Assembly (NCBI GenBank): GCA_029260295.1
Contig: JAJDDN010000008.1
Span: 496,001 to 560,000 of the forward strand
Source: Phycisphaerales bacterium
Lineage (GTDB): Bacteria > Planctomycetota > Phycisphaerae > Phycisphaerales > UBA1924
Direction: 5' to 3'
DNA length: 64,000 nucleotides
A program made the position numbers and the translations under genes. The notes below the pieces were generated by a model. That model did not search any database and was not told where the DNA came from. It saw only the letters and a program-made list of their open reading frames with translations. Positions within the stretch are counted from its first letter, which is position 1, and the number at the start of each line of letters is the position of its first letter. This document shows positions 1 to 64,000 of this stretch, piece after piece.

Positions 1-1155
1 TCGTTTGATCGCTTGGTCTATGGTGTCCATTTTTTTGCAGAACGCGAATCGTACAAACCCTGCCCCGTGCTCCGGGTGCTTATAGAACACGCTCGGTGGG
101 ATCGCGGCCACCCCAGCATGCTCCGGCAACCATGTGCACAGGTCAATGTCGGTCTTGAGCCCCAGCCGTTCGCTCACAGCATGGTGTTCAGCCATGATGA
201 AGTACGCGCCTTGGGGTGCATACACCTTGAATCCGAGCCCGCTCAATGCTTCGCTGAGTACGCTCCGGGTCTCGGTGTAGTGCTGTGAGATCCGATCAAT
301 TTCGTCCCTGGCGTTATCAAGTAGGGCAGCGGCCCCCATCTGCATTGGACCCGGGACCGAAAATGTAAGAAACTGATGAGCGGCCCGGATCCCTGCCGAG
401 AGTTCCGGCGGCGCAATCGCCCAGCCAACCTTCCAGCCAGTGAGCGAGAAGGTCTTACCGAGCGACGACATGACCACAGTCCGATCCCGCATACCATCGA
501 TGGTCGCGATGGATCGGTGGTAGTTTCCATCAAAGGTTAATCGTTCGTACACTTCATCGGAAAAGGCTAGGACATCGTGCTTTTTGCACAGATCTGCTAT
601 GAATACGAGTTGTGCATCGGTCATCACCATCCCGGTCGGATTGTGCGGCGTATTGACAAGTATCGCGCGGGTCTTGTCACTAAACACCGCTTTGAGGTCC
701 TCAAAGTCAAATGTAAACCCGCCATCCAATGGCTTGATCGTCACAAACTTTGGAGTCGCACCCGCCATGGCAACCGCGGCCCTATACGAATCATAAAACG
801 GCTCAAACAGGATTACTTCGTCGCCAGGATTGACCAATCCCAGCATGGACGCGGCGATCGCTTCGGTGCAGCCACTTGTGACGGTGATCTCGGTCGCAGG
901 GTCACAGGTGGCATCGTTGTAATCAGCAGACCACCGAGCGAGAGCCTCTCTGAGGACGGGAAGGCCCGCCAGCGGGGCATACTGATTCACCCCGTCTGAG
1001 ATCGCTTGCTGAGCGGCAATCTTTCCAAGATCTGGGCCATCAAAGTCAGGGAATCCCTGCGCGAGATTCACGGCCTTATGCATATTGGCCAATGCGGTCA
1101 TCGTTGTAAAAATGGTGGTACCAAAGGGCACAAATCGGGCGGCGGTCTGTGTCAT
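1..1155 (-). CDS. PLP-dependent aminotransferase, kynurenine/methionine type (3' end cut by window edge)
   Basis: The reading frame is open from an ATG at 1155 to the left edge, giving 385 residues, so only the last few codons should be missing. Class I/II aminotransferase landmarks are clear: NLAQGFPDFDGP near residue 30, NTPHNPTG in the middle (typical of kynurenine aminotransferase and the methionine aminotransferase YbdL), the Schiff-base lysine in SSLGKTFSLTGWKVGW, and a C-terminal VRFAFCKK where an arginine binds the substrate carboxylate. It should transfer the amino group of methionine, kynurenine or aromatic amino acids to a 2-oxoacid in the cytoplasm. The exact substrate cannot be told from sequence. 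It is transcribed leftwards, away from the tRNA gene. Confidence 0.9.
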   Translation of the reverse strand, partial: MTQTAARFVPFGTTIFTTMTALANMHKAVNLAQGFPDFDGPDLGKIAAQQAISDGVNQYAPLAGLPVLREALARWSADYNDATCDPATEITVTSGCTEAIAASMLGLVNPGDEVILFEPFYDSYRAAVAMAGATPKFVTIKPLDGGFTFDFEDLKAVFSDKTRAILVNTPHNPTGMVMTDAQLVFIADLCKKHDVLAFSDEVYERLTFDGNYHRSIATIDGMRDRTVVMSSLGKTFSLTGWKVGWAIAPPELSAGIRAAHQFLTFSVPGPMQMGAAALLDNARDEIDRISQHYTETRSVLSEALSGLGFKVYAPQGAYFIMAEHHAVSERLGLKTDIDLCTWLPEHAGVAAIPPSVFYKHPEHGAGFVRFAFCKKMDTIDQAIKR

Positions 1156-1255
1156 GACCACACGATAGTCTCATAAGAAGCGGCCTGGTGAATCTGGGCG
1201 GTTTTCGGGCTTTGACTTGACACCAACAATGGGAGGCCTAGGATTTTTCACCTTA

Positions 1256-1328
1256 TCCTCCGTAGCTCAATTGGTAGAGCGAGCGGCTGTTAACCGCTAG
1301 GTCGCTGGTTCGAATCCAGCCGGAGGAG
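1256..1328 (+). tRNA. tRNA-Asn (anticodon GTT)
   Basis: The cloverleaf folds by eye. The acceptor stem TCCTCCG pairs with CGGAGGA, the D arm is GCTC/GAGC, the anticodon stem is AGCGG/CCGCT around loop CTGTTAA (anticodon GTT, Asn), and the T arm is GCTGG-TTCGAAT-CCAGC. The discriminator base is G, and the 3' CCA is not encoded and must be added enzymatically. A strong terminator follows about 20 bases downstream, so it appears to be a single-gene transcript. Confidence 0.97.
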
Positions 1329-1348
1329 TTTCTAACTTTCGTTTCATA

Positions 1349-1373
1349 AGACCTGATTTACAGGTCTTTTTTT
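1349..1373 (+). terminator. Rho-independent terminator of tRNA-Asn
   Basis: The perfect 7-bp stem AGACCTG / CAGGTCT has a 5-base loop and is followed by an unbroken run of T. It ends the tRNA transcript. Confidence 0.9.
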
Positions 1374-1439
1374 ATGCCAATGACCAACTGCCTATTGGTC
1401 GCGCAGACTTGCTCAGATCATCTACAAGTTGAAACGCGA

Positions 1440-2918
1440 TTAAGATTGAGTGCTTGCGCAGTCGCCTGACTTCTTTTTGACAACGATATTGTCTTGAGGC
1501 ATCAGGTATTCGATGACATCGAGAGCTGAGTACGAAGTTGCACCGGGCTTGAGGAATCGAGCGGTATCAGCCACATCGTCACCAGAGGTAATCAGCGGCT
1601 TCTCTAGGGATCCGTCTTGCTGAATCTGCCCGAGGCTGATATTTGACAGCAGCCCGTTGCAGACGCACTTGCGTCCGACAGTGTCCTCTAGATTTCCACC
1701 TTTTTTGATGTAGTCATCAACAGGTTCCGATGGGCAACGCCAGCCGACCTTGCCGTTGTTTTTTTTGTACGCATGCCGAAGATAACCGAGGTCACAGATT
1801 CGATCTCGGGCTTCGTATGTTGTCTGGTCTGAATGGGTGCCATCCATTTCTAGCACCTTGAATGGGAAGCCGGTTGGCGATGCGACAGGATCAGTAAAGA
1901 CCTGGGCGTTCCCGTTAATACTCATCTGGACTGAGGCGTCCCGGAGTTCTGGGGCAAGTCCTGATTCTTCACAGAACGCGAATGCTGTCCCGACCTGAAC
2001 GCCAGCTGCACCAGATTTCAGTGCTTCGGTAATGCGTTCGGGTTCGGCGTAGGAACCCGCGAGCCAGAATGGGAGCCCGAGTGCTTCGATTGCTTTGAGA
2101 TCGCATGCGTCACGGTCGCCGTAGACGGGTTCTCCCTCGATGCTCAGTTGCATCTTGCCACGAGGCGGGGCGTTGTGGCCCCCTGCTGTTGGGCCTTCGA
2201 TAATAAACCCGTTCACTTTGCCGCTGGCTTTGCGTGAAAGCATGCTGGCGAGAGTTGCAGAGGACACAATCGCCAAGAAATCAGGGCGTTCGATATCGGG
2301 AACTTGTCCATCGCAGAACTCGTTGGGATCAAAGTATGTCGAGAAAGATTCGCCGGCATCGGCACCTTGAACATCGATTTTTAGTTCGACTGGTTCTTTG
2401 TTGGCCAAACGATCGAGGATACCAGGGATTGCTTTTGGGATTCCAGCACCCATGAGCACATAGGAAACCCCTGCGAGCATGGCGCCGAACATCGAGGGTA
2501 GGTTCGGAACCTGAATTTTCTCGAGGTAGTTGATGCCGACTGGCCCGTCATGCCCTTCCTTGGCTAGGAATACCTCGACGAAGTTCGATGCGACAAGCAG
2601 TTCTTCGAGCAGCTTCGATGGTTTCATGCTCGGGACAGGTTTGGGTTTGAATGGTTTGTCCGCGTCTTTGCCGCCCTCAATGAAATAGCGATCGATTATT
2701 CGCTGGGCAACATCTGGTATTGGGAAGTGGCTCAGGGCTCTACGCATATGGCCGCCCGGGTCACCGACCTGAAGACGGCGGGCTAGAAGCACATCAAGCG
2801 CGGTCCCGGAGACCACACCGAGTTGCCCGGCTTTAGAGACTGCATTAGCGAGGGTCCAGCTGGAGATGCCAGCGCCCATGCCGCCTTGAATGATAATTGG
2901 GAGTGGAGCGGTTGTCAT
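1440..2918 (-). CDS. Nitronate monooxygenase / 2-nitropropane dioxygenase family protein
   Basis: This 492-residue FMN-dependent TIM-barrel protein opens with PIIIQGGMGAGISSW, the start of the first barrel strand in the NPD family. In the middle it has GPTAGGHNAP, the FMN-phosphate and catalytic-loop signature, followed by GLPFWLAGSYAEPE and GAAGVQVGTAFAFCEES. These segments match nitronate monooxygenases and the related PfaD/FabK-like flavoproteins. It is longer than the usual 320-360 residues, with an extra C-terminal part carrying a cysteine pair in RKCVCNGLL. That part is typical of a longer subfamily whose substrate I do not know. It likely oxidises an alkyl nitronate or acts as a flavin oxidoreductase. 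It is monocistronic, with rhlE upstream on the same strand behind a hairpin. Confidence 0.85.
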   Translation of the reverse strand: MTTAPLPIIIQGGMGAGISSWTLANAVSKAGQLGVVSGTALDVLLARRLQVGDPGGHMRRALSHFPIPDVAQRIIDRYFIEGGKDADKPFKPKPVPSMKPSKLLEELLVASNFVEVFLAKEGHDGPVGINYLEKIQVPNLPSMFGAMLAGVSYVLMGAGIPKAIPGILDRLANKEPVELKIDVQGADAGESFSTYFDPNEFCDGQVPDIERPDFLAIVSSATLASMLSRKASGKVNGFIIEGPTAGGHNAPPRGKMQLSIEGEPVYGDRDACDLKAIEALGLPFWLAGSYAEPERITEALKSGAAGVQVGTAFAFCEESGLAPELRDASVQMSINGNAQVFTDPVASPTGFPFKVLEMDGTHSDQTTYEARDRICDLGYLRHAYKKNNGKVGWRCPSEPVDDYIKKGGNLEDTVGRKCVCNGLLSNISLGQIQQDGSLEKPLITSGDDVADTARFLKPGATSYSALDVIEYLMPQDNIVVKKKSGDCASTQS

Positions 2919-2945
2919 GTGAGGTTATCGTAGCCCAGTAATGAA

Positions 2946-2966
2946 CAAAGGCCCCGTTTGGGGCCC
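2946..2966 (-). terminator. Probable terminator downstream of rhlE
   Basis: The inverted repeat GGCCCC / GGGGCC around a 4-base loop is followed, in the minus direction, by TTTG. The U-tract is short, so termination may be weak. Confidence 0.5.
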
Positions 2967-3004
2967 AGTTGCTCACAAGTTGCTGTAGGGTGGATTTTCG
3001 GTAT

Positions 3005-4558
3005 TTACCACTGGCCGCTCACGGACTTATTGCCACGGGAGGCCCCAGGGTGACCGCCCTTGATTGCGGATTTTTTGACTCGCCCGGTGGGGCTAGCCTT
3101 GTTGGTCTTGCCAGGGAATGAGCCGCTCGGTTTCCCGCCGGCATTCGCAGTCTGCTTCCCGCCCGGCTTTCCACCCGGTTTTCCTCCGGGCTTGCCACCG
3201 GGTTTCCCGCTTGAACTCTTGGCATACTTTGGCTTCCCAGAGAATCCGCCAGAGTTGCTGCTGTTTGAGCCTCCTGAACGCTGCTTGCCAAACCGGCTGT
3301 TTGGCTTGTTCTTGCGGAAGCCGCCCTGGTGGTTTTTGGAAGGTGCACGCCGGGCTGATGGTGGCGGAGCATCGAATGTGAGGTCCGTATTTCCACTGCC
3401 GATCTCGATCTTGATCTTGGTCCGGCGTTCAATCGCTCGGTAGATTCCGATCTCGCTGTGATCACAGAATGAGAGGGCGATCCCCGATGCCCCGGCCCGA
3501 GCCGTCCGGCCGATCCGGTGGACATAGGTTTCAGGATCGATTGGCATATCGAAGTTCACAACATGCGTGATGTCGTCCACATCGATACCGCGTGAAGCGA
3601 TGTCAGTCGCGACGAGGACTTGAGTAGCCCCGGTCTTGAATCGACGCATGGTGCGGGTCCGCGCGTTCTGGGTCTTGTTGCCATGGATCGCTTCGGCGTT
3701 GATGTCCGAATGACGCAGGAACTTGACGAGCTTGTCGGCCCCGTGTTTGGTGCGGGTAAAGACAAGGGCACGCCCGACATCATTCCCCAGAAGCAACCGC
3801 TCAAGCAGTACAGGCTTGTTCTGACGCTCGACTAAATAAATCTTTTGTGCGATCAGTTCAGCGGTTGATGATTCAGGAGCGGTTTCGATGGTCTCTGGTT
3901 CAAAGAGGATCGAGTCGGCCAGTTGGCGGATCTCTCTTGAAACTGTTGCCGAGAAGAACAGCGTCTGGCGTTGCTCTGGCATCATGTCGATGACCTTGCG
4001 GATGTCATTGATAAAGCCCATGTCGAGCATCCGGTCCGCCTCGTCGAGGACGAGTGTTTCGACCCGGCTCAGGTCGATGTGACCCTGATTGATCAGGTCA
4101 AGCAGGCGGCCTGGGGTGGCCACAAGGACATCAATGCCGGCGCGAAGCTCGCGGACCTGCTTGCTCTGGCTGACGCCACCAAAGACCACAGAATGGCGGA
4201 GGTGAAGATTACGGCCGTATCCAATAAAGCTCTCATAAATCTGCATTGCGAGTTCACGAGTTGGGCAGAGAATAAGTGCGCGGGGGGGACGCCCGTGCCC
4301 ACCGTTTCTGGTGTGCTTAGATTTCTTGTTCCGGAACTGCTGCGGCTGATCAACCGGCTCGTTCTGAGACAATCGGTTGAGGATCGGCAGCGCAAAGGCA
4401 CAGGTCTTGCCTGTACCAGTCTGGGCACAGCCGAGGACATCGCGGCCCTGGAGAGCGACAGGTATAGCTTGCGCCTGGATAGGAGTCGCAGTGGTATAAC
4501 CCTTATCGGCTACCGCGCGAACGATGGACTCTGAGAGTCCCAGTTCATTGAAGTTCAT
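3005..4558 (-). CDS. rhlE: DEAD-box ATP-dependent RNA helicase, RhlE type
   Basis: I start the protein at the ATG at 4558 (MNFNELGLSE), giving 517 residues. The frame runs upstream to 4624, but those 22 residues do not resemble the family. Motifs are in order: Q motif TPIQAQAIP (near 25), Walker A AQTGTGKT (45-52), PTRELA (99-104), DEAD (172-175), SAT (about 204), and the helicase-C motifs VATDIASRGIDV and HRIGRTARAG. The RecA-like core ends near residue 385. It is followed by a disordered basic Gly/Ser/Lys-rich tail with perfect GKPG repeats, expected to bind RNA nonspecifically. Likely roles are ribosome assembly, RNA turnover and cold adaptation in the cytoplasm. Confidence 0.95.
   Translation of the reverse strand: MNFNELGLSESIVRAVADKGYTTATPIQAQAIPVALQGRDVLGCAQTGTGKTCAFALPILNRLSQNEPVDQPQQFRNKKSKHTRNGGHGRPPRALILCPTRELAMQIYESFIGYGRNLHLRHSVVFGGVSQSKQVRELRAGIDVLVATPGRLLDLINQGHIDLSRVETLVLDEADRMLDMGFINDIRKVIDMMPEQRQTLFFSATVSREIRQLADSILFEPETIETAPESSTAELIAQKIYLVERQNKPVLLERLLLGNDVGRALVFTRTKHGADKLVKFLRHSDINAEAIHGNKTQNARTRTMRRFKTGATQVLVATDIASRGIDVDDITHVVNFDMPIDPETYVHRIGRTARAGASGIALSFCDHSEIGIYRAIERRTKIKIEIGSGNTDLTFDAPPPSARRAPSKNHQGGFRKNKPNSRFGKQRSGGSNSSNSGGFSGKPKYAKSSSGKPGGKPGGKPGGKPGGKQTANAGGKPSGSFPGKTNKASPTGRVKKSAIKGGHPGASRGNKSVSGQW
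3160..3208 (-). repeat. Tandem 12-bp repeat in the rhlE tail
   Basis: About four imperfect 12-bp units encode successive GGKP tetrapeptides. The third codon positions differ between copies, so the protein repeat is kept while the DNA has drifted. It is part of the helicase C-terminal RNA-binding tail, not a separate element. Confidence 0.75.
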
Positions 4559-4890
4559 ATTGTGTTGTTTTTTCTTTGTCCGGAGTGATCGGGCATCGGG
4601 TTCCCGCGAATACCGGAATGTCACTCGACGCCTGATGCGAAGAAAGCAATGTCACCGGCGTGAATATGTGATCTGCGATCCCGATAGGCCACAGAGTCGG
4701 GAAGATTAGGCCCCAAACCTCGGGAAGTCCAGTTTTGGCAATGAGATATGTCTGCTACCGTGCCTCTGAAGCATGGGCTGATATGTCTATTAATCCCATT
4801 TTAGGTTGATTCCGAGGCATTGATTGGCGATTTCTGGTACACTCTCGGATTGCCCCCCAAGTTGATAGAGTGGGCATCGGAAGGAAGAAA
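4559..4890. other. Divergent intergenic region, rhlE / preA
   Basis: These 332 bases have no gene. They should hold both the rhlE promoter (leftward) and the preA promoter (rightward). TACACT at about 4837 is a possible -10 hexamer for preA, but I see no well-placed -35 box. The purine-rich GGAAGGAAG just before 4891 is the preA ribosome binding site. I see no riboswitch or other structure. Confidence 0.5.
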
Positions 4891-6051
4891 ATGGCAGATC
4901 TCAGTGTCGTAGTCGATGGACTCAAACTCCCAAACCCGTTCGTCATCGGCTCTGGCCCTCCCGGCACCAACGCTAATGTCATCGGAAAGGCCTTCGACGA
5001 GAACTGGGGAGCCGTCATCTGCAAAACCGTCAGCTTGGACGCCTCTAAGGTCGTCAATGTCGCTCCACGCTATGCACGCATGAGAGCTCAAGGGACCAAG
5101 GAGGTCATCGGGTGGCAGAACATCGAGCTGATTTCTGATCGTTCCTTCGAGGTCTGGGAAGACGAGTTCAAGAAGATCAAGGACAAGTACCCAGACCGGA
5201 TCCTGATTGCTTCGATCATGGAAGAGTACAACAAAGAAGCGTGGATCGAGATCGTTGAACGCTGCCAAGCCTGTGGCGTCGATGCATTCGAACTCAACTT
5301 CTCCTGCCCCCACGGCATGCCCGAACGCAAAATGGGTGCCGCGATGGGCCAAGACCCTGAACTCCTCGAAGAGGTCTGCGGCTGGGTCAACGGAGCGGCG
5401 ACCATTCCTGTCTGGGCCAAGATGACCCCGAACATCACGCACATCGAAGACCCAGCAAGATCGGCGCTCAAAGCCGGGTGCGAGGGAATCGCGGCGATCA
5501 ACACAATTCTGAGTGTGATGGGGGTGAACCTTGAAACACTCCGCCCCGAACCCACCGTCGAAGGTCATTCCGTTCCAGGCGGATATTCATGCAAAGCGGT
5601 CCGCCCGATCGCGCTGCGGATGGTCATGGAACTGGCCACCATGATGTACGGCAAAGGCGATGGTGATGAAAAAAACGAAGGCGAATACATGGACCGATCA
5701 CTCTCAGCGATCGGCGGGGTTGAAACTGGCGATGACGCTGCCCAGTTCATCTTGCTTGGTGCTTCGACTGTTCAGGTCTGCACGGGCGTGATGATCCATG
5801 GCTACAAAATGGCCGGTCGTATGTGCGAAGAACTCAGCGCCTTTATGGACAAGCACGATTTCAAAACCATCGAGGAGTTCAGGGGCCACTCTCTTAAGTA
5901 CTTCACGACCCACATGGATCTGGTTCAAAGGCAGAAGGACGCCAAGGCCGAGAAGAAGGCCGCCAAAGAGGGCATGGTCACCAAGGACACCGCTTGGGAA
6001 GGCGACAAGTTCGTCGAGCAATCCAACAAGCTGGTCGCCAACGACGATTGA
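4891..6051 (+). CDS. preA: Dihydropyrimidine dehydrogenase catalytic subunit, PreA-like, without the ferredoxin domain
   Basis: I choose the ATG at 4891 (MADLSVVVDG, 386 residues) because GGAAGGAAG precedes it. The frame opens with a GTG at 4870. It is an FMN TIM-barrel of the PreA/DPYD and class 1 dihydroorotate dehydrogenase superfamily: LPNPFVIGSGPPG, NFSCPHGMPERKMG followed by GQDPELLEEVCGWV, AKMTPNITHI, and GIAAINTI. It should reduce uracil or thymine to the dihydropyrimidine, step one of reductive pyrimidine catabolism. The loop cysteine I recall in the mammalian enzyme is Met here (GAAMGQDPEL). The protein ends in a Lys/Ala-rich tail and lacks the two C-terminal 4Fe-4S motifs of E. coli PreA, and no PreT partner is nearby. 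It is convergent with the dihydropyrimidinase operon, 15 bp apart. A dihydroorotate dehydrogenase role is less likely given the context. Confidence 0.85.
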   Translation: MADLSVVVDGLKLPNPFVIGSGPPGTNANVIGKAFDENWGAVICKTVSLDASKVVNVAPRYARMRAQGTKEVIGWQNIELISDRSFEVWEDEFKKIKDKYPDRILIASIMEEYNKEAWIEIVERCQACGVDAFELNFSCPHGMPERKMGAAMGQDPELLEEVCGWVNGAATIPVWAKMTPNITHIEDPARSALKAGCEGIAAINTILSVMGVNLETLRPEPTVEGHSVPGGYSCKAVRPIALRMVMELATMMYGKGDGDEKNEGEYMDRSLSAIGGVETGDDAAQFILLGASTVQVCTGVMIHGYKMAGRMCEELSAFMDKHDFKTIEEFRGHSLKYFTTHMDLVQRQKDAKAEKKAAKEGMVTKDTAWEGDKFVEQSNKLVANDD

Positions 6052-6066
6052 TCCGTATGATATAAA

Positions 6067-7461
6067 TCAAAAGTGCGTCGGCTTGCGTTTGAGGAGTTGC
6101 CCACGCCCGACGGTGCCAACAAACTCGCCGTCGCGTGCTTGAACTTGGCCTCGGACGGTGACGACCGATGATCGCCCGGTGAGTTCCCAGCCTTCGTAGG
6201 CGTTGTAGTCGATCTTGGAATAGCTGCTGTCCACGCTGAGCGTGTGCTTGCAGTTGGGGTCGTAGATGACCAGATCTGCATCTGCACCAACGCTGATCGA
6301 TCCCTTGCGTGGGTAGAGCCCAAAGATCTGCGCGGCTTTGGTGGAACAGGTGCTCACCATGGTGTTGAGGTCGATCTTCCCGGCGAGTACGCCGAAGGTG
6401 TGGATCAAGTCAACGCGTTCTTGGACAGAAGGGATGCCGTTCGGTATCTTGGTGAATGCCTCGGTGCCCATGTCTTTTTGACCAACGAAATTGAACGGCG
6501 CGTGGTCGGTGCCGATCGTTGAGATTGCTCCGGATTTGAGTCCGTTCCAGAGCACATCCTGATTGCTTTTCTCACGCAGCGGCGGGGACATGACATACTT
6601 GGCACCTACGAAGTCGGCCTGCTGGGCGTAGGTTTCGTCGAGAATCAGATGCGGCGCGACCGCCTCGACCCAGATGTTGACGCCACGGAGCTGGGCAGCA
6701 ACGGCCGCTTTCACTGCTGGTGCGCACGAAGTGTGGACCGCATAGATATGGGCCCCGGTGAGCTCGGCGAAGGTCGATAAGTGATGCACACCCTCGGCTT
6801 CAACGCATACGGGCCGCGATGGCTCGTGCCACTCTGGCCCGGTTTTGCCCTCGCTAATAAGCTTGGTTTGCATCGCGTCAATCGCGTCGGCGTTCTCGCA
6901 GTGGGCGGTGGTGATGACGCCGAGGTCTTTGGCCATCGTGAGCAGATCAAAAAGATCAGAGTCGTCAAGATTCAATGCTCCCTTGTAGGCAAGGAAGATT
7001 TTGAATGAAGCAATCCCATAATCGGCGACGATTTGTTTGAGTTGATCCTGAGCGAGATCGTCAAAGCGGACGACCGCCATATGGAAGGTGTAATCCACCG
7101 CCGATGCCGGGGACGCGAGATCGTTCCATTCGTTGAACGCGGCCAGTGGTTCATCGTTCGGCCCGGGGCAGATCATTTCGATAAGCGTGGTGGTGCCGCC
7201 AACCAAAGCTGCTTTGGATGCGGACTCATGGTCGTCGATCGCGTTGGAACCCATGAACGGCAGGTGGATATGCACATGCGGGTCAATAAATCCCGGGAAG
7301 ACATACTTACCCACTGCATCAATGACTTCGGTGCCGCTCGGGAGCGACGAGGCGTCAATTCCCGCTTCGATGCGGCTGATCGATTCACCCTCGCAGTAAA
7401 TGTCCGCACAATAATCGTCGGTCGCTGTGATGATCCGTCCGTTCTTGATGAGCAATGGCAT
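6067..7461 (-). CDS. hydA: Dihydropyrimidinase / D-hydantoinase
   Basis: This 464-residue amidohydrolase-superfamily enzyme hydrolyses dihydrouracil or dihydrothymine to N-carbamoyl-beta-alanine (or the isobutyrate analogue), the second step of the pathway. The first metal ligands are in DPHVHIHLPFMG (HxH, near residue 60), the lysine expected to be carbamylated and bridge the two zinc ions is in SFKIFLAYKG (near 150), further His ligands follow in TAHCEN and the segment HTSCAP, and the catalytic Asp lies in GTDHAPF (near 320). Length is normal for the family. It is the last gene of a five-gene leftward operon, 10 bp after the aminotransferase gene. Confidence 0.95.
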   Translation of the reverse strand: MPLLIKNGRIITATDDYCADIYCEGESISRIEAGIDASSLPSGTEVIDAVGKYVFPGFIDPHVHIHLPFMGSNAIDDHESASKAALVGGTTTLIEMICPGPNDEPLAAFNEWNDLASPASAVDYTFHMAVVRFDDLAQDQLKQIVADYGIASFKIFLAYKGALNLDDSDLFDLLTMAKDLGVITTAHCENADAIDAMQTKLISEGKTGPEWHEPSRPVCVEAEGVHHLSTFAELTGAHIYAVHTSCAPAVKAAVAAQLRGVNIWVEAVAPHLILDETYAQQADFVGAKYVMSPPLREKSNQDVLWNGLKSGAISTIGTDHAPFNFVGQKDMGTEAFTKIPNGIPSVQERVDLIHTFGVLAGKIDLNTMVSTCSTKAAQIFGLYPRKGSISVGADADLVIYDPNCKHTLSVDSSYSKIDYNAYEGWELTGRSSVVTVRGQVQARDGEFVGTVGRGQLLKRKPTHF

Positions 7462-7471
7462 GGAATCTTCC

Positions 7472-8833
7472 TTATTTGGCGGTTTGGGTGAACGCCATAT
7501 CGAGTACGCGGATCATGAAATCAACATCTTCGCGGGTGATACACATCGGTGGTTTGATACGGAGGACATTGCCGTAGAGACCGCCCTTTCCGATAAGCAA
7601 TCCGAGGTCTTTGGCTTTCTCGAACACATCCGCGCACATCGCCGATGCGGGTGCTTTGGTGGTGTGGTCTTCGACCAACTCGACGCCGATCATCAGGCCT
7701 TTGCCACGAACATCACCGATGCAGTCATGGCGGGATTGCAGATCACGGAGGCCTTCCATGAGGTAGCCGCCGATTTCGAGTGCGCGTTTCTGGATATTTT
7801 CACTCAACATGATGTCGAGCGTGGCCTCGCACTGGGCCATCGAGACAGGGTTGCCGCCGAAGGTGTTGAAGTGGAGGCGTTGGGCCATCGTTTGGGCGAT
7901 GTCGGCGCGGGTGACGACGGCACCACACGGGGCACCATTGCCCATGCCTTTGGCCATCGTGACGATGTCGGGGGTGACGCCTTGGTTCTCGAAACCCCAG
8001 AACTTGGTGCCTGTGCGGCCGAATCCGGTCTGGACTTCGTCAGAAATACACAAGCCGCCCGCATCGCGTACGGACTTGTATACATGCTGCAAATAGCCGT
8101 CGGGGAGTTCTACGGTTCCGCCGACGCCCTGGATCGGCTCTGCAATGAACGCGGCAACTTGGCCGGGCGTGCTGAACTTAATGACTTCGTCAAGATCTTC
8201 AGCATACTTCCTGCCCGCGTCTGGATCGTCGTATCCGAACGGGCCGCGGTACATATCAGGACATTTGGCGTGGTGGATCCCGAAGCCCTGAGGCACAGGA
8301 GTTTTCCATGTGTTGAGTGCTGTCAACCCCATCGCCGATGGGGACATGCCGTGGTAGGCGTTACGGAGTGCGAGGATGTCGTAGTTGCCGGTGAACGCGC
8401 GGGCCATGAGCAACGCGAGGTCGTTGGACTCTGAACCAGAGTTTGTGAAGTAGCACACGCTGAGCCCGGAGTCTTTGGGGAATGTGCCGGCGAGTTTCTT
8501 GGCGTACTGGGCGATGTTCGGATGAAGGTAGATCGTGGTCGTGTGTTGGAAGCGTTCGTTTTGCTCGCGCACGGCCTCGATGACTTTCGGATGACAGTGT
8601 CCGACCGAAACCGTCACGATCCCAGCGAAACCATCGAGGTACCGCTTGCCCGTCTCGTCGAAGAGGTACTGCATCGAACCCTCGACGATCATGACGGGGT
8701 CTTTGTAATACATCAGGATTGCGGGCGAGAGAAACTCTTGCCGCACCGCGAGCGTCTCGGCCTTTGAAAGACCGGTGTAGGGCACCGGGGAATGGTCGTA
8801 GGCAGGAAGCGTTGGAGTGGTTTGTGTGGTCAT
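7472..8833 (-). CDS. Class III aminotransferase, probable beta-alanine aminotransferase of pyrimidine catabolism
   Basis: This 453-residue PLP enzyme of the AGXT2 / beta-alanine:pyruvate transaminase group carries FTNSGSESNDLALLMAR (cofactor phosphate binding), SDEVQTGFGRTG (Asp contacting the pyridine nitrogen), and the Schiff-base lysine in VTMAKGMGNGAPCGAVV. Its start codon overlaps the stop of the upstream permease gene by 4 bp (ATGA), indicating translational coupling. Placed between beta-ureidopropionase and dihydropyrimidinase, it most likely converts beta-alanine (and 3-aminoisobutyrate) to malonate semialdehyde (and methylmalonate semialdehyde), feeding the dehydrogenase at the operon's start. 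Substrate choice is inferred from context only. Confidence 0.9.
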   Translation of the reverse strand: MTTQTTPTLPAYDHSPVPYTGLSKAETLAVRQEFLSPAILMYYKDPVMIVEGSMQYLFDETGKRYLDGFAGIVTVSVGHCHPKVIEAVREQNERFQHTTTIYLHPNIAQYAKKLAGTFPKDSGLSVCYFTNSGSESNDLALLMARAFTGNYDILALRNAYHGMSPSAMGLTALNTWKTPVPQGFGIHHAKCPDMYRGPFGYDDPDAGRKYAEDLDEVIKFSTPGQVAAFIAEPIQGVGGTVELPDGYLQHVYKSVRDAGGLCISDEVQTGFGRTGTKFWGFENQGVTPDIVTMAKGMGNGAPCGAVVTRADIAQTMAQRLHFNTFGGNPVSMAQCEATLDIMLSENIQKRALEIGGYLMEGLRDLQSRHDCIGDVRGKGLMIGVELVEDHTTKAPASAMCADVFEKAKDLGLLIGKGGLYGNVLRIKPPMCITREDVDFMIRVLDMAFTQTAK

Positions 8834-10275
8834 GAATAGTTCCTATTTGTCTTTGGTTGCATGAGTATCCAGTAGAGCACGACGGAGATCAGAACGCCAA
8901 CGAACCAGGCGTAGTTGTAGATGCTGTCGAAATATGCTGGAAAGATTGCTTTGTGTGATGCGGCGTTGATGAAGCCGGGCAGGTTGGGGAGGACGGCGAT
9001 AACCAATACGATCATGGCTCGCCAGTTGACGCCTTTGAACGGTCCGTTGGCGTCGTACAGATCGTCGGTATCAATCTTGGTTTTTCGGATAATGAAGTAG
9101 TCGCATAGCATGATCCCGACGATGGGACCAAGCAGAGCGCTGTATCCGATCAGCCATGTGAAGATGTACGCGCCCATGTCCTCGACGAGCCGCCAAGGCA
9201 TGATGAGTACGCCGATGGCGCATGTCATTAATCCGCCTAGTCGGAAGCTGATTTTGGTGGGCGAGATGTTTGAGAACCCGTTGGCCGGGGATACGACATT
9301 GGCCGCGAGGTTTGTTGAGAGCGTCGCAATCAGCAATGCGATCATTGAAATCACAACAATGACTGGCGAGCCCATCTTGGCGACCAGATCCACTGGGTTC
9401 CAGATCGCCTCTCCAAAGAGGATGACGGTTGCCCCAGTGACGATGATGCCGATGAAGCAGAAGAGGGTCATGGTCGGGGGCAGGCCGATGAGCTGCCCAG
9501 TGACCTGATCCTTTTGGGACTTGCTATAGCGTGTGAAGTCGGGGATGTTCAGACTCAGCGTCGCCCAGAACCCGACCATCGCGGTGAGCTGCGGGAAGAA
9601 GATCTTCCAGAAACTCGAGCCCTCGGCGTAGTTGGTCTTTGAAGTGAACAAATCGCCGGGGTTGTCAACCTTGACCAGTGCCCAGATGAGCAATGCAACA
9701 CCCGAAGCGATCAAGAACGGGGCCGCCCATGATTCGAGATGTTTGATGGATTCAACGCCCCGAATCACGATCACAACATGAATGAGCCAGAACGCGAGGA
9801 AACTGGCGAACTGAATACTGGTAATACCCAATACAGGCAACACGGTTTTGTCAAGCGCCGGATCAAAGACCCCAAGCACACCTAAAATCGTGTACAACGC
9901 AGCCCCGCCGATCCAGCATTGAATACCGAACCAACCGCACGCTACGAGTGATCGTGCGACCGAGGGGATATGGGCTCCGGAAATACCAAAGCTTGCGCGA
10001 ACAAGAACCGGGAATGGGACGCCGAGCTTTGTACCGGCATGGCCGTTGAGGATCATGGGGATGAGCACGATCATGTTCCCCGTCATCACCGTCAGGGTCG
10101 CCTGCCACCAGTTCATGCCCAGGCTGACCATACCCGCGGCGAGCATATAAGTCGGGATGCACACGGCCATCCCGATCCACAAGGCCGCGATATTCCACGA
10201 ACTCCAGGTTCTATCTTCGATAGCAACCGGCGCAAGGTCGGCATTGATGAGTGGGTTGTTGGTGCTGCTATCCAT
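8830..10275 (-). CDS. NCS1-family nucleobase:cation symporter
   Basis: This 481-residue integral membrane protein has about twelve hydrophobic helices. The N-terminal WSSWNIAALWIGMAVCIP and the conserved GLPPTM region are typical of the NCS1 (cytosine/uracil/allantoin/hydantoin permease) family. It should import uracil, thymine or a hydantoin with Na+ or H+ across the inner membrane. It directly abuts beta-ureidopropionase (stop at 10276-10278, start at 10275) and overlaps the aminotransferase start by 4 bp, so it belongs to the catabolic operon. The context favours uracil/dihydropyrimidine as substrate. Confidence 0.9.
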   Translation of the reverse strand: MDSSTNNPLINADLAPVAIEDRTWSSWNIAALWIGMAVCIPTYMLAAGMVSLGMNWWQATLTVMTGNMIVLIPMILNGHAGTKLGVPFPVLVRASFGISGAHIPSVARSLVACGWFGIQCWIGGAALYTILGVLGVFDPALDKTVLPVLGITSIQFASFLAFWLIHVVIVIRGVESIKHLESWAAPFLIASGVALLIWALVKVDNPGDLFTSKTNYAEGSSFWKIFFPQLTAMVGFWATLSLNIPDFTRYSKSQKDQVTGQLIGLPPTMTLFCFIGIIVTGATVILFGEAIWNPVDLVAKMGSPVIVVISMIALLIATLSTNLAANVVSPANGFSNISPTKISFRLGGLMTCAIGVLIMPWRLVEDMGAYIFTWLIGYSALLGPIVGIMLCDYFIIRKTKIDTDDLYDANGPFKGVNWRAMIVLVIAVLPNLPGFINAASHKAIFPAYFDSIYNYAWFVGVLISVVLYWILMQPKTNRNYS

Positions 10276-11145
10276 TTAGATCTCGGTGAGTGAGCCGTAG
10301 GATTCGGGGCGACGATCGCGGAAGAACTGCCATGTGTCACGGACCTCGCGGATCATGTCGAGATCCAGATCGGCGATCACGACTTCGTCATTGTCGCGGG
10401 AGCCCTCGACGATGATCTGTCCGCGAGGGTTGCAGAAGTAGGACTGCCCGTAGAACTTGCCGATGTTCCATGGAGCTTCGGTGCCGACACGGTTGATCGC
10501 TCCGACGAAGTACTGATTGGCCACAGCGTGTGCCGGCTGCTCAAGTTTCCAAAGATACTCGCTCAATCCAGCAACAGTCGCCGACGGATTAAACACAATC
10601 TCTGCACCATTGAGCCCTAGAGCGCGAGCCCCTTCTGGGAAGTGGCGGTCATAGCAGATGTAGACGCCGATCTTGCCGAAGATGGTGTCGAAGACGGGGT
10701 AGCCTCCGTTGCCTGGCTTGAAGTAGAACTTCTCCCAGAACCCCGGCTGGCAATGCGGGATGTGGTGCTTGCGGTATTTGCCGAGGTAGTTGCCCTGCTC
10801 ATCGATCACGGCCGCGGTGTTGTAATACACGCCGGTCATAGGGACTTCATAGATCGGGACAACCATGACCATCCGGTGCTTCTTGGCGAGCTCCTGCATG
10901 AGCTTGATGGTTGGGCCATCGGGGATGGGTTCGGCGATTTCGTACCAGCGGGAATCCTGCTCGGCGCAGAAGTAGGGGCCGTAGAATATCTCTTGGAGAC
11001 AGCACACATTGGCGCCCTTCTCAGCGGCCTCTTCAATTAGTGTTACATGCTTGTCGATCATCGCCTTCTTGATCGCGGCCATGTCGTCTGAGTCAGGCAG
11101 CGCGTTTGCTGCTTGGATGAGTGCGGTTCGTGTAATTCGTGGCAT
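10276..11145 (-). CDS. Beta-ureidopropionase (N-carbamoyl-beta-alanine amidohydrolase)
   Basis: This 289-residue nitrilase-superfamily enzyme shows the catalytic triad: Glu in CCLQEIFYGPYFCAEQ (near residue 52), Lys in GKYRKHHIPH (near 125), and Cys in GVYICYDRHFPEG (near 160). It hydrolyses N-carbamoyl-beta-alanine to beta-alanine, CO2 and ammonia, the third step of pyrimidine breakdown. The stretch KFYGQSYFCNPRGQII resembles eukaryotic and bacterial beta-ureidopropionases more closely than N-carbamoylputrescine amidase, which is the main alternative. It is the second gene of the operon, 32 bp after mmsA. Confidence 0.92.
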   Translation of the reverse strand: MPRITRTALIQAANALPDSDDMAAIKKAMIDKHVTLIEEAAEKGANVCCLQEIFYGPYFCAEQDSRWYEIAEPIPDGPTIKLMQELAKKHRMVMVVPIYEVPMTGVYYNTAAVIDEQGNYLGKYRKHHIPHCQPGFWEKFYFKPGNGGYPVFDTIFGKIGVYICYDRHFPEGARALGLNGAEIVFNPSATVAGLSEYLWKLEQPAHAVANQYFVGAINRVGTEAPWNIGKFYGQSYFCNPRGQIIVEGSRDNDEVVIADLDLDMIREVRDTWQFFRDRRPESYGSLTEI

Positions 11146-11177
11146 ATGTGATACTTTCTAAAGGGTAATTTTGAGTC

Positions 11178-12674
11178 TTAGATCCACCGTCGGACAGTCA
11201 CGCGTGATTTCGTGAAGAAACGCACGCCGTCTTCGCCGTTGGTGTGGAGATCGCCGTAGAAGGATTTTTTCCATCCAGCGAACGGGAACGCCGCCATTGG
11301 TGCAGGAACACCGACATTGACCCCCAGCATTCCAGCCTGGACGGTGCTTTCGAATCGGTGGGCCGCGTTTCCAGAGTCGGTGAAAATCACGGACATGTTG
11401 CCGTAGTCAGATTTGTTGACCTCCGTCACCGCTGCATCGAGCGTCGGGGCTCGCATGATCGAAAGGACTGGGCCGAAGATCTCTTCTGAAACGATGCTCA
11501 TATCCGATGTGGTGTTGTCGAAGATGGTCGGGCCAACAAAGCAGCCGGCCTTTGGCATGTCCGAGTTGCGACCATCAACAAGGAGATCCGCACCCGATTT
11601 GACACCCGCTTCGATGTACTTGATCACGCGATCATGCGCCGCTTGGTCTTGCAGTGGGCCCATGTGCGTGTTGCGATCACACCCACGCCCGACATTGACG
11701 CCCTTGGTCTTGGCAACCAATCCTGGGACGAGCCAGTCCGCGGCATCCCCCACTGCTACAACAACAGACCCTGCTAAGCAGCGTTGACCGGTGTTGCCGA
11801 ACGCAGAACCGAACACGCCGTCGATGGCGGCTTCACGGTTGGCATCTGGCATGATGATCGAGAAATTCTTGGCCCCACACATACACTGGACCCGCTTGTC
11901 ATGAGCGCACCCGGTTTCGTAGATGTACTTGCCGGCAGCGGTTGATCCAACGAACGACACCGCTTTCACATCGTCATGCTTGATCAGATGATTCACAACA
12001 TCGGGCCCGCCATGCACAAGATTGAGAACTCCCTCAGGGAACCCGGCCTCTTGAGCCAGTTCGATCGCACGAACGGTGGACATGGGATCGCGTTCTGAGG
12101 GCTTGAGTACAAAGGTATTTCCGCACGCGACAGCCATTGGCCACATCCAGAGCGGGACCATCATCGGGAAGTTGAAGGGAGTGATCCCGGCGCATACGCC
12201 GATCGGCAAACGATCAACCGATGAATCGATCCCCACGCCGCCCTCGTCTTCTGTTCTACAGAATGAAGAGGACACCGCGATCTGCGGGAGTGACCGCCCC
12301 ATCATCAGGATCGGAGCCCCGCACGCGTGTTCGATGCAATCAATGCCACGCCGGACAGACCCGATCGCTTCAGCGGTGGTCTTGCCATGCTCTTGAACGA
12401 TGATCTCTGCGAGCTCATCAACATGGCTCTCAAGAATCGTCTTGTACTTGAACAGCGGCTGGATCCGATCCCCGACCGGGGTATTGGCCCATGCCGGGAA
12501 CGCGGCCGCCGCGGCTTGGATCGCTTTCTCAGCAGCTTGGACATCATCCAGCGGCACAGACGAGATCGGCTCCCCGGTCCCGGGGTTTATATTGATCCGC
12601 TGGGTCGCGCTGGATCCAACAAGTTTTTGGCCCGCAATGATGTGCGGCAAGACGGGGGTTTGGGTTTCACTCAT
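11178..12674 (-). CDS. mmsA: Methylmalonate-semialdehyde dehydrogenase (CoA-acylating)
   Basis: This 498-residue aldehyde dehydrogenase superfamily member starts NINPGTGEPISSVPLDD and contains GVCAGITPFNFPMMVPLWMWP, typical of MmsA/ALDH6. NAD binding uses VSFVGSTAAGKYIYE, the catalytic cysteine is in NTGQRCLAGS (near 285), and EIFGPVLSIMRAPTL follows. The glutamate general base of ordinary ALDHs is replaced in CMCGAKNFSIIMPDAN, as expected for a CoA-acylating enzyme. It converts malonate or methylmalonate semialdehyde to acetyl- or propionyl-CoA, closing the uracil/thymine route. It is the first gene of the leftward operon, so the promoter should lie between 12675 and 12891. Confidence 0.93.
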   Translation of the reverse strand: MSETQTPVLPHIIAGQKLVGSSATQRININPGTGEPISSVPLDDVQAAEKAIQAAAAAFPAWANTPVGDRIQPLFKYKTILESHVDELAEIIVQEHGKTTAEAIGSVRRGIDCIEHACGAPILMMGRSLPQIAVSSSFCRTEDEGGVGIDSSVDRLPIGVCAGITPFNFPMMVPLWMWPMAVACGNTFVLKPSERDPMSTVRAIELAQEAGFPEGVLNLVHGGPDVVNHLIKHDDVKAVSFVGSTAAGKYIYETGCAHDKRVQCMCGAKNFSIIMPDANREAAIDGVFGSAFGNTGQRCLAGSVVVAVGDAADWLVPGLVAKTKGVNVGRGCDRNTHMGPLQDQAAHDRVIKYIEAGVKSGADLLVDGRNSDMPKAGCFVGPTIFDNTTSDMSIVSEEIFGPVLSIMRAPTLDAAVTEVNKSDYGNMSVIFTDSGNAAHRFESTVQAGMLGVNVGVPAPMAAFPFAGWKKSFYGDLHTNGEDGVRFFTKSRVTVRRWI

Positions 12675-12891
12675 GTTCTCAATGTCCTTCTGGCAAGTGT
12701 CTTGTGTTCGTGATATTTCGTAGCGTTCAGAGCAGATTGTATGGATTCATCCGCAATCGTGATTATCGCAGGAAACCGACCAAATTGCAAGTGCTCATAT
12801 CCTTTGCAACCATTGAACGGATATTGGGTACACTAGACATCAGCGATTCCGTTGTGGGTCTCACAATTTCCGGCCACTATCAAGGACAAGC

Positions 12892-14808
12892 ATGTCGAAA
12901 TACAACAAGCTCAGTGCGGTTGTTGCTATTGGAGCAATTTCAACACTTCCAACGATCTCCAGTGCTCAAACAGACGGATACATGAACAATCAGTCTCTGA
13001 GCGACACGATCCAATCGATTGCATCCTCCAGTGACCACGCTTGGGAGTCAACCATCGGCACAAGTCTCGATGGGAGCCCAATCAGGTTGATCACGCTCGC
13101 GGGCTCAGCGGATTCAGCCACAACCAAACCGGCCATGCTGATCACCGCTGGGATCGATGGCCGCTATCTTGCCGGCACCGAAACGGCAACGCGTATAGCG
13201 CAGCAAATTCTCAATGATCATTCCGAGATACTCGAATCGATGACGATCTACATCATCCCCCGCGTAAACCCAGATGGGGCACACCGGAATCTGAACCGAC
13301 TCACTATGGGGCATTCAGGAAATAATCGCCTCGTCGATGACGACCGCGATCGTAGCATGAACGAAGATGATTCCGATGATCTCAATGGCGACGGCCTCAT
13401 CACTATGATGCGTCGTCTCAATCCGCCAATCGATGATCCAGCGACCCACCTCGCTGACCCGAGCGACCCTAGGCTCAATATCGAACCCGACCACAAAGAA
13501 GATCAGCGAACAAGCTTTACCCTATATTCAGAGGGCCTCGATAATGACGGCGACGGCCGGATCAATGAAGATGGTTTCGGAAGCGTTGATCTGGACATGA
13601 ACTTCATGCACCGCTGGGACGAGCACGGAACCCACGCCGGGCGATACCCGCTCTCTGAACCCGAGTCGATGGCACTCGCAAAGTTCGTACTAAATCACGA
13701 CAACATCGTCATGGCGGTAACCCTTGGACGCCATGATAACCTAATCAACCAGCCCGACTCCAAAGCCAAAGACATCACCGGCACCGCACCCAAAGTAATC
13801 GATAGCAACGATGCTGATTTGTACAAACAAACCGGCGAGTTGTTTAAAGATGCAACCGGATTTAAATACGCCTCTAAAGAGGACATCTCGGGCAGCTTCC
13901 ACGCGTGGCTCTACGCACAAAGAGGAATCCCGAGCTTTGCGGTCAATCCATGGAGCCGCCCGGAGCCCCAAAGCGATGACAAAGACAAGGATTCCGGTGC
14001 CGATTCTGTTGAAAGCAACACAGAATCGGAACCAGATTTTTCAGGCCTGACGCCATCGGGTATCGGTGATATCAGCCAGGAAACCATCGATGAGTTGATG
14101 GCCGCGTACGAAGCCGAGAATGGCGAGCCGGTGGATAACTCGATGATCGCCTCGGTAACGCCCGAGATGATTGTCGGATTTGCAGCCCAAGCGGGTATCG
14201 TGGTACAAAGAGTCAAGATTTCTGAATCCTTGGATGAGGAACCAGCGGAGGTTGAAAAACCCAAGAAAAAGAAAAAATCAGAAGACGCCAAATGGATCGA
14301 GTACTTTGAGCAGGCAGGAATCAATGGCTTTGTTGATTGGCAGCCATTTGATCACCCAACATTGGGAGAGGTTGAAATCGGCGGCTTTGTCCCGCTCTCA
14401 AAGATTAATCCACCAGCCGATCAACTTGACAGTATCTCTGAAAAGCTCACGCAGTTTGTGGTGGATCTCACCGCCAATCGCCCCGAGATTTCAATCGTTG
14501 GACCTGAGATCAAAGAGCTTGCCAGCGGGCTCTATGAAGTTAGGATATCGATCGTAAATCACGGAAAGATGCCTACTTCAACATCGTTTTCCCAGACTAA
14601 GCACACCATCCGGCCGACCGTTGTACGCTTGTCAACCGAAGTTGACAAAATTTTGACCGGCCAACGCGTCTCAAGAATCTGGGGCATCAACGCCCACGGC
14701 GGTCACTCGGATCACCGCTGGATAATCCGCTCAGACAACATCAAATCTGAATCAATCACCATACTCGACCCACGCTTCGGCAAACAAACACTCAATCTTG
14801 GACTTTAA
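12892..14808 (+). CDS. Secreted M14-like peptidase homolog, predicted inactive
   Basis: The start at 12892 follows AAGGACA and gives 638 residues with a signal peptide ending near TISSAQ. The fold matches the downstream zinc carboxypeptidase, including a DDLNGDGLITMMRRLNP acidic loop and a second NDGDGRINEDGFG loop, both probably calcium-binding. The catalytic positions are changed. The neighbour's zinc-binding GNVHGNE reads GIDGRYL here (His to Asp, Glu to Tyr), the later SFTNELW carrying the catalytic glutamate reads SFAVNPW, and the third zinc histidine position is not preserved. A Lys/Glu-rich linker lies near residue 455. I infer a binding or regulatory pseudopeptidase. The next gene starts 3 bp downstream, so they form an operon. 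Confidence 0.8.
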   Translation: MSKYNKLSAVVAIGAISTLPTISSAQTDGYMNNQSLSDTIQSIASSSDHAWESTIGTSLDGSPIRLITLAGSADSATTKPAMLITAGIDGRYLAGTETATRIAQQILNDHSEILESMTIYIIPRVNPDGAHRNLNRLTMGHSGNNRLVDDDRDRSMNEDDSDDLNGDGLITMMRRLNPPIDDPATHLADPSDPRLNIEPDHKEDQRTSFTLYSEGLDNDGDGRINEDGFGSVDLDMNFMHRWDEHGTHAGRYPLSEPESMALAKFVLNHDNIVMAVTLGRHDNLINQPDSKAKDITGTAPKVIDSNDADLYKQTGELFKDATGFKYASKEDISGSFHAWLYAQRGIPSFAVNPWSRPEPQSDDKDKDSGADSVESNTESEPDFSGLTPSGIGDISQETIDELMAAYEAENGEPVDNSMIASVTPEMIVGFAAQAGIVVQRVKISESLDEEPAEVEKPKKKKKSEDAKWIEYFEQAGINGFVDWQPFDHPTLGEVEIGGFVPLSKINPPADQLDSISEKLTQFVVDLTANRPEISIVGPEIKELASGLYEVRISIVNHGKMPTSTSFSQTKHTIRPTVVRLSTEVDKILTGQRVSRIWGINAHGGHSDHRWIIRSDNIKSESITILDPRFGKQTLNLGL

Positions 14809-14811
14809 ACC

Positions 14812-16581
14812 ATGACTATTTTCAATAAATCATACCGCTCGTTGTGCGTTGCAGGTGTTCTGGCTGTCACGGGACTCTGTGCCCCAGCAATTGCCCAGCA
14901 GCAGATCCCATCAGAAGTCGATGTCTCTTGGAATCGTTTCTACAACTACGAAGAGATGACAAAGATCATCCATGATCTGGTCGACGCCTATCCAGAACTG
15001 CTCACACTCGAATCCATTGGAAAGAGCGAGCAAGGGCGGGACATGTGGCTCATCACACTCAACAACCCCAAAACCGGCAAGGACACTGAAAAACCCGGAA
15101 TGTACATCGACGGCAATGTCCACGGCAACGAAATCCAAGCCACCGAAACGGTCCTCTACTCAATCTGGTACCTCACCAAAAGCTATGGGCAGGTCGATCA
15201 ACTTACCGAGATGATGGATCGAGTGTCTTTCTACTTTCTTCCTTCGCAGAACCCAGACGGAAGAGCTGAATGGTTCGGGAATCCAAACACCCCCCACTCT
15301 GCACGCACCGGCCAGCGACCAACAGATAATGATTACGATGGTCTTCTCGATGAAGACGGCCCCGAAGACCTAGATGGCGATGGGCATATTACCCGTATGT
15401 GGAAGATTGATCCCAACGGGAAATACCGGCAGAATGAACTCGATCCACGCATCATTGAGCGTGCACCCGAGGGCATTCAGGGCAATCTGAGCCGCCTCGG
15501 TTCCGAAGGCATCGACAACGACGGCGATGGCCGAATCAATGAAGATGGCCCAGGCGGATACGACATGAACCGCAACTGGCCCAGCGATTGGCAACCCAAC
15601 TACATTCAGCGCGGCGCGGGTGAGTACCCGTTTGATCGAGCGGAAACCAAAGCCGTGGCGAGCTTTATCATCGATCATCCAAATATTGCCGCCGGGCAAA
15701 GTTACCACAACACAGGCGGGATGATTCTTCGCGGCCCGGGCGCCAAGTATCTCGGAAATCTGTACCCGAGATCCGACAGATCCGTGTATGACAAACTCGG
15801 CGAGGCCGGGGAAGACATGCTTCCTTATTACGACTACATGGTTATCCATGCGGATCTCTACACGGTCCATGGTGGGTTCGTCAACTGGCTCGCCGAAGGG
15901 CTTGGGATCGTCAGCTTCACCAACGAACTCTGGACCAACTCACGCATCATGCCGGATCCGGACCGGGAGTTTTCTGATTCTGAACGCATGCACTGGCAAG
16001 ACAGAATGCTTTTCGGACAAACCTTTACTGGGTACACCCAATACGACCACCCAACTCACGGCAAGGTTCTCATCGGGGGAGGCACTAAGTTTTCATCGCG
16101 TGTTACCCCGCCATTTATGCTTGAAGAAGGATGCCACCGAAACTTTGCCTTTACAATGTTCCATGCTGCCAATATGCCTGAACTGGAGTTTAAATGGGTT
16201 GGTATCGAGCAGCTTGAATCCAAACTTTGGGAAATCACAGTTGAGATTGAAAACTCAAAGATAATCCCATCACGCCTAGGACTTGCGGCTCAGAAGAATA
16301 TTGGAATGCCTGATCTGCTATCACTCTCTGGCGCAAAGGTTGTTCTGTCTGGAACACTTTCGGATCGATTTGACAACTCGATTCAGCCTACCGAACATCG
16401 CCCCGAGCTTCTCTTTGTGAACAGCGGCATTTCTGGCAATGACCAGAGCACATTTCGCTTCTTTGTTGAAGGGCGAAAGGGCGCAACAATATCACTGAGG
16501 TATTCAGCCGAAAAAGCAGCTGACATAGACATTCAGTTCTCATTAGTAGATACCGAAAACGCACTGCAAAACCAGGACTAA
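14812..16581 (+). CDS. Secreted M14 family zinc carboxypeptidase
   Basis: This 589-residue protein has a signal peptide ending APAIAQ. The M14 zinc site is intact: His104 and Glu107 in GNVHGNE, and a later histidine in GQSYHNTGG; the catalytic glutamate is in SFTNELW. As in many planctomycete M14 proteins, a DLDGDGHITRMWKIDP loop and an NDGDGRINEDGPG loop are inserted, likely binding calcium. The C-terminal ~150 residues form a beta-rich accessory domain. It should remove C-terminal residues from peptides outside the cytoplasm. It is co-transcribed with the degenerate paralog just upstream. Confidence 0.88.
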   Translation: MTIFNKSYRSLCVAGVLAVTGLCAPAIAQQQIPSEVDVSWNRFYNYEEMTKIIHDLVDAYPELLTLESIGKSEQGRDMWLITLNNPKTGKDTEKPGMYIDGNVHGNEIQATETVLYSIWYLTKSYGQVDQLTEMMDRVSFYFLPSQNPDGRAEWFGNPNTPHSARTGQRPTDNDYDGLLDEDGPEDLDGDGHITRMWKIDPNGKYRQNELDPRIIERAPEGIQGNLSRLGSEGIDNDGDGRINEDGPGGYDMNRNWPSDWQPNYIQRGAGEYPFDRAETKAVASFIIDHPNIAAGQSYHNTGGMILRGPGAKYLGNLYPRSDRSVYDKLGEAGEDMLPYYDYMVIHADLYTVHGGFVNWLAEGLGIVSFTNELWTNSRIMPDPDREFSDSERMHWQDRMLFGQTFTGYTQYDHPTHGKVLIGGGTKFSSRVTPPFMLEEGCHRNFAFTMFHAANMPELEFKWVGIEQLESKLWEITVEIENSKIIPSRLGLAAQKNIGMPDLLSLSGAKVVLSGTLSDRFDNSIQPTEHRPELLFVNSGISGNDQSTFRFFVEGRKGATISLRYSAEKAADIDIQFSLVDTENALQNQD

Positions 16582-16637
16582 TCTCTCGCCACACCCTACA
16601 GCAAAATCTCTTTATATAACCGTGGATCTGCCGAGTT

Positions 16638-17672
16638 CTATCGCACTACCCACGATTCATTTCCGGTTACCAGTGCTTGTAAATCAGGCTGGTCACTCTT
16701 CGCCTTTGCTTCATCGAGCTGCTGATATAACAGTTCGTTGTAGGTTGGCTTTGTTGGATCGGCGTGGAGGATCCCCATGGGTTCTGGAAACTCTGGGTAG
16801 GACATCTGGGCGTACATATTTGCAAGGAACATATCGGTTTCATCGTGGACGATGAGATCCGCCTCGGAAACGCCGTTCTTGCCTATAGCGACAACTTCAG
16901 GGTGACCGTTGTTGAATCGGATGCCCTTCTCGCTATCGGCACCGAAGATAAGTGGCTTGCCATGCTCGACTTTAATCGTGCTATCACTCATCGTTTCTTT
17001 CTGCGATGCGTAGAACCATGCCTTGTGATTAAAGATATTGCAGTCTTGGTAGACCTCAATAAACGCGGTGCCTTTGTGGGCCATGCCGCGTTTGTAGATG
17101 GTGTCCATGGCCTTCATATCAACATCGAGGCTACGGGCAATAAAGGTGCAGCCGGTTGCGACAGCGATCGCAATGGGGTTGATCGGGTAATCAATAGATC
17201 CGGCAGGCGAGGTCGGCGAGATTTTACCGGTTTCGCTTGTCGGGGAGTACTGGCCTTTGGTGAGGCCATAGATTTTGTTGTTGAGGAGCATGATGGTGAT
17301 GTCCACATTGCGCCGCATGGTGTGGATGGTGTGATTGCCACCGATCGAAAGGAGATCGCCATCGCCTGAGACGACGCAGACCTGGAACTCTGGGTTGGCG
17401 CACTTGACGCCTGTAGCGACCGCGAGGGCACGCCCGTGGATTGAGTGCATGCCGTAGGTGTCTACATAGTACGGGAATCGTGCTGCGCAGCCGATGCCGG
17501 ATACGAAGACGAAGTTTTCTTTCTTCGTTCCCATCCCTGGCAAGGCCTTGCGTACGGCTGCTAAGGCCGCGTAATCACCACAGCCGGGACACCATCGGAC
17601 ATCCTGGTCGGTGGTGAAGTCTTTTGGGGTGTAGACCGGCAGATTTGTATCTGTTGTTTCGATAGTACTCAT
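16638..17672 (-). CDS. korB: 2-oxoglutarate:ferredoxin oxidoreductase, beta subunit
   Basis: This 344-residue thiamine-diphosphate subunit has WCPGCGDYAAL near residue 30, the cofactor-binding VVSGDGDLLSIGGNHTIH, and NNKIYGLTKGQYSPTS in the middle. It pairs with KorA to oxidise 2-oxoglutarate (or a related 2-oxoacid) with CoA, giving succinyl-CoA, CO2 and reduced ferredoxin, or the reverse carboxylation. It lacks an extra ferredoxin domain, as usual for KorB. The ATG overlaps the korA stop by 4 bp, so the two subunits are translationally coupled. Confidence 0.93.
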   Translation of the reverse strand: MSTIETTDTNLPVYTPKDFTTDQDVRWCPGCGDYAALAAVRKALPGMGTKKENFVFVSGIGCAARFPYYVDTYGMHSIHGRALAVATGVKCANPEFQVCVVSGDGDLLSIGGNHTIHTMRRNVDITIMLLNNKIYGLTKGQYSPTSETGKISPTSPAGSIDYPINPIAIAVATGCTFIARSLDVDMKAMDTIYKRGMAHKGTAFIEVYQDCNIFNHKAWFYASQKETMSDSTIKVEHGKPLIFGADSEKGIRFNNGHPEVVAIGKNGVSEADLIVHDETDMFLANMYAQMSYPEFPEPMGILHADPTKPTYNELLYQQLDEAKAKSDQPDLQALVTGNESWVVR

Positions 17673-19549
17673 GATTCGATCACCTCCGTGATCCGCTCGA
17701 CCAGGGTTTCAACCTTGAATGGCTGGCCTTTGACGATGTTGATTCCGACAGTTTCAATAAGATACTTGGATCGGATCAGCATACTGAGTTGTCCGAGGTT
17801 GATCTCTGGGATAATGACTTTCTTGAACGACCGAAGGGCTTCTTCGGTGTTCGATGGGAATGGATTGAGGTATTGGAGATGGGCCGAGCTGACTTTATGT
17901 CCATTGGCTCGGACTTGTTGGATGGCGGTGGTGATCGAGCCGTAGGTGCCGCCCCATCCGAGAACCAGAACATCGCCCGATGAATCGCCATCGACTTCAA
18001 GCAGTGGAATAGATTGTGCTACCCGTTCAATCTTCTCGGCACGCAAGCGGACCATCATGTCGTGGTTGTCCGGGTCGTAGGAGACATTACCAGATTCGGC
18101 GTCTTTTTCGAGGCTCCCGACCCGGTGTTCGAGTCCGGGTGTGCCAGGAATCGCCCAAGGGCGGGAGAGTGTTTCTGGATCTCGTGCATAAGGCATAAAC
18201 CCATTTTCTCCAGCGTCGGCTGCCGTTGGGTGTGTGATGTGAATCTCGGGAATCGAGCTGACATCTGGGACTTTCCAGGGCTCGGCACCATTGGCGATGT
18301 AGCCGTCGGAAAGATAGATCACCGGGGTCATGTACTTGACCGACAGCCGCACGGCTTCGATGGCCATGTTGAAACAGTCCGAGGGGCTCCGCGGGGCGAG
18401 CACAATGACCGGGCTTTCGCAGTGGCGTCCGTACATCGCTTGGAGGAGGTCGGCTTGCTCGGTCTTGGTTGGGAGTCCTGTTGCAGGACCAGCCCGCTGG
18501 ACATTGACGATGACCAATGGAAGTTCAAGCATGAGTGCAAGGCCCATGGCTTCGCCTTTAAGTGCGAGTCCTGGTCCGGAGGTGCCGGTGACACCGATGT
18601 CACCGGTAAAGCTCGCCCCGATGGCGGTACAGATCGCGGCGATCTCGTCTTCTGATTGGATTGTTTTGATCCCGAAGCGTTTGAGATGGGAGAGCCCATG
18701 GATCACGCTCGATGCCGGCGTGATCGGGTAACTCGCGTAGAGGATCGGTTTGCTTGCTTTTTGTGATGCGGTGACGAGCCCAAGGACCGTGGCTTCGTTA
18801 CCGCTGATCTGACGATACACGCCGGCTTCTTGTTTAGCAGGCGGAACCCGGTAGCGGGAAGGAAAAACCTCTGCCGTTTCACCGAAGTAGTACCCGGCTT
18901 GGAGCGCCTGGATATTAATCTTTGCAACTTCTGGGAGGCCTTTTTTCTCAGCGAATTTTTTGGTCAAATATTCTTTGGTTTGGTCAATCGGGCGTTCGTA
19001 GAGCCAGTAGACGATGCCGAGGGCAAACATATTCCGGCAGCGATTGACATCTTTAGCACCCATCCCTGAATCGGCGAGCGATTCTTTGGTGAGGCGGGAC
19101 ATGGGAACCTTGACGAGGTTGTACTTGTTAGCAATCTCCTCATCTTCGAGCGGGTTGTAGCCATCGAGGTAGCCGCACTTGGAGAGGTTGCCTTTGGTGA
19201 ACTCATCTTCGTTGACGATGATGATCCCACCTGGTTCTACATCGACGAGGTTAACCTTGAGTCCGGCAGGGTTCATTGCGACCATAGCATTGACGCGGTC
19301 GCCGGGGGTGAAGATGCTCTCGCTTGAGAAGTGAATCTGAAACCCTGATACACCGAAAGTGGTGCCTTTGGGAGCGCGGATCTCAGCGGGGAAGTCGGGG
19401 AATGTTGCAAAGTCGTTTCCGAACAGCGCCGAGGTATCGGTGAACTGTCCGCCGGTGAGCTGCATGCCGTCACCTGAGTCGCCGCAGAAGCGGATGACGA
19501 CGGAGTCGAGCGTTTGGGACGGGGTATCGATGGATTGATCGGTTGGCAT
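17669..19549 (-). CDS. korA: 2-oxoglutarate:ferredoxin oxidoreductase, alpha (gamma-alpha fused) subunit
   Basis: I place the start at the ATG at 19549 (MPTDQSIDTPSQ, 627 residues); the longer frame to 19744 adds 65 residues that do not look like the family. The N-terminal ~200 residues are the gamma domain (IRFCGDSGDGMQLTGGQF, FPAEIRAPKGTT). The alpha domain follows with YPITPASSVIHGLSH, SGPGLALKGEAMGLA and QRAGPATGLPTKTEQADLL, ending in a C-terminal domain. This fused arrangement is typical of KorA. Substrate assignment to 2-oxoglutarate over pyruvate or branched-chain 2-oxoacids is by overall resemblance. It is divergent from pntA. Confidence 0.92.
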   Translation of the reverse strand: MPTDQSIDTPSQTLDSVVIRFCGDSGDGMQLTGGQFTDTSALFGNDFATFPDFPAEIRAPKGTTFGVSGFQIHFSSESIFTPGDRVNAMVAMNPAGLKVNLVDVEPGGIIIVNEDEFTKGNLSKCGYLDGYNPLEDEEIANKYNLVKVPMSRLTKESLADSGMGAKDVNRCRNMFALGIVYWLYERPIDQTKEYLTKKFAEKKGLPEVAKINIQALQAGYYFGETAEVFPSRYRVPPAKQEAGVYRQISGNEATVLGLVTASQKASKPILYASYPITPASSVIHGLSHLKRFGIKTIQSEDEIAAICTAIGASFTGDIGVTGTSGPGLALKGEAMGLALMLELPLVIVNVQRAGPATGLPTKTEQADLLQAMYGRHCESPVIVLAPRSPSDCFNMAIEAVRLSVKYMTPVIYLSDGYIANGAEPWKVPDVSSIPEIHITHPTAADAGENGFMPYARDPETLSRPWAIPGTPGLEHRVGSLEKDAESGNVSYDPDNHDMMVRLRAEKIERVAQSIPLLEVDGDSSGDVLVLGWGGTYGSITTAIQQVRANGHKVSSAHLQYLNPFPSNTEEALRSFKKVIIPEINLGQLSMLIRSKYLIETVGINIVKGQPFKVETLVERITEVIES

Positions 19550-19588
19550 TTGGAGCCTCACCCTCTCGGGGTTTGATCTATGAAGACC

Positions 19589-19603
19589 GGCTCCGGCGGA
19601 GCC
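19589..19603. repeat. Inverted repeat in the korA leader
   Basis: The perfect palindrome GGCTCC-GGC-GGAGCC lies about 40 bp upstream of the korA start, in the korA/pntA divergent region. No U-tract follows on either strand, so it is not a terminator. An operator or a leader hairpin is possible. Confidence 0.4.
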
Positions 19604-19793
19604 GAGACGAATGGACATTTTAGGCCTGAATGATACTAAAATATACTGGTTGACCGGATTTGAGTCCGTCAAATGTAAAGCGATTAAACAACTTTCATGG
19701 TCTTTGTCGATGAGAGTCATAGGGCTCGCAATAGACATCATCATCCTCTATAGTATCGTCACAGAACTCAACTCCAACACCGAAAGAACTCTA

Positions 19794-21374
19794 ATGCGGA
19801 TTGGAATACCTAAAGAAATTCATATCGGCGAACGCCGTGTCGCGGGCACTCCCAAAACTGTTAAAAAACTCATTGAGATGGGCTTTGAAGTGGTTGTCGA
19901 GGAAGGGGCCGGCGTCGCTGCAGAGCATTACGATGACATGTATGCTCAGGCGGGGGCATCGCTTACCTCAGATACCAAAGCGGTTTGGGGCGATTCTGAC
20001 ATCGTACTCAAGGTTCATTCGCCGCAGATTCATCCGTCAATGGGTGTGCACGAGGCTGATCTGATCAAAGAAGGTGGATGCCTCATTGGGTTCATCTGGC
20101 CGGCTCAGAATCAAGATATTCTTGACAAACTCAATGCCCGAAACGCCACGGTGCTTGCGATGGACTGTGTCCCGCGAATTTCGCGTGCCCAAAAGGTTGA
20201 CGCACTCAGTGCGATGGCCAATGCGGCTGGATATAGAGCCGTGATCGAAGCCGTGAATGTCTATCCACGGTTCCTAACTGGTCAAAGCACGGCTGCTGGA
20301 GGTATTAAACCCGCCAAGGTCCTTGTAATCGGCGCAGGAGTCGCTGGACTGGCGGCCATTGGAGCCGCTAAATCACTTGGAGCGATCGTCCGAGCGTTTG
20401 ATACCCGACTCGAAGTTGGCGATCAGGTACGCTCGATGGGGGCCGAGTTCCTTGAACTCGACTTCAAAGAAGACGGCTCAGGCGATGGCGGTTACGCCAA
20501 AATCATGTCAAAAGAGTTCATTGATGCCGAGATGAAGCTCTTTGCTCAACAAGCGATGGAAGTTGACATCATCATCACCACCGCTCTGATTCCTGGAAAA
20601 CCCGCCCCACTGCTGATCACCTCGGGTATGGTCGAATCTATGCGTGAGGGCGGCGTAATCGTCGATCTTGCCGCTCAACAGGGCGGCAACTGCGCATTGA
20701 CCAGGGCGGATGAACTTGTGATTCATAAGGGTGTCCGTGTCGTTGGGTATACCGATCTTCCCAGCCGAATGGCCATCCAGACGAGTTGGCTCTACGCCTC
20801 GACATTGGTCAATATGCTTGACGAGATGGGCGGCGACGAGAACTTCTCGATCGATATGGAGAATGACATCGTTCGTGGCTCGCTTGTTTGCCATGCTGGT
20901 CAGACTACTTGGCCGCCTCCGCAACAGAAACATGTCCAGGCCCCGGTTGTTTCACCAGATCAACCAAGCATGGATTCGGCTACTCCGGCAGTCCAAGACG
21001 ATAAAGCGAAATCCAAGTTCGGTGGTCTCGCGCTGATGGTCATCATTGCCGTCGCTTTGCTGGCACTCGGACGGGTTGCTCCCAGCGAGTTCCTGAGCCA
21101 CTTCACCGTATTCGTGCTTGCATGCTTTGTCGGATGGCAAGTTGTTTGGAATGTAACACCCGCACTCCATACACCATTGATGAGTGTTACCAACGCTATT
21201 AGCGGGATTATCCTCATCGGTGGCATGCTCCATCTAGGAACTCAAGCCGGCGCTGAAACTTCAACAGATACACTCGCCCTCATTCTCGGCGCTGCCGCGG
21301 TGTTCTTGGCGGCCATCAACATCTCAGGCGGATTCCTCGTGACACGCAGGATGCTTTCGATGTTCCATAAATAG
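19794..21374 (+). CDS. pntA: Proton-translocating NAD(P) transhydrogenase, subunit alpha
   Basis: The start is at the ATG at 19794 ([20 protein letters not shown]), giving 526 residues; the frame is open upstream but not family-like. Residues 1-370 form the NAD(H)-binding domain I, with [18 protein letters not shown] as the dinucleotide fold and [13 protein letters not shown] near the start. After a proline/glutamine-rich linker come four hydrophobic helices (about 400-520), the membrane part of E. coli-type PntA. With PntB it uses the proton motive force to drive hydride transfer from NADH to NADP+. It is the first gene of the pntAB operon, divergent from korAB. Confidence 0.95.
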
Positions 21375-21425
21375 TTTTCAAATAGTTTCTCTTCTTCATT
21401 CACATCAAAACCACATAGGTCCACG

Positions 21426-22883
21426 ATGCAAGACACCATAGCCACAATGCCCGAAACTGTCGCCATTACAACAGGACACGCCTCTTCTGTTAGTGGCATC
21501 GCCACAGTCGCTTACATCATCGCAGCAGCGTTGTTTATCATGAGCCTTTCCGGACTCGGACACCCCGAAACTTCACGAAAGGGAAATGCCTTCGGGATCG
21601 CAGGCATGCTCATTGCTCTGATCGCCACTGCGTTGCTACTGAGCACCTCGGGATTTATGATCTTCATGGCTGCAGTAATCCCCGCCGCAGTTATTGGCGC
21701 AGTACTCGCATCGAGAGTCCAGATGACCAGCATGCCACAACTTGTGGCGATGTTGCACAGCTTTGTCGGCGCCGCGGCTGTTCTTGTCGGCTTTGCAACG
21801 CTCCGCGAACACTCCACGCTAGCCGGAAGTGCTCTACTCATCCACAACATCGAGATCTACATCGGCGTGTGCATCGGTTCGATTACCTTTACCGGCTCGA
21901 TCATTGCCTACGCCAAACTCGATGGCCGAATCGGCGGAAAACCTCTCATTCTTCCCGCCAGACACATCCTCAATATCATCGTCGTTCTCCTAACCGTTGT
22001 CCTTGCTGCTCTGTTCACTCAAGCGGTCGGCGATGGAGATATGACCAAATCCATGTGGCTCCTCGCAATCGCGACCGCGATCACAGGGCTCTTCGGGATC
22101 CATATGGTTATGGCAATCGGCGGTGCTGACATGCCCGTGGTCGTTTCGATGCTCAATAGTTACTCCGGATGGGCCGCCGCAGCAGCCGGCTTTATGCTTT
22201 CAAACGATCTCCTGATCATTACAGGCGCACTTGTTGGCTCCAGCGGTGCCATCCTCAGCTACATCATGTGCAAGGGCATGAACCGTTCTTTCTTTAGTGT
22301 GATCATGGGCGGCTTCGGTGCTGCAGAAGGCACAGCTGTCGTCATCGAGGGAGAGCACACTGAAATCAAGGTCGATGGAACCGTTGATCTCATCCGTAAT
22401 GCCAAGAGCATTGTCATTGTTCCTGGCTACGGCATGGCCGTCGCCCAAGCCCAACATACGCTTTCTGAGATCACCAAAGAACTCGAAACCGCGGGCACCA
22501 AGATCCGCTTTGCTATCCACCCAATCGCAGGCCGCCTCCCCGGGCACATGAATGTTCTGCTTGCCGAGGCCAATATTTCATACGATATCGTTCTTGAAAT
22601 GGATGAAATCAATGAGGATTTCCCTGAGACTGACCTTGTCCTGGTCATCGGTGCCAACGACATTGTAAATCCAAGTGCTCTTGATGACCCAGGCAGCCCG
22701 ATCGCAGGGATGCCCGTCCTTGAAGTCTGGAAAGCAAAGGATGTTGTCGTCATGAAACGAAGCATGGCCAGCGGCTACGCCGGCATAGGCAACCCGCTCT
22801 TCGTGAAAGACAACACGAAGATGCTATTCGGTGATGCCAAGAAGAATGTAGATGCGATCCTTACCGCATACCGCACCTGCTGA
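21426..22883 (+). CDS. pntB: Proton-translocating NAD(P) transhydrogenase, subunit beta
   Basis: This 485-residue protein has eight to nine membrane helices in the first ~290 residues ([41 protein letters not shown]). They are followed by the soluble NADP(H)-binding domain III with [31 protein letters not shown] and [10 protein letters not shown]. These are hallmark PntB segments. The gene lies 51 bp after pntA, and the pair makes the complete two-subunit enzyme. The true start may be the second Met ([10 protein letters not shown]), a few codons in. Confidence 0.95.
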
Positions 22884-22934
22884 ATCCGCACTCCTTGATC
22901 TACTGCCCATATTTCATCTAATCCCGCGATGGCT

Positions 22935-24329
22935 TTAGGGCTGTAGTTCTTCTGTCACTTCCGGTACGGAACGAAGATAGACTTTCGATTTGTGACAAGC
23001 AGGCGCACAGCTCCCGCCATTGGTTCGTGCTTCAAAGTTAATATCTAGCATCCAACCACTCGAACCGAACGGGACCGACTCCCGGATATGAGCGGGCCTT
23101 TGGGACGCATGGACTTCATGACACGCCCGACATGTCCTGCCCTTTTCCTTATTTACATGGAGCCAATGAAGATTAAGGTCTCCTTGACGGAACTGTGTCA
23201 ATCCTGAACCGGCTTCATCCATAACAAGATCCGGCTGATGACAACTAAAGCAGAGCTCGTATCTCTCAACACCGAACGGGGCGTAAAACTCGGGCGGATA
23301 CGCTTGGAGTAGAAGGTTCTGATCCTCGCTCGCATGAGGATGATGACACAATGTACACGCACCCTCTCGGATGGGCCCGTGGTGATTGGGATTATTTTCT
23401 AAAAAGGCTTTCATATTGGTGAGCGTCCGGCCATCTTTAGTTACCAACTCTTTATCGTGACAAGTCATGCAAAGATCTGGTTGGAGTTTTTTCTGCAGCT
23501 TTGGAAGCACCGAGAAATGAGGATTGTGACACTCTGTGCACCCCCCCTGATCTTTGGCCGGTGCGTGCACAACCTCGGCAGTTTCAAATAACTCCTCAAA
23601 CCAACCATGGCATTCAAGACATAAGTTGGGTACCGATGCGTTGAGTTGAAACTCAGAATCGGATGCGTGTGGATTGTGGCAAGAGATACAGCCATCTTCC
23701 ATAGGCTTATGAAGATGACGCTTCTCCATTAAAGTGGGCTCGAGTTCTTCATGGCAACTGAGGCACAACCTGTTCGGTCGATCAGTCAAAAGTCCTTTAA
23801 ATGAACTGGAATGAGGCTCATGGCAAACAACACATGCGCCGACCGCGACCGGGCCGTGGATGTACTCATGCTCGGAATAATCATCCATGTGACAATCCAA
23901 ACAAAGTCCTTTCGCCGGGTCCTTTCTGAGCATCGTCGTGTGGTCCGATCCGTGCGGATCATGACAACTCAGACATTCACCATCCGCAACAGGCTTATGA
24001 ATCACGCGATCTAGATGAGTGAGCGTGTGACAATCCGCACACTGCTGATTCCCCGGTTTGGAGAGCACAAAGAGATGTTCCTCGGCTACAGCATACTCGT
24101 GGCATTCGAGACATTTAGAATCAGCAACTGGCTGGTGCATCACCCTCTGGTTCACCAAACTCCCGTGGCAACCGTTAGTAATACAGCTATTCACTTCAGT
24201 TATAGGCTTGCCATCAATCAACTGCGGTGATACCTGGGCTTGAGCAATGCTGCATAAAGCACACACTACAGTCGTCATGACGACTGTAGTTCGGAATGGC
24301 CGGTCATGTAGAATCGTTTTTTTATGCAC
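22935..24329 (-). CDS. Exported multiheme cytochrome c with 13 CXXCH plus two variant heme sites
   Basis: I use the GTG start at 24329, which has AAGGA at a good distance; a signal peptide ends CSIAQAQ. The 464-residue protein contains thirteen canonical CXXCH motifs spaced about 25-40 residues apart. It also has CITNGCH (CX4CH) near the N-terminus and CAPACH (CX3CH) near the C-terminus, which may bind further hemes. Many sites read CxxCHxPH, the doubled-CXXCH cytochrome pattern in which the following His can serve as a distal ligand. No membrane anchor is visible. It likely carries electrons in the periplasm or outer layer. It lies 153 bp downstream of the histidine kinase gene on the same strand. 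Confidence 0.92.
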   Translation of the reverse strand: MHKKTILHDRPFRTTVVMTTVVCALCSIAQAQVSPQLIDGKPITEVNSCITNGCHGSLVNQRVMHQPVADSKCLECHEYAVAEEHLFVLSKPGNQQCADCHTLTHLDRVIHKPVADGECLSCHDPHGSDHTTMLRKDPAKGLCLDCHMDDYSEHEYIHGPVAVGACVVCHEPHSSSFKGLLTDRPNRLCLSCHEELEPTLMEKRHLHKPMEDGCISCHNPHASDSEFQLNASVPNLCLECHGWFEELFETAEVVHAPAKDQGGCTECHNPHFSVLPKLQKKLQPDLCMTCHDKELVTKDGRTLTNMKAFLENNPNHHGPIREGACTLCHHPHASEDQNLLLQAYPPEFYAPFGVERYELCFSCHQPDLVMDEAGSGLTQFRQGDLNLHWLHVNKEKGRTCRACHEVHASQRPAHIRESVPFGSSGWMLDINFEARTNGGSCAPACHKSKVYLRSVPEVTEELQP

Positions 24330-24482
24330 GGCAATCCTTCGTTATCTGGACGGTTTCACGGTTTCAACAAATGACATACACAATCCATGCCAAACTTATC
24401 CCTACTCAGCATACCTGAAACTATGGTATCTTGTTCGAATTCCCACATTCAGGAATAAACGAATCCTGATTTTTACTGGCTG

Positions 24483-26132
24483 TTAGCACGAACACTGAGC
24501 CACGGGGAAAATAACGGAAATCGTTGTCCCCATGCCAACTTTACTTTTGACCTCAATATGGCCACCATTGTGTTGCACGAGGTTGTAACTGATTGAAAGG
24601 CCTAAGCCTGTACCCTGACCGAGCGGCTTGGTCGTATAGAACGGCTCAAAGATTTGATCTAGCTGTTCCTCTGGTATCCCCGTCCCATTGTCTTGAATGG
24701 AAATCGCACAGGAGCTTTCTTCCAGACACTCGGATGTGATCACTACCTGATGAGTTCCTTCATTTGTTGTGGAATCTAGAGCGTTTACGATCAGATTCAC
24801 CAATACTTGCTGAATAGCCAGGGGATGAACAAGGATATTACAACACGGGCTGACAAGCTTTTTTTCCACAGCTACCTGACGATGCCGCCGGTCAAACCTG
24901 ATCATATCGATCGCGGATTGAACAAGATCATCAACCGAGACTGATTGCAGATCAGATTCGACTGGATGAGCAAACTCTTTGAGCTGCCTGACAATCTGAG
25001 TAATCCTTGCCACTTGTTCCCTGAGTTGGGCCGGTGTTTCTCTTTGAAGTCTCGATGGATTCCTCTCAACAAGTTGTATTAACCCATCAATATTGGCGAG
25101 CGGATTTGCGATCTCATGGGCGACTCCAGCCGCCATTCTACCAACGGAAACCATTTTTTCATGCTGCACCAGTCGCTCATGATGGCTCTCCAACTCCTGA
25201 TTCAGCTTTGTGAGCTGCGCTTCGTTTCTTTGCCGTTCGGATACATCCCGGACAACCGCGATGAAAGTTTTCTTTGATCCTTCGTTCATGGAACTGATTG
25301 ATACCTCGATCGGAAACTCTTTGCCATCCCTACGAACTCCAAATCCTGCATGGCTATCTAAAGGTTTCGTAGGTACGGATTCGCATATGTTGTTGCTCGC
25401 AACCTTCCCTTCGAGATTGATTAAAGGCAAAAACCGCTCGACTTGTTCGCCAATCATCTGAGCCGAGCTACACCCGAACATCAATAAAGAGGCTGGGTTT
25501 GCGAGTTCTACCCGGCCAATGTGAGATACTGTAAGCACGCCATCAGCAGCCGCATTGAGCACCGCATGTGTTCGGTTGCGATTATCTTGCAAGTTTCTTG
25601 TTATATGCGTGGTGAAATAGATTGTTAAAAACAAAGTGGTCATCCAGCCCACACCAATCAAACTCTCAGAGACGGATTCGGGCCATTGGCCTCTGAACCA
25701 AAGCGAGCACCCCATCATAAGAACAGCCAGTCCCCATGCTACAAACGGCATGTTCCGCGGCGACTGTAAAAGCAAGCTGGCAAAGATCATGTGCAGCATA
25801 AACAACCCGAGTACCGGGCTGTACAAATCATTAGACAGGCCTGCTAGAGCTGTCAAACAAGCAAGATCTAAAGTTATCTGTGCCCATGCGAACATCCTTT
25901 GAGCATGAAGCAAATCCAGCCAATCTGGTAAAAATCTGAGAATCAGCCAACAAATAACATTGTAGAAGAGAATGAAAATACCAACAGACAAAATCCAAAT
26001 CTCATTGGCAACCCAGTGTGTCCAGAATAAATTTAACCCCGATGCCAAAACCACTACTATTCCCGCTAGCCATCGCTGGCTAATAAACCAGCGTAACTCA
26101 CTGAGTAATGGTGCATTGGGGTCCTGCCTCAT
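24483..26132 (-). CDS. Membrane sensor histidine kinase with PAS domain (NtrB-like)
   Basis: This 549-residue protein has about six hydrophobic helices in residues 18-175, then a PAS domain (about 185-300, starting THAVLNAAADGVLTV and ending FIAVVRDVSERQ). The HisKA domain has phospho-acceptor His339 in AAGVAHEIANPLANIDG, and a complete HATPase follows with N box VNLIVNALDS, G1 DNGTGIPEE, F box FEPFYTTK and G2 GTGLGLSIS. The HEIANP box is typical of kinases that pair with NtrC-family regulators, one of which is encoded at 27372-28724. Its start overlaps the stop of the HAMP protein gene (ATGA), so the two are coupled. Confidence 0.93.
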   Translation of the reverse strand: MRQDPNAPLLSELRWFISQRWLAGIVVVLASGLNLFWTHWVANEIWILSVGIFILFYNVICWLILRFLPDWLDLLHAQRMFAWAQITLDLACLTALAGLSNDLYSPVLGLFMLHMIFASLLLQSPRNMPFVAWGLAVLMMGCSLWFRGQWPESVSESLIGVGWMTTLFLTIYFTTHITRNLQDNRNRTHAVLNAAADGVLTVSHIGRVELANPASLLMFGCSSAQMIGEQVERFLPLINLEGKVASNNICESVPTKPLDSHAGFGVRRDGKEFPIEVSISSMNEGSKKTFIAVVRDVSERQRNEAQLTKLNQELESHHERLVQHEKMVSVGRMAAGVAHEIANPLANIDGLIQLVERNPSRLQRETPAQLREQVARITQIVRQLKEFAHPVESDLQSVSVDDLVQSAIDMIRFDRRHRQVAVEKKLVSPCCNILVHPLAIQQVLVNLIVNALDSTTNEGTHQVVITSECLEESSCAISIQDNGTGIPEEQLDQIFEPFYTTKPLGQGTGLGLSISYNLVQHNGGHIEVKSKVGMGTTISVIFPVAQCSC

Positions 26133-27193
26133 AGGCTGGAAACCTTGTTTTGATCTTCTGAATCATGACTTCCTAAAGCCGACATTTGTGTAGAACGCTT
26201 TAAGTCAAGCATTTTAACACCCTTGATGTAGTCAACTAAGACAACCCGTCTAACCTGAGTAAGTGATGTGACCGTGTCGTTCATCTGATGGAGCGTCTCG
26301 TGAATTAGTTCAAGCTGTTTGCTGCTTGCCTCATTGTATCCCGAAGTCTTCGTCACCAATCTCAGCTGCAGTTCAATTATTGCGATTGCATTGTTGAGCT
26401 CGTGATTCAGAGTCCGAGCAACCTGGTGCAATGTTTCGATCTTTCGCTGCTCATTGGCTTCAAGGTGTTCAGCCAAGGTGTTAAATCCATCGGCAAGCTC
26501 GGCAAACTCATCCTTTGGACCGACCTCCACACGATAGTGATACTCCTCACGAGCAAGATGCCGACTCGCTTCTAGCAGTTGCTCAACAGGCTTGAGTACA
26601 TAGGAAGCCGATCGGATGAGGAGTAAAATCGAGACATTAATAAGCACTACAGAGATAACCGATAAGCTAATTGCCATGATTCGAAATCTTGAGGTCACCC
26701 TTTGCTGCCCAAGCATCATCCGTTCATTGGCACGAGCAGAATAGCCAAAGATAGCCTGTCGCATTTGGTCGAGTGAATCAAAAACCACCGCAGAACTCTC
26801 GAGTTGGATGCCAGCAGAATCCATCAAAACTATCTGAATTGCCCTATCGAGATCGGACAACGCGGATGTCATTTGGCCAATCGACAGTTTCCCATCAACC
26901 TCGGTCGAGTTGCGATTTTCAAGCCCGTTGACAACACTTTGAAAATCTTCATATGTTTCCTGGAGCCAATCTGAATCAACGGGGGAAAGTTGTGACCAAT
27001 GAAGAAACTCTGTTTCAATCAATGCAACGGACTCGACAAGCCGGCTCGATACAGCAGTCCCAGTTGAAACTTCCGAACTGATCTCCTCTAGATCACCAAG
27101 CACTCCCTTCATAAGAAGCACGGATGTCAATGCTGTTGCGAGCATAAGCGTTGTGAGCACCGAGAGCATTATGAGAAGTTTGCGTCTGAGCAT
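26129..27193 (-). CDS. HAMP-domain membrane sensor with H-box but no kinase ATPase domain
   Basis: The 354-residue protein has TM1 at about 7-29, an extracytoplasmic helical domain of about 140 residues, TM2 at about 171-194 and a HAMP domain at about 195-248 (ending DEFAELADGFNTLAEHL). A HisKA-like helix carries His264 in VARTLNHELNNAIAIIE. After that only about 90 helical residues follow, with no N, G1, F or G2 box, so it cannot bind ATP as a kinase. It may form heterodimers with the kinase encoded by the next, translationally coupled gene, or act as a phosphotransfer or input subunit. A sigma-54 promoter at 27222-27237 and a purine-rich AAAGGATAGAG Shine-Dalgarno precede the ATG. Confidence 0.88.
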   Translation of the reverse strand: MLRRKLLIMLSVLTTLMLATALTSVLLMKGVLGDLEEISSEVSTGTAVSSRLVESVALIETEFLHWSQLSPVDSDWLQETYEDFQSVVNGLENRNSTEVDGKLSIGQMTSALSDLDRAIQIVLMDSAGIQLESSAVVFDSLDQMRQAIFGYSARANERMMLGQQRVTSRFRIMAISLSVISVVLINVSILLLIRSASYVLKPVEQLLEASRHLAREEYHYRVEVGPKDEFAELADGFNTLAEHLEANEQRKIETLHQVARTLNHELNNAIAIIELQLRLVTKTSGYNEASSKQLELIHETLHQMNDTVTSLTQVRRVVLVDYIKGVKMLDLKRSTQMSALGSHDSEDQNKVSSL

Positions 27194-27221
27194 ACCGAAC
27201 TCTATCCTTTATCAATTATCC

Positions 27222-27237
27222 AGCAACTTCCATACCA
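27222..27237 (-). promoter_or_regulatory. Sigma-54 (-24/-12) promoter for the HAMP sensor/kinase operon
   Basis: On the minus strand this reads TGGTATGGAAGTTGCT. Against the consensus TGGCACG-N4-TTGCW it keeps GG-N10-GC spacing exactly, and differs only by two C-to-T changes. The transcription start would be near 27211, about 18 bases before the ATG, just enough to hold the visible ribosome binding site. Confidence 0.8.
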
Positions 27238-27371
27238 ACAGTCAAACAGTTACGCATGAAGATCGATTCGGGCCAATGACGCATACCAAGCACCAATCGG
27301 CCTCATGAGGAAAGAACCTTCTTGTAAATGAGAAGCACATATTCTTCCTTGAGACAAAGCAACAACACCGC

Positions 27372-28724
27372 TTAGTCAATAGTCTTGGGAATGTCCAACT
27401 CTTCACACTTCCGATACAGGCTCGATACACCAATACCAAGCTGCTTGGCCGTTTCTGCCTTGTCATGGTGATGCCTTCGCAAGCTGTAGATAATGTGCTG
27501 GCGTTCAAACTGGCGGATAGACTCACGCAGGTCTTCGCCCGAATCATCATCTGCATAATCAACCGTAAATGGTATATCCCTGAGGCAAATCTCTCGACCT
27601 TCTGCAAAGATAATCGCCCTTTCAATCACATTCTCAAGTTCACGGATATTTCCTCTCCATGGGTGAGACAACAGAGCACGGATTGCACCATTGGTAATCC
27701 CGCTGACCTGCTTATTCATCTGCCTTGAGTACAAATCAATAAAGTGGTGCACAAGAATAGGAATATCCGCCTTTCGTGCCGAAAGTGTAGGGAGTTGAAG
27801 TTTAACTACATCTAAACGATACAACAAGTCCTCGCGAAACTCGCCCTCTTCAACAAGTTTGTTCAGATCCTGATTTGATGCGGCAATTACCCGCACATCA
27901 ATCGGCCTAGCCCGTGTATCTCCTACAGGAACAACCATGCGTTCCTCGAGCACTCGAAGCAGAGAACTCTGGGCGTTCTTTGGGAGTGATGAGATTTCAT
28001 CGAGGAACACGGTCCCACCGTTAGCACTTTCAAAGAAGCCGACCCGATCGCGGATCGCACCGGTAAAGGCCCCCTTGCAATGCCCAAAGAGCTCGGATTC
28101 AATAAGCCCATCCGGAATTGCACCACAGTTTACAGGGATAAAAGGTTTATTGTGGGTAATACCGTTAAAGTGTATCGCCTTAGCAAACAGCTCCTTTCCG
28201 GTCCCTGATGCACCGACTATTAAAACATTGCTCTTTACAGTGGACAGCTTTTGAACCACCTCAAAGAGCTTAATCATGTTTGGCGATTCACTCACTAAAT
28301 TATGGAAAGTGCTTCCCGCAGCAAGTTGCTTGGCCATTATCTCACGATCCCGAGAAACTTCACTGAACTCGATCGCACGCTTGATTTTTAACAGTAGATC
28401 ATCAAACTGGACCGGCTTGAGCAGGTAATCCCATGCGCCAATATGAATTGCGGACACAGCGTCTTCCACAGTTCCGTAAGCGGTCATCATAATAACCGGC
28501 GTTTGCGGGGCAAGCTGCTTAATATGCGCAAGCAGGCTCATCCCGTCCATCTCAGGCATGCGTACATCCGACAAAACAACATCCACGGATCGCTCAAGTA
28601 AAATCTCATGGGCGACGCGTCCATTCTCTGCTTGAATTGGCTCATACCCCTCGTCTTCAAGGAGACTCGCCATCGATTCGCGAAGAATCTTCTCGTCATC
28701 AACTATTAAAACAACTTTGCTCAT
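27372..28724 (-). CDS. Sigma-54-dependent response regulator, NtrC family
   Basis: The 450-residue regulator has a receiver domain (1-120) with phospho-acceptor Asp53 in VVLSDVRMPEMDG and a lysine in LLKPVQFDD. The AAA+ domain carries Walker A GASGTGKE (171-178), the sigma-54-contacting GAFTGA loop (218-223) and Walker B GGTVFLDEISSLP. A Fis-type helix-turn-helix ends it (AETAKQLGIGVSSLYRKCEEL). It should activate RNA polymerase-sigma-54 at promoters such as those at 27222, 36299 and 37600. The gene is the last of the barrel/lipoprotein/cytochrome operon; its ATG overlaps the preceding cytochrome stop by 4 bp. Confidence 0.96.
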   Translation of the reverse strand: MSKVVLIVDDEKILRESMASLLEDEGYEPIQAENGRVAHEILLERSVDVVLSDVRMPEMDGMSLLAHIKQLAPQTPVIMMTAYGTVEDAVSAIHIGAWDYLLKPVQFDDLLLKIKRAIEFSEVSRDREIMAKQLAAGSTFHNLVSESPNMIKLFEVVQKLSTVKSNVLIVGASGTGKELFAKAIHFNGITHNKPFIPVNCGAIPDGLIESELFGHCKGAFTGAIRDRVGFFESANGGTVFLDEISSLPKNAQSSLLRVLEERMVVPVGDTRARPIDVRVIAASNQDLNKLVEEGEFREDLLYRLDVVKLQLPTLSARKADIPILVHHFIDLYSRQMNKQVSGITNGAIRALLSHPWRGNIRELENVIERAIIFAEGREICLRDIPFTVDYADDDSGEDLRESIRQFERQHIIYSLRRHHHDKAETAKQLGIGVSSLYRKCEELDIPKTID

Positions 28725-30349
28725 TGCGAATAACCCTCAGCAGAATGATCTTCCCCATGACAAGTCAGATAGCACTGGCCTGCGAACCGACCAAGTGATT
28801 CGTACTTGAGAAATCCAGTGTCGGGATCAGGAAATACGATTGATGTATCAAAATTAATCAGATGGCTATTGTTTGTCCGGTTGCCCTGCGAAGAAGAAAC
28901 TCCATGAGAATCATGGCACGCAGCACACGAAATATCTTCATCCAAATGATCACTGTGAGGGAATGAACGATCTGATAGAATCCCATTGTCACCTTCTCTC
29001 CAGTGGCATGTATAACAAAGTGCGTAAGCGGCCGCGCTCTCGGGAGTATAATCCGCAGTCTCATATCGAGCAATTAGAACTGGCTCTTCGTTGGATCCAT
29101 GAACCCCATTGGGCCCTGAGCTACCAGCCAAGAAGCTGGTATCCGAGCCATGACAATCGCTGCAGTACATCACGCTACTTTCTGACCACCCAGGTTTGAG
29201 ACTCGGAACATCTGTGTTCTGACCTGGCCCCAGAACCGGATGAGAAGAAACCGCTGAAAATGCAAACTCAAGCCGAGTGTTGTTCTGGACAATTTGCCGA
29301 GGAATCACCAGCGAACTTATCGCTGTCTGATCGCTGTGACATTTAAAGCACACCTCGTACTCCGCAGCAGCTATCTCAACAGGCGAACCCGAAGCATTTA
29401 TCCCGTCAATAGCCCCGAAGTTTGGATGAATCGCAGGCGCACTCGCCGTTCCTAACATCATTGTGTGAGAATCATGACAATCGGCACAGGTTACATGATC
29501 AGGTATCGGGTCAACTGGGTCAACCAAGCTATTCGTGTCATGAACCGACATCTTTGCTAAATCCGATCCAATATTGGCTGCCCCCATATGCGATCCGTCA
29601 TGGCATGTCAGACAGCTTGAGGTAATTCGATCCCCTTTGAGCAAATATGGCCCACTCGGAGCACTATGCGTTTGATGACAACTCCTGCAGTCTTGGTGCT
29701 CAACGATAGTTGTATTTGTTATCTGATGACAAGTTCGACACAATGCCGAGTTGTCATTGCTAAGAACGAGGAACTCTCCAAAGCTATTGTCATGGGCGTT
29801 ATGACATGTGGTGCATTGAAGTTCACGGTTCACATCAAGATGGACATCAGATGGAAGCCCTGCGGGATCGATTAAATGCGGATCCTTCGAGACTAATAGA
29901 GAGTCGTAAGAAAATGAAATCGGATGATCATCGGCCAGATCGGTTCCAAGATTTGAGGCACCCGGCGGAAGAGTAGTGATCCCACCCGCCATTTGGATGA
30001 TCTGATCCTGAGAGATCACACTCCCAACCGCAATCGTCCCGTCATGACATGAAAGACACATTTTCGATGAACCTGTTGGCTGACCCGGTTTTGCATCGAG
30101 TGAGTTGCTTGAATACACGGAGTAAGCCGCGACGGGGAGATACCTATTCCAGAGCGGTTGAATCGGCGAAGCGTTATGTGGCGTATGACAAAATATACAG
30201 ATCTGCTCTTCAGTACTGGCATGAAGAATGCCAGGCCCCCCGGCAGAAAGATTATGAGGGGTATCAACAATGCTTTGGCCCTGGCCATTTGCAAAGCTAC
30301 CGACAACTGCGGTAAATAGGAGGGCCAAGTGTACATATTTGCAAATCAT
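28721..30349 (-). CDS. Exported multiheme cytochrome c, 11 CXXCH plus one CX3CH site
   Basis: This 542-residue protein has a signal peptide (MICKYVHLALLFTAVVGSFANGQ). The N-terminal ~220 residues repeat the layout of the tetraheme protein at 35558-36208: HNLSAGG, CIFCHTPHNA, PLWNR, CLSCHDGTIA, NLGTDLADDHPISF, CTTCHNAH, CRTCHQ. Seven more CXXCH sites follow, and a CYLTCH site lies near the C-terminus. It therefore looks like a fusion of the small tetraheme module with a longer multiheme region, plausibly a connector between periplasmic and surface cytochromes. Its start overlaps the upstream NHL lipoprotein stop by 4 bp and its stop overlaps the ntrC-type gene. Confidence 0.92.
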   Translation of the reverse strand: MICKYVHLALLFTAVVGSFANGQGQSIVDTPHNLSAGGPGILHASTEEQICIFCHTPHNASPIQPLWNRYLPVAAYSVYSSNSLDAKPGQPTGSSKMCLSCHDGTIAVGSVISQDQIIQMAGGITTLPPGASNLGTDLADDHPISFSYDSLLVSKDPHLIDPAGLPSDVHLDVNRELQCTTCHNAHDNSFGEFLVLSNDNSALCRTCHQITNTTIVEHQDCRSCHQTHSAPSGPYLLKGDRITSSCLTCHDGSHMGAANIGSDLAKMSVHDTNSLVDPVDPIPDHVTCADCHDSHTMMLGTASAPAIHPNFGAIDGINASGSPVEIAAAEYEVCFKCHSDQTAISSLVIPRQIVQNNTRLEFAFSAVSSHPVLGPGQNTDVPSLKPGWSESSVMYCSDCHGSDTSFLAGSSGPNGVHGSNEEPVLIARYETADYTPESAAAYALCYTCHWREGDNGILSDRSFPHSDHLDEDISCAACHDSHGVSSSQGNRTNNSHLINFDTSIVFPDPDTGFLKYESLGRFAGQCYLTCHGEDHSAEGYSQ

Positions 30350-31428
30350 TGCTGTCCCTCCGGCAAGTACTTGAATACCTGGAGTCTCTGATTATAGGAG
30401 TCCGCTATCCAAATATGGTTGTCATGATCAATATGTATGCCTGTCGGCAGCCAGAACTGGCCCGGCCCATGGCCTTCTTGACCAAAGTTGAGCAAGAAGC
30501 CTCCATCTCTATCAAAAATCTGCACAGATTCAAAGTGTGAATCAATTACATAGATATGCCCATCCGAATCCATTGCAACACCTTTCGGATGAGAAAAATA
30601 CCCAGGCAGGTCACCTTTTTCACCAATCTGAAGGACAGGATTCAAATCGGCATCGAATACCTGAACTCTGAAATTGAGCGAATCACTGACAATAAGTGAG
30701 CCGTCGTTCCCGAATGCTAAATTGGTTGGAAAGTTGAACTCCCCAGGCCCGGTCCCCCGCTGCCCAACTCGTTCAATCAGTTCACCATCAAATGAAAGAA
30801 CTACGACTTGATGAGCTCCAACATCGGCAACGAAGATCCTGTGTGTATCGGGATCAATAGCAAGCCCGCTTGGTTTCTCAAGGACTCCGCCACCCAATAT
30901 CCCCAAGTAGCTTGAATCTGAATCAAATGCATGGAGTACGCCTCCAGCTGAATCTGATACCAACAAGCGATCCATCGCGTCAAAAACTACCCCGACCGGC
31001 TGAGAAAGAATCCCATCGATCGGATCTGGAATCCATTGCTCGTAGGCCCGAGTCTTTAAGTTGAAGACATGCACCGCCTGCGCATTGGAATCGCACACAA
31101 ATACTCGGCCGTTGCCATCGGAACACACTCCGTACGGGGTGAGCATCCCTTGGTCAGACCCCTTACCAAAGATTGATTCTGTAAATGATTTGGTAAACGA
31201 CTTCGCCGGCTTGAGATCCTTGTCGGTGCTCAAGGAACCAACATACTCAATACGAGCCTCAGCCGGCGGTTGAGGCCAATACAAAGGTGATTCCAAAGGC
31301 TCAAACAAAACTCCCTTAGGCTGAGAACACCCCACCAATGCGAAACCAAAAGCAAGGATAACTAATCCAGTTGCCACTCTCCAAAGCTCCGCAAACAAAA
31401 ATGCCTTGCGATTGATTGTTCTCATCAT
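30346..31428 (-). CDS. NHL-repeat beta-propeller lipoprotein
   Basis: I start at one of two adjacent ATGs (31428/31425, MMRTINRKAF), since the longer frame to 31551 would overlap the barrel gene by 88 bp. The ~360-residue product has a lipoprotein signal ending FALVGC, then WPQPPAEARIEYVGSL, and about six NHL blades with recurring patterns such as PYGVCSDGNGRVFVCD, PSGLAIDPDTHRIFVAD, PKGVAMDSDGHIYVID and PTGIHIDHDNHIWIAD. It should be anchored in the outer membrane as a protein-interaction or scaffold propeller. It is paralogous to the lipoprotein at 34150-35424 and translationally coupled to the following cytochrome. Confidence 0.88.
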   Translation of the reverse strand: MMRTINRKAFLFAELWRVATGLVILAFGFALVGCSQPKGVLFEPLESPLYWPQPPAEARIEYVGSLSTDKDLKPAKSFTKSFTESIFGKGSDQGMLTPYGVCSDGNGRVFVCDSNAQAVHVFNLKTRAYEQWIPDPIDGILSQPVGVVFDAMDRLLVSDSAGGVLHAFDSDSSYLGILGGGVLEKPSGLAIDPDTHRIFVADVGAHQVVVLSFDGELIERVGQRGTGPGEFNFPTNLAFGNDGSLIVSDSLNFRVQVFDADLNPVLQIGEKGDLPGYFSHPKGVAMDSDGHIYVIDSHFESVQIFDRDGGFLLNFGQEGHGPGQFWLPTGIHIDHDNHIWIADSYNQRLQVFKYLPEGQQ

Positions 31429-31463
31429 TTCAATATACACGATAGACTTCCTTGTAGTCACGC

Positions 31464-33497
31464 TCAGAACTCCCTTTTGGCACCAAATGTGAATGTCTGT
31501 GAGGTGCTTTCTCGAGAATCGCCGGTCAAAAACGAATGTCGAAGCGAGCAATACAACAATGTTTGACGATGCCTCCAGTTCAGATCAAAGACCACCTCAT
31601 ACGCGTCTGAGTTTGATCCTCCGCTGTCTTCTTCACGCCGGTATGTACCCACCAGAGTACTCCGAAGCTGGTCTCCGTGCTTAGCCGTCCATCGAGCGGT
31701 CAGGTTGGCGATCTGTGTCTGCAGATCCTCCTGGGTCCGATCCGTGTTCAAGTAGTAGGCGCTGATCGAAACCGCGCTCCGGTTGCTGATTCGATTGGTG
31801 TATCTGCCTTCGAGCCTGGTAGAGTTGAACGGAGATAGCGTGCTGTCATGGATCTGATGCTCGGCTGTCATCGAAATCTTTCCAATGTCATAATCCAAAC
31901 CGAAAATAAAGTCATTAAAATCGTTCCCTGTAAATGGGACAAACCCGATCGTCGATCGATCCTGTGATTGATCTCGATACCGCAGATACGGGCTCAACCC
32001 CTTGAGAGGCCCGTCAACGATCCGGTATCTGACCGTAGCTCCAAAGCCCAATGTATCAGTCGTATTCTCAGGCTCGGGACCGATCTGGTATGTAATCAAT
32101 ACCGTCTGACCCGCAGAGATACTCCCGCCAAGCGACCTCCGTACTTCTATGCTGTCACTCAGAATCCGCAAGGTGTAGTCCGCCCCTTCTAGATAAGTGA
32201 CTATCCCCGCCTGGTCAGTCACAGTTATTGAACTCGCGACAATATTTCTTCGGCTAAGAACTACAAAACCCGACGCCCCAAAGGTATGCGATTCATCGGT
32301 AATAAAGATTGACGAGCCCCGCTCGCCGTCGTCCTGATGGTTGTAGTTCATATTGACGGAGGCATTGAATAATCCATGAGGAACGATTTTTTGATACTTC
32401 GTTCCGAGATCAAAGAAGTATTGCCTGCTCTCAAAGGACCCCTCACTGAGCATAAAAATGCTTGACCCGACCTGCCCTGTTGTCGTCAAGCTATCAAAGA
32501 GATCATGCCGAAAGCTTGCGACACCCCGATGATTTGTTTGCTCGCTTAAACTCCTTGTTTGCTGATCGAACATGTATGTGTATTTCGTTTCAAAGTCCTT
32601 GGAGTGTTCTAGCCGAAGGGTTTCATCGAGCCGGACACGGTTTACCGGAAAGTTGCCTGTTTCTTTGAACAAGCGAAAAGAGGACCGGATGCTGTGCTGT
32701 GAGGTTGTCCCGAAGTCATAGGTATGATTCACAAACACATCATGGCGAATAAAGCTGTTGGCCGTCAAAATCTGCCCGGATTCATCGATATTTGACAAGG
32801 TATAGTCCCACCAGAACCGGTGCCCGCCCAGAGGCTTAACCCGCCCTTGCCACGCGAATGAATCTTGGACGATATCTGAATCCGTACCGAAAAAACGACC
32901 GGTTTGAATCTGCTCTCTGTGAAAAATCTGAAACTGGTTCGACATAAAGTCAGCATTCAGCAAGAGCCTCGCTCCATGCTCGGTCGAAATACTATCCAGT
33001 GATTCGGAGAACTGGCGAGACAGAAGCACTTGGGACCTTCGCGAATACAGAGTCAGGGGCGTATTGCTCCGCTGAAGTAATACAGCGCTGGCATCGTACT
33101 CACTGATCGTTTCCGAGGTCCTGCTAGAATCAACCGAGTCGCTGCTATCAATATCTTCTTGTGCGAGTCGCAAACTCAAACTCAAATCCAGCTTAAGTAA
33201 GTTTGGATCCCCTATAAAGCCTTCCCCGCCAATAGTGAAAGTTTCTCGGAATATATTCTCTGTAGTCTTTGTGTTTACACCCAGCGCGTCGGTGCTGTCG
33301 TTGAGCCGCGATCTCCAGTATGCCTCGATGGACACATGAAGACTCTCAAGCTCAAATGCCTTGAGTTTTTCACGCTGCCCAACGATGATCGGCCCACCAT
33401 CTTGAGCAGTTGTTACAGTACAAATGGAGTTAAAACACACGAATATCGCCGTGAGCAGCATTCTGAAACGCATTCTATCAGAACGCTCAAGGCTCAT
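31464..33497 (-). CDS. Large outer-membrane beta-barrel protein of the cytochrome operon
   Basis: I choose the ATG at 33497 (MSLERSDRMRFRML) because AGGAAGGGG lies 9 bases upstream; the frame runs on to 33524. The 677-residue product has a signal peptide ending TVTTAQ, many alternating-hydrophobicity beta strands throughout, and a C-terminal Phe (GAKREF), the BAM-recognition signature. A middle segment (AGIVTYLEGADYTLRIL...GGSISAGQTVLITYQ) is a small beta-sandwich seen in barrels associated with NHL proteins and cytochromes. It is a candidate porin through which multiheme cytochromes pass electrons or filaments are exported, analogous in role but not visibly homologous to MtrB/PioB. It overlaps the pentaheme gene by 11 bp. 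Confidence 0.8.
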   Translation of the reverse strand: MSLERSDRMRFRMLLTAIFVCFNSICTVTTAQDGGPIIVGQREKLKAFELESLHVSIEAYWRSRLNDSTDALGVNTKTTENIFRETFTIGGEGFIGDPNLLKLDLSLSLRLAQEDIDSSDSVDSSRTSETISEYDASAVLLQRSNTPLTLYSRRSQVLLSRQFSESLDSISTEHGARLLLNADFMSNQFQIFHREQIQTGRFFGTDSDIVQDSFAWQGRVKPLGGHRFWWDYTLSNIDESGQILTANSFIRHDVFVNHTYDFGTTSQHSIRSSFRLFKETGNFPVNRVRLDETLRLEHSKDFETKYTYMFDQQTRSLSEQTNHRGVASFRHDLFDSLTTTGQVGSSIFMLSEGSFESRQYFFDLGTKYQKIVPHGLFNASVNMNYNHQDDGERGSSIFITDESHTFGASGFVVLSRRNIVASSITVTDQAGIVTYLEGADYTLRILSDSIEVRRSLGGSISAGQTVLITYQIGPEPENTTDTLGFGATVRYRIVDGPLKGLSPYLRYRDQSQDRSTIGFVPFTGNDFNDFIFGLDYDIGKISMTAEHQIHDSTLSPFNSTRLEGRYTNRISNRSAVSISAYYLNTDRTQEDLQTQIANLTARWTAKHGDQLRSTLVGTYRREEDSGGSNSDAYEVVFDLNWRHRQTLLYCSLRHSFLTGDSRESTSQTFTFGAKREF

Positions 33498-34137
33498 TCG
33501 TGTCTTCCCCTTCCTGATAATCACCAGAAACGGTTTCTTTGCTTTCGTCTACTGTAATCAATGATTGATTGATCAGAAAGAATGGAACCTCCCCACCATG
33601 ACCAGAGTGACAATCTGTGCAACTGCGTTCAAGATCAGAATGAGACGGGATCAAACTTTCTGTATCAAACTCATGACATTGCAAGCACATCTCAGGTCCA
33701 GTCGCCCTGAGCAGGTTTGAAAGAGCTGAAATATGAGGATTATGACACATCAAACACGCATTACCGGTCACTGCCCCGTGCATGTATGCGTATTGCTCCT
33801 TTACATCCGTATGGCATCCCGAGCACATACTCGAATCATCCATACCCAAGAGCATGTTGCTCAGATCGGAGTGGCATTCAAAGCAAGCCTCATCCGTGTA
33901 TGGCTTGTGCTCAGAATAAGTCGAACTCTTGGCGATCGATTGCCCATACAGTATCTCGGGAGCATTGGGATCCGGGACACCATCAAATATCTTGCTTAGA
34001 AACTCATAGTTATTCTCAACACTGCACCCACCCCACCACAATAAAATCAATAACGATGCAAAGATCCCACCCACCAAGCAGACCGCCTGCCCCATGAATC
34101 CTTTCATTGCCCATTTCTTGTCGAATATCCGATCCAT
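33487..34137 (-). CDS. Membrane-anchored or lipoprotein pentaheme cytochrome c
   Basis: The 216-residue protein starts at 34137 after AAGGAGATCG. One N-terminal hydrophobic segment (QAVCLVGGIFASLLILLWWGGCSV) ends in a cysteine that could be lipidated, though WGGC is an imperfect lipobox; an uncleaved anchor is the alternative. Five CXXCH motifs follow: CFECH, CSGCH, CLMCHNPH, CLQCH and CTDCH. The gene sits between the two partners most likely to interact with it, the NHL lipoprotein upstream (12 bp gap) and the barrel downstream (11 bp overlap). It may be the heme module that docks at the barrel. Confidence 0.88.
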   Translation of the reverse strand: MDRIFDKKWAMKGFMGQAVCLVGGIFASLLILLWWGGCSVENNYEFLSKIFDGVPDPNAPEILYGQSIAKSSTYSEHKPYTDEACFECHSDLSNMLLGMDDSSMCSGCHTDVKEQYAYMHGAVTGNACLMCHNPHISALSNLLRATGPEMCLQCHEFDTESLIPSHSDLERSCTDCHSGHGGEVPFFLINQSLITVDESKETVSGDYQEGEDTNEP

Positions 34138-34149
34138 CAGACGATCTCC

Positions 34150-35424
34150 TTACGGGGAGCTCGGCTCTTGCGTCTTAACCTCTGGCTCATCAGGCGAGCT
34201 TTGCACCTGAGGAATATCATTGGTTAATGTATTGACTTCATTCTCTTTCCGGACACCCGACGGCACCTCAGACATCGTTGGTGCGAGATCATCAACACTC
34301 ATCCCCTCACGGAGGTTTCCAACCGCAAAGACCCCAACCTTGTTTGGGCCAAACTGGTTGGTGACAAGTACGATCTGGTCCACATCAAACGCTGGATGGA
34401 TATATTCCCTGAAAATTTCAATATCGTGCTCTGTAGTTGTTACTCCAGCCGGGAGATTCATTGCGCCAGGATGTGCACCGCCCGATCCAAAGAACATCAG
34501 GACTTCGCCTTCATCATTGAACATTTGGACATTATCAAAAGCGGCATCAACGACATAAGCAATCCCATTCTCGTCCACTGACAAGTGCTTTGGACGAACA
34601 AACGAACCCGCTGTATCCCCTATCGTCCCCACCGCTTGAACCAAGTTGCCCTCAGGATCAAATTTTTGCAATCGGCATTTGATCACATCACAGACATACA
34701 CATACCCCTCAGCATCAACATCAATACCAAGCGGCCGGACAAACTGCCCGTCTTCCCCGCCAGGACCACCGATCGTCCGCAGCTGAGTCCCATCATACCG
34801 ATCCATTACCAGAACGCTTTGCGTTCCAAAGTCACTCACATACAACTCGTTTTCATGGACAGCAATCCCAACAGGCTTAAACCCTTCGTGCCCGAATGAT
34901 TGCACATGCCGTTCTTTGGCATCAAAGACAAACACCACGCCCCTTACGGCATCAGCAACATACTTCATCCCATCTGACGAGACTGCAATATCTGTCGGCT
35001 GAGCCATCCCGCCCAGTCCGCTAGTGGTTAAAATCCTGGTCTGCTTTTTCTTCAGGTCTAGAACCACAAGCCCTGGGTTGCGAATATCACAGACATAGAT
35101 CTTCCCGTCCCACATCTCAACCCCGTAGGGCTTATTTATAGGAAGAATGCTCGAATCCTCCCCGTACAGCAGGTCTTCGAATTTACTCCGTTTCAGATCG
35201 ATGTCTGAACTGTAACGATACGAAACGAGAAACTGAACATGAGGCTCAGCCGGGAACTGGGGCCAGAACGAGTACTGCCGATCGGATTGATTCTCTATCC
35301 TGTCAGGAGTCGATGCACACCCGTTGATGATCGGGCTGATTAATAGCAATAAACCCAAGCTAACGAACTGAGAAAGAACTCGGGACCAATACAGTACTGC
35401 CGGAGCCTGCTTTAGAGTGTTCAT
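34150..35424 (-). CDS. NHL-repeat beta-propeller lipoprotein
   Basis: This 424-residue protein has a lipoprotein signal ending LISPIINGC, then WPQFPAEPHVQFLVSY, closely parallel to the start of the other NHL lipoprotein (30346-31428). NHL blades recur as PYGVEMWDGKIYVCD, PTDIAVSSDGMKYVAD, PVGIAVHENELYVSD, PLGIDVDAEGYVYVCD and PKHLSVDENGIAYVVD. The C-terminal ~60 residues are Pro/Glu/Ser-rich and look disordered. It likely sits at the outer membrane. It is the first gene after the terminator at 35508-35544 and heads the run down to the NtrC-type regulator. I could not see a convincing promoter directly upstream. Confidence 0.88.
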   Translation of the reverse strand: MNTLKQAPAVLYWSRVLSQFVSLGLLLLISPIINGCASTPDRIENQSDRQYSFWPQFPAEPHVQFLVSYRYSSDIDLKRSKFEDLLYGEDSSILPINKPYGVEMWDGKIYVCDIRNPGLVVLDLKKKQTRILTTSGLGGMAQPTDIAVSSDGMKYVADAVRGVVFVFDAKERHVQSFGHEGFKPVGIAVHENELYVSDFGTQSVLVMDRYDGTQLRTIGGPGGEDGQFVRPLGIDVDAEGYVYVCDVIKCRLQKFDPEGNLVQAVGTIGDTAGSFVRPKHLSVDENGIAYVVDAAFDNVQMFNDEGEVLMFFGSGGAHPGAMNLPAGVTTTEHDIEIFREYIHPAFDVDQIVLVTNQFGPNKVGVFAVGNLREGMSVDDLAPTMSEVPSGVRKENEVNTLTNDIPQVQSSPDEPEVKTQEPSSP

Positions 35425-35507
35425 TTTTTGCCTCTGAAATTTTGGAATGCCCAGCGATCTGACTAGACACCGTGATTATATCATATCTGTACTTAAACAG
35501 AAGAAAA

Positions 35508-35544
35508 TGCCGCCGCCGGACCAAAAACCGATCCGACGACAGCA
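35508..35544 (-). terminator. Terminator (or attenuator) after the tetraheme cytochrome gene
   Basis: Reading leftward, a 13-bp stem (TGCTGTCGTCGGA with TCCGGCGGCGGCA, three G-U wobbles that pair only in the minus-strand RNA) encloses an 11-base loop and is followed by TTTTCTTCT. That the wobbles work only on this strand fits a leftward terminator. It would let the first gene be made in excess over the downstream barrel and lipoprotein genes. Confidence 0.75.
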
Positions 35545-35557
35545 TTCAGAGATGCAT

Positions 35558-36208
35558 TTACTTGATATGGCAGCTCAGGCACAAGGCACTGGCATTGTTT
35601 GTCATACGAAGTTGATGGTCATACCCTTTGTAGTGAGGTGTGTGGCATGTCATGCAACCAACGACATAGTCGAGGGTTCCGTCAACATTCATCTCACGGA
35701 GTTTCAACTCGCCATTTGGGCCGAGTTTGTGACTGGCATTGGCTGGTTGCCATTTCGAGGAGCCTTCTTCAAGATAGACGGCTTCACGACCAACGGGGTG
35801 GTCATCGGTCAAGTCTGTACCGATGTTTTCACTACCGTTGATAAAGATGGAACCAACCGAACCACCGAATGCATCAAGGGCAACTGTCCCGTCATGGCAA
35901 CCCATGCAGAGACGGCTGAGCTTGTCGAAAGCGGCATCGCCATCGTCAGGTCCAGCATCGTGTGTATTGCCTTCGTACATTGTGTACACAGCCGTGGTCA
36001 ATGTATGGTTCCACAACCATCCAACAGGCTCTCCTGTGACTTCACTTACAGCATTGTGGGGTGTATGGCATGGCTTACAGATTTCGCCACCAGCCCATCC
36101 CGTTCCGCTGAAGTCGTGTGCCCCACCAACCATTGAGGTTTGACCCAATGCTGGTGTTGCGAAGAGCGCCGCCAATGTTCCCGAAAGAAGCAGTGAGCGG
36201 AGTTTCAT
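35558..36208 (-). CDS. Small exported tetraheme cytochrome c, OmcE-like candidate
   Basis: The start at 36208 (MKLRSLLLSGTL) has AGGAG upstream. The 216-residue precursor has a signal peptide ending TPALGQ and a mature part of about 190 residues with exactly four CXXCH motifs: CKPCHTPHNA, CMGCHDGTVA, CMTCHTPH and CLSCH. Between them come LWNH and IGTDLTDDHPVG. At least eight further histidines are available as distal ligands, enough for four bis-His hemes. Size, heme number and the paired-CXXCH layout resemble filament-forming OmcE-type cytochromes; this is inference from pattern, not an alignment. It has its own sigma-54 promoter and terminator, as expected for an abundant structural subunit. 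Confidence 0.88.
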   Translation of the reverse strand: MKLRSLLLSGTLAALFATPALGQTSMVGGAHDFSGTGWAGGEICKPCHTPHNAVSEVTGEPVGWLWNHTLTTAVYTMYEGNTHDAGPDDGDAAFDKLSRLCMGCHDGTVALDAFGGSVGSIFINGSENIGTDLTDDHPVGREAVYLEEGSSKWQPANASHKLGPNGELKLREMNVDGTLDYVVGCMTCHTPHYKGYDHQLRMTNNASALCLSCHIK

Positions 36209-36298
36209 AATTATTCTCCTATTATTGTTTTCCTGGCAACACTTTAGTGAGGAGACCATCTCCAACTCCGCATTGCCTGTCTTGTACATCGGTATACA

Positions 36299-36314
36299 TG
36301 CAAATCAGATACCA
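36299..36314 (-). promoter_or_regulatory. Sigma-54 (-24/-12) promoter for the tetraheme cytochrome
   Basis: The minus strand reads TGGTATCTGATTTGCA, with GG-N10-GC spacing and the TTGCA -12 element intact. The predicted start is near 36288, about 80 bases before the ATG at 36208. It shares the TGGTAT -24 element with the promoter at 27222-27237. Confidence 0.72.
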
Positions 36315-36414
36315 TTCCTAGACTTCCCAAATACCCCTATTACACGCCAGAATCGCCTATCAAATCCGCTTCACATACCAACATTCCACAATCTAAGAAC
36401 TCACTACCGATAAA

Positions 36415-36427
36415 GTTCTCGAAGAAC
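36415..36427. promoter_or_regulatory. Palindromic candidate activator-binding site
   Basis: GTTCT-CGA-AGAAC is a perfect 5-bp inverted repeat, with a third half-site (AGAAC) at 36396-36400. It lies about 100-115 bp upstream of the -24 element at 36299-36314, a usual enhancer distance for NtrC-type activators. Half-sites of the same sequence also occur upstream of the other two sigma-54 promoters. Confidence 0.4.
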
Positions 36428-36440
36428 GGATGATCCGGAT

Positions 36441-37421
36441 ATGTTGCCCCTGGCAAGCGAAAGATCAGTTATTGGAGAGATCCACCCAAAGTATGGCTAC
36501 CCAAGGCCGATGTGCTTCCGAGAGCGAAAGGAACACGCCTTGGAAAAGCATTACTTCAAATCAGTCACCACAAATCGATTCCAAATTCACAAATCAACCT
36601 TCGTAGCCGCTCTGCTCATGTTTTCTGTCCATTCAGTTGCTGGCGAAATCAAAAAATTTGAATCCATATCAGAATCACGCTCTGAAGAACTAGCCGTTAA
36701 TTCTCAGAGCAGAAACCCTACTCACAGTGCGTTCAATCTGAACAACAATCAGTGCGTGGATTGTCATGAATATCAAATCGAGTTCTCACATCCTGTTGGG
36801 GTCTACCCACCCGCATCAATGTCTGTGCCCGCTAATTTTCCACTCATCGATGGGAAAGTGGTATGTATAACCTGCCACTTACCGTACGAAAATGATCATT
36901 CAACAGGAAAATCAGCCCAAACCGAGCAGGTATCCTTTTCAGTACACGGGACAGAAATATGCACACAATGCCATGACCCAAACGGATTCTCGGTCCAAGA
37001 CATGCACTCCAGGACGACTAGGAAGGCACATGTAGACCCGAGCACAGACCGCTATGCAAGAACCCGTCAAACACGCTCGTCAGCCCCTACAGCTCAATGG
37101 CTGGACTCAGAGAGCGATTCCTGCATGACATGCCACGACGGCGCAATGGCAAGCAGCTCGGGGTCTGACATTGGATCATCGCACAGTTCAATCTATAATG
37201 AGCAACTGAGTAGCGATCACCCAATCGGGCGGTACCAACTCTCAAACCCATCTGAGTCCGATGGAACACTCAAACCATCCTCAATGATCGATTCACGGAT
37301 CCGGCTCATCAACAATCATGTCGGATGCAACTCGTGCCACAGCGTGTATTCGCCACAAAATGATCTTCTTGTCATGTCCAACCAAGGCAGCCGGCTTTGC
37401 TTGGAATGCCATGAGTACTGA
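36441..37421 (+). CDS. Exported hexaheme cytochrome c
   Basis: The 326-residue frame from 36441 carries six CXXCH motifs: CVDCH, CITCH, CTQCH, CMTCHDGA, CNSCH and CLECH. The C-terminal half (CHDG...SSDHPIGRYQLSNP...CNSCH...CLECH) is related to the tetraheme and 11-heme cytochromes on the opposite strand. The N-terminus is probably mis-set: the secretion signal (KSTFVAALLMFSVHSVAGE) lies about 50 residues in. A TTG at 36540 preceded by AAAGGAA would give a normal-length signal peptide. Transcription is divergent from the tetraheme gene. It probably belongs to the same electron-transfer system. Confidence 0.85.
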   Translation: MLPLASERSVIGEIHPKYGYPRPMCFRERKEHALEKHYFKSVTTNRFQIHKSTFVAALLMFSVHSVAGEIKKFESISESRSEELAVNSQSRNPTHSAFNLNNNQCVDCHEYQIEFSHPVGVYPPASMSVPANFPLIDGKVVCITCHLPYENDHSTGKSAQTEQVSFSVHGTEICTQCHDPNGFSVQDMHSRTTRKAHVDPSTDRYARTRQTRSSAPTAQWLDSESDSCMTCHDGAMASSSGSDIGSSHSSIYNEQLSSDHPIGRYQLSNPSESDGTLKPSSMIDSRIRLINNHVGCNSCHSVYSPQNDLLVMSNQGSRLCLECHEY

Positions 37422-37599
37422 TGAAACCCACCCTGCTTGTTCCCAGTGGTAGGATTTCTGTTCTACACGAAATCTCAAAAATAGGAGAACCCCAATAACC
37501 GAGATTCCATAGATCTATACATATGCCGAGCCCTTCCCCATCAGCCCCCCTTGCAGACACTTTCACATACTCCAACAACACCCGCACAACTAGCCAATT

Positions 37600-37615
37600 T
37601 GGCACCGATCTTGCA
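37600..37615 (+). promoter_or_regulatory. Near-consensus sigma-54 (-24/-12) promoter for the ccmC operon
   Basis: TGGCACCGATCTTGCA matches the TGGCACG-N4-TTGCW consensus at every position but one, with correct GG-N10-GC spacing. The start would be near 37626, leaving about 75 bases of leader before the ATG at 37702. Half-sites GTTCT (37460) and AGAAC (37486) lie 110-140 bp upstream. Confidence 0.88.
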
Positions 37616-37701
37616 GAACATCAATCGCCATGCTCATGCATGAGGCTTACCAATCCTCAGCACAAAGAGCATCGGCTCAATGATTGAACTGGAGATCTAG
37701 A

Positions 37702-38754
37702 ATGCGACCCCGCCAAATAGCCCTGCTTTCAGGCCTCCTGACAATGGCAAATATTGCTGTAGCCCAATCTATCCCAAAAAACAATCAATCACCAGAGTCC
37801 ACAATCGGTTCAATCTCGATTGAAGCAGTGCAAGGATCCACAGATGCCCCTGCAATCGGGGTATCCAATATTGAAGTTACCCTGCTCAGCAAAGATAGAG
37901 TTATCAAAACAATCAATGCCGAACTAGACGAGCATGGCATCGCCATCCTCAACGACATCCCCTTAGGCACAGATATCCAGCCAGTAGTCCGAGTTGAGCA
38001 CGCAGGCGTGACCTATCAAGAAGTCGGCATGGTCATGGGAGCTTCACTCTCTCAACAAACAATCAAGGTGACCTGCTACGAGGTAACCAATGACACGCCA
38101 ACCTGGTCAATGCCTATGCGGCAGGTCATGCTTTCATACACACCCCAAGGCATCAAGGTCACTGAAATCTTCGTCATTCACAACCCAGACAACCAAACCT
38201 GGCTCGGAACCCAAACCCCGCAGAACAAACCAGTGACCATGTCACTAGGGCTTCCAAACGGTGCAGATCAGATCAAACTCGGAACCGGTTTCCATGATTG
38301 GTGTTGCACGAGCATGGTTTCTGGGACGCTTGTGAACCATCTCCCGCTCATGCCAGAGAACACTGAACTGGATTTTAGTTATGTCATCAATACCGATGAC
38401 GGGACATGCAACTTGACAATCGAAGCACCGGCTGATGTCGAACAAATGATCGTCATGCTCCCAGACGACATGCACGCACACACCACAGACGGGCTTGCCC
38501 TTGGCGGGACACGGAATATCGCTGATACAACTGTCCGCTACTACACTGCATCTGAGCTCGCAAAGGGCAATAAGGTACAGCTCGCATTAAGCGGGTTGCC
38601 CAGAGTTCGAACAGTGAACTCAAACTCAACCTCCAGCACACCAATCACAATCAGTCCGAATCAACTCATTATGGTCGCAGGCGGTATTGTTCTTCTTCTT
38701 ACCGCCGGAAGCATGCTCTACAGAATACGGTCACACACAACAGGCAACAGCTAA
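37702..38754 (+). CDS. Exported protein of unknown function with a C-terminal membrane anchor, in the cytochrome maturation operon
   Basis: I use the ATG at 37702 (MRPRQIALLSG) with GGAG 8 bases upstream; the frame extends to a TTG at 37684. The 350-residue product has a signal peptide ending NIAVAQ, then an Ig/transthyretin-like domain typical of carboxypeptidase-regulatory folds (IEVTLLSKDRVIKTINAELDEHGIAILNDIP, about 60-110). A larger beta-rich domain follows with cysteines in DWCCTSM and DGTCNL, and one C-terminal helix (QLIMVAGGIVLLLTAGSMLY) ends in a short basic tail. I do not recognise the family. Its stop overlaps the ccmC start (TAATG), so a role in heme delivery or apocytochrome handling is plausible but unproven. 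Confidence 0.8.
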   Translation: MRPRQIALLSGLLTMANIAVAQSIPKNNQSPESTIGSISIEAVQGSTDAPAIGVSNIEVTLLSKDRVIKTINAELDEHGIAILNDIPLGTDIQPVVRVEHAGVTYQEVGMVMGASLSQQTIKVTCYEVTNDTPTWSMPMRQVMLSYTPQGIKVTEIFVIHNPDNQTWLGTQTPQNKPVTMSLGLPNGADQIKLGTGFHDWCCTSMVSGTLVNHLPLMPENTELDFSYVINTDDGTCNLTIEAPADVEQMIVMLPDDMHAHTTDGLALGGTRNIADTTVRYYTASELAKGNKVQLALSGLPRVRTVNSNSTSSTPITISPNQLIMVAGGIVLLLTAGSMLYRIRSHTTGNS

Positions 38755-39551
38755 TGCATTTATGGATTCATCCATTCCATCACTCCAAGAAGAGCGACCG
38801 ACACTCAAGGGATCGTGGACTGTCAATACCCTTCAATTTTCTGCTGCAAAGGACTGAAGTCATACAGTTCACTACACATAGATCATGGTTCGCGCCGGCT
38901 TATTGGACGATGACAGCTCTCCTGTTTGCAATCGGAATATTCATGCTGGTGCTCAGAACACCAACCGAGAGCGAGTTTGGCCCAGTTCAAAAAATCTTCT
39001 ATCTGCATCTTCCAGCCGCGATCTGTATGTTTATCGCAGCCTTTACCTTATTTATCGCCAGTGCAGGATTCCTATGGACACGGTCAATGGCCTGGGACGA
39101 TCTCGCAAAGGCATCGGGCAGGGTAACCGTAGTTCTATGTTCAATCGTGCTCTTCACAGGCGTTATCTGGGGAAAGAGCGAGTGGGGCCACTGGTGGACA
39201 TGGAGCCCTAGGCTCACCTTTAGTCTGGTGCTCTGGATCCTCTATGTCATCTACCTCATAATCCGACCATCTGTCAAATCGCCAACCCGGCGTGCAACTG
39301 TCTGCGCCGTCTACGCGATGGCCGCCTTCGTCGATGTCCCCCTCGTATACGCATCTGTTAAACTCATGCCCGATATTCACCCATCTTCCATCGAACTCAA
39401 TACCGCCATGCAACTCACACTGCTTATATGGTCCATCGCCATCCCACTGATGGCGGCTGGTTTAATCGCTACTGATTTTTCCCTCAACCGCAGGCTAAGG
39501 ACCCTCCACAGTGCCTCAATCATTGAAACTGATCCGGGGGAACTCCAATGA
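38754..39551 (+). CDS. ccmC: CcmC/CcsA-family heme-handling membrane protein
   Basis: The 265-residue protein has an odd hydrophilic N-terminal stretch of ~45 residues followed by six membrane helices. The heme-binding tryptophan-rich segment reads WGHWWTWSPRLT, close to the CcmC form (WWVWDARLTS) with Ser replacing Asp. Histidines flank it in the conserved FGPVQKIFYLHLPAA and MPDIHPSS. CcmC exports or presents heme for cytochrome c maturation. It is coupled to the preceding gene by a TAATG overlap and to a tiny downstream gene by an ATGA overlap. The start could lie further in than 38754. Confidence 0.88.
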   Translation: MHLWIHPFHHSKKSDRHSRDRGLSIPFNFLLQRTEVIQFTTHRSWFAPAYWTMTALLFAIGIFMLVLRTPTESEFGPVQKIFYLHLPAAICMFIAAFTLFIASAGFLWTRSMAWDDLAKASGRVTVVLCSIVLFTGVIWGKSEWGHWWTWSPRLTFSLVLWILYVIYLIIRPSVKSPTRRATVCAVYAMAAFVDVPLVYASVKLMPDIHPSSIELNTAMQLTLLIWSIAIPLMAAGLIATDFSLNRRLRTLHSASIIETDPGELQ

Positions 39552-39664
39552 TTATTTATCTTCTTTTGGCTTATGCATGCAGCCTCTCACTCCTATGGGG
39601 ATATGCGTTACTCTTAGTATTCAAGAATCACAGCATCAAGCAGCAGGAAAAACAAAGCATCTGA
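39548..39664 (+). CDS. CcmD-like single-helix membrane peptide
   Basis: This 38-codon gene has an ATG that overlaps the ccmC stop (ATGA). The product is one hydrophobic helix (IYLLLAYACSLSLLWGYALLLVF) followed by a short basic/polar cytoplasmic tail (KNHSIKQQEKQ). Length, topology and position right after ccmC match CcmD, the small partner that stabilises CcmC-type heme export complexes. Sequence alone cannot prove it because CcmD is poorly conserved. Confidence 0.7.
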   Translation: MIIYLLLAYACSLSLLWGYALLLVFKNHSIKQQEKQSI

Positions 39665-39715
39665 CTCATAAAGAATTTTCCATGTTGAGGAACATTTAAA
39701 AAAAGGATAATCACA

Positions 39716-40327
39716 ATGCCAAGAACACTTACAATAACCGCCATACTGGCTCTTGCCGGAACCACACCGTTCATGTTTGCCGTATCAGCCGAGCAGCCAG
39801 GACTGCCGACCGGGCATCCCGCAGTCAGCACACCCGAAAAAGCTGTAATCGAATCAAACGCAAACCCGGCGGATGTCCAATCTGTTGATGCCATTATCGA
39901 CGCCTACTACGCCTCTGTTTCTGGCGCCAAAGGTGTGCCACGAGACTGGGAAAGGTTTCTTTCGCTCTTTATGCCTGACGCCCAGCTCATTGTGTCAAGA
40001 ACAGTAGATGGCCAATCCATCCCCTTAGCAATCAGCCCGCAAGAGTTCGTGGAATCCAATCGGACCTACTTCGAAAAAGGCGGATACTTCGAGAGTGACA
40101 TCAACAGAGAATCAAACGAGTTCGGTCATATCGCCCAAGTATTTAGTACCTACGCATCAAGGCGAGCACTCGAAGATCCAGAGCCATATTCAAGAGGCAT
40201 CAACAGCATGCTCCTCATGAATACAGGCGACCGCTGGTGGATTACCACGGTGATGTGGGAATCGGAGTATCCCGAAACCAACCCAATCCCACAACAGTTT
40301 CTCCCAACTCCAGATGGCGATAGCTAA
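39716..40327 (+). CDS. Exported SnoaL/NTF2-like protein of unknown function
   Basis: The 203-residue protein has a signal peptide (MPRTLTITAILALAGTTPFMFAVSA) and a single domain of about 150 residues. AIIDAYYASVSGAKGVPRDWERFLSLFMPDAQ and the closing RWWITTVMWESEYP have the helix-then-strand layout of SnoaL-like / NTF2-fold proteins. These bind small ligands or act as enzymes; no catalytic residue can be assigned. It lies 51 bp after the CcmD-like gene, preceded by AAAGGAT, and ends before a bidirectional terminator, so it is the last gene of the sigma-54-driven operon. Confidence 0.75.
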   Translation: MPRTLTITAILALAGTTPFMFAVSAEQPGLPTGHPAVSTPEKAVIESNANPADVQSVDAIIDAYYASVSGAKGVPRDWERFLSLFMPDAQLIVSRTVDGQSIPLAISPQEFVESNRTYFEKGGYFESDINRESNEFGHIAQVFSTYASRRALEDPEPYSRGINSMLLMNTGDRWWITTVMWESEYPETNPIPQQFLPTPDGDS

Positions 40328-40370
40328 TACCCTTTGATTCGGGTCTAAATCTGTAAACCCTCAAAACAAA

Positions 40371-40410
40371 AAACCCGCCGTCATCGGTTCTGATGACGGC
40401 GGGTTTGTTA
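40371..40410. terminator. Bidirectional terminator between the SnoaL-like gene and ccsA
   Basis: A perfect 15-bp stem, AAACCCGCCGTCATC / GATGACGGCGGGTTT, encloses a 6-base loop. T-rich sequence follows on the right and an A-run precedes it on the left, so it can end both the rightward ccmC operon and the leftward ccs operon. Confidence 0.9.
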
Positions 40411-40429
40411 TTTGTACAATGATCAATCG

Positions 40430-42139
40430 CTATGCAGGATTGGACTTGGCAAACTTGCTTCTCCACAAGCTCATAGGAAGCATCCCCACACCCATCAGGG
40501 CGATCTGGCTGAGCATAAATATTGACAGCCAGAAGACTGCAGAGTTTGTAAAGCCGTATGAATGCAATCCAACGCCCAACATATTGGTACCAAACCAGGA
40601 CCAGGCCGTGATGATGTTGCCAAAGATCGCAAGAATAACAAGACCACGATCACGGATCATCCCACCCCATCGGGCATGGAGAATGAGCAAATTCCAGAGC
40701 ACAATCAGAGCGGCCCCGTTCTCTTTGGCATCCCAGCCCCAGAAACGCCCCCAAGATTGATCCGCCCAGATACCACCCAGTACTGTCCCAACAAAGCTGG
40801 TCACAGTCGCAAAGCAAATCACCCCGTAGGTCATCTTGATCAATGACTTGCCAAACTCACGATCAAGAGTCTTTGTAAGAACACCCAGAAGCACATACGC
40901 AATCGCAAGGAACCCTGCAAAGAATGTGGCCGAGTATCCGATGGTTACGACAACAACATGCGTCGTCAACCAGAAGTTCGAATCAAGCACCGCCTGCATC
41001 ATCTCCATGGTGTCCCCGGAGCTGCCCAGGTTATGAGCAACGACCAGCGTACCAAACCCGATGACCGATGCCATGATCCCGCCAAGCCCAAGCTTCATCT
41101 GGCGATCGATGATGAGCCCGATGATCACACCAAACCATCCGATGAAAACAGCGGATGAATAGAGGTTGGTAATCGGTGGTCGCCCCTGCAAATACACTCG
41201 GCTTGCGATACCGATAGTTTGAACAATAAACGCGATCACGATGAGCGATGTCATTGAGTTGAATAAAGACTTTGACCAATCTTTCTTGGTGAGCTGACTC
41301 GAAAGCATGCCGAAGCACCCGAAAAGAAACGCCATCAAGAACAAAGTCGAGGCAATGATAAAGGGCTGCACTTGATTAAAGACAACCTCATACCGCGATT
41401 TACGAGAGTCGTACTCGATTTCTGAATCAACAAGCGCGGCATACGAAGCAAGGCTTGCATTAAACTCGTCCGCGGTCCCGCCTTCTTCCGTAGTACCGGA
41501 CCTGTACTTCTGCAATACATCCAGGAGTGCCAATGCATCAGGATCGGAAGGGCTCTCGTTAAGCACATTGACGAATGATCGCCAATCATCACCCGATGTC
41601 AAAGGCGGAACAAGGTACGGGTTCTGCAGCTGTGAGAGTTCACTAAAGAGTGACATCCGCTGATTGAGTACCAATACCGCACGCTGGAATGGATCCCGGG
41701 ATTTTGCTTTGGTATCAAACGCCAAACCCGCCTGCCTATTTATCTCATTCCCCGCTGCTCGGAGCTCCGCAAACGAAAACCGCGTCCGCTTCTCGGTATC
41801 GAGCCCTACCAATGCAAGCACATCCGGATGATCAATTCTGAACACCCGCCGCTGAACCGATAGCTCAGGGTTTGTGATCAGCTCTATATACCATTCGATC
41901 GCAGACATCGTCCCGTCATCAGTCTTGAGACTCTGACGCCCGCTCAGGTTCATGAGACTGTTACGAGCAACAGTATCAAGCGGCTTGGTCCGCCCGCTAG
42001 CCGATACAGGGAGCCGACGGAAGGTGTCTAGGTTGTAATCACTATCAATTTGATCGGGTCGAACAAGCTTCTGCCCTGCATACAGCAGAGCGAAAACAAG
42101 AACAATCCAAGGCAGGATCTGTTGTACTTTCTTCATCAT
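40430..42139 (-). CDS. ccsA: Cytochrome c biogenesis protein CcsA (ResC/CcsB type), with long N-terminal domain
   Basis: The 569-residue protein has an N-terminal anchor followed by an extracytoplasmic region of about 240 residues that begins with the ASGRTKPLDTVARN signature common in these proteins. Then come about eight membrane helices with the heme-binding WGRFWGWDAKENGA (WWD) motif and flanking histidines (VAHNLG, WLTTHVV, LHSYG). With ResB it transports heme and ligates it to apocytochromes at CXXCH sites in system II. Its start overlaps the resB stop by 4 bp. Such capacity fits the dense set of multiheme cytochromes around it. Confidence 0.93.
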   Translation of the reverse strand: MMKKVQQILPWIVLVFALLYAGQKLVRPDQIDSDYNLDTFRRLPVSASGRTKPLDTVARNSLMNLSGRQSLKTDDGTMSAIEWYIELITNPELSVQRRVFRIDHPDVLALVGLDTEKRTRFSFAELRAAGNEINRQAGLAFDTKAKSRDPFQRAVLVLNQRMSLFSELSQLQNPYLVPPLTSGDDWRSFVNVLNESPSDPDALALLDVLQKYRSGTTEEGGTADEFNASLASYAALVDSEIEYDSRKSRYEVVFNQVQPFIIASTLFLMAFLFGCFGMLSSQLTKKDWSKSLFNSMTSLIVIAFIVQTIGIASRVYLQGRPPITNLYSSAVFIGWFGVIIGLIIDRQMKLGLGGIMASVIGFGTLVVAHNLGSSGDTMEMMQAVLDSNFWLTTHVVVVTIGYSATFFAGFLAIAYVLLGVLTKTLDREFGKSLIKMTYGVICFATVTSFVGTVLGGIWADQSWGRFWGWDAKENGAALIVLWNLLILHARWGGMIRDRGLVILAIFGNIITAWSWFGTNMLGVGLHSYGFTNSAVFWLSIFMLSQIALMGVGMLPMSLWRSKFAKSNPA

Positions 42140-43311
42140 GACCGTCTCCCAGTGGCTGGAACAAGCCTCATCCCAAAGTGAATAAGCATGCCAAGAGTAA
42201 CTATGCTGCAGGACAAATACGGTATGAGCCAGCCGGGGTTCTTCACCACCTGCAGCACCGTCCCCGCATCACCCCGTAAAAACGAAGCTTGGTAGAATGT
42301 CTCACCCGCATGACGGAGCGGATGATTCATGTAGATCAACACTTCCCGATCAACATTTCGAGTAGTGTCAACCAACTGGACATCACTCGAATAGTTCCGA
42401 GCCATCTGAGTCCCAGTGAACAAGTCATGCTTGAAATCGATTAGATGGAGCGAATAAGGCTTGTAGGTTCGTGCAAATCTGAGTGAGACTAAATATGTCC
42501 GCCCGTCAACTTCGACCCTCTGAGGCTGGTCGACATACACCGAGAGCAGGTACGAACCGAGACGGGTCTCGCCATCAAAGAATGTCACATACGCCGACGG
42601 TGCATCAACGGTCGAGCCATCCACGCCATTGGCCCGTGGCAATGGCATCGCAGCAAGCTCGCTGGCCACTCCTGAATCTGCTATTCCCTTGCGTGATTCT
42701 GGTGCCTGCATAGGACCAAGCATCTGAGAGTTTGCCATCCACTCAGTCACTTCGATCCTGAACGGGAAGAGCGAGTTTGAAATTACTTCACCGGTTTCGA
42801 TGAATCTTTCTGGAATAACGACAACCAAGTCGTCAACGGGATCAGACTGATCAACAATCGAGATTTCTGATGACCGGATGTCTTCAACAAAGTTCACCGT
42901 TTCGCCCTCGCGGATCGTCATATTCCCCTCTTTGGCAGCGAACCCAGTAACGAACTCGCCTACCAAGAGCAGTATGACACCAAGGTGCGTGAGAATAATC
43001 CCAATCCTCTTCTTCCGGAGCTTGAATCGGACTGTATGAGCCGCGACGAGATTGATCAGCATTGCTACGCCAAGTGTGAGACCGCCCGGGAACCAGATTG
43101 CTCCCGGGATCGTGGCCACATCTTTGGGAACAAAGATCTGCAAATCTATGGAGACAATGATCGATCGAAAATACTGATCAACAACCGTCCAAATCCCAGA
43201 ATGAACCTGGGCCAAAGTTCCGGCAAAGATCAAAAAAATCGAGAGAGCAAAGATCACGACTGTTAATCGCAATGAAGCCACCGGCTTAAGAAGCTTTCGT
43301 ATCTTCATCAT
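42136..43311 (-). CDS. resB: Cytochrome c biogenesis protein ResB (Ccs1)
   Basis: The 391-residue protein has two N-terminal helices (SLRLTVVIFALSIFLIFAGTLAQ and a second near 75-95), a third at IGIILTHLGVILLLVGEFVTGF, then a ~220-residue extracytoplasmic domain. A last helix near the C-terminus follows YMNHPLRHAGETFYQASF and NPGWLIPYLSC, both typical of ResB. It is the partner of CcsA in system II heme attachment. It is coupled by 4-bp overlaps to the lipoprotein gene upstream and to ccsA downstream. Confidence 0.93.
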   Translation of the reverse strand: MMKIRKLLKPVASLRLTVVIFALSIFLIFAGTLAQVHSGIWTVVDQYFRSIIVSIDLQIFVPKDVATIPGAIWFPGGLTLGVAMLINLVAAHTVRFKLRKKRIGIILTHLGVILLLVGEFVTGFAAKEGNMTIREGETVNFVEDIRSSEISIVDQSDPVDDLVVVIPERFIETGEVISNSLFPFRIEVTEWMANSQMLGPMQAPESRKGIADSGVASELAAMPLPRANGVDGSTVDAPSAYVTFFDGETRLGSYLLSVYVDQPQRVEVDGRTYLVSLRFARTYKPYSLHLIDFKHDLFTGTQMARNYSSDVQLVDTTRNVDREVLIYMNHPLRHAGETFYQASFLRGDAGTVLQVVKNPGWLIPYLSCSIVTLGMLIHFGMRLVPATGRRS

Positions 43312-44381
43312 GGTGCACTCGTCCTTCCTACGCCTTCGGCATTGATAAACGCTTCAAATCGTTCAAGCTCGGCTCCAACAGCCGCTACAGAACCAGTCAG
43401 TTTAAAGAATAATGTTTGCCCACCAAGCGGGACGATCCCCGCGGCCATCCGCCCATCACCTTCCAAAGCAACCAGGTCAACAAACAAGGCCTCGTCGCCT
43501 AGGTCCTTGAACGGCTGCTCATCCAATGACTGAACCAAGTTCAGCCCCAACTGCCCACGCCAGCGATTGATATTGCTCAGCGCCCCCCCACCATCGCCAA
43601 CCAACGAAGTAACGGTAATGCGCCCCCCACTCTGAGAGAGATATGCTGCCATCAAAATATCAGATGCATTCTCTTCCGCTGTCCACTCGGCTGGCGGCAC
43701 CCATCCCGATGTAGAAATCGATGCCGGCTCGTCATCGACGGGATCGACAGGGGCAGGAGCACTCTGCTGATCCTCTGCGTGCCCCCCATCACCGTGGTCA
43801 TGAATATGGAATGTAGACGAGAACGCAATCAGTTCGTCTTTGATCTGTCCAACTAGATCGCTAGGCCCAGTAGCCTTTGCAAACCAAGTCTGCCCGTCAC
43901 CGACATTGATTATCGAGCCGATGAGCCTTGCACTCTCGCCATCAACATCAACAATAATGACATCAAGGCCATCGACCTGTTCAAGAGTCTCGGCAAGCCC
44001 AGCCTCATCAATCGGATCAACCCCAACCTGACCACGCCAGCGGTTCACATTCGCCAGCAGCCCGCCAACATCACCAGGAAACGCCGTGACAGCAATCTCC
44101 TGACCATTCCCGGCCTGATAGGTTGCCTTTCGCATTGAACTGGTCGTTTCAAGCTCTTGCCATGAATCTGGAGCCGTCCAGATGACATGAGCCGCGGCGG
44201 CCTGCTGTGGTCGCTGCGCTGGAGCTGCTGCTGCGGGTGCACTATCGGGGGCTCTTGCGACCCGGTAAGAATGAATTTCTTCCTTCTGACACCCTGTAAT
44301 CCCAACCACAACACACCCGGTCAGTACACAACCGAGCTTGAAATGAGTTGAGCCAATTCCGCCTATTTGTTGTCGCTTCAT
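43308..44381 (-). CDS. Lipoprotein with two repeated domains, first gene of the ccs operon
   Basis: The 357-residue protein has a lipoprotein signal ending VVVGITGC. It contains two related domains of about 140 residues. In the first, TAPDSWQELETTSSMRKA, ITVTAFPGDVGG-like strands and NVNRWRGQVGVDPIDEAG appear. In the second, VPPAEWTAEENASDILMA and NINRWRGQLGLNLVQSLDE appear at corresponding places. They are joined by an acidic His/Gly/Asp-rich linker (HIHDHGDGGHAEDQ) that might bind metal. I do not recognise a function; similar doubled proteins seem to accompany ResB/CcsA in planctomycetes, from memory only. It may help maturation or redox control of cytochromes. Confidence 0.8.
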   Translation of the reverse strand: MKRQQIGGIGSTHFKLGCVLTGCVVVGITGCQKEEIHSYRVARAPDSAPAAAAPAQRPQQAAAAHVIWTAPDSWQELETTSSMRKATYQAGNGQEIAVTAFPGDVGGLLANVNRWRGQVGVDPIDEAGLAETLEQVDGLDVIIVDVDGESARLIGSIINVGDGQTWFAKATGPSDLVGQIKDELIAFSSTFHIHDHGDGGHAEDQQSAPAPVDPVDDEPASISTSGWVPPAEWTAEENASDILMAAYLSQSGGRITVTSLVGDGGGALSNINRWRGQLGLNLVQSLDEQPFKDLGDEALFVDLVALEGDGRMAAGIVPLGGQTLFFKLTGSVAAVGAELERFEAFINAEGVGRTSAP

Positions 44382-44644
44382 TCAAAAAGCCTTCCTGCTT
44401 CAGTACTCAAGAAAATCAATAACTGATCACTAGAAACCGAGTTCCATTCTATGTGAACCCCTGTCTCCGATCTCATAGTCGTGTAACAATCGACAGACAT
44501 TTGCAGTTTTTCAGCAGTATTTTTCACAGTAAAGAAACCGAGATTAGGCAGTCAATGATCACGAAATCTCGTTAATCATGAACAAGCTCACATCCGAAAA
44601 AGCATTGCCCCACAGCCCACACACAGCCACCCTAGCGGTCCGAA

Positions 44645-45673
44645 TTACACATCCAACAACAACCGGCGGATGGTCTCGGGTGTCTCCCCCTGCCCCGTGC
44701 GAGCACTCAGGAGAGCGGTGTGCCCCATCGCAAGAACCGAAGCGTGATCTACAGGTGCAACGGCTACCTCAACCCCGGAGCAAAGCTGGACCAACTGCTC
44801 CGTGAGCCGAACCGATGACGGATCTATGGCGTCTTTAGCATCGGTATTGTATGAATCAATTTCTACGCCGGTGATGTCAAACCTACGAAAGCCACCCTCA
44901 CCAAGCCGGATCTCACCTTCGCATCCAAAGATACTCATCATCAATCCAGACCGCCCCACCTGATCTGATGCCTGTACCATCACCCCTCGCCCATCAGCCA
45001 TCCGCATGTGAGCCGCCATGATCCCATGCAGCCCGGTTAATGACTGGCCGGGGAGTTGGTGCAATCCACTGACTACAGTGGTCCCTCCCTGGTATGACGC
45101 ATCAATAACCTCAGGCACACCAATTAATGTTCGGACCAAATCCATCGCTTCAAACACCCGCGCCCCGAGCGATCCATATACAGCCGGAGCGGCGATGGAC
45201 ATACTCAGCGACCGGATCGCACCGAATGTCTCCAGCGAACTCATCAACTCCTCAATCAAGCGGGTCCGCCGAACCAATGGCACCATTCGGACAAACTCCC
45301 CGAATGCCCCGGTCTGCAAAGCATCGGACCAACTCGTCCCAGAGATCACCGTCGCCTCACCAGGTATCGGCTCAAGAGTCGCCACCATCACATCTCGGCT
45401 GTGCGCCTGCTGCAACGCCCCCAGATCCCCTTCAATATCACGATGCCCAAATCCACCCGGAGCAGCCAGCAGCACCAAATCCGGATTCTCCGAACTCAGC
45501 ATGTGACGAATATCATCCTGAACCCCGCACCCAAACCCCTGAGCAACCGCCCCTGTTTGTGCAGAAACAGGGCATCCCGCACCAATAACCTCAATCCCCC
45601 CGCGAGACAACACCCCCTTGAGCATCTCAACTTGCTCGGGATTCGCCCATATCATGGCCGTCGTTGTACTCAT
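44645..45673 (-). CDS. Gfo/Idh/MocA-like oxidoreductase homolog
   Basis: I start at the ATG at 45673 (MSTTTAMIWANPEQVEML, 342 residues); the frame extends to 45757 without family resemblance. The layout, with an N-terminal Rossmann-like half (PDLVLLAAPGGFG, VMVATLEPIPGEATV) and a C-terminal alpha/beta half that returns to a sheet (GRGVMVQASDQVGRSGLMMSIFGCEGEIRLGEGGF), fits the Gfo/Idh/MocA family. The usual GxGxxG is not evident (AGCPVSAQTG at the equivalent place) and the catalytic EKP reads LEPIP. The call is therefore by overall shape, and catalytic activity is doubtful. It lies upstream of rnpB on the opposite strand. Confidence 0.6.
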   Translation of the reverse strand: MSTTTAMIWANPEQVEMLKGVLSRGGIEVIGAGCPVSAQTGAVAQGFGCGVQDDIRHMLSSENPDLVLLAAPGGFGHRDIEGDLGALQQAHSRDVMVATLEPIPGEATVISGTSWSDALQTGAFGEFVRMVPLVRRTRLIEELMSSLETFGAIRSLSMSIAAPAVYGSLGARVFEAMDLVRTLIGVPEVIDASYQGGTTVVSGLHQLPGQSLTGLHGIMAAHMRMADGRGVMVQASDQVGRSGLMMSIFGCEGEIRLGEGGFRRFDITGVEIDSYNTDAKDAIDPSSVRLTEQLVQLCSGVEVAVAPVDHASVLAMGHTALLSARTGQGETPETIRRLLLDV

Positions 45674-45721
45674 AAACCCATGATACATAAAAACCAACGA
45701 CCCTGCACGCCAATTGCCCCG

Positions 45722-45727
45722 TATAAT
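45722..45727 (+). promoter_or_regulatory. -10 box of the rnpB promoter
   Basis: A perfect TATAAT ends 7 bases before the predicted 5' end of the RNase P RNA at 45735. No good -35 hexamer is at the expected distance. Confidence 0.6.
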
Positions 45728-45734
45728 CACCCAA

Positions 45735-46233
<499 letters not shown>

Positions 46234-46242
46234 CAGCCGCAA

Positions 46243-46282
46243 CGCACCCCTCTGGCAACCCCAGGGGGGTGCGGCCTTTTTT
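46243..46282 (+). terminator. Rho-independent terminator of rnpB
   Basis: A strong stem CGCACCCCTCTGG / CCAGGGGGGTGCG with a short loop is followed by GCC and six T residues, 10 bases after the RNase P RNA 3' end. Confidence 0.92.
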
Positions 46283-46305
46283 ACAATCTACTCTTATCAG
46301 GGTGC

Positions 46306-46335
46306 CCCGTCGGAGGATTCTTATCCTCCTTCGGG
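46306..46335. repeat. Inverted repeat between rnpB and the ABC permease gene
   Basis: GGAGGAT-TCTT-ATCCTCC is a perfect stem extended by CCCG/CGGG across a 2-base mismatch. It lies 44 bp past the stop of the leftward permease operon and could terminate it. No clear U-tract follows on either strand. Confidence 0.45.
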
Positions 46336-46378
46336 TCTTCTCTTCCCCATTGCCTATTGCCCACTCCCCATTACCCTC

Positions 46379-47974
46379 TTACCCCACATGCTTCGGATCA
46401 AACGCATCCTGCAACGCATCGGTCAGCACATTAAACGCCAGCACCAACACAAACATAAAGAAGGTCGCCGCGCCAATCTGCCAGAAGAACCCCGAGACAA
46501 CCTCAGACTTCGACTGGTTGATCATAATCCCCCAGCTCGCCCCGTCCTTAAGCCCAAGCCCAAGGAAGGTCAGCACCACTTCACCCTTGATCGCCCCAAT
46601 AAACAGCAGGGACATATTGATGAAAATCAAGTGCGAGGTATTGGGAATGATGTGCCGAGTCAGGATCCGCCAGTTCGAAGCCCCAAGCGCCTGAGCCGCC
46701 TGCACATAGTCCAACGAACGCAGCTTGAGCGCCTCACCGCGCGTCACGCGGCATGGACCAATCCAAAAAGTCAACGAGAACGCCACATACAAAGGCACCA
46801 GCGTCCCCTCAAAGATCGAACCCGTAAACATAAACGCCAGCACAACCAGCAGCACCAGATACGGAATCGATGAAAAGGTCGAATATAGCCAGATCACCGT
46901 GTGATCCATAATCCCACCAAAGTACCCCGCCGCCGCCCCCACCAGCGAACCAAAGAACACAGCAACTACCGAAACCACGACCCCCACCTGGATCGCAACC
47001 TTCGCCGAGTACATCGCCCGGAGCAAAATCGAACGCCCCTGCTGATCCGTCCCCAGCATCATCCGTAGCTTATAGATCACCCCACCAATCCCACCGGGCA
47101 TCGGGTACAACTCGCTGAGAATCGGCTCAAGCTCATCAAGCGTCCCCGCCACCGCAACATCAATCCCAGGACCAGCATCCGCCACAGCCTGATTCAGCTG
47201 CTCAACGAGTGCCGCATCATAAATCGGATCCATCGGCGAATAGTCAAACGCCGCCTCCATCGCCTCGCTGAGCGGCACAAGATCAAGCCCCGCAAGCACA
47301 TCACCCTCGGGGGCCCCGCTCCGGTAGCCGTCAATATGAATCAACAACTCATCAATCGTCAACGCGACCTCTTCGCCCGCGATCTCCCACTCCTCGCTGT
47401 CGACCTCGGCCGCCTCAAAGGCAACGCGGAACTCAACAAGCTTCTCGATCGCGATCGTCATCTGAGGCAGCGCATCACGCAACGACCGCAACTCCGCCTG
47501 ATGACCAAGAATCAACTGCGTCTGGCCGTACATCCCGCGGATTTCATCAACAGAAAGATCAACCACCCGCCGTTCAGCAAACGATACCGACTTACGGATC
47601 TCCTCAATCGACCGTGGCTCAGTCCCCGCCGATTCGCTCTGATCGAGCTCGTCAAACATCTTCCCAAGATTCCGGATATAAAACCCCACCTGCTCCATCC
47701 GCTTGGTCGGCTCAGACCGAATCCCAAACCCGGGCTCATTACTCGCCCCCACACGATCAAGCGTCCGCTCCGGGAGCATCGCCCCGAAGACCGAATCACT
47801 GTGCGCCAGATCAAACGCCCCGGTCTTGTTACCCGCCCAAGACACACCCTCCATAAGGATAATCCAGCCGAACAACAGCAAGTAAAGCGAAATGATCCCC
47901 ATCGCAAAGACGGTCATCTTCCGGCCAAACAGCTTCCGCATCGCGGGCGATTCTTGTATGCGATTCCGAATCAT
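46379..47974 (-). CDS. Oligopeptide-type ABC transporter permease (OppC/DppC-like) with a large extracytoplasmic insert
   Basis: The 531-residue protein has TM1 near residues 20-40 and a hydrophilic region of about 260 residues. The five-helix BPD_transp_1 permease core then fills the C-terminal 220 residues. The EAA loop is GEALKLRSLDYVQAAQALGASNWRIL-like (near 415-440), and LGTDQQGRSILLRAMYS, conserved in DppC/OppC, precedes the core. Typical OppC proteins are about 300 residues, so the TM1-TM2 loop is greatly enlarged; it is acidic and helical. It is coupled to the partner permease gene by a 4-bp overlap. The import substrate is unknown, with peptides most likely. Confidence 0.9.
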   Translation of the reverse strand: MIRNRIQESPAMRKLFGRKMTVFAMGIISLYLLLFGWIILMEGVSWAGNKTGAFDLAHSDSVFGAMLPERTLDRVGASNEPGFGIRSEPTKRMEQVGFYIRNLGKMFDELDQSESAGTEPRSIEEIRKSVSFAERRVVDLSVDEIRGMYGQTQLILGHQAELRSLRDALPQMTIAIEKLVEFRVAFEAAEVDSEEWEIAGEEVALTIDELLIHIDGYRSGAPEGDVLAGLDLVPLSEAMEAAFDYSPMDPIYDAALVEQLNQAVADAGPGIDVAVAGTLDELEPILSELYPMPGGIGGVIYKLRMMLGTDQQGRSILLRAMYSAKVAIQVGVVVSVVAVFFGSLVGAAAGYFGGIMDHTVIWLYSTFSSIPYLVLLVVLAFMFTGSIFEGTLVPLYVAFSLTFWIGPCRVTRGEALKLRSLDYVQAAQALGASNWRILTRHIIPNTSHLIFINMSLLFIGAIKGEVVLTFLGLGLKDGASWGIMINQSKSEVVSGFFWQIGAATFFMFVLVLAFNVLTDALQDAFDPKHVG

Positions 47975-48999
47975 GACAACCTCACCCGTGGATCGACCAT
48001 CGCATAGAGCACATCGGTCAGGATATTCGAAGCAATAAACAACGCGGTAAACAGAGCCGTGAAGGTCTGAATCACCGGGAAGTCCTTCGCGTTAATCGCG
48101 CTAATCAAGGTCCGCCCCATCCCCGGAATACCGAAGTACACCTCAACAAGAATCGACCCAGTAATAATAAACGGCAGCGAGATCATGATCCGAGTAATAA
48201 TCGGGATCATCGCGTTCTTGAGCATGTGAACAAACATCACCCGCGTCGTGCTTGCGCCCTTGGCCTTGGCCGTCCTGATGTAATCCTTCGCAGACTCCTC
48301 GACCATCACCGCACGGTAGAACCGCGTGTCATACCCGAGCGAAACTACCACATTAATCATCACAGGCAGCATACAAAACGCCACCCAGTTCACGGGATTA
48401 AAGAAGAAGAACGCACTCTCCCCCGCCGATGCATCAACAGTCACCTGGAACGGCCACCCATCGACCATCCGCCCGGGCACAAACGCACCAAAGTACTGCC
48501 CCATGATGATGTACACAAGCACCGAAATACTCATCCCGATTACCGCGAGGAACATCAGCGTCCGATCCACCGTCTTCCCACGATTAAACGCCGACACCAG
48601 CCCCACACAAATCGAGATCAACGCCGACATCGTCAATGTCGGGATCGTAATGGCCATCGAAGGCGGGATCGCCTTCCCGATCATCCGAGAGACCGGCAGT
48701 CCCTGATCCCAACTCCGGGTTTCCTTCCGAGTCCAATCTCCCTCAACAAACCCCTCTTCCCTCTCAGGAATCGGCTTCCAAATCAAGGCGAGGTCCCGAA
48801 GAAAGATCCCGTACTGCTTATAGAACGGCTTATCAAGCCCCATCTCCTCGGTCAGCAACTGAATCTGCTCAGGCCCAGCATTCTTACCAAGCTGCGCAGA
48901 AACCGGGTCATTGACCCGCAGCGCTGCCATCACCACGAAGATAATCGCAAGAAACACCGGTATGTTGTACAGCGTTCGCCGGATGATGTAGTTCAGCAC
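47971..48999 (-). CDS. Oligopeptide-type ABC transporter permease (OppB/DppB-like)
   Basis: The 342-residue inner-membrane protein starts MLNYIIRRTLYNIPVFLAI, the usual DppB beginning. It has six helices and an EAA-type loop AKDYIRTAKAKGASTTRVMFVHMLKN, followed by VEVYFGIPGMGRTLISAI. It contains a loop of about 60 residues after TM1. It forms the heterodimeric channel with the permease encoded downstream. Its gene lies 77 bp after that for the solute-binding protein. No ATPase genes (oppD/oppF) are in the operon within the window. Confidence 0.93.
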   Translation of the reverse strand: MLNYIIRRTLYNIPVFLAIIFVVMAALRVNDPVSAQLGKNAGPEQIQLLTEEMGLDKPFYKQYGIFLRDLALIWKPIPEREEGFVEGDWTRKETRSWDQGLPVSRMIGKAIPPSMAITIPTLTMSALISICVGLVSAFNRGKTVDRTLMFLAVIGMSISVLVYIIMGQYFGAFVPGRMVDGWPFQVTVDASAGESAFFFFNPVNWVAFCMLPVMINVVVSLGYDTRFYRAVMVEESAKDYIRTAKAKGASTTRVMFVHMLKNAMIPIITRIMISLPFIITGSILVEVYFGIPGMGRTLISAINAKDFPVIQTFTALFTALFIASNILTDVLYAMVDPRVRLS

Positions 49000-49076
49000 A
49001 AATCAGACTCCGAAAGCTCAGAAATCACGCCGAGCACAAAGCTGCGGCGAAATGGTGAGAGGCCATCATATAGCCC

Positions 49077-50861
49077 TCACTCCCGTTTGGAGTCATCCAC
49101 ATCAAGATACTTGAACCAGCCGTAATACCGCTCAGTAGGCTTGCAGTTAAGCAACCAAGGGCTAATCAGGTAGAACCGCTCCCGGGCCATCCCGCCAACA
49201 TATGGGCAATCATCCAGGATCATGTCCCGCATTTTCTCATAAATCGCGGTCCGCTCGTCGCTTGGGCCCATCGTCAGCACCTGCTCATACATCGCGTCGT
49301 ACTCCGGACGCTTGTAGTTGTAGTGGTTCGACCCGGGCGCCTCGTTGGGGCCATAGAACAACGCCAGGTTATTCTCGCCATCCGGATAGTCGCTCGACCA
49401 CGCAAACCCGAACATCGGGGCCTGCTTCTTGTTGATCGATTCGATCAGCGTCGAGAAATCCATGAACACAGGCTCAAACTTGATATTCACTTCCTCAAGC
49501 TGACGCTTGACAAGCTCCGAGACCGCATTGTTGATCGTGCTCTGACTCGTGTAGAACCGGATCGCGGGTAAACCCTTCCCATCCGGATACCCGGCTTCAG
49601 CAAGCATCTCACGCGCCTTGGCGATATTCCGTCCCCGAGCACCCGCAGCCGAAGCCCCGCCCTCTGGGTGGCCGTCCAGCCCGGGAGGGATCGGTCCGTC
49701 ATAGACAATCCGTCGCCCGTTGTAGAAAGTCTCGTTGATCTCATCAAGATCGATCGCGTACGAGATCGCCCGCCGCAATGCACGCTTCTCAGCCGTGTAC
49801 CCGCCAACCAACTCATCTTCCATGTTGAACCCACGGAAGGTAAAGTCCAGAAGCTTATTGGCATGAGGACGCATCCCGCGACGCAGGTACTCCTCTTTCA
49901 ACTCCTTGCTCGACCGATCAAACGCATCGGTAAAGTAATCTTCAGGCACCTGAGAGTACCCAAGATTCCCCGCATTGAACTCCAGCCACATCGGCTGATC
50001 CTCAATAAACATCGTGAACTCCACCCGATCAACAAACGGCACCTGTTTCCCCGCAGCGCGATGCAGCCGAGCCCGCTTGTCCTCACGAGACCACTCATCG
50101 CGATCCGGATACAGCACCTCGTGGTAGTTCGGATTCCGATTCCCCGTCAGCGACTGCTTCCGAGTCCATGTATCCAGAATAAACGGCCCAGTCCCCACCG
50201 GATGCTCCGCAAAGTCATCCCCATAAAACTCCACCGCCTCGCGCGATACTACAGAGGTCTGGAACATTCCAAGAATGTACAAGAACCGATACACCGGCTT
50301 CTGCAGCACAATCTCAAACTCAAGATCACTGATCTTCACAAACCCCTCAACCGCCGCATCATAATCAAAGTCCGCCGCAGCATTCTGCTCGTCCTTGTAG
50401 GTATCAAACCCCTTGATCGTGTCAGCGAGCAACCACCAGTTCTCAAGCTTGTGCTCATCATCAGCCAACCGCTTCAACGAGTAGAACACATCATCTGAGC
50501 GGATCTGCCGACCTTTTCCCTCAGGGAAGCATTCGTCATCATGGAAGTACACCTCATCCTTGAGCGTGAAGTGCCAGGTCAGCCCCCCATCAGCAGTCGT
50601 AGGCATCTCCGTAAGCAGCAAAGGCTCCATCTCCATCGGGCTCGCATACTTGTTGGTCAATAGTGTTTCATAGAACTGAGCACACGCCATATTGTCGTAG
50701 GTCGTCGATCCTTCGACCGGATCCAAACTCTTGGGCCCATCCGTCCGGATCGGCAACTGCATCACTTTGAGGTCTTCCTTGTCGGCCGCCAGAGCCGTCC
50801 CGGAACCCAAAGCACACACAGCCGCCAAACCCAAAGCCACGACTCGTTTCGAAATCAGCAT
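49077..50861 (-). CDS. ABC transporter solute-binding protein, family 5 (peptide/nickel type)
   Basis: The 594-residue protein has a signal peptide ending GTALA-AD and no lipobox cysteine, so it is probably a free periplasmic protein. The SBP_bac_5 fold shows in LDPVEGSTTYDNMACAQFYETLLT, YFHDDECFP, HPVGTGPFILDTWTRKQSLTGNRNPNYHEV, RRAISYAIDLDEINETFYNG and PDGKGLPAIRFYTSQ. It delivers substrate, probably peptides, to the two permeases downstream. AGGAGGATCTTGA precedes the ATG. It is divergent from the oxoamine synthase gene. Confidence 0.93.
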   Translation of the reverse strand: MLISKRVVALGLAAVCALGSGTALAADKEDLKVMQLPIRTDGPKSLDPVEGSTTYDNMACAQFYETLLTNKYASPMEMEPLLLTEMPTTADGGLTWHFTLKDEVYFHDDECFPEGKGRQIRSDDVFYSLKRLADDEHKLENWWLLADTIKGFDTYKDEQNAAADFDYDAAVEGFVKISDLEFEIVLQKPVYRFLYILGMFQTSVVSREAVEFYGDDFAEHPVGTGPFILDTWTRKQSLTGNRNPNYHEVLYPDRDEWSREDKRARLHRAAGKQVPFVDRVEFTMFIEDQPMWLEFNAGNLGYSQVPEDYFTDAFDRSSKELKEEYLRRGMRPHANKLLDFTFRGFNMEDELVGGYTAEKRALRRAISYAIDLDEINETFYNGRRIVYDGPIPPGLDGHPEGGASAAGARGRNIAKAREMLAEAGYPDGKGLPAIRFYTSQSTINNAVSELVKRQLEEVNIKFEPVFMDFSTLIESINKKQAPMFGFAWSSDYPDGENNLALFYGPNEAPGSNHYNYKRPEYDAMYEQVLTMGPSDERTAIYEKMRDMILDDCPYVGGMARERFYLISPWLLNCKPTERYYGWFKYLDVDDSKRE

Positions 50862-51043
50862 TCAAGATCCTCCTTGGTCCAAACCCGGTCAAAACGCCGA
50901 GCATAAAACAGTGTCCACATCCTATGCGAAGTATGCCAAAGAACACTCCGCACCTCAAATCCACCCAATCTCACCCCAAAACCGCGCCAAACCACATCCA
51001 CCTGACCATAATTCCACCGAATCCCTCTAGAATTAAATCAGCA

Positions 51044-52144
51044 ATGCCAAACCCACCCTCCCAATCCGCCACAGCAACCCACATCACCCGAAATGGTGAT
51101 ACCTATCTCATCTTCGGAGGCTGCAACTACCTCGGACTCGCCCACCATCCCGAAGTCATCGCATCCGCTCAAGCCTCCCTAACCACCTACGGGCTCTCAA
51201 CCTCCGCCTCCCGACAAACCACAGGCAACGCCCAGCCCCACACCGACCTCGAAGCCGCCCTCTCAGCATTCACAGGCTTCCCCGACGCCCTCCTCGTCCC
51301 CGACGGCTACACCGCCAACCTCGCCGCCCTCCAAGGGCTCGCAGCAATCGGAGCCACCAACGCCGTCATCGACGCCCGCGCCCACGCCTCGCTCAAAGAC
51401 GCCGCCAATCTCGCCCAAATGACCATCCACACCTACGACCACCTCGATCCAATCCACGCCCACCAAATCCTCGCCGCCCTCGACGAGCCCTCGGTCGTCC
51501 TTACCGACGCCGTCTTCACCACCGACGGCGATCTCGCACCACTCACCCAACTCCTCGCCGGGATCGGGAATCACACCCTCCTCATCGACGACTGCCACGG
51601 ATTCACCGTCCTAGGCAACCAAGGCCGAGGCACCGCCAACCACTTCAATCTCTCCCACCCAAATCTCATAATGACCACCACCCTCGTCAAAGGCCTCGGC
51701 TGCGCAGGCGGCGTAGTCCTCGGCTCCCCGCAGTTTGTCGGAGCAGCACGCAACCACTCGACCGCCTACATCTGCACAACCCCCGCCTCCCCCGCCCTCG
51801 CCGCCGGCGCGATGACATCCCTCCAGCTCATCCAAACCCAACCCAGCATCCACAATCAACTCCTGGAAAACATCAACAACACCCGCACAATGCTCCAATC
51901 ACACAGCATCAAAACCCACAACCACCCCACCCCAATCTTCGCCTTCACCCTCGGCTCAGAATCCGACATGCTCAGTATCGAACAATCCCTCCTACAACAA
52001 CGCATCATCCTCCCCCTCATGCAATACCCCAACGGCCCAGCCCCCACCTACTTCCGCCTCTCCATCAACGCATCCCACACTCAAACCCACATCAACCAAC
52101 TCGATGCCGCCCTCACCCAAGCCCTCAAGGCCCAACCAGCATGA
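51044..52144 (+). CDS. PLP-dependent alpha-oxoamine synthase (BioF/KBL-like)
   Basis: The start is at the ATG at 51044 (MPNPPSQSATATHI), giving 366 residues. The fold-type I signature set is clear: NYLGLAHHPEVI near the start, TSASRQTTGNAQPHTDLEAALSAFTG, LLIDDCHGFTVLGNQGRG (cofactor Asp and His), and the Schiff-base lysine in TTTLVKGLGCAGGVV. The family includes 8-amino-7-oxononanoate synthase, 2-amino-3-ketobutyrate CoA ligase and serine palmitoyltransferase. The exact acyl-CoA and amino acid cannot be told; BioF is the closest by feel. Codon use is strongly C-biased. The stop overlaps the next gene's ATG by 4 bp. Confidence 0.85.
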   Translation: MPNPPSQSATATHITRNGDTYLIFGGCNYLGLAHHPEVIASAQASLTTYGLSTSASRQTTGNAQPHTDLEAALSAFTGFPDALLVPDGYTANLAALQGLAAIGATNAVIDARAHASLKDAANLAQMTIHTYDHLDPIHAHQILAALDEPSVVLTDAVFTTDGDLAPLTQLLAGIGNHTLLIDDCHGFTVLGNQGRGTANHFNLSHPNLIMTTTLVKGLGCAGGVVLGSPQFVGAARNHSTAYICTTPASPALAAGAMTSLQLIQTQPSIHNQLLENINNTRTMLQSHSIKTHNHPTPIFAFTLGSESDMLSIEQSLLQQRIILPLMQYPNGPAPTYFRLSINASHTQTHINQLDAALTQALKAQPA

Positions 52145-52947
52145 CCCCCCCGCCACTCGAAATTAATGCCCGCCTACATTTCGCCGCAACCAACACCATG
52201 CCCTGCGCCAAGCTCGCCCTCAAATGGTTCGGCAAAGATACCTTCACCCCCGACCACAAAGCCGACGGCTCCCCGGTCACCATCGCCGACAAAGCCATCG
52301 AAACAGAAATCCGAAAACGCATCGAAGAAACCTTCCCCAACGACGCAATCCTCGGAGAAGAGTTCGAAGACAAACCAGGCACCAATGACTACCAATGGGT
52401 CATCGACCCCATCGACGGCACCATCTCCTTCGTCCAAGGCATCCCCCTCTTCGGCACCATGCTTGCCTGCCTCCACAAAGGCACCCCAGTCATCGGCGCC
52501 ATCGCCATGCCCTGCCTCGACGAACTCGTCTACGCCGCGACAGGACAAGGAGCGTTCCACCAAATCAACTCGAACGATCCCGTCCCCGCCAAGATCAGCG
52601 ATGTAAATCAGCTCGGCAATGCCCTCGTCAACACCACCGCCATCACCTATTTCAACACACCAAAGCTCCGCACTTTGTACGAACGCATCGACACCGAATG
52701 CAAATACACACGAGGCTTTCCCGATTGCTACGGCATCGTCCTCCTGGCAACAGGCCGTGTGGACGCTGTTGTCGAACCAACCGTAGCAATCTGGGACATC
52801 GCCTCAGTCCCCCCAATAATCTCAGAAGCCGGTGGGCTCGCGACCGATACCGCAGGACAGCACACCGTCCATACAAACTCCCTGCTCGCCGCGACTCCCG
52901 CGGTCCACTCGCAACTTCTCAATCTGATTCAGACACAAACCGTCTGA
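52141..52947 (+). CDS. Inositol monophosphatase-family phosphatase, HisN-like histidinol-phosphatase
   Basis: The 268-residue protein has the metal-binding motifs of the family in order: DGSPVTIADKAIE, ILGEEFEDKPG (Glu ligand), WVIDPIDGTISFVQGIP (Asp ligands) and the late WDIASVPPIISEAGG. The DGTISF variant and the WDIAS...ISEAGG ending fit the HisN subgroup that dephosphorylates histidinol phosphate; inositol-1-phosphatase or another sugar phosphatase remain possible. It is Mg2+-dependent and cytoplasmic. It is translationally coupled to the upstream oxoamine synthase gene, an unusual pairing that leaves the physiological substrate open. Confidence 0.85.
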   Translation: MTPPPLEINARLHFAATNTMPCAKLALKWFGKDTFTPDHKADGSPVTIADKAIETEIRKRIEETFPNDAILGEEFEDKPGTNDYQWVIDPIDGTISFVQGIPLFGTMLACLHKGTPVIGAIAMPCLDELVYAATGQGAFHQINSNDPVPAKISDVNQLGNALVNTTAITYFNTPKLRTLYERIDTECKYTRGFPDCYGIVLLATGRVDAVVEPTVAIWDIASVPPIISEAGGLATDTAGQHTVHTNSLLAATPAVHSQLLNLIQTQTV

Positions 52948-52979
52948 ATCCATCGCCTGCTCACCGGCCTGACCTGTGC

Positions 52980-55900
52980 TTACATGGCCTCAAGCAGAAT
53001 GTACACATCTTCCATACTCACAATCCCGTCACGATTGAGATCCGAACTCGCGTCGGAAGTCCCGAGTGATTTGACCAGCATGGAAATATCGAAGAAATCA
53101 ATCACGCCGTCGCCATTGATATCTGCTGACCGGAGCCCCTGAGTCCCACAATCATCAATAACACTTGACATGATCCGCACAACATCCTCGCGATTGAAAC
53201 TCTCAACAAACGGATGCGAGTTCTCTTTGAGTTGCTCGCCCTCTTCGTTGAGGAACCGATCAAGCGGCTGAACCTCGACAAAGACCTCGCCGGCACCGAC
53301 TGCCGAGAGTGTATCAATATGCTGCGGATTAGTCGGATCCGTGACATCAATCACCTGCAGGCCAATACCAGAGTTGGCGAGCATCGCGTAATCATCAACA
53401 CCGGGAGGCGCCATCTGACTGGCGACATCAACATTCATGACGCTCCCGCCAAGATTGGTCAAAGCCGAGGCTTCGTAAATAGTCTCAGGATCAGTCATAT
53501 CAAAGATATGCAGCCCCGCTTTACCCGCGGCAACATACAGATAATCATGCTCTTGTGATGGCACATTTGCATCACCAACGACCCAAGCAGTGTACGAATC
53601 CAAACCAACCGCGCCAGGAATATCAATGGTCCTCAGCAAGGTCGGACTACTCATGTTGGGCAACAAATCAATCACATGCACACCTTGGTCAGGATCTGCA
53701 ACATACGCCCGGACCTCAAAGCCCTGGCCTTGCTGGTAGTGCGAATACACACGGATATCCTGGGCATTGATTCCAGGTACCGAAGCCTCAATAAACGGCT
53801 GCCTTTGATTCGCAATATTGACAATGTACATCCCATCGTTACCTGCAGCCACAAACAGATGGATACCCCAAACCATCACACTCTGTGCAGCTGGAATATC
53901 AACAGTTGTGACAAACTTCGGTGCGCGGATCCCATGACTCGCAATCGCCGGAGGCGTATCGCTCAAGACCGATGGTCCCTCCCGGCTGTCATACACATGA
54001 ACACCTACGCCCTGATCAACGATATAGAAATACTTGGCCACACGAGCCACATCAATCGCATTGATCCCATTGATTAGTGCAACAGGACTTGTAAACGGGG
54101 TGTCTTCAACATCAAACCCGATCAGACCATCGGAGCCCGCTGCGACATACACCGCATCGGCAGATCCTTCCACCACATCTGGACGAGTCACCATCCCGAG
54201 TGGGTTGGTAACATTGAGTGTCGTAACCAGCGTCGGAGCTGTAGGATCAGTGATCCGGTCGTAAACACGCACGCCATCTGGAGCCGCGACATACACATAG
54301 TTCCGTGCCAATGAATAGTTCCCTGTCCCCATACCCAGCGACGCTGGCGACCGGTGGCATTCGGCACAAGTACGCACATTGCCAGGCCCCTGAACCGTGT
54401 GCGGCTGCACCGGGTTCATCCCAAGCCCGGAAACTCCCTTGGAAGTCTGAGGCATCTGGAAATCAAGAATCTTGGAACCATCAGCCGCAGTCACATCCGC
54501 GATCGGCTGACAAGCGACGAGATACGGCGCTACGCGGCCTTCACTATTAGGCCCAATGAAGAACGGACGGAAAGTCTCGAAGACCTTGTTGTTCGTCTTG
54601 ACACGCCCAATCTCTTCATTCCGGGTCACAAGGTTTACCCCAGTAAACCGCTCGTCACGCTCAAAGTGACACCCGAAGCAGTTCGGTGTCCAAGCCGAGT
54701 GACACGCGTAGCACTCAAGACCACCCTCATTCTTTAGGTGATTCCCGTTCATAGCACACGCAGCACGGGGGTTGTAACGAACCGATTCTGGATCCACAAT
54801 ATCACGAACAAGCGGAATTGTGTGAGTTACACCTTTTACCTTTGTCGTCAACTTGGCCACTTCGCCCTCAAAGAAGGTGTTGGTCAACGCGAAGCCATCA
54901 TGATCAACCATGGTCGGGAGTTCACCAGGCATACCGTGACACATCTGGCATTCAATCTTAGTTGCCTGGTCCATATGCCCGTAAATATTGCCATCGCCCA
55001 TAATCCCACGAGCAGTATGACAGTCAATACAGTCAAGACCACGCTCGAAGTGAATATCCTTCGGGTTCACCGCATCATTTGAATAGTGATAGTTGCTGTT
55101 AAACTTCTCATCAGTCGTCCCAGCCAAATCAGGAGTATTGGGTAACCGTGGTGGCATCTGGGCACGCCCAGTAAAGTTCAACCCAATCCGTGCACCACGA
55201 TGGTGACAATGGATGCACTGTTCGGTATCGATCTTCTTAGTAACCTTGTGGATCCGGGGATGTCCGGTCTGTGTGTGATCAATATTCATATCCGCACTGC
55301 GAGACAAACCATCGTTGTCGTACAGCATGTGACACGCAACACACCCGTCTGCCCGGTAAGTCCCCTCAGCATTCTCAGCCCCGCGATACCCCTTGCCCCG
55401 TGACCACAAGTGGCACCGTGCGCACGCCTGTGCAGGTACAGCGGCAAAGTGTGTCGCATTATTGTGCGGATCACCCGTTGGGTCGTACTCGATCAGATCT
55501 TCCAAGCTCTGTACAGCCCCCTTATCGAGCGGCACAATCCCATCGGTATCTTCCACTGCAAAGGTACCATAGATAGGAGTCTTTGTTGCCTGAACACCGT
55601 TCTGGTACAAACCACCGGCATAATGCCCGGCCGCAGTCGCCATCATGCTCTTGAGCACAGTCTCAACCTTGTCCGGGTGGCAAGCGCCACATGTTTCATT
55701 CACAACTCGAAGGTTCGATGGATTCACAAACTTTTGGTAAGGCAGGTCGTAGTCCAACGGAGCAACAGTCTTATCCATAATCACCGGGAGGGTAGGGAGC
55801 ACATGCGCATCTTCCTTAATCAAAGCCTCCGGATCACCACCATGACAGAATGTACAGTCAAGGTCGAATCCCATATCTTCAGTCGCGTTTTCGATATCAC

Positions 55901-56183
55901 TGTGACATACAAGACACTTGGGATAAATCTCTCCCATCGGCCCACGGTTCACTTGAGGTACCAGTCGACCATCAAAGGTCTGGACAGGCCCCTCATTCTC
56001 AAACTGTGGCTGACCAAGACCCGAATGCACAGAATCATCCGGCATGCCAGCAGAACTGAATCCAGGCGATACCTCTTCAGAACCAGATTCAGACCCAGAC
56101 GGAGCCACCCCCATCGCCAGTAAAACAGCACCGATAGAAAGCACGCTCATTGTGAGCACAGTAGTTGAACGCTTGATACGCAT
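52980..56183 (-). CDS. Large exported undecaheme cytochrome c fused to an LVIVD beta-propeller and a dockerin-like tail
   Basis: The ATG at 56183 (MRIKRSTTVLTMS) has GGAG 5 bases upstream; the frame extends to a TTG at 56204. The 1067-residue product has a signal peptide. Eleven CXXCH sites lie between about residues 90 and 620: CLVCH, CTFCH, CGACH, CARCH, CVACH, CIHCH, CIDCH, CQMCH, CYACH, CFGCH and CAECH. Residues ~640-980 repeat a propeller blade pattern (VYVAAPDGVRVYDRITDPTAP, LFVAAGNDGMYIVNIANQ, LYVAAGKAGLHIFDMTDPET). The end is a two-loop calcium repeat, DINGDGVIDFFDISML and DLNRDGIVSMEDVYIL. It should sit on the cell surface or in the outer compartment as an electron-transfer protein. 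The gene is monocistronic. Confidence 0.93.
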   Translation of the reverse strand: MRIKRSTTVLTMSVLSIGAVLLAMGVAPSGSESGSEEVSPGFSSAGMPDDSVHSGLGQPQFENEGPVQTFDGRLVPQVNRGPMGEIYPKCLVCHSDIENATEDMGFDLDCTFCHGGDPEALIKEDAHVLPTLPVIMDKTVAPLDYDLPYQKFVNPSNLRVVNETCGACHPDKVETVLKSMMATAAGHYAGGLYQNGVQATKTPIYGTFAVEDTDGIVPLDKGAVQSLEDLIEYDPTGDPHNNATHFAAVPAQACARCHLWSRGKGYRGAENAEGTYRADGCVACHMLYDNDGLSRSADMNIDHTQTGHPRIHKVTKKIDTEQCIHCHHRGARIGLNFTGRAQMPPRLPNTPDLAGTTDEKFNSNYHYSNDAVNPKDIHFERGLDCIDCHTARGIMGDGNIYGHMDQATKIECQMCHGMPGELPTMVDHDGFALTNTFFEGEVAKLTTKVKGVTHTIPLVRDIVDPESVRYNPRAACAMNGNHLKNEGGLECYACHSAWTPNCFGCHFERDERFTGVNLVTRNEEIGRVKTNNKVFETFRPFFIGPNSEGRVAPYLVACQPIADVTAADGSKILDFQMPQTSKGVSGLGMNPVQPHTVQGPGNVRTCAECHRSPASLGMGTGNYSLARNYVYVAAPDGVRVYDRITDPTAPTLVTTLNVTNPLGMVTRPDVVEGSADAVYVAAGSDGLIGFDVEDTPFTSPVALINGINAIDVARVAKYFYIVDQGVGVHVYDSREGPSVLSDTPPAIASHGIRAPKFVTTVDIPAAQSVMVWGIHLFVAAGNDGMYIVNIANQRQPFIEASVPGINAQDIRVYSHYQQGQGFEVRAYVADPDQGVHVIDLLPNMSSPTLLRTIDIPGAVGLDSYTAWVVGDANVPSQEHDYLYVAAGKAGLHIFDMTDPETIYEASALTNLGGSVMNVDVASQMAPPGVDDYAMLANSGIGLQVIDVTDPTNPQHIDTLSAVGAGEVFVEVQPLDRFLNEEGEQLKENSHPFVESFNREDVVRIMSSVIDDCGTQGLRSADINGDGVIDFFDISMLVKSLGTSDASSDLNRDGIVSMEDVYILLEAM

Positions 56184-57906
<1,723 letters not shown>

Positions 57907-57909
57907 AGA

Positions 57910-59061
57910 TCACAGATCAATCTGCTGATAGTGATACTGGATATCACGCTTGGCGAGTTCACTGATCACATGATCCACCAATCCGGCCTGAGGCCCGATC
58001 TGCTCGGCGTTAATCACGCCGGGCTTTTTCAGTTCACCCTTTGCAATCATCCGCGCAATGATCGCGCATGGGTAGGCCGTGGTTCGTGACATGCTGGTCG
58101 CGCCTTGGTTGTAGTAGTCCAGCAGATCCCATTGGTGGCGGATCTTCTTACCCGCTGAATCAAGCCCATCGGTGATGATCCGCATGATGGTCAGGTCTTC
58201 TTCTTCGGGCTCGTAGGTCCACTTGGGGAACATCAGTTTGCTGATGACATCCAGTGGCCGAACCCTCCCGCCATCAACTTCGATGCGTTCTTGGCTGAAC
58301 AAACCCGTCTCGCGGAAGATCCGCATGAGCTCGATATGCCCCGGATACCGCATCGTTTTTTCTTTCATAAACGGCACATCCATCGTGTACGCCAGCGACC
58401 GCAAACCATCGGTGTTAAACACCTCGAGCGTCCCCAGCCCGTCAAAGTCCATGAGTTCGGGTTCGCTGAGCGCATCACGGGTCACGATCTTGCCGTGCTC
58501 AACAAGCCGTGATGGGCGCGTGTATTCTTCGAGCACATCCGCCGGCGAGAACCCCGCCTTGTACTCATAAGGCCAGTTCCGCTTGCGCGGCAAACCACCC
58601 ACATAGATTTCGATATTTTGGCATTCGTCCAGCAAACTCGCCCCGTATCCAGAGAGCATGTTGCTCATCCCCGGCGCGACGCCCATATCCACCACCGCCG
58701 TCACGCCGTGCTCTTTAGCCAATGCATCGAGATCCCACGAGTCCTCAGGCATAAACGAAATATCCGCGTAGTTCTTCCCGGATTCGATCACCGCACGAAG
58801 CGACTGAAACCCGATCTTGCTCGCAAGGGCACCGAGCACAATGTCCGAATCCGCGATCACCGCTTTGAGCGCACCAACATCATTTAGATCGGCAATCTTT
58901 GTTGACAGCTCCCCACCGATGCCCGCCGCGTGCTTGGCCGCGCGTTCGAGAGCTTCGGGACGAATATCAACAATGGTCACATCAAAGTCAGGATCCGTCG
59001 AAAGATCCGAAGCCATGATGGATCCAACCATCCCGCCGCCAAGCACTGTTGCCTTAATCAT
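57910..59061 (-). CDS. Saccharopine dehydrogenase-like NAD(P) oxidoreductase
   Basis: The 383-residue protein starts with a Rossmann motif, VLGGGMVGSIMASDL, then VTIVDIRPEALERAAKHA and VVDMGVAPGMSNMLSG. The C-terminal substrate-binding part has GKKIRHQWDLLDYY and TTAYPCAIIARMI, as in lysine/saccharopine dehydrogenase family proteins. Members act in lysine catabolism or biosynthesis, or on related amino acids such as carboxynorspermidine. Which one applies is not decidable here. It is convergent with the tyrosine phenol-lyase gene (3 bp between stops). Confidence 0.85.
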   Translation of the reverse strand: MIKATVLGGGMVGSIMASDLSTDPDFDVTIVDIRPEALERAAKHAAGIGGELSTKIADLNDVGALKAVIADSDIVLGALASKIGFQSLRAVIESGKNYADISFMPEDSWDLDALAKEHGVTAVVDMGVAPGMSNMLSGYGASLLDECQNIEIYVGGLPRKRNWPYEYKAGFSPADVLEEYTRPSRLVEHGKIVTRDALSEPELMDFDGLGTLEVFNTDGLRSLAYTMDVPFMKEKTMRYPGHIELMRIFRETGLFSQERIEVDGGRVRPLDVISKLMFPKWTYEPEEEDLTIMRIITDGLDSAGKKIRHQWDLLDYYNQGATSMSRTTAYPCAIIARMIAKGELKKPGVINAEQIGPQAGLVDHVISELAKRDIQYHYQQIDL

Positions 59062-59119
59062 CTGCAGATCTCCTGTTCATGTGATCGCATCACTGTAGCG
59101 TTCGCAACAGGAAAATCTG

Positions 59120-59716
59120 TCAAGATACGGTATGCAAATCAGCTTTCGCATCACAGACGCCGCTGGAACAACACGAAGCCGCCGCCTTGTTCCAAGGCAG
59201 CGTGCTCAAGAGCTTGGCCATCCCGCACCAACCGCTCAAGCCGGCGAACATCAAACCGCAACCTACAAATGCACTGATTCCATAGAGCCACGGATTGACC
59301 AGCGTGCCCAATGCAACGCCCGTCACAATGAAGAATCCTGCGACAATCTGCACCTGACGCATGATGTCGATCTTGGGAGCATTTGTCGATTGCTGCACCG
59401 GTCGCCCAGCCGCCTTCCATCCTTCAATACCGCCCTGAAGATGGAACACCTGCTCACCACCAAACTTGGTTGCCGCCTCTGCGGATCGCTGACCAGTCCT
59501 GCAATGAAACACCACACGGCACTCGCCGCATTCTTGGCGCAGTTGTTCAGGGTCAAACTTCGACAAACTATGATTCCTGGCCCGCTCGATCCATTCGGTC
59601 GCGTGCTCAAAATCCTCGCGGACATCGACCAAAACCGCATCACCATCGGCGATCCATTTTTGAACCATCTCTGGCGACACATTGATAAGCTCACACACTT
59701 CAGTTGTAGCGGTCAT
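59120..59716 (-). CDS. Rhodanese-domain protein with C-terminal membrane segment (DUF2892-like)
   Basis: The start is at the ATG at 59716 (MTATTEVCELINVSPE) with AGGAG upstream, giving 198 residues. Residues 8-105 form a rhodanese domain with active-site cysteine in FHCRTGQRS. Residues 125-170 hold two hydrophobic helices (QIVAGFFIVTGVALGTL; GISAFVGCGLMFAGLSGWCGMAKLL) of the DUF2892 type that often follows rhodanese domains. The end is Cys-rich (SCCSSGVC). It should handle persulfide sulfur at the inner membrane. It lies 41 bp after the MBL-rhodanese gene and is probably co-transcribed with it. Confidence 0.88.
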   Translation of the reverse strand: MTATTEVCELINVSPEMVQKWIADGDAVLVDVREDFEHATEWIERARNHSLSKFDPEQLRQECGECRVVFHCRTGQRSAEAATKFGGEQVFHLQGGIEGWKAAGRPVQQSTNAPKIDIMRQVQIVAGFFIVTGVALGTLVNPWLYGISAFVGCGLMFAGLSGWCGMAKLLSTLPWNKAAASCCSSGVCDAKADLHTVS

Positions 59717-59757
59717 TCCGACTCCTAAGAATCCTGCTATCCAATGATAAGCAAGCC

Positions 59758-61188
59758 TCAGGCCCTTGGCGACAACTGCTGCCATGCAAGATGCCCGCCC
59801 TCCAAGTTCACGACCTGGAACCCTAGTCTCTGTAAATATGCAGCCGACATCGCCGATCGCACGCCGCTATGGCAGTTAATCAATAGACGAGTGTTCTCGG
59901 GGATCTCACCAAGCCGAGAAGCAAGCCGTGTATGAGCGATGTTGATCGCGCCGGGCATATGCCCACATGCAAACTCCGTCATCCGCCGGACATCAAGCAC
60001 CTGAACATCGCCATCATCTATCATGACCGATGCCTCTTGAGCATTCACCTCTGCAACGCAGACAAGCCCATGCCCAGAGTCATCAAACTGCTCAATTTCT
60101 GACGCATCGACCCAGCCCTTTACCCGATCAAGCCCGATCCGGATCAGATCTCGGATCGCGTCTTCAAGGCGATCAGGAGCGATGACCAGATAAATATCAT
60201 CGGTATCCCGAACCATCGATCCGACATTGGTATTAAAGTTGTTGATCAACGGAAACGACATCGAACCCGGAACATGCCCGGCCCGGAACGCCTCCCAAGG
60301 ACGCGTATCAACAAGAGCAACCTTCTTCGTATCAAGTGCTCTCAAATCGAACGCCGACATCTTGGGCGGCTTAGGCAACCCTCCGAGCACCCGCGGCCCG
60401 ATCTTGTTGTCCCGCTTCATATTGGCAAAGTACAACGGCGGCTCAGGCTGACCCTCAAGAATAAAATCAACAAAACTCTGCTCTGAAGTCGCTGCAAGCA
60501 ATGCCGGATTAAACCGTCTCTCATACCCAACCGTGCTCATCGGCACCGCACCGAGCGCCTTACCACACGCGCTGCCAGCACCATGCGCTGGCCAAATCTG
60601 GACAAAGTCTGGAATGTCATCGAGCTTCTTGGTCGTCGCATACAACCGACGAGCCGAGGGCTCCATCATGCCAGCGATCCCGGCCGCCGATTCAAGAAGA
60701 TCCGGGCGTCCTAGATCACCAACAAATACAAAGTCCCCGCTCGCCATTGCAATCGGTTCGGTTGCGCCGGACCCATGATCCGTGATCAAGAACACAATGT
60801 GTTCTGGCGTATGCCCCGGCGTGTGGATAACTTTCAGCTCGATATTCCCGACATGGAACGAGTCGCCATCGTGGAGCAGCGTGTGTTTGTAGCTTCCGCC
60901 GCCGACCTTCTGATCGAGCCATCCGTATTTCCAGTCTGCGTCGCCCTCATCAGACACATACACATGGGCCCCGATCTCCTCGGCCAGCTCACGCGATCCA
61001 GACACAAAGTCCGCATGAATATGTGTCTCAGCCGTCGCCACGATCCGGAGTTCATTCTCTTGGGCAATCTTGATATACCGATCAACATCCCGCTCGGGAT
61101 CGATGATTACCGCTTCGCCGGTTTTTTGGCACCCGATAAGGTAGGCCGCCTGAGCAAGCTTCTCGTCATAGATCATCCGCATAAACAT
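59758..61188 (-). CDS. MBL-fold persulfide dioxygenase-like protein fused to two rhodanese domains
   Basis: The 476-residue protein has an N-terminal metallo-beta-lactamase domain (1-250) with THIHADFVSG (HxHxD), HTPGHTPEH, GDFVFVGDLGRPD and WPAHGAGSACG, matching ETHE1/Blh-type persulfide dioxygenases. The first rhodanese domain (about 270-370) has no cysteine at the active-site loop (LVIAPDRLED), so it is structural. The second (about 375-470) has the active cysteine in LLINCHSGVRSAMS. It likely oxidises glutathione- or protein-persulfide to sulfite and handles sulfane sulfur in sulfide detoxification. It is followed by the rhodanese-membrane gene. Confidence 0.93.
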   Translation of the reverse strand: MFMRMIYDEKLAQAAYLIGCQKTGEAVIIDPERDVDRYIKIAQENELRIVATAETHIHADFVSGSRELAEEIGAHVYVSDEGDADWKYGWLDQKVGGGSYKHTLLHDGDSFHVGNIELKVIHTPGHTPEHIVFLITDHGSGATEPIAMASGDFVFVGDLGRPDLLESAAGIAGMMEPSARRLYATTKKLDDIPDFVQIWPAHGAGSACGKALGAVPMSTVGYERRFNPALLAATSEQSFVDFILEGQPEPPLYFANMKRDNKIGPRVLGGLPKPPKMSAFDLRALDTKKVALVDTRPWEAFRAGHVPGSMSFPLINNFNTNVGSMVRDTDDIYLVIAPDRLEDAIRDLIRIGLDRVKGWVDASEIEQFDDSGHGLVCVAEVNAQEASVMIDDGDVQVLDVRRMTEFACGHMPGAINIAHTRLASRLGEIPENTRLLINCHSGVRSAMSAAYLQRLGFQVVNLEGGHLAWQQLSPRA

Positions 61189-61221
61189 GACTCAACTCCT
61201 CAAATGTAACCGTGATCAGTT

Positions 61222-62499
61222 TCAGTTTACTGGGAACAAAAACTCAATAGCCTCACCAAAGCGGGCTGACCACGCGTGTTCGTTGTGAACATGCCCCTCG
61301 CCAACAATCAGTTTGTGATCATCCTTCGAGAGCTTACCCCGCCGGGCCAAAGTGTTGTTCACCTCATTAGCCCACTGGACATACTGCTGATTCCGTTCCG
61401 AATCAGCAGGATCGGTTCCGACTTCAGAGCCGCCCATCCCCATCACGAACTTGAACGGCACGCCCTTGGTCTTCTTAATGTGCCTCTGCGTCGGTTTCTG
61501 TCCAATCATCGGCAGGCTCTCGATGATCGCCATCCCAAAGATGTCCGGATGAACAGTCGATCCATACAACGCCATCGAGCCCCCAAGCGAAGCCCCACCG
61601 ATCGCGGTTGACTCACGCCCATGCTTCACACGGAAGGCCCCATTGATCCGTGGCATCACCTCGGCAATGACCCAGTCCATGCACGCCGCCCCATCGCCCT
61701 TGATTCCCTTGTATGAACCCAACGGCATGTACTCAGCGGTACGGAACTTGCCTGAATGCGGGATCCCAACAACAATCAATGGCTCAACACGCCCTTCTTC
61801 AATTAGCGATGTCAGGGTCTCATCAATATTCCATTCACCAGGCACACCCGGAAGCTGATCAAAAAGATTCTGCCCATCAAACATGTAGATCACCGGGTAC
61901 TGACGATCGATATTCGCCTCGTCCTCGTAACCTTCCGGTAGCCATACAAACAAATCACGAGTCGAAGCCTCAGCGCCACCCGCACCACCTCGAACCTCGA
62001 CACGCTTCACATTACCAGTCACATCGAGTGCCCGGTAAATCCCCTTCTCACGCACTTCTTCACTCAGTGCCACCGGGATCTTAAACTGCGGAATCTCGAT
62101 CTCTACCAAGGGACGCTCGCCATCTTTGAGCACTGAGATATCTACTAATCCGAGATTGCGGTTCGGGATAGATTCACCATCGGCGGTGAGTTCTTCTCGA
62201 TCCCATCCACCAAGCGTAAACTTAAACTCAAGACCAACACCATGCAGATCGCGATCAATCACAATCTGCCATCGTGTGTCTGACCGACCACTCAGGATCA
62301 TTTCTTCGTCAGACGGATTCCAGCCGTTGATACTCGACGCTAAGTAAATCGGATTGTCTTTATTAGCCATCCCGGAGCTGTCTTTTACGATCAAGACAAA
62401 CCCTTGTGGCAATGTCTCAGGACGAACCATCTCAGGCTCTAGTCCAAAGCTCGACATTACACAACCGACCAAACACGATACAGCAACAAGTAAACGCAC
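61222..62499 (-). CDS. Lipoprotein esterase (EsteraseD/IroE-like alpha/beta hydrolase) with N-terminal beta-sandwich domain
   Basis: I favour a GTG start at 62499, since AAGGAG ends 6 bases before it. The in-frame ATG at 62517 has no ribosome site and includes that AAGGAG. The ~425-residue product begins with a short signal ending SCLVGC, a fair lipobox. Residues ~25-110 look like a CBM20/48-like sandwich (SINGWNPSDEEMIL, KFTLGGWDREE). The hydrolase domain follows with YPVIYMFDGQNLFD, the nucleophile elbow GGASLGGSMALYG and the catalytic His in EGHVHNEHAWSARFG. It probably cleaves ester-linked acyl, feruloyl or siderophore substrates outside the cytoplasm. Confidence 0.85.
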   Translation of the reverse strand: MRLLVAVSCLVGCVMSSFGLEPEMVRPETLPQGFVLIVKDSSGMANKDNPIYLASSINGWNPSDEEMILSGRSDTRWQIVIDRDLHGVGLEFKFTLGGWDREELTADGESIPNRNLGLVDISVLKDGERPLVEIEIPQFKIPVALSEEVREKGIYRALDVTGNVKRVEVRGGAGGAEASTRDLFVWLPEGYEDEANIDRQYPVIYMFDGQNLFDQLPGVPGEWNIDETLTSLIEEGRVEPLIVVGIPHSGKFRTAEYMPLGSYKGIKGDGAACMDWVIAEVMPRINGAFRVKHGRESTAIGGASLGGSMALYGSTVHPDIFGMAIIESLPMIGQKPTQRHIKKTKGVPFKFVMGMGGSEVGTDPADSERNQQYVQWANEVNNTLARRGKLSKDDHKLIVGEGHVHNEHAWSARFGEAIEFLFPVN

Positions 62500-62548
62500 A
62501 GGATCTCCTTTATCCATACAGTCAAATAGCCCATTCAGTGTAGTCAAT

Positions 62549-62580
62549 AAAAAAGGTGCCCACAATCATGTGGGCACCCT
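62549..62580 (-). terminator. Terminator of the secreted modular protein gene at the right edge
   Basis: The perfect 10-bp stem GGTGCCCACA / TGTGGGCACC with loop TGAT (minus strand) is followed by TTTTTT in the leftward direction, 35 bp past the stop at 62615. Confidence 0.92.
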
Positions 62581-62614
62581 ATCAGATCATTCATTGTCTT
62601 TTCAGATCAAATGA

Positions 62615-64000
62615 TTACGGGCATCCGGCCTGGAAGTCGCCGAGGAAGTTGACGATATCAAAGAAGTCGAAGACCGTATCGCCGTTGTAATCAGTAAGAT
62701 TACTCAAGAGCATAACGATATCGAAGAAGTCCAAGGCACCATCACCATTCAGATCTGCTGGGCAGTTTGGAGCAGGCGGAGCCGAAAGATTGATAAACTG
62801 ATCGCCAACAATGTTGTTGAAGTCCAGATCAATAATCCCGTCACCATCTGAGTCACGATCGCCAACATTGTCTGAACCATCAGGGATCCCGCCAAGGATC
62901 TGGTTCGACAAGAACGAGAATGAGTCATTCGAAATCCAGCCGGCCATCAGAATGTCCTGAGCACCGTCCCAGCCGAGCTCATCAAGATCAATGCAGATCT
63001 CGATACCGGAGTTCACCGCTGCCGCAGCAGCAGGGTCAGCCGCCACATCAGTCACGCCGGCAACATTCGAGTTGTCGATCGCGATCTGAATAAGTGCAGG
63101 CATTGGATTAAACGGGTCAGCCTCAAGAAGGCGCGGTGCATACTCAGCGAACAAGCTCCCGAAGGTGCCGTCCTGGATATCAGCCCGTGGACCAGAGAAA
63201 TCCATAACTGGCGTAGCCACAACTTCGCCACCAAAGAATGAACCGTAATCGGTAATCACACCAAAGAACGGATCAATGTTGGCACCGTTGGTACGGAGAG
63301 TCGCCGCATCGGTGAAGTTGAGCAGGTCATCACCGCTGACACCGTTGTTCGTGTTCATCCAGTAATCAGGCTCAAACCCGGCATCAAAGGTGATCCCAGC
63401 CATCCCGTTAAGATTGTTAAAGCTGATATCAACATTGTTGTCAAGCAACACATTCTGGCCGCCAGGCTGAACATCAAAGAAGAAGTTCAGCTTGTTCCAG
63501 TTGTTCTGCATGTTGCCACCGATGAAGATGTACAAACGATGATTCAAGTCATCGATGTACACACGACAGTTATCAAGCTCTGAGCCGTACGCCCAGTTGG
63601 TGTCAGGCGAAACCGGTGTAGGCGAAGCCTGCGACCCAAGAACACCAGCAATATTCGAGTTATCAATGCCCATGCTCACACCGCCAACAAGTGCGCCAGC
63701 GTTTGCCGCACCGTAGCCAGCCAGTGAACCAAGATCGTCAATCGTCGAGGCCATTGCACCAAAGTATGCACGAGGCACATTTGGGGTCGTCCCGTCATCC
63801 GCATCATCGTTCCAAGCATCAACCGAGAAGAGGTAGTCAGCATCAAAGCCCGCGTCAAAAACCAAGCCCGACTGGCCATCAATGATGAACCCGCCGTCGC
63901 CAGTACCATTTCCGAGAGTCGCGTCGCCGCCAGCACCTGTATCAATATACAGATCAACAGCGTTGCCGTTGTTCTCAAGATTACCAGCAACAAAGATGTA
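62615..64000 (-). CDS. Secreted modular protein with dockerin-like C-terminal repeats (5' end beyond window)
   Basis: The frame is open to the right edge (461 residues here) with no plausible start, so the N-terminus lies outside. Two long similar modules are visible. Each contains a GLVFDAGFDADYLFSV- or GITFDAGFEPDYWMNT-type segment and VSMGIDNSNIAGVLG- or IQIAIDNSNVAGVTD-type segments. They alternate with YIFVAGNLENNGNAVDLYID- and LYIFIGGNMQNNWNKLNFFF-type strands. The C-terminus has DLNGDGALDFFDIVMLL and DYNGDTVFDFFDIVNFL, paired calcium loops ending in GCP. It is Asp/Asn/Gly-rich, with few Lys. Function is unknown; surface or secreted is the safe call. Confidence 0.85.
   Translation of the reverse strand, partial: YIFVAGNLENNGNAVDLYIDTGAGGDATLGNGTGDGGFIIDGQSGLVFDAGFDADYLFSVDAWNDDADDGTTPNVPRAYFGAMASTIDDLGSLAGYGAANAGALVGGVSMGIDNSNIAGVLGSQASPTPVSPDTNWAYGSELDNCRVYIDDLNHRLYIFIGGNMQNNWNKLNFFFDVQPGGQNVLLDNNVDISFNNLNGMAGITFDAGFEPDYWMNTNNGVSGDDLLNFTDAATLRTNGANIDPFFGVITDYGSFFGGEVVATPVMDFSGPRADIQDGTFGSLFAEYAPRLLEADPFNPMPALIQIAIDNSNVAGVTDVAADPAAAAAVNSGIEICIDLDELGWDGAQDILMAGWISNDSFSFLSNQILGGIPDGSDNVGDRDSDGDGIIDLDFNNIVGDQFINLSAPPAPNCPADLNGDGALDFFDIVMLLSNLTDYNGDTVFDFFDIVNFLGDFQAGCP

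Follow-up and report, generated by a model that had tools for sequence, protein, structure and literature searches.

The locus occupies positions 22935 to 37421 of the window, by which we mean the whole 64,000-nucleotide stretch of DNA that was analysed, and combines multiheme cytochromes with NHL propellers, an outer-membrane barrel and a block of regulators, as follows.

22935..24329, reverse strand: 13-heme cytochrome, DmsE/MtrA-like, 13 CXXCH (PF09699; TIGR03508 below its cut-off)
24483..26132, reverse strand: PAS sensor histidine kinase (PF02518, PF00512, PF13426)
26129..27193, reverse strand: HAMP/HisKA-like sensor protein (PF00672; PF00512 below its cut-off)
27372..28724, reverse strand: NtrC-type sigma-54 response regulator (PF00072, PF00158, PF02954)
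28721..30349, reverse strand: undecaheme (11-heme) cytochrome, UetJ position, 11 CXXCH and one C-terminal CX3CH
30346..31551, reverse strand: NHL2 beta-propeller, probable lipoprotein (PF01436, five stretches)
31464..33524, reverse strand: outer-membrane beta-barrel, 686 aa from GTG, 677 aa from the ATG at 33497, C-terminal Phe
33487..34137, reverse strand: pentaheme cytochrome, MtrA-like, probable lipoprotein, 5 CXXCH
34150..35424, reverse strand: NHL1 beta-propeller, probable lipoprotein (PF01436 NHL)
35505..35547, reverse strand: strong hairpin directly after the tetraheme stop (hairpin scan and RNA fold)
35558..36208, reverse strand: tetraheme c-type cytochrome, OmcE superfamily, UetA position, 216 aa, 4 CXXCH
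36441..37421, forward strand: hexaheme cytochrome, divergently transcribed, 6 CXXCH, with a weak OmcE-like part

The Uet positions refer to the undecaheme electron transfer cluster, uetA-J, of Tenderiales and Gallionella, as presented in the available part of PMC10734462. An earlier, sequence-only reading had listed the small four-CXXCH cytochrome, the pentaheme, 11-, 13- and 6-heme cytochromes, two propeller lipoproteins and a 677-residue barrel ending in Phe, and its heme counts, barrel and coordinates are all confirmed by our analysis. The tetraheme open reading frame spans 35558-36289, and the start at 36208 is backed by a TAGGAG seven bases upstream (by eye). Both propellers start with a lipobox-like stretch (by eye); the NHL2 reading frame opens with TTG, and its likely start lies near 31428 (by eye). 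The genome contains 219 copies of the CXXCH DNA pattern on its reverse strand and 114 on its forward strand, against 42 and 51 for a reversed-pattern control, and six cassette genes (tetraheme, NHL propeller, MtrA-like cytochrome, barrel, NHL propeller and 11-heme cytochrome) recur together in other genomes; chance or overcalled CXXCH motifs are thereby ruled out.

Two groups of genes were absent from the sequence-only reading, namely the sensor-kinase/NtrC-type regulator block within the locus (24483-28724) and cytochrome-assembly genes that adjoin it at 38754-39551 and 40430-43311. The two-component system probably regulates the locus. A sigma-54-like site with two mismatches lies 91-106 bases upstream of the tetraheme gene and an exact one at 37600-37615, but such sites were dropped as evidence because their total of 32 shows no excess over shuffled sequence (mean 34.3). 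Sigma-70-like sites are likewise not above chance (15 versus 17.2).

The tetraheme cytochrome has a signal-peptide-like N-terminus, and its sole full-length matches in the PDB are 7tfs (OmcE) and 9yuq, a 'Putative multiheme cytochrome c' of 16 chains. As a single sequence it finds them at E=8.4e-14 and E=5.7e-15, respectively, and a profile of 42 tetrahemes finds 7tfs at E=1.5e-45, over positions 14-214 of 214, and 9yuq at E=2.4e-42. It carries the same eight candidate heme-ligand histidines as OmcE, which are invariant in 16 of 16 planctomycete alignment rows, and the four distal ones (H31, H51, H137 and H192) are all present in the window protein. This full-length homology, together with the OmcE set of CXXCH motifs and distal histidines, places the tetraheme in the OmcE superfamily at the level of sequence, and the OmcE likeness claimed earlier therefore holds over the whole protein. 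That it is a generic doubled-CXXCH protein is ruled out, as a search with its 13-heme neighbour lists no 7tfs match at E<=1. A quick tree puts the OmcE/9yuq pair between the tetraheme group, whose support is only 64, and the 11-heme modules, so that the tetraheme is not shown to be the closest relative of OmcE.

According to the available part of PMC12203936, the adjacent subunit contributes a histidine ligand to heme 2 of OmcE. All four distal histidines are kept in 79 of 84 distinct tetraheme sequences, and every one of the five exceptions lacks H51 only. Two of the H51-less proteins, those of loci L070 and L075, pair in the tree, which gives about four independent losses, and in L070 and L077 the H51-less tetraheme is a paralogue that shares its locus with an intact copy. 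We regard this pattern of H51 conservation as suggestive with respect to inter-subunit ligation, and we propose that the tetraheme may be a filament subunit.

The hairpin that follows the tetraheme stop has a folding energy of -29.9 kcal/mol (z=-7.06, with 0 of 200 shuffles as good), and we propose that it acts as a terminator or attenuator separating the tetraheme from the downstream genes. The median gap between tetraheme and NHL1 is 120 bases, against medians of -4 to 13.5 for the gene pairs, four in number, that are commonest further downstream. Hairpins after the tetraheme gene of relatives have a median of -18.2, versus -9.4 to -15.1 after other cassette genes, but as those other stretches are mostly coding the relatives' hairpins were set aside and the window hairpin alone was used.

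The 11-heme cytochrome consists of an OmcE module (about residues 11-212), which makes up its N-terminal 40%, and a 7-heme C-terminal part near the end of which the CX3CH is invariant. The tetraheme and its module copy share 38% identity (E=1.3e-19), bearing out the copy that had been noticed earlier, and a profile of the module matches 7tfs at E=1e-46. When the predicted monomer model (pLDDT 89.1) was compared with the PDB by Foldseek, 7tfs was the sole significant match (E=1.6e-7, TM-score by target length 0.70). The sequence of the C-terminal part has matches among other multiheme cytochromes as well (6qvm, E=3.3e-8), which indicates that CXXCH repeats inflate scores. The only stretch of the model under pLDDT 50 is residues 57-72, which contains H58 and is the counterpart of the H51 stretch of the tetraheme; low confidence there would be expected if that stretch needs a partner subunit. 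Exactly 11 CXXCH motifs occur in the 11-heme protein of 79 of 80 loci, and it is the best conserved protein among the alignments made in this analysis. We propose it as the junction of conduit and filament.

The AlphaFold2 model of the barrel (mean pLDDT 90.8) has about 28 long strands by our own count, no plug, and a small beta domain inserted at residues 406-481, and the C-terminal Phe is found in 52 of 61 aligned rows. A match of this barrel to the porins of known conduits is not supported: searches of Pfam, NCBIfam and PDB sequences gave nothing for it, and LptD, FimD, TonB receptors and MtrB are about equally poor matches to its fold. MtrB (6r2q_B) ranks 23rd, with a TM-score by query of 0.32 that is no better than that of LptD, and homology to MtrB is thus ruled out. 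The pentaheme encoded next to the barrel is MtrA-like, as a profile of 10 relatives matches 6r2q chain A (MtrA) at E=1.5e-27, with the next match at 5.5e-9, and we propose that it plugs the barrel. The 13-heme cytochrome also matches 6r2q chain A (phmmer, E=7.4e-13), and we propose that it carries electrons through the periplasm to the conduit or away from it.

We sampled the loci of the 80 best 11-heme matches, a non-random set in which 36 are from Planctomycetota, and counted linkage in the 38 that are flanked by 9 kb or more on either side. NHL1 is present in all 38 of these, the tetraheme, NHL2 and the barrel in 37 each, and all four together in 35. In 55 of 57 loci an NHL1 gene is found at a distance of 0.6-2.2 kb from the tetraheme, and in 66 of 70 NHL2 immediately precedes the 11-heme gene. 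The cassette, of which this locus is one copy, is conserved in relatives from nine credibly named phyla; the claim that such a cytochrome, propeller and barrel locus exists outside the usual phyla is accordingly supported. The broader claim of an equivalent conduit or nanowire locus is partly supported, as regards the OmcE-like tetraheme and the conserved locus, and is not supported as regards a relationship of the barrel to known conduit porins. Among the carriers is Desulforhopalus sp. IMCC35007 (L114), an isolate, judging by its strain name.

We propose a model, which we hold to be probable, in which the locus encodes a Uet-like electron conduit through the outer membrane that is connected to an OmcE-type filament, with the 11-heme protein as the junction. 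The pentaheme lipoprotein would sit in the barrel and move electrons across the outer membrane, and the 13-heme cytochrome would feed, or be fed by, this conduit. At the cell surface the 11-heme protein would direct its 7-heme part toward the conduit and offer its OmcE module as a built-in first subunit, from which the tetraheme, set apart by the hairpin, would polymerise. At each tetraheme interface the neighbouring subunit would supply a histidine ligand, most likely H51, to one heme. Each propeller lipoprotein may be dedicated to assembling or anchoring one of the two cytochromes, the tetraheme in the case of NHL1 and the 11-heme protein in that of NHL2. It speaks against the model that, according to the available parts of PMC13194489 and PMC11077965, the role of cytochrome filaments is disputed even in Geobacter. 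A more tentative extension of this model, for which we claim considerably less, is that UetJ-type 11-heme proteins are nanowire seeds docked on the barrel by their 7-heme part, that the propellers serve their neighbouring cytochromes, and that the H51-less paralogues of L070 and L077 are end caps. Such end caps could not ligate the next subunit, and a single cassette would make a membrane-wired cytochrome filament over many phyla.

It is fairly unlikely that the barrel and propellers are instead mainly an osc-like machine for filament export and assembly, with electrons entering the wire otherwise; this explanation overlaps with the conduit and filament model and the two are not exclusive. The osc operon is said to include propeller and channel parts, and Shen et al. 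2025 reportedly describe OscD as a propeller and OscH as a prolyl isomerase. The available part of PMC13194489 has this operon proposed to encode factors for OmcS folding (OscH), secretion (OscE-G) and morphology (OscD), which would favour an export role here, as would the near constancy of barrel, NHL1, NHL2 and tetraheme in the cassette while the MtrA-like gene next to the barrel varies or is missing. That gene has from 4 to 19 hemes across loci, and in 6 loci NHL1 stands directly before the barrel with no MtrA-like gene between them, so that it is not a constant core part. Where an MHC5-like gene lies within 2.3 kb of the barrel, however, it has five hemes in 41 of 57 such loci, and its MtrA-like family fits a conduit.

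It is rather unlikely that there is a conduit and no filament, with the tetraheme a monomeric terminal cytochrome of OmcE fold, soluble or surface-bound, that acts as a reductase, an oxidase or a shuttle. OmcE-like modules also occur inside larger cytochromes, in the 11-heme protein and weakly in the hexaheme (phmmer, 9yuq E=2.7e-5, 7tfs E=2.3e-4), and the fold need not mean a filament; in relatives L047, L048, L049 and L050, moreover, tetrahemes are found without the surrounding cassette. Against a lone cytochrome stand the retention of every distal histidine, H51 included, in nearly all sequences, the strong hairpin and wider gap 3' of the tetraheme gene, its near-constant pairing with a propeller, and the fact that, of the two PDB entries it matches from end to end, one is a solved nanowire. 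That the locus is unrelated to nanowires and serves respiration of the DmsE kind, on a substrate that is soluble or a metal, is very improbable. The 13- and 5-heme proteins do match MtrA and have sub-threshold scores to DmsE-type families, but no catalytic oxidoreductase domain was found among the genes called between 22935 and 45757 (five of which, besides the barrel, are without any Pfam match), and the OmcE-type parts belong to the most constant portion of the cassette.

If UetA is the wire subunit and UetJ its base, the anchoring and wiring of a filament to the outer membrane becomes testable in a six-gene cassette. We also suggest the constant 11-heme protein with its OmcE module as a genomic marker of wire-type electron transfer, one that may be more specific than lone cytochrome matches.

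A cassette of similar gene composition is already described as Uet, which in the available part of PMC10734462 comprises an undecaheme, an extracellular tetraheme, a beta-barrel and NHL proteins; in the window, too, genes for an undecaheme, a tetraheme, a barrel and two NHL proteins are linked, and the gammaproteobacterial loci L103, L120 and L130, found with the 11-heme query, have the order tetraheme, NHL, barrel, NHL, 11-heme. Unlike Uet, the window variant is without the PPIase (no Pfam match for a UetB-like protein in any of 47 called window ORFs) and triheme genes (no UetDEG-like ORF of at least 40 aa with 3 CXXCH in the window), and adds the MtrA-like pentaheme, the regulators and the 13-heme cytochrome. 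As in MtrCAB and other porin-cytochrome complexes (6r2q), an MtrA-like cytochrome stands beside a large plugless barrel, yet this cytochrome has 5 hemes and not 10, and the barrel is not homologous to MtrB by sequence and matches its fold only generically. The osc operon, companion of OmcS, resembles the locus, on the description in the available part of PMC13194489, in that a nanowire cytochrome is accompanied by factors proposed to serve its folding, secretion and morphology; OmcS itself is described as phylogenetically unrelated to OmcE (available part of PMC12203936). Our model joins two lines that are unconnected in the literature searched, where no paper linking Uet and OmcE was found, namely the Geobacter OmcE nanowire and the Uet of electrode- and iron-oxidising bacteria. 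The window tetraheme, homologous to 9yuq over its full length, is also homologous throughout to OmcE of Geobacter sulfurreducens (7tfs), the nanowire protein, with four CXXCH and the same four distal histidines; the window protein falls on a separate branch in the quick tree and is tied to a conserved cassette of barrel, propellers and 11-heme cytochrome.

The gene positions and heme counts of the sequence-only reading were reproduced by our ORF listing, with CXXCH counts of 4, 5, 11, 13 and 6 for the cytochromes, and Pfam assigns doubled-CXXCH and related families to these cytochromes and NHL repeats to both propeller proteins. The genes of the locus are:

22935-24329, 13-heme cytochrome, 13 CXXCH
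24483-28724, sensor kinase and NtrC-type regulator domains (Pfam)
28721-30349, 11-heme cytochrome, 11 CXXCH and one CX3CH near the C-terminus
30346-31551, reverse strand, second NHL propeller (NHL2)
31464-33524, reverse strand, outer-membrane barrel
33487-34137, pentaheme cytochrome (MHC5), 5 CXXCH
34150-35424, reverse strand, first NHL propeller (NHL1)
35558-36289, reverse strand, tetraheme cytochrome as longest ORF (likely start 36208), 4 CXXCH
36441-37421, hexaheme cytochrome, 6 CXXCH
38754-39551, 40430-42139 and 42136-43311, cytochrome c assembly and ResB domain genes adjoining the locus

Genome-wide there are 219 occurrences of the CXXCH DNA pattern on the reverse strand and 114 on the forward strand, compared with 42 and 51 for a reversed-pattern control. 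Near the cassette and outside it lies a 1074-aa protein (52980-56204, reverse strand) that combines 11 CXXCH with LVIVD repeats and has a dockerin domain at its C-terminus. The window genome (G000) also holds a second doubled-CXXCH cytochrome cluster (G000:C8:735394-739265), with a NapC/NirT-type match in between (737337-737684).

The tetraheme had been called OmcE-like, and this identification holds over its full length. As a single sequence searched against the PDB at E<=1, it matches only 9yuq, a 'Putative multiheme cytochrome c' (E=5.7e-15), and 7tfs, the OmcE nanowire (E=8.4e-14), both near full length. The profile of 42 tetrahemes matches 7tfs at E=1.5e-45 and 9yuq at E=2.4e-42, a short OmcS match (E=3e-9) being the third of nine. 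As a control, the locus's own 13-heme protein finds 6r2q chain A best (E=7.4e-13) and 9yuq at 0.21, with 7tfs absent among its PDB matches at E<=1; the hexaheme protein matches weakly, to 9yuq (2.7e-5) and 7tfs (2.3e-4). Exactly eight His are invariant in 16 planctomycete tetrahemes, namely the four CXXCH His and the distal H31, H51, H137 and H192, and all eight align to OmcE His. Of 86 tetraheme ORFs counted in the window and its relatives' loci (L032-L131), two are duplicates from contigs represented twice; among the 84 distinct sequences, 79 keep all four distal His, and five lack H51 only, the distal His adjoining heme 1:

L070, 6668-7282, tetraheme without H51
L075, 3505-4125, tetraheme without H51
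L077, 12516-13133, tetraheme without H51
L108, 5791-6369, tetraheme without H51
L111, 11764-12390, tetraheme without H51

These represent about four independent losses, since two of them, L070 and L075, form a pair in the tree, and in L070 and L077 the H51-less tetraheme shares its locus with an intact copy. In OmcS, a His two residues past a CXXCH is the ligand to the neighbouring subunit's heme. For OmcE, passages of two reviews (PMC12307469, PMC12954529) describe one heme as taking a His ligand from the adjacent subunit, and a passage of PMC12203936 gives the heme ligated across subunits as heme 2. We infer that H51 is the interfacial heme ligand of the tetraheme.

The tetraheme-like module claimed within the 11-heme protein was recovered by both profile and structure. 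The 11-heme profile covers the window protein and 64 relatives, taken from 70 that passed a length filter with six excluded by choice; its positions 11-212 match 7tfs at E=1e-46, and past them there are weaker matches to other multiheme cytochromes (best 6qvm, E=3.3e-8). The AlphaFold2 model has a mean pLDDT of 89.1, and its sole stretch below 50, residues 57-72, contains H58, the equivalent of tetraheme H51. Foldseek against the PDB returns one significant match for this model, again 7tfs (E=1.6e-7; TM-score 0.70 normalised to the target length; 37% identity and rmsd 4.3 over 204 columns), the six remaining matches having E>=4.3. In a quick tree of 42 tetrahemes, 33 modules from 33 of the 65 11-heme proteins, 7tfs and 9yuq, the modules group together with support 98 and the tetrahemes with a support of only 64; 7tfs and 9yuq fall between the two groups. 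We therefore assign the tetraheme, OmcE and the 11-heme module to one superfamily, within which the tetraheme may or may not be the orthologue of OmcE. The CX3CH of the 11-heme protein (residues 526-531), with both Cys and the His unchanged in 65/65 aligned rows, sits in a strand region of the model and may be a twelfth heme site.

The barrel, proposed as a conduit porin, could not be tied to known porins of this kind. It has no Pfam or NCBIfam match, and its profile finds no match among PDB sequences (best E=0.2). The model (mean pLDDT 90.8; alignment of the window and 60 relatives) has 17 long strands, a small inserted beta domain (406-481) and then 11 strands, about 28 in total as counted on the model, with no plug domain; a C-terminal Phe is found in 52 of the 61 rows. 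The best 50 of 817 Foldseek matches consist of LptD, TonB receptors, FimD-type ushers and MtrB (6r2q_B, rank 23), with TM-scores by query of 0.23-0.38 across the 50, and we therefore describe it as a large barrel with no specific relative. The profile of ten pentaheme sequences matches MtrA (6r2q chain A) at E=1.5e-27, the second match being at 5.5e-9. Sequence and model together support, without proving, a putative conduit of pentaheme and barrel.

Among 20 stretches of planctomycete genomes, the full order tetraheme-NHL1-pentaheme-barrel-NHL2-11-heme is present in L032, L033, L034 and L040, and the cassette is partial or rearranged in the majority of the remainder; barrel and propeller genes are absent from L047-L051, all of which except L051 have a called tetraheme. 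A search of GTDB species genomes with the 11-heme alignment gave at least 552 confirmed stretches, of which the best 80 were retained; all 80 have the 11-heme ORF, with 11 CXXCH in 79 and 10 in one. Presence was scored on all ORFs, the gene-order listing having used a simpler caller that missed some genes, e.g. in L071. The claim of such a locus outside the usual phyla is borne out by the 38 of these 80 loci that are flanked by 9 kb or more on each side: 37 have the tetraheme, 38 NHL1, 37 NHL2 and 37 the barrel, and 35 have all four (L124 lacks the tetraheme, L131 NHL2 and L113 the barrel). The 35 are labelled Planctomycetota (16), Verrucomicrobiota (3), Thermodesulfobacteriota (3), Bacteroidota (2), Pseudomonadota, Nitrospirota, Ignavibacteriota, Calditrichota and Zixiibacteriota (1 each) and one doubtful Cyanobacteriota, with 5 unplaced. 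Linkage among the best 80 is close: 66 of the 70 loci offering sufficient sequence have NHL2 immediately upstream of the 11-heme gene, and 55 of 57 have NHL1 at a distance of 0.6-2.2 kb from the tetraheme. Of 71 loci with a barrel, 57 have an MHC5-like gene no more than 2.3 kb away from it (five hemes in 41, 4-19 otherwise); it is missing nearby in 14, several owing to contig ends, and in L068, L071, L103, L105, L120 and L130 (Pseudomonadota, Desulfobacula-type) NHL1 directly precedes the barrel with no MtrA-like gene between. Several loci of Bacteroidota, Calditrichota and KSB1 (e.g. L077, L092, L102, L123, L125) have the blocks tetraheme-NHL1-MHC5-barrel and NHL2-11-heme swapped or inverted. 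The 65-row 11-heme tree places the window among Phycisphaerae, and phylum labels largely cluster on it (18 changes vs 35.3 with shuffled labels). The 11-heme protein of L060, labelled Leptolyngbya (Cyanobacteriota), falls among planctomycetes, and the record is probably mislabelled. Tetraheme matches occur in 23 of 392 planctomycete genomes, some solely via modules of larger cytochromes; within the window's class, the 11-heme profile (E<=0.001) matches 123 of 397 genomes, weak matches counted, and the protein is in 2 of the four window-genus genomes listed.

Production of the tetraheme in excess, as a structural subunit, fits two features of the locus. A hairpin just past its stop (35505-35547) has 19-20 pairs, -29.9 kcal/mol and z=-7.06, matched by 0/200 shuffles, and in relatives the median tetraheme-NHL1 gap is 120 bases over 31 pairs. 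Median gaps are -4 to 13.5 bases for NHL1-MHC5, MHC5-barrel, barrel-NHL2 and NHL2-11-heme, the NHL1-pentaheme gap being likewise wide (median 104) in four loci whose pentaheme is longer. An exact sigma-54-like site lies at 37600-37615 (forward strand), upstream of the gene at 37684, and one with 2 mismatches at 36299-36314 (reverse strand), 91-106 bases upstream of the tetraheme; such sites are in total no commoner than chance, though the locus encodes an NtrC-type activator.

We propose a model of a conduit joined to a wire as the best reading of the homologies, conservation and linkage in these sequences, from which we infer where the proteins sit, their assembly into complexes, polymerisation and the flow of electrons. 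The 13-heme cytochrome, in the periplasm, would exchange electrons with the pentaheme inside the barrel. At the cell surface, the OmcE module of the 11-heme protein would link conduit to wire, which tetrahemes would lengthen, and the propeller lipoproteins may help assembly. Oxidation of iron or an electrode and reduction of extracellular acceptors are both possible, because the window genome has three heme-copper-oxidase matches and one NapC/NirT-type match above the cut-off.

Parts of this system have counterparts in the literature. PMC12016550 mentions a Geoalkalibacter locus in which an OmcE homologue occurs with two NHL proteins, PMC9769857 mentions Desulfovibrio ferrophilus clusters including NHL proteins, and passages of PMC13194489 describe the OmcS companion (osc) operon, proposed to supply OmcS folding, secretion and morphology factors. 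Porin-cytochrome complexes of Planctomycetota are mentioned in passages of PMC13264449, which states that nanowires are outside its investigation, and PMC10732223; PMC13264449 and PMC11434368 are among the papers matching OmcE, nanowire and planctomycete together. The undecaheme protein in passages of PMC12203936 is OmhA of Carboxydothermus, given there with no link to OmcE. In the literature searched we found no publication joining OmcE with NHL and barrel proteins, nor one identifying the tetraheme and the 11-heme N-terminus as OmcE-type, presenting the cross-phylum cassette as a wire system, or proposing a built-in wire base, although Baquero et al. 2023 or Wang et al. 2022 may contain an earlier mention. 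A close counterpart is the undecaheme electron transfer cluster (Uet), which passages of PMC10734462 place in Tenderiales and six Gallionella genomes, with an undecaheme UetJ, extracellular tetraheme UetA, NHL proteins UetHI, PPIase UetB, trihemes UetDEG and, in four of the six Gallionella genomes, a barrel UetC. Compared with that description, the 11-heme, tetraheme, barrel and NHL composition matches, and the pentaheme is additional. The 47 called window ORFs yield no PPIase domain and the window no 3-CXXCH ORF of at least 40 aa, and for this reason we name the locus Uet-like and not Uet. It is a real, conserved, Uet-like system with OmcE-related subunits, for which a built-in wire base is a testable idea.
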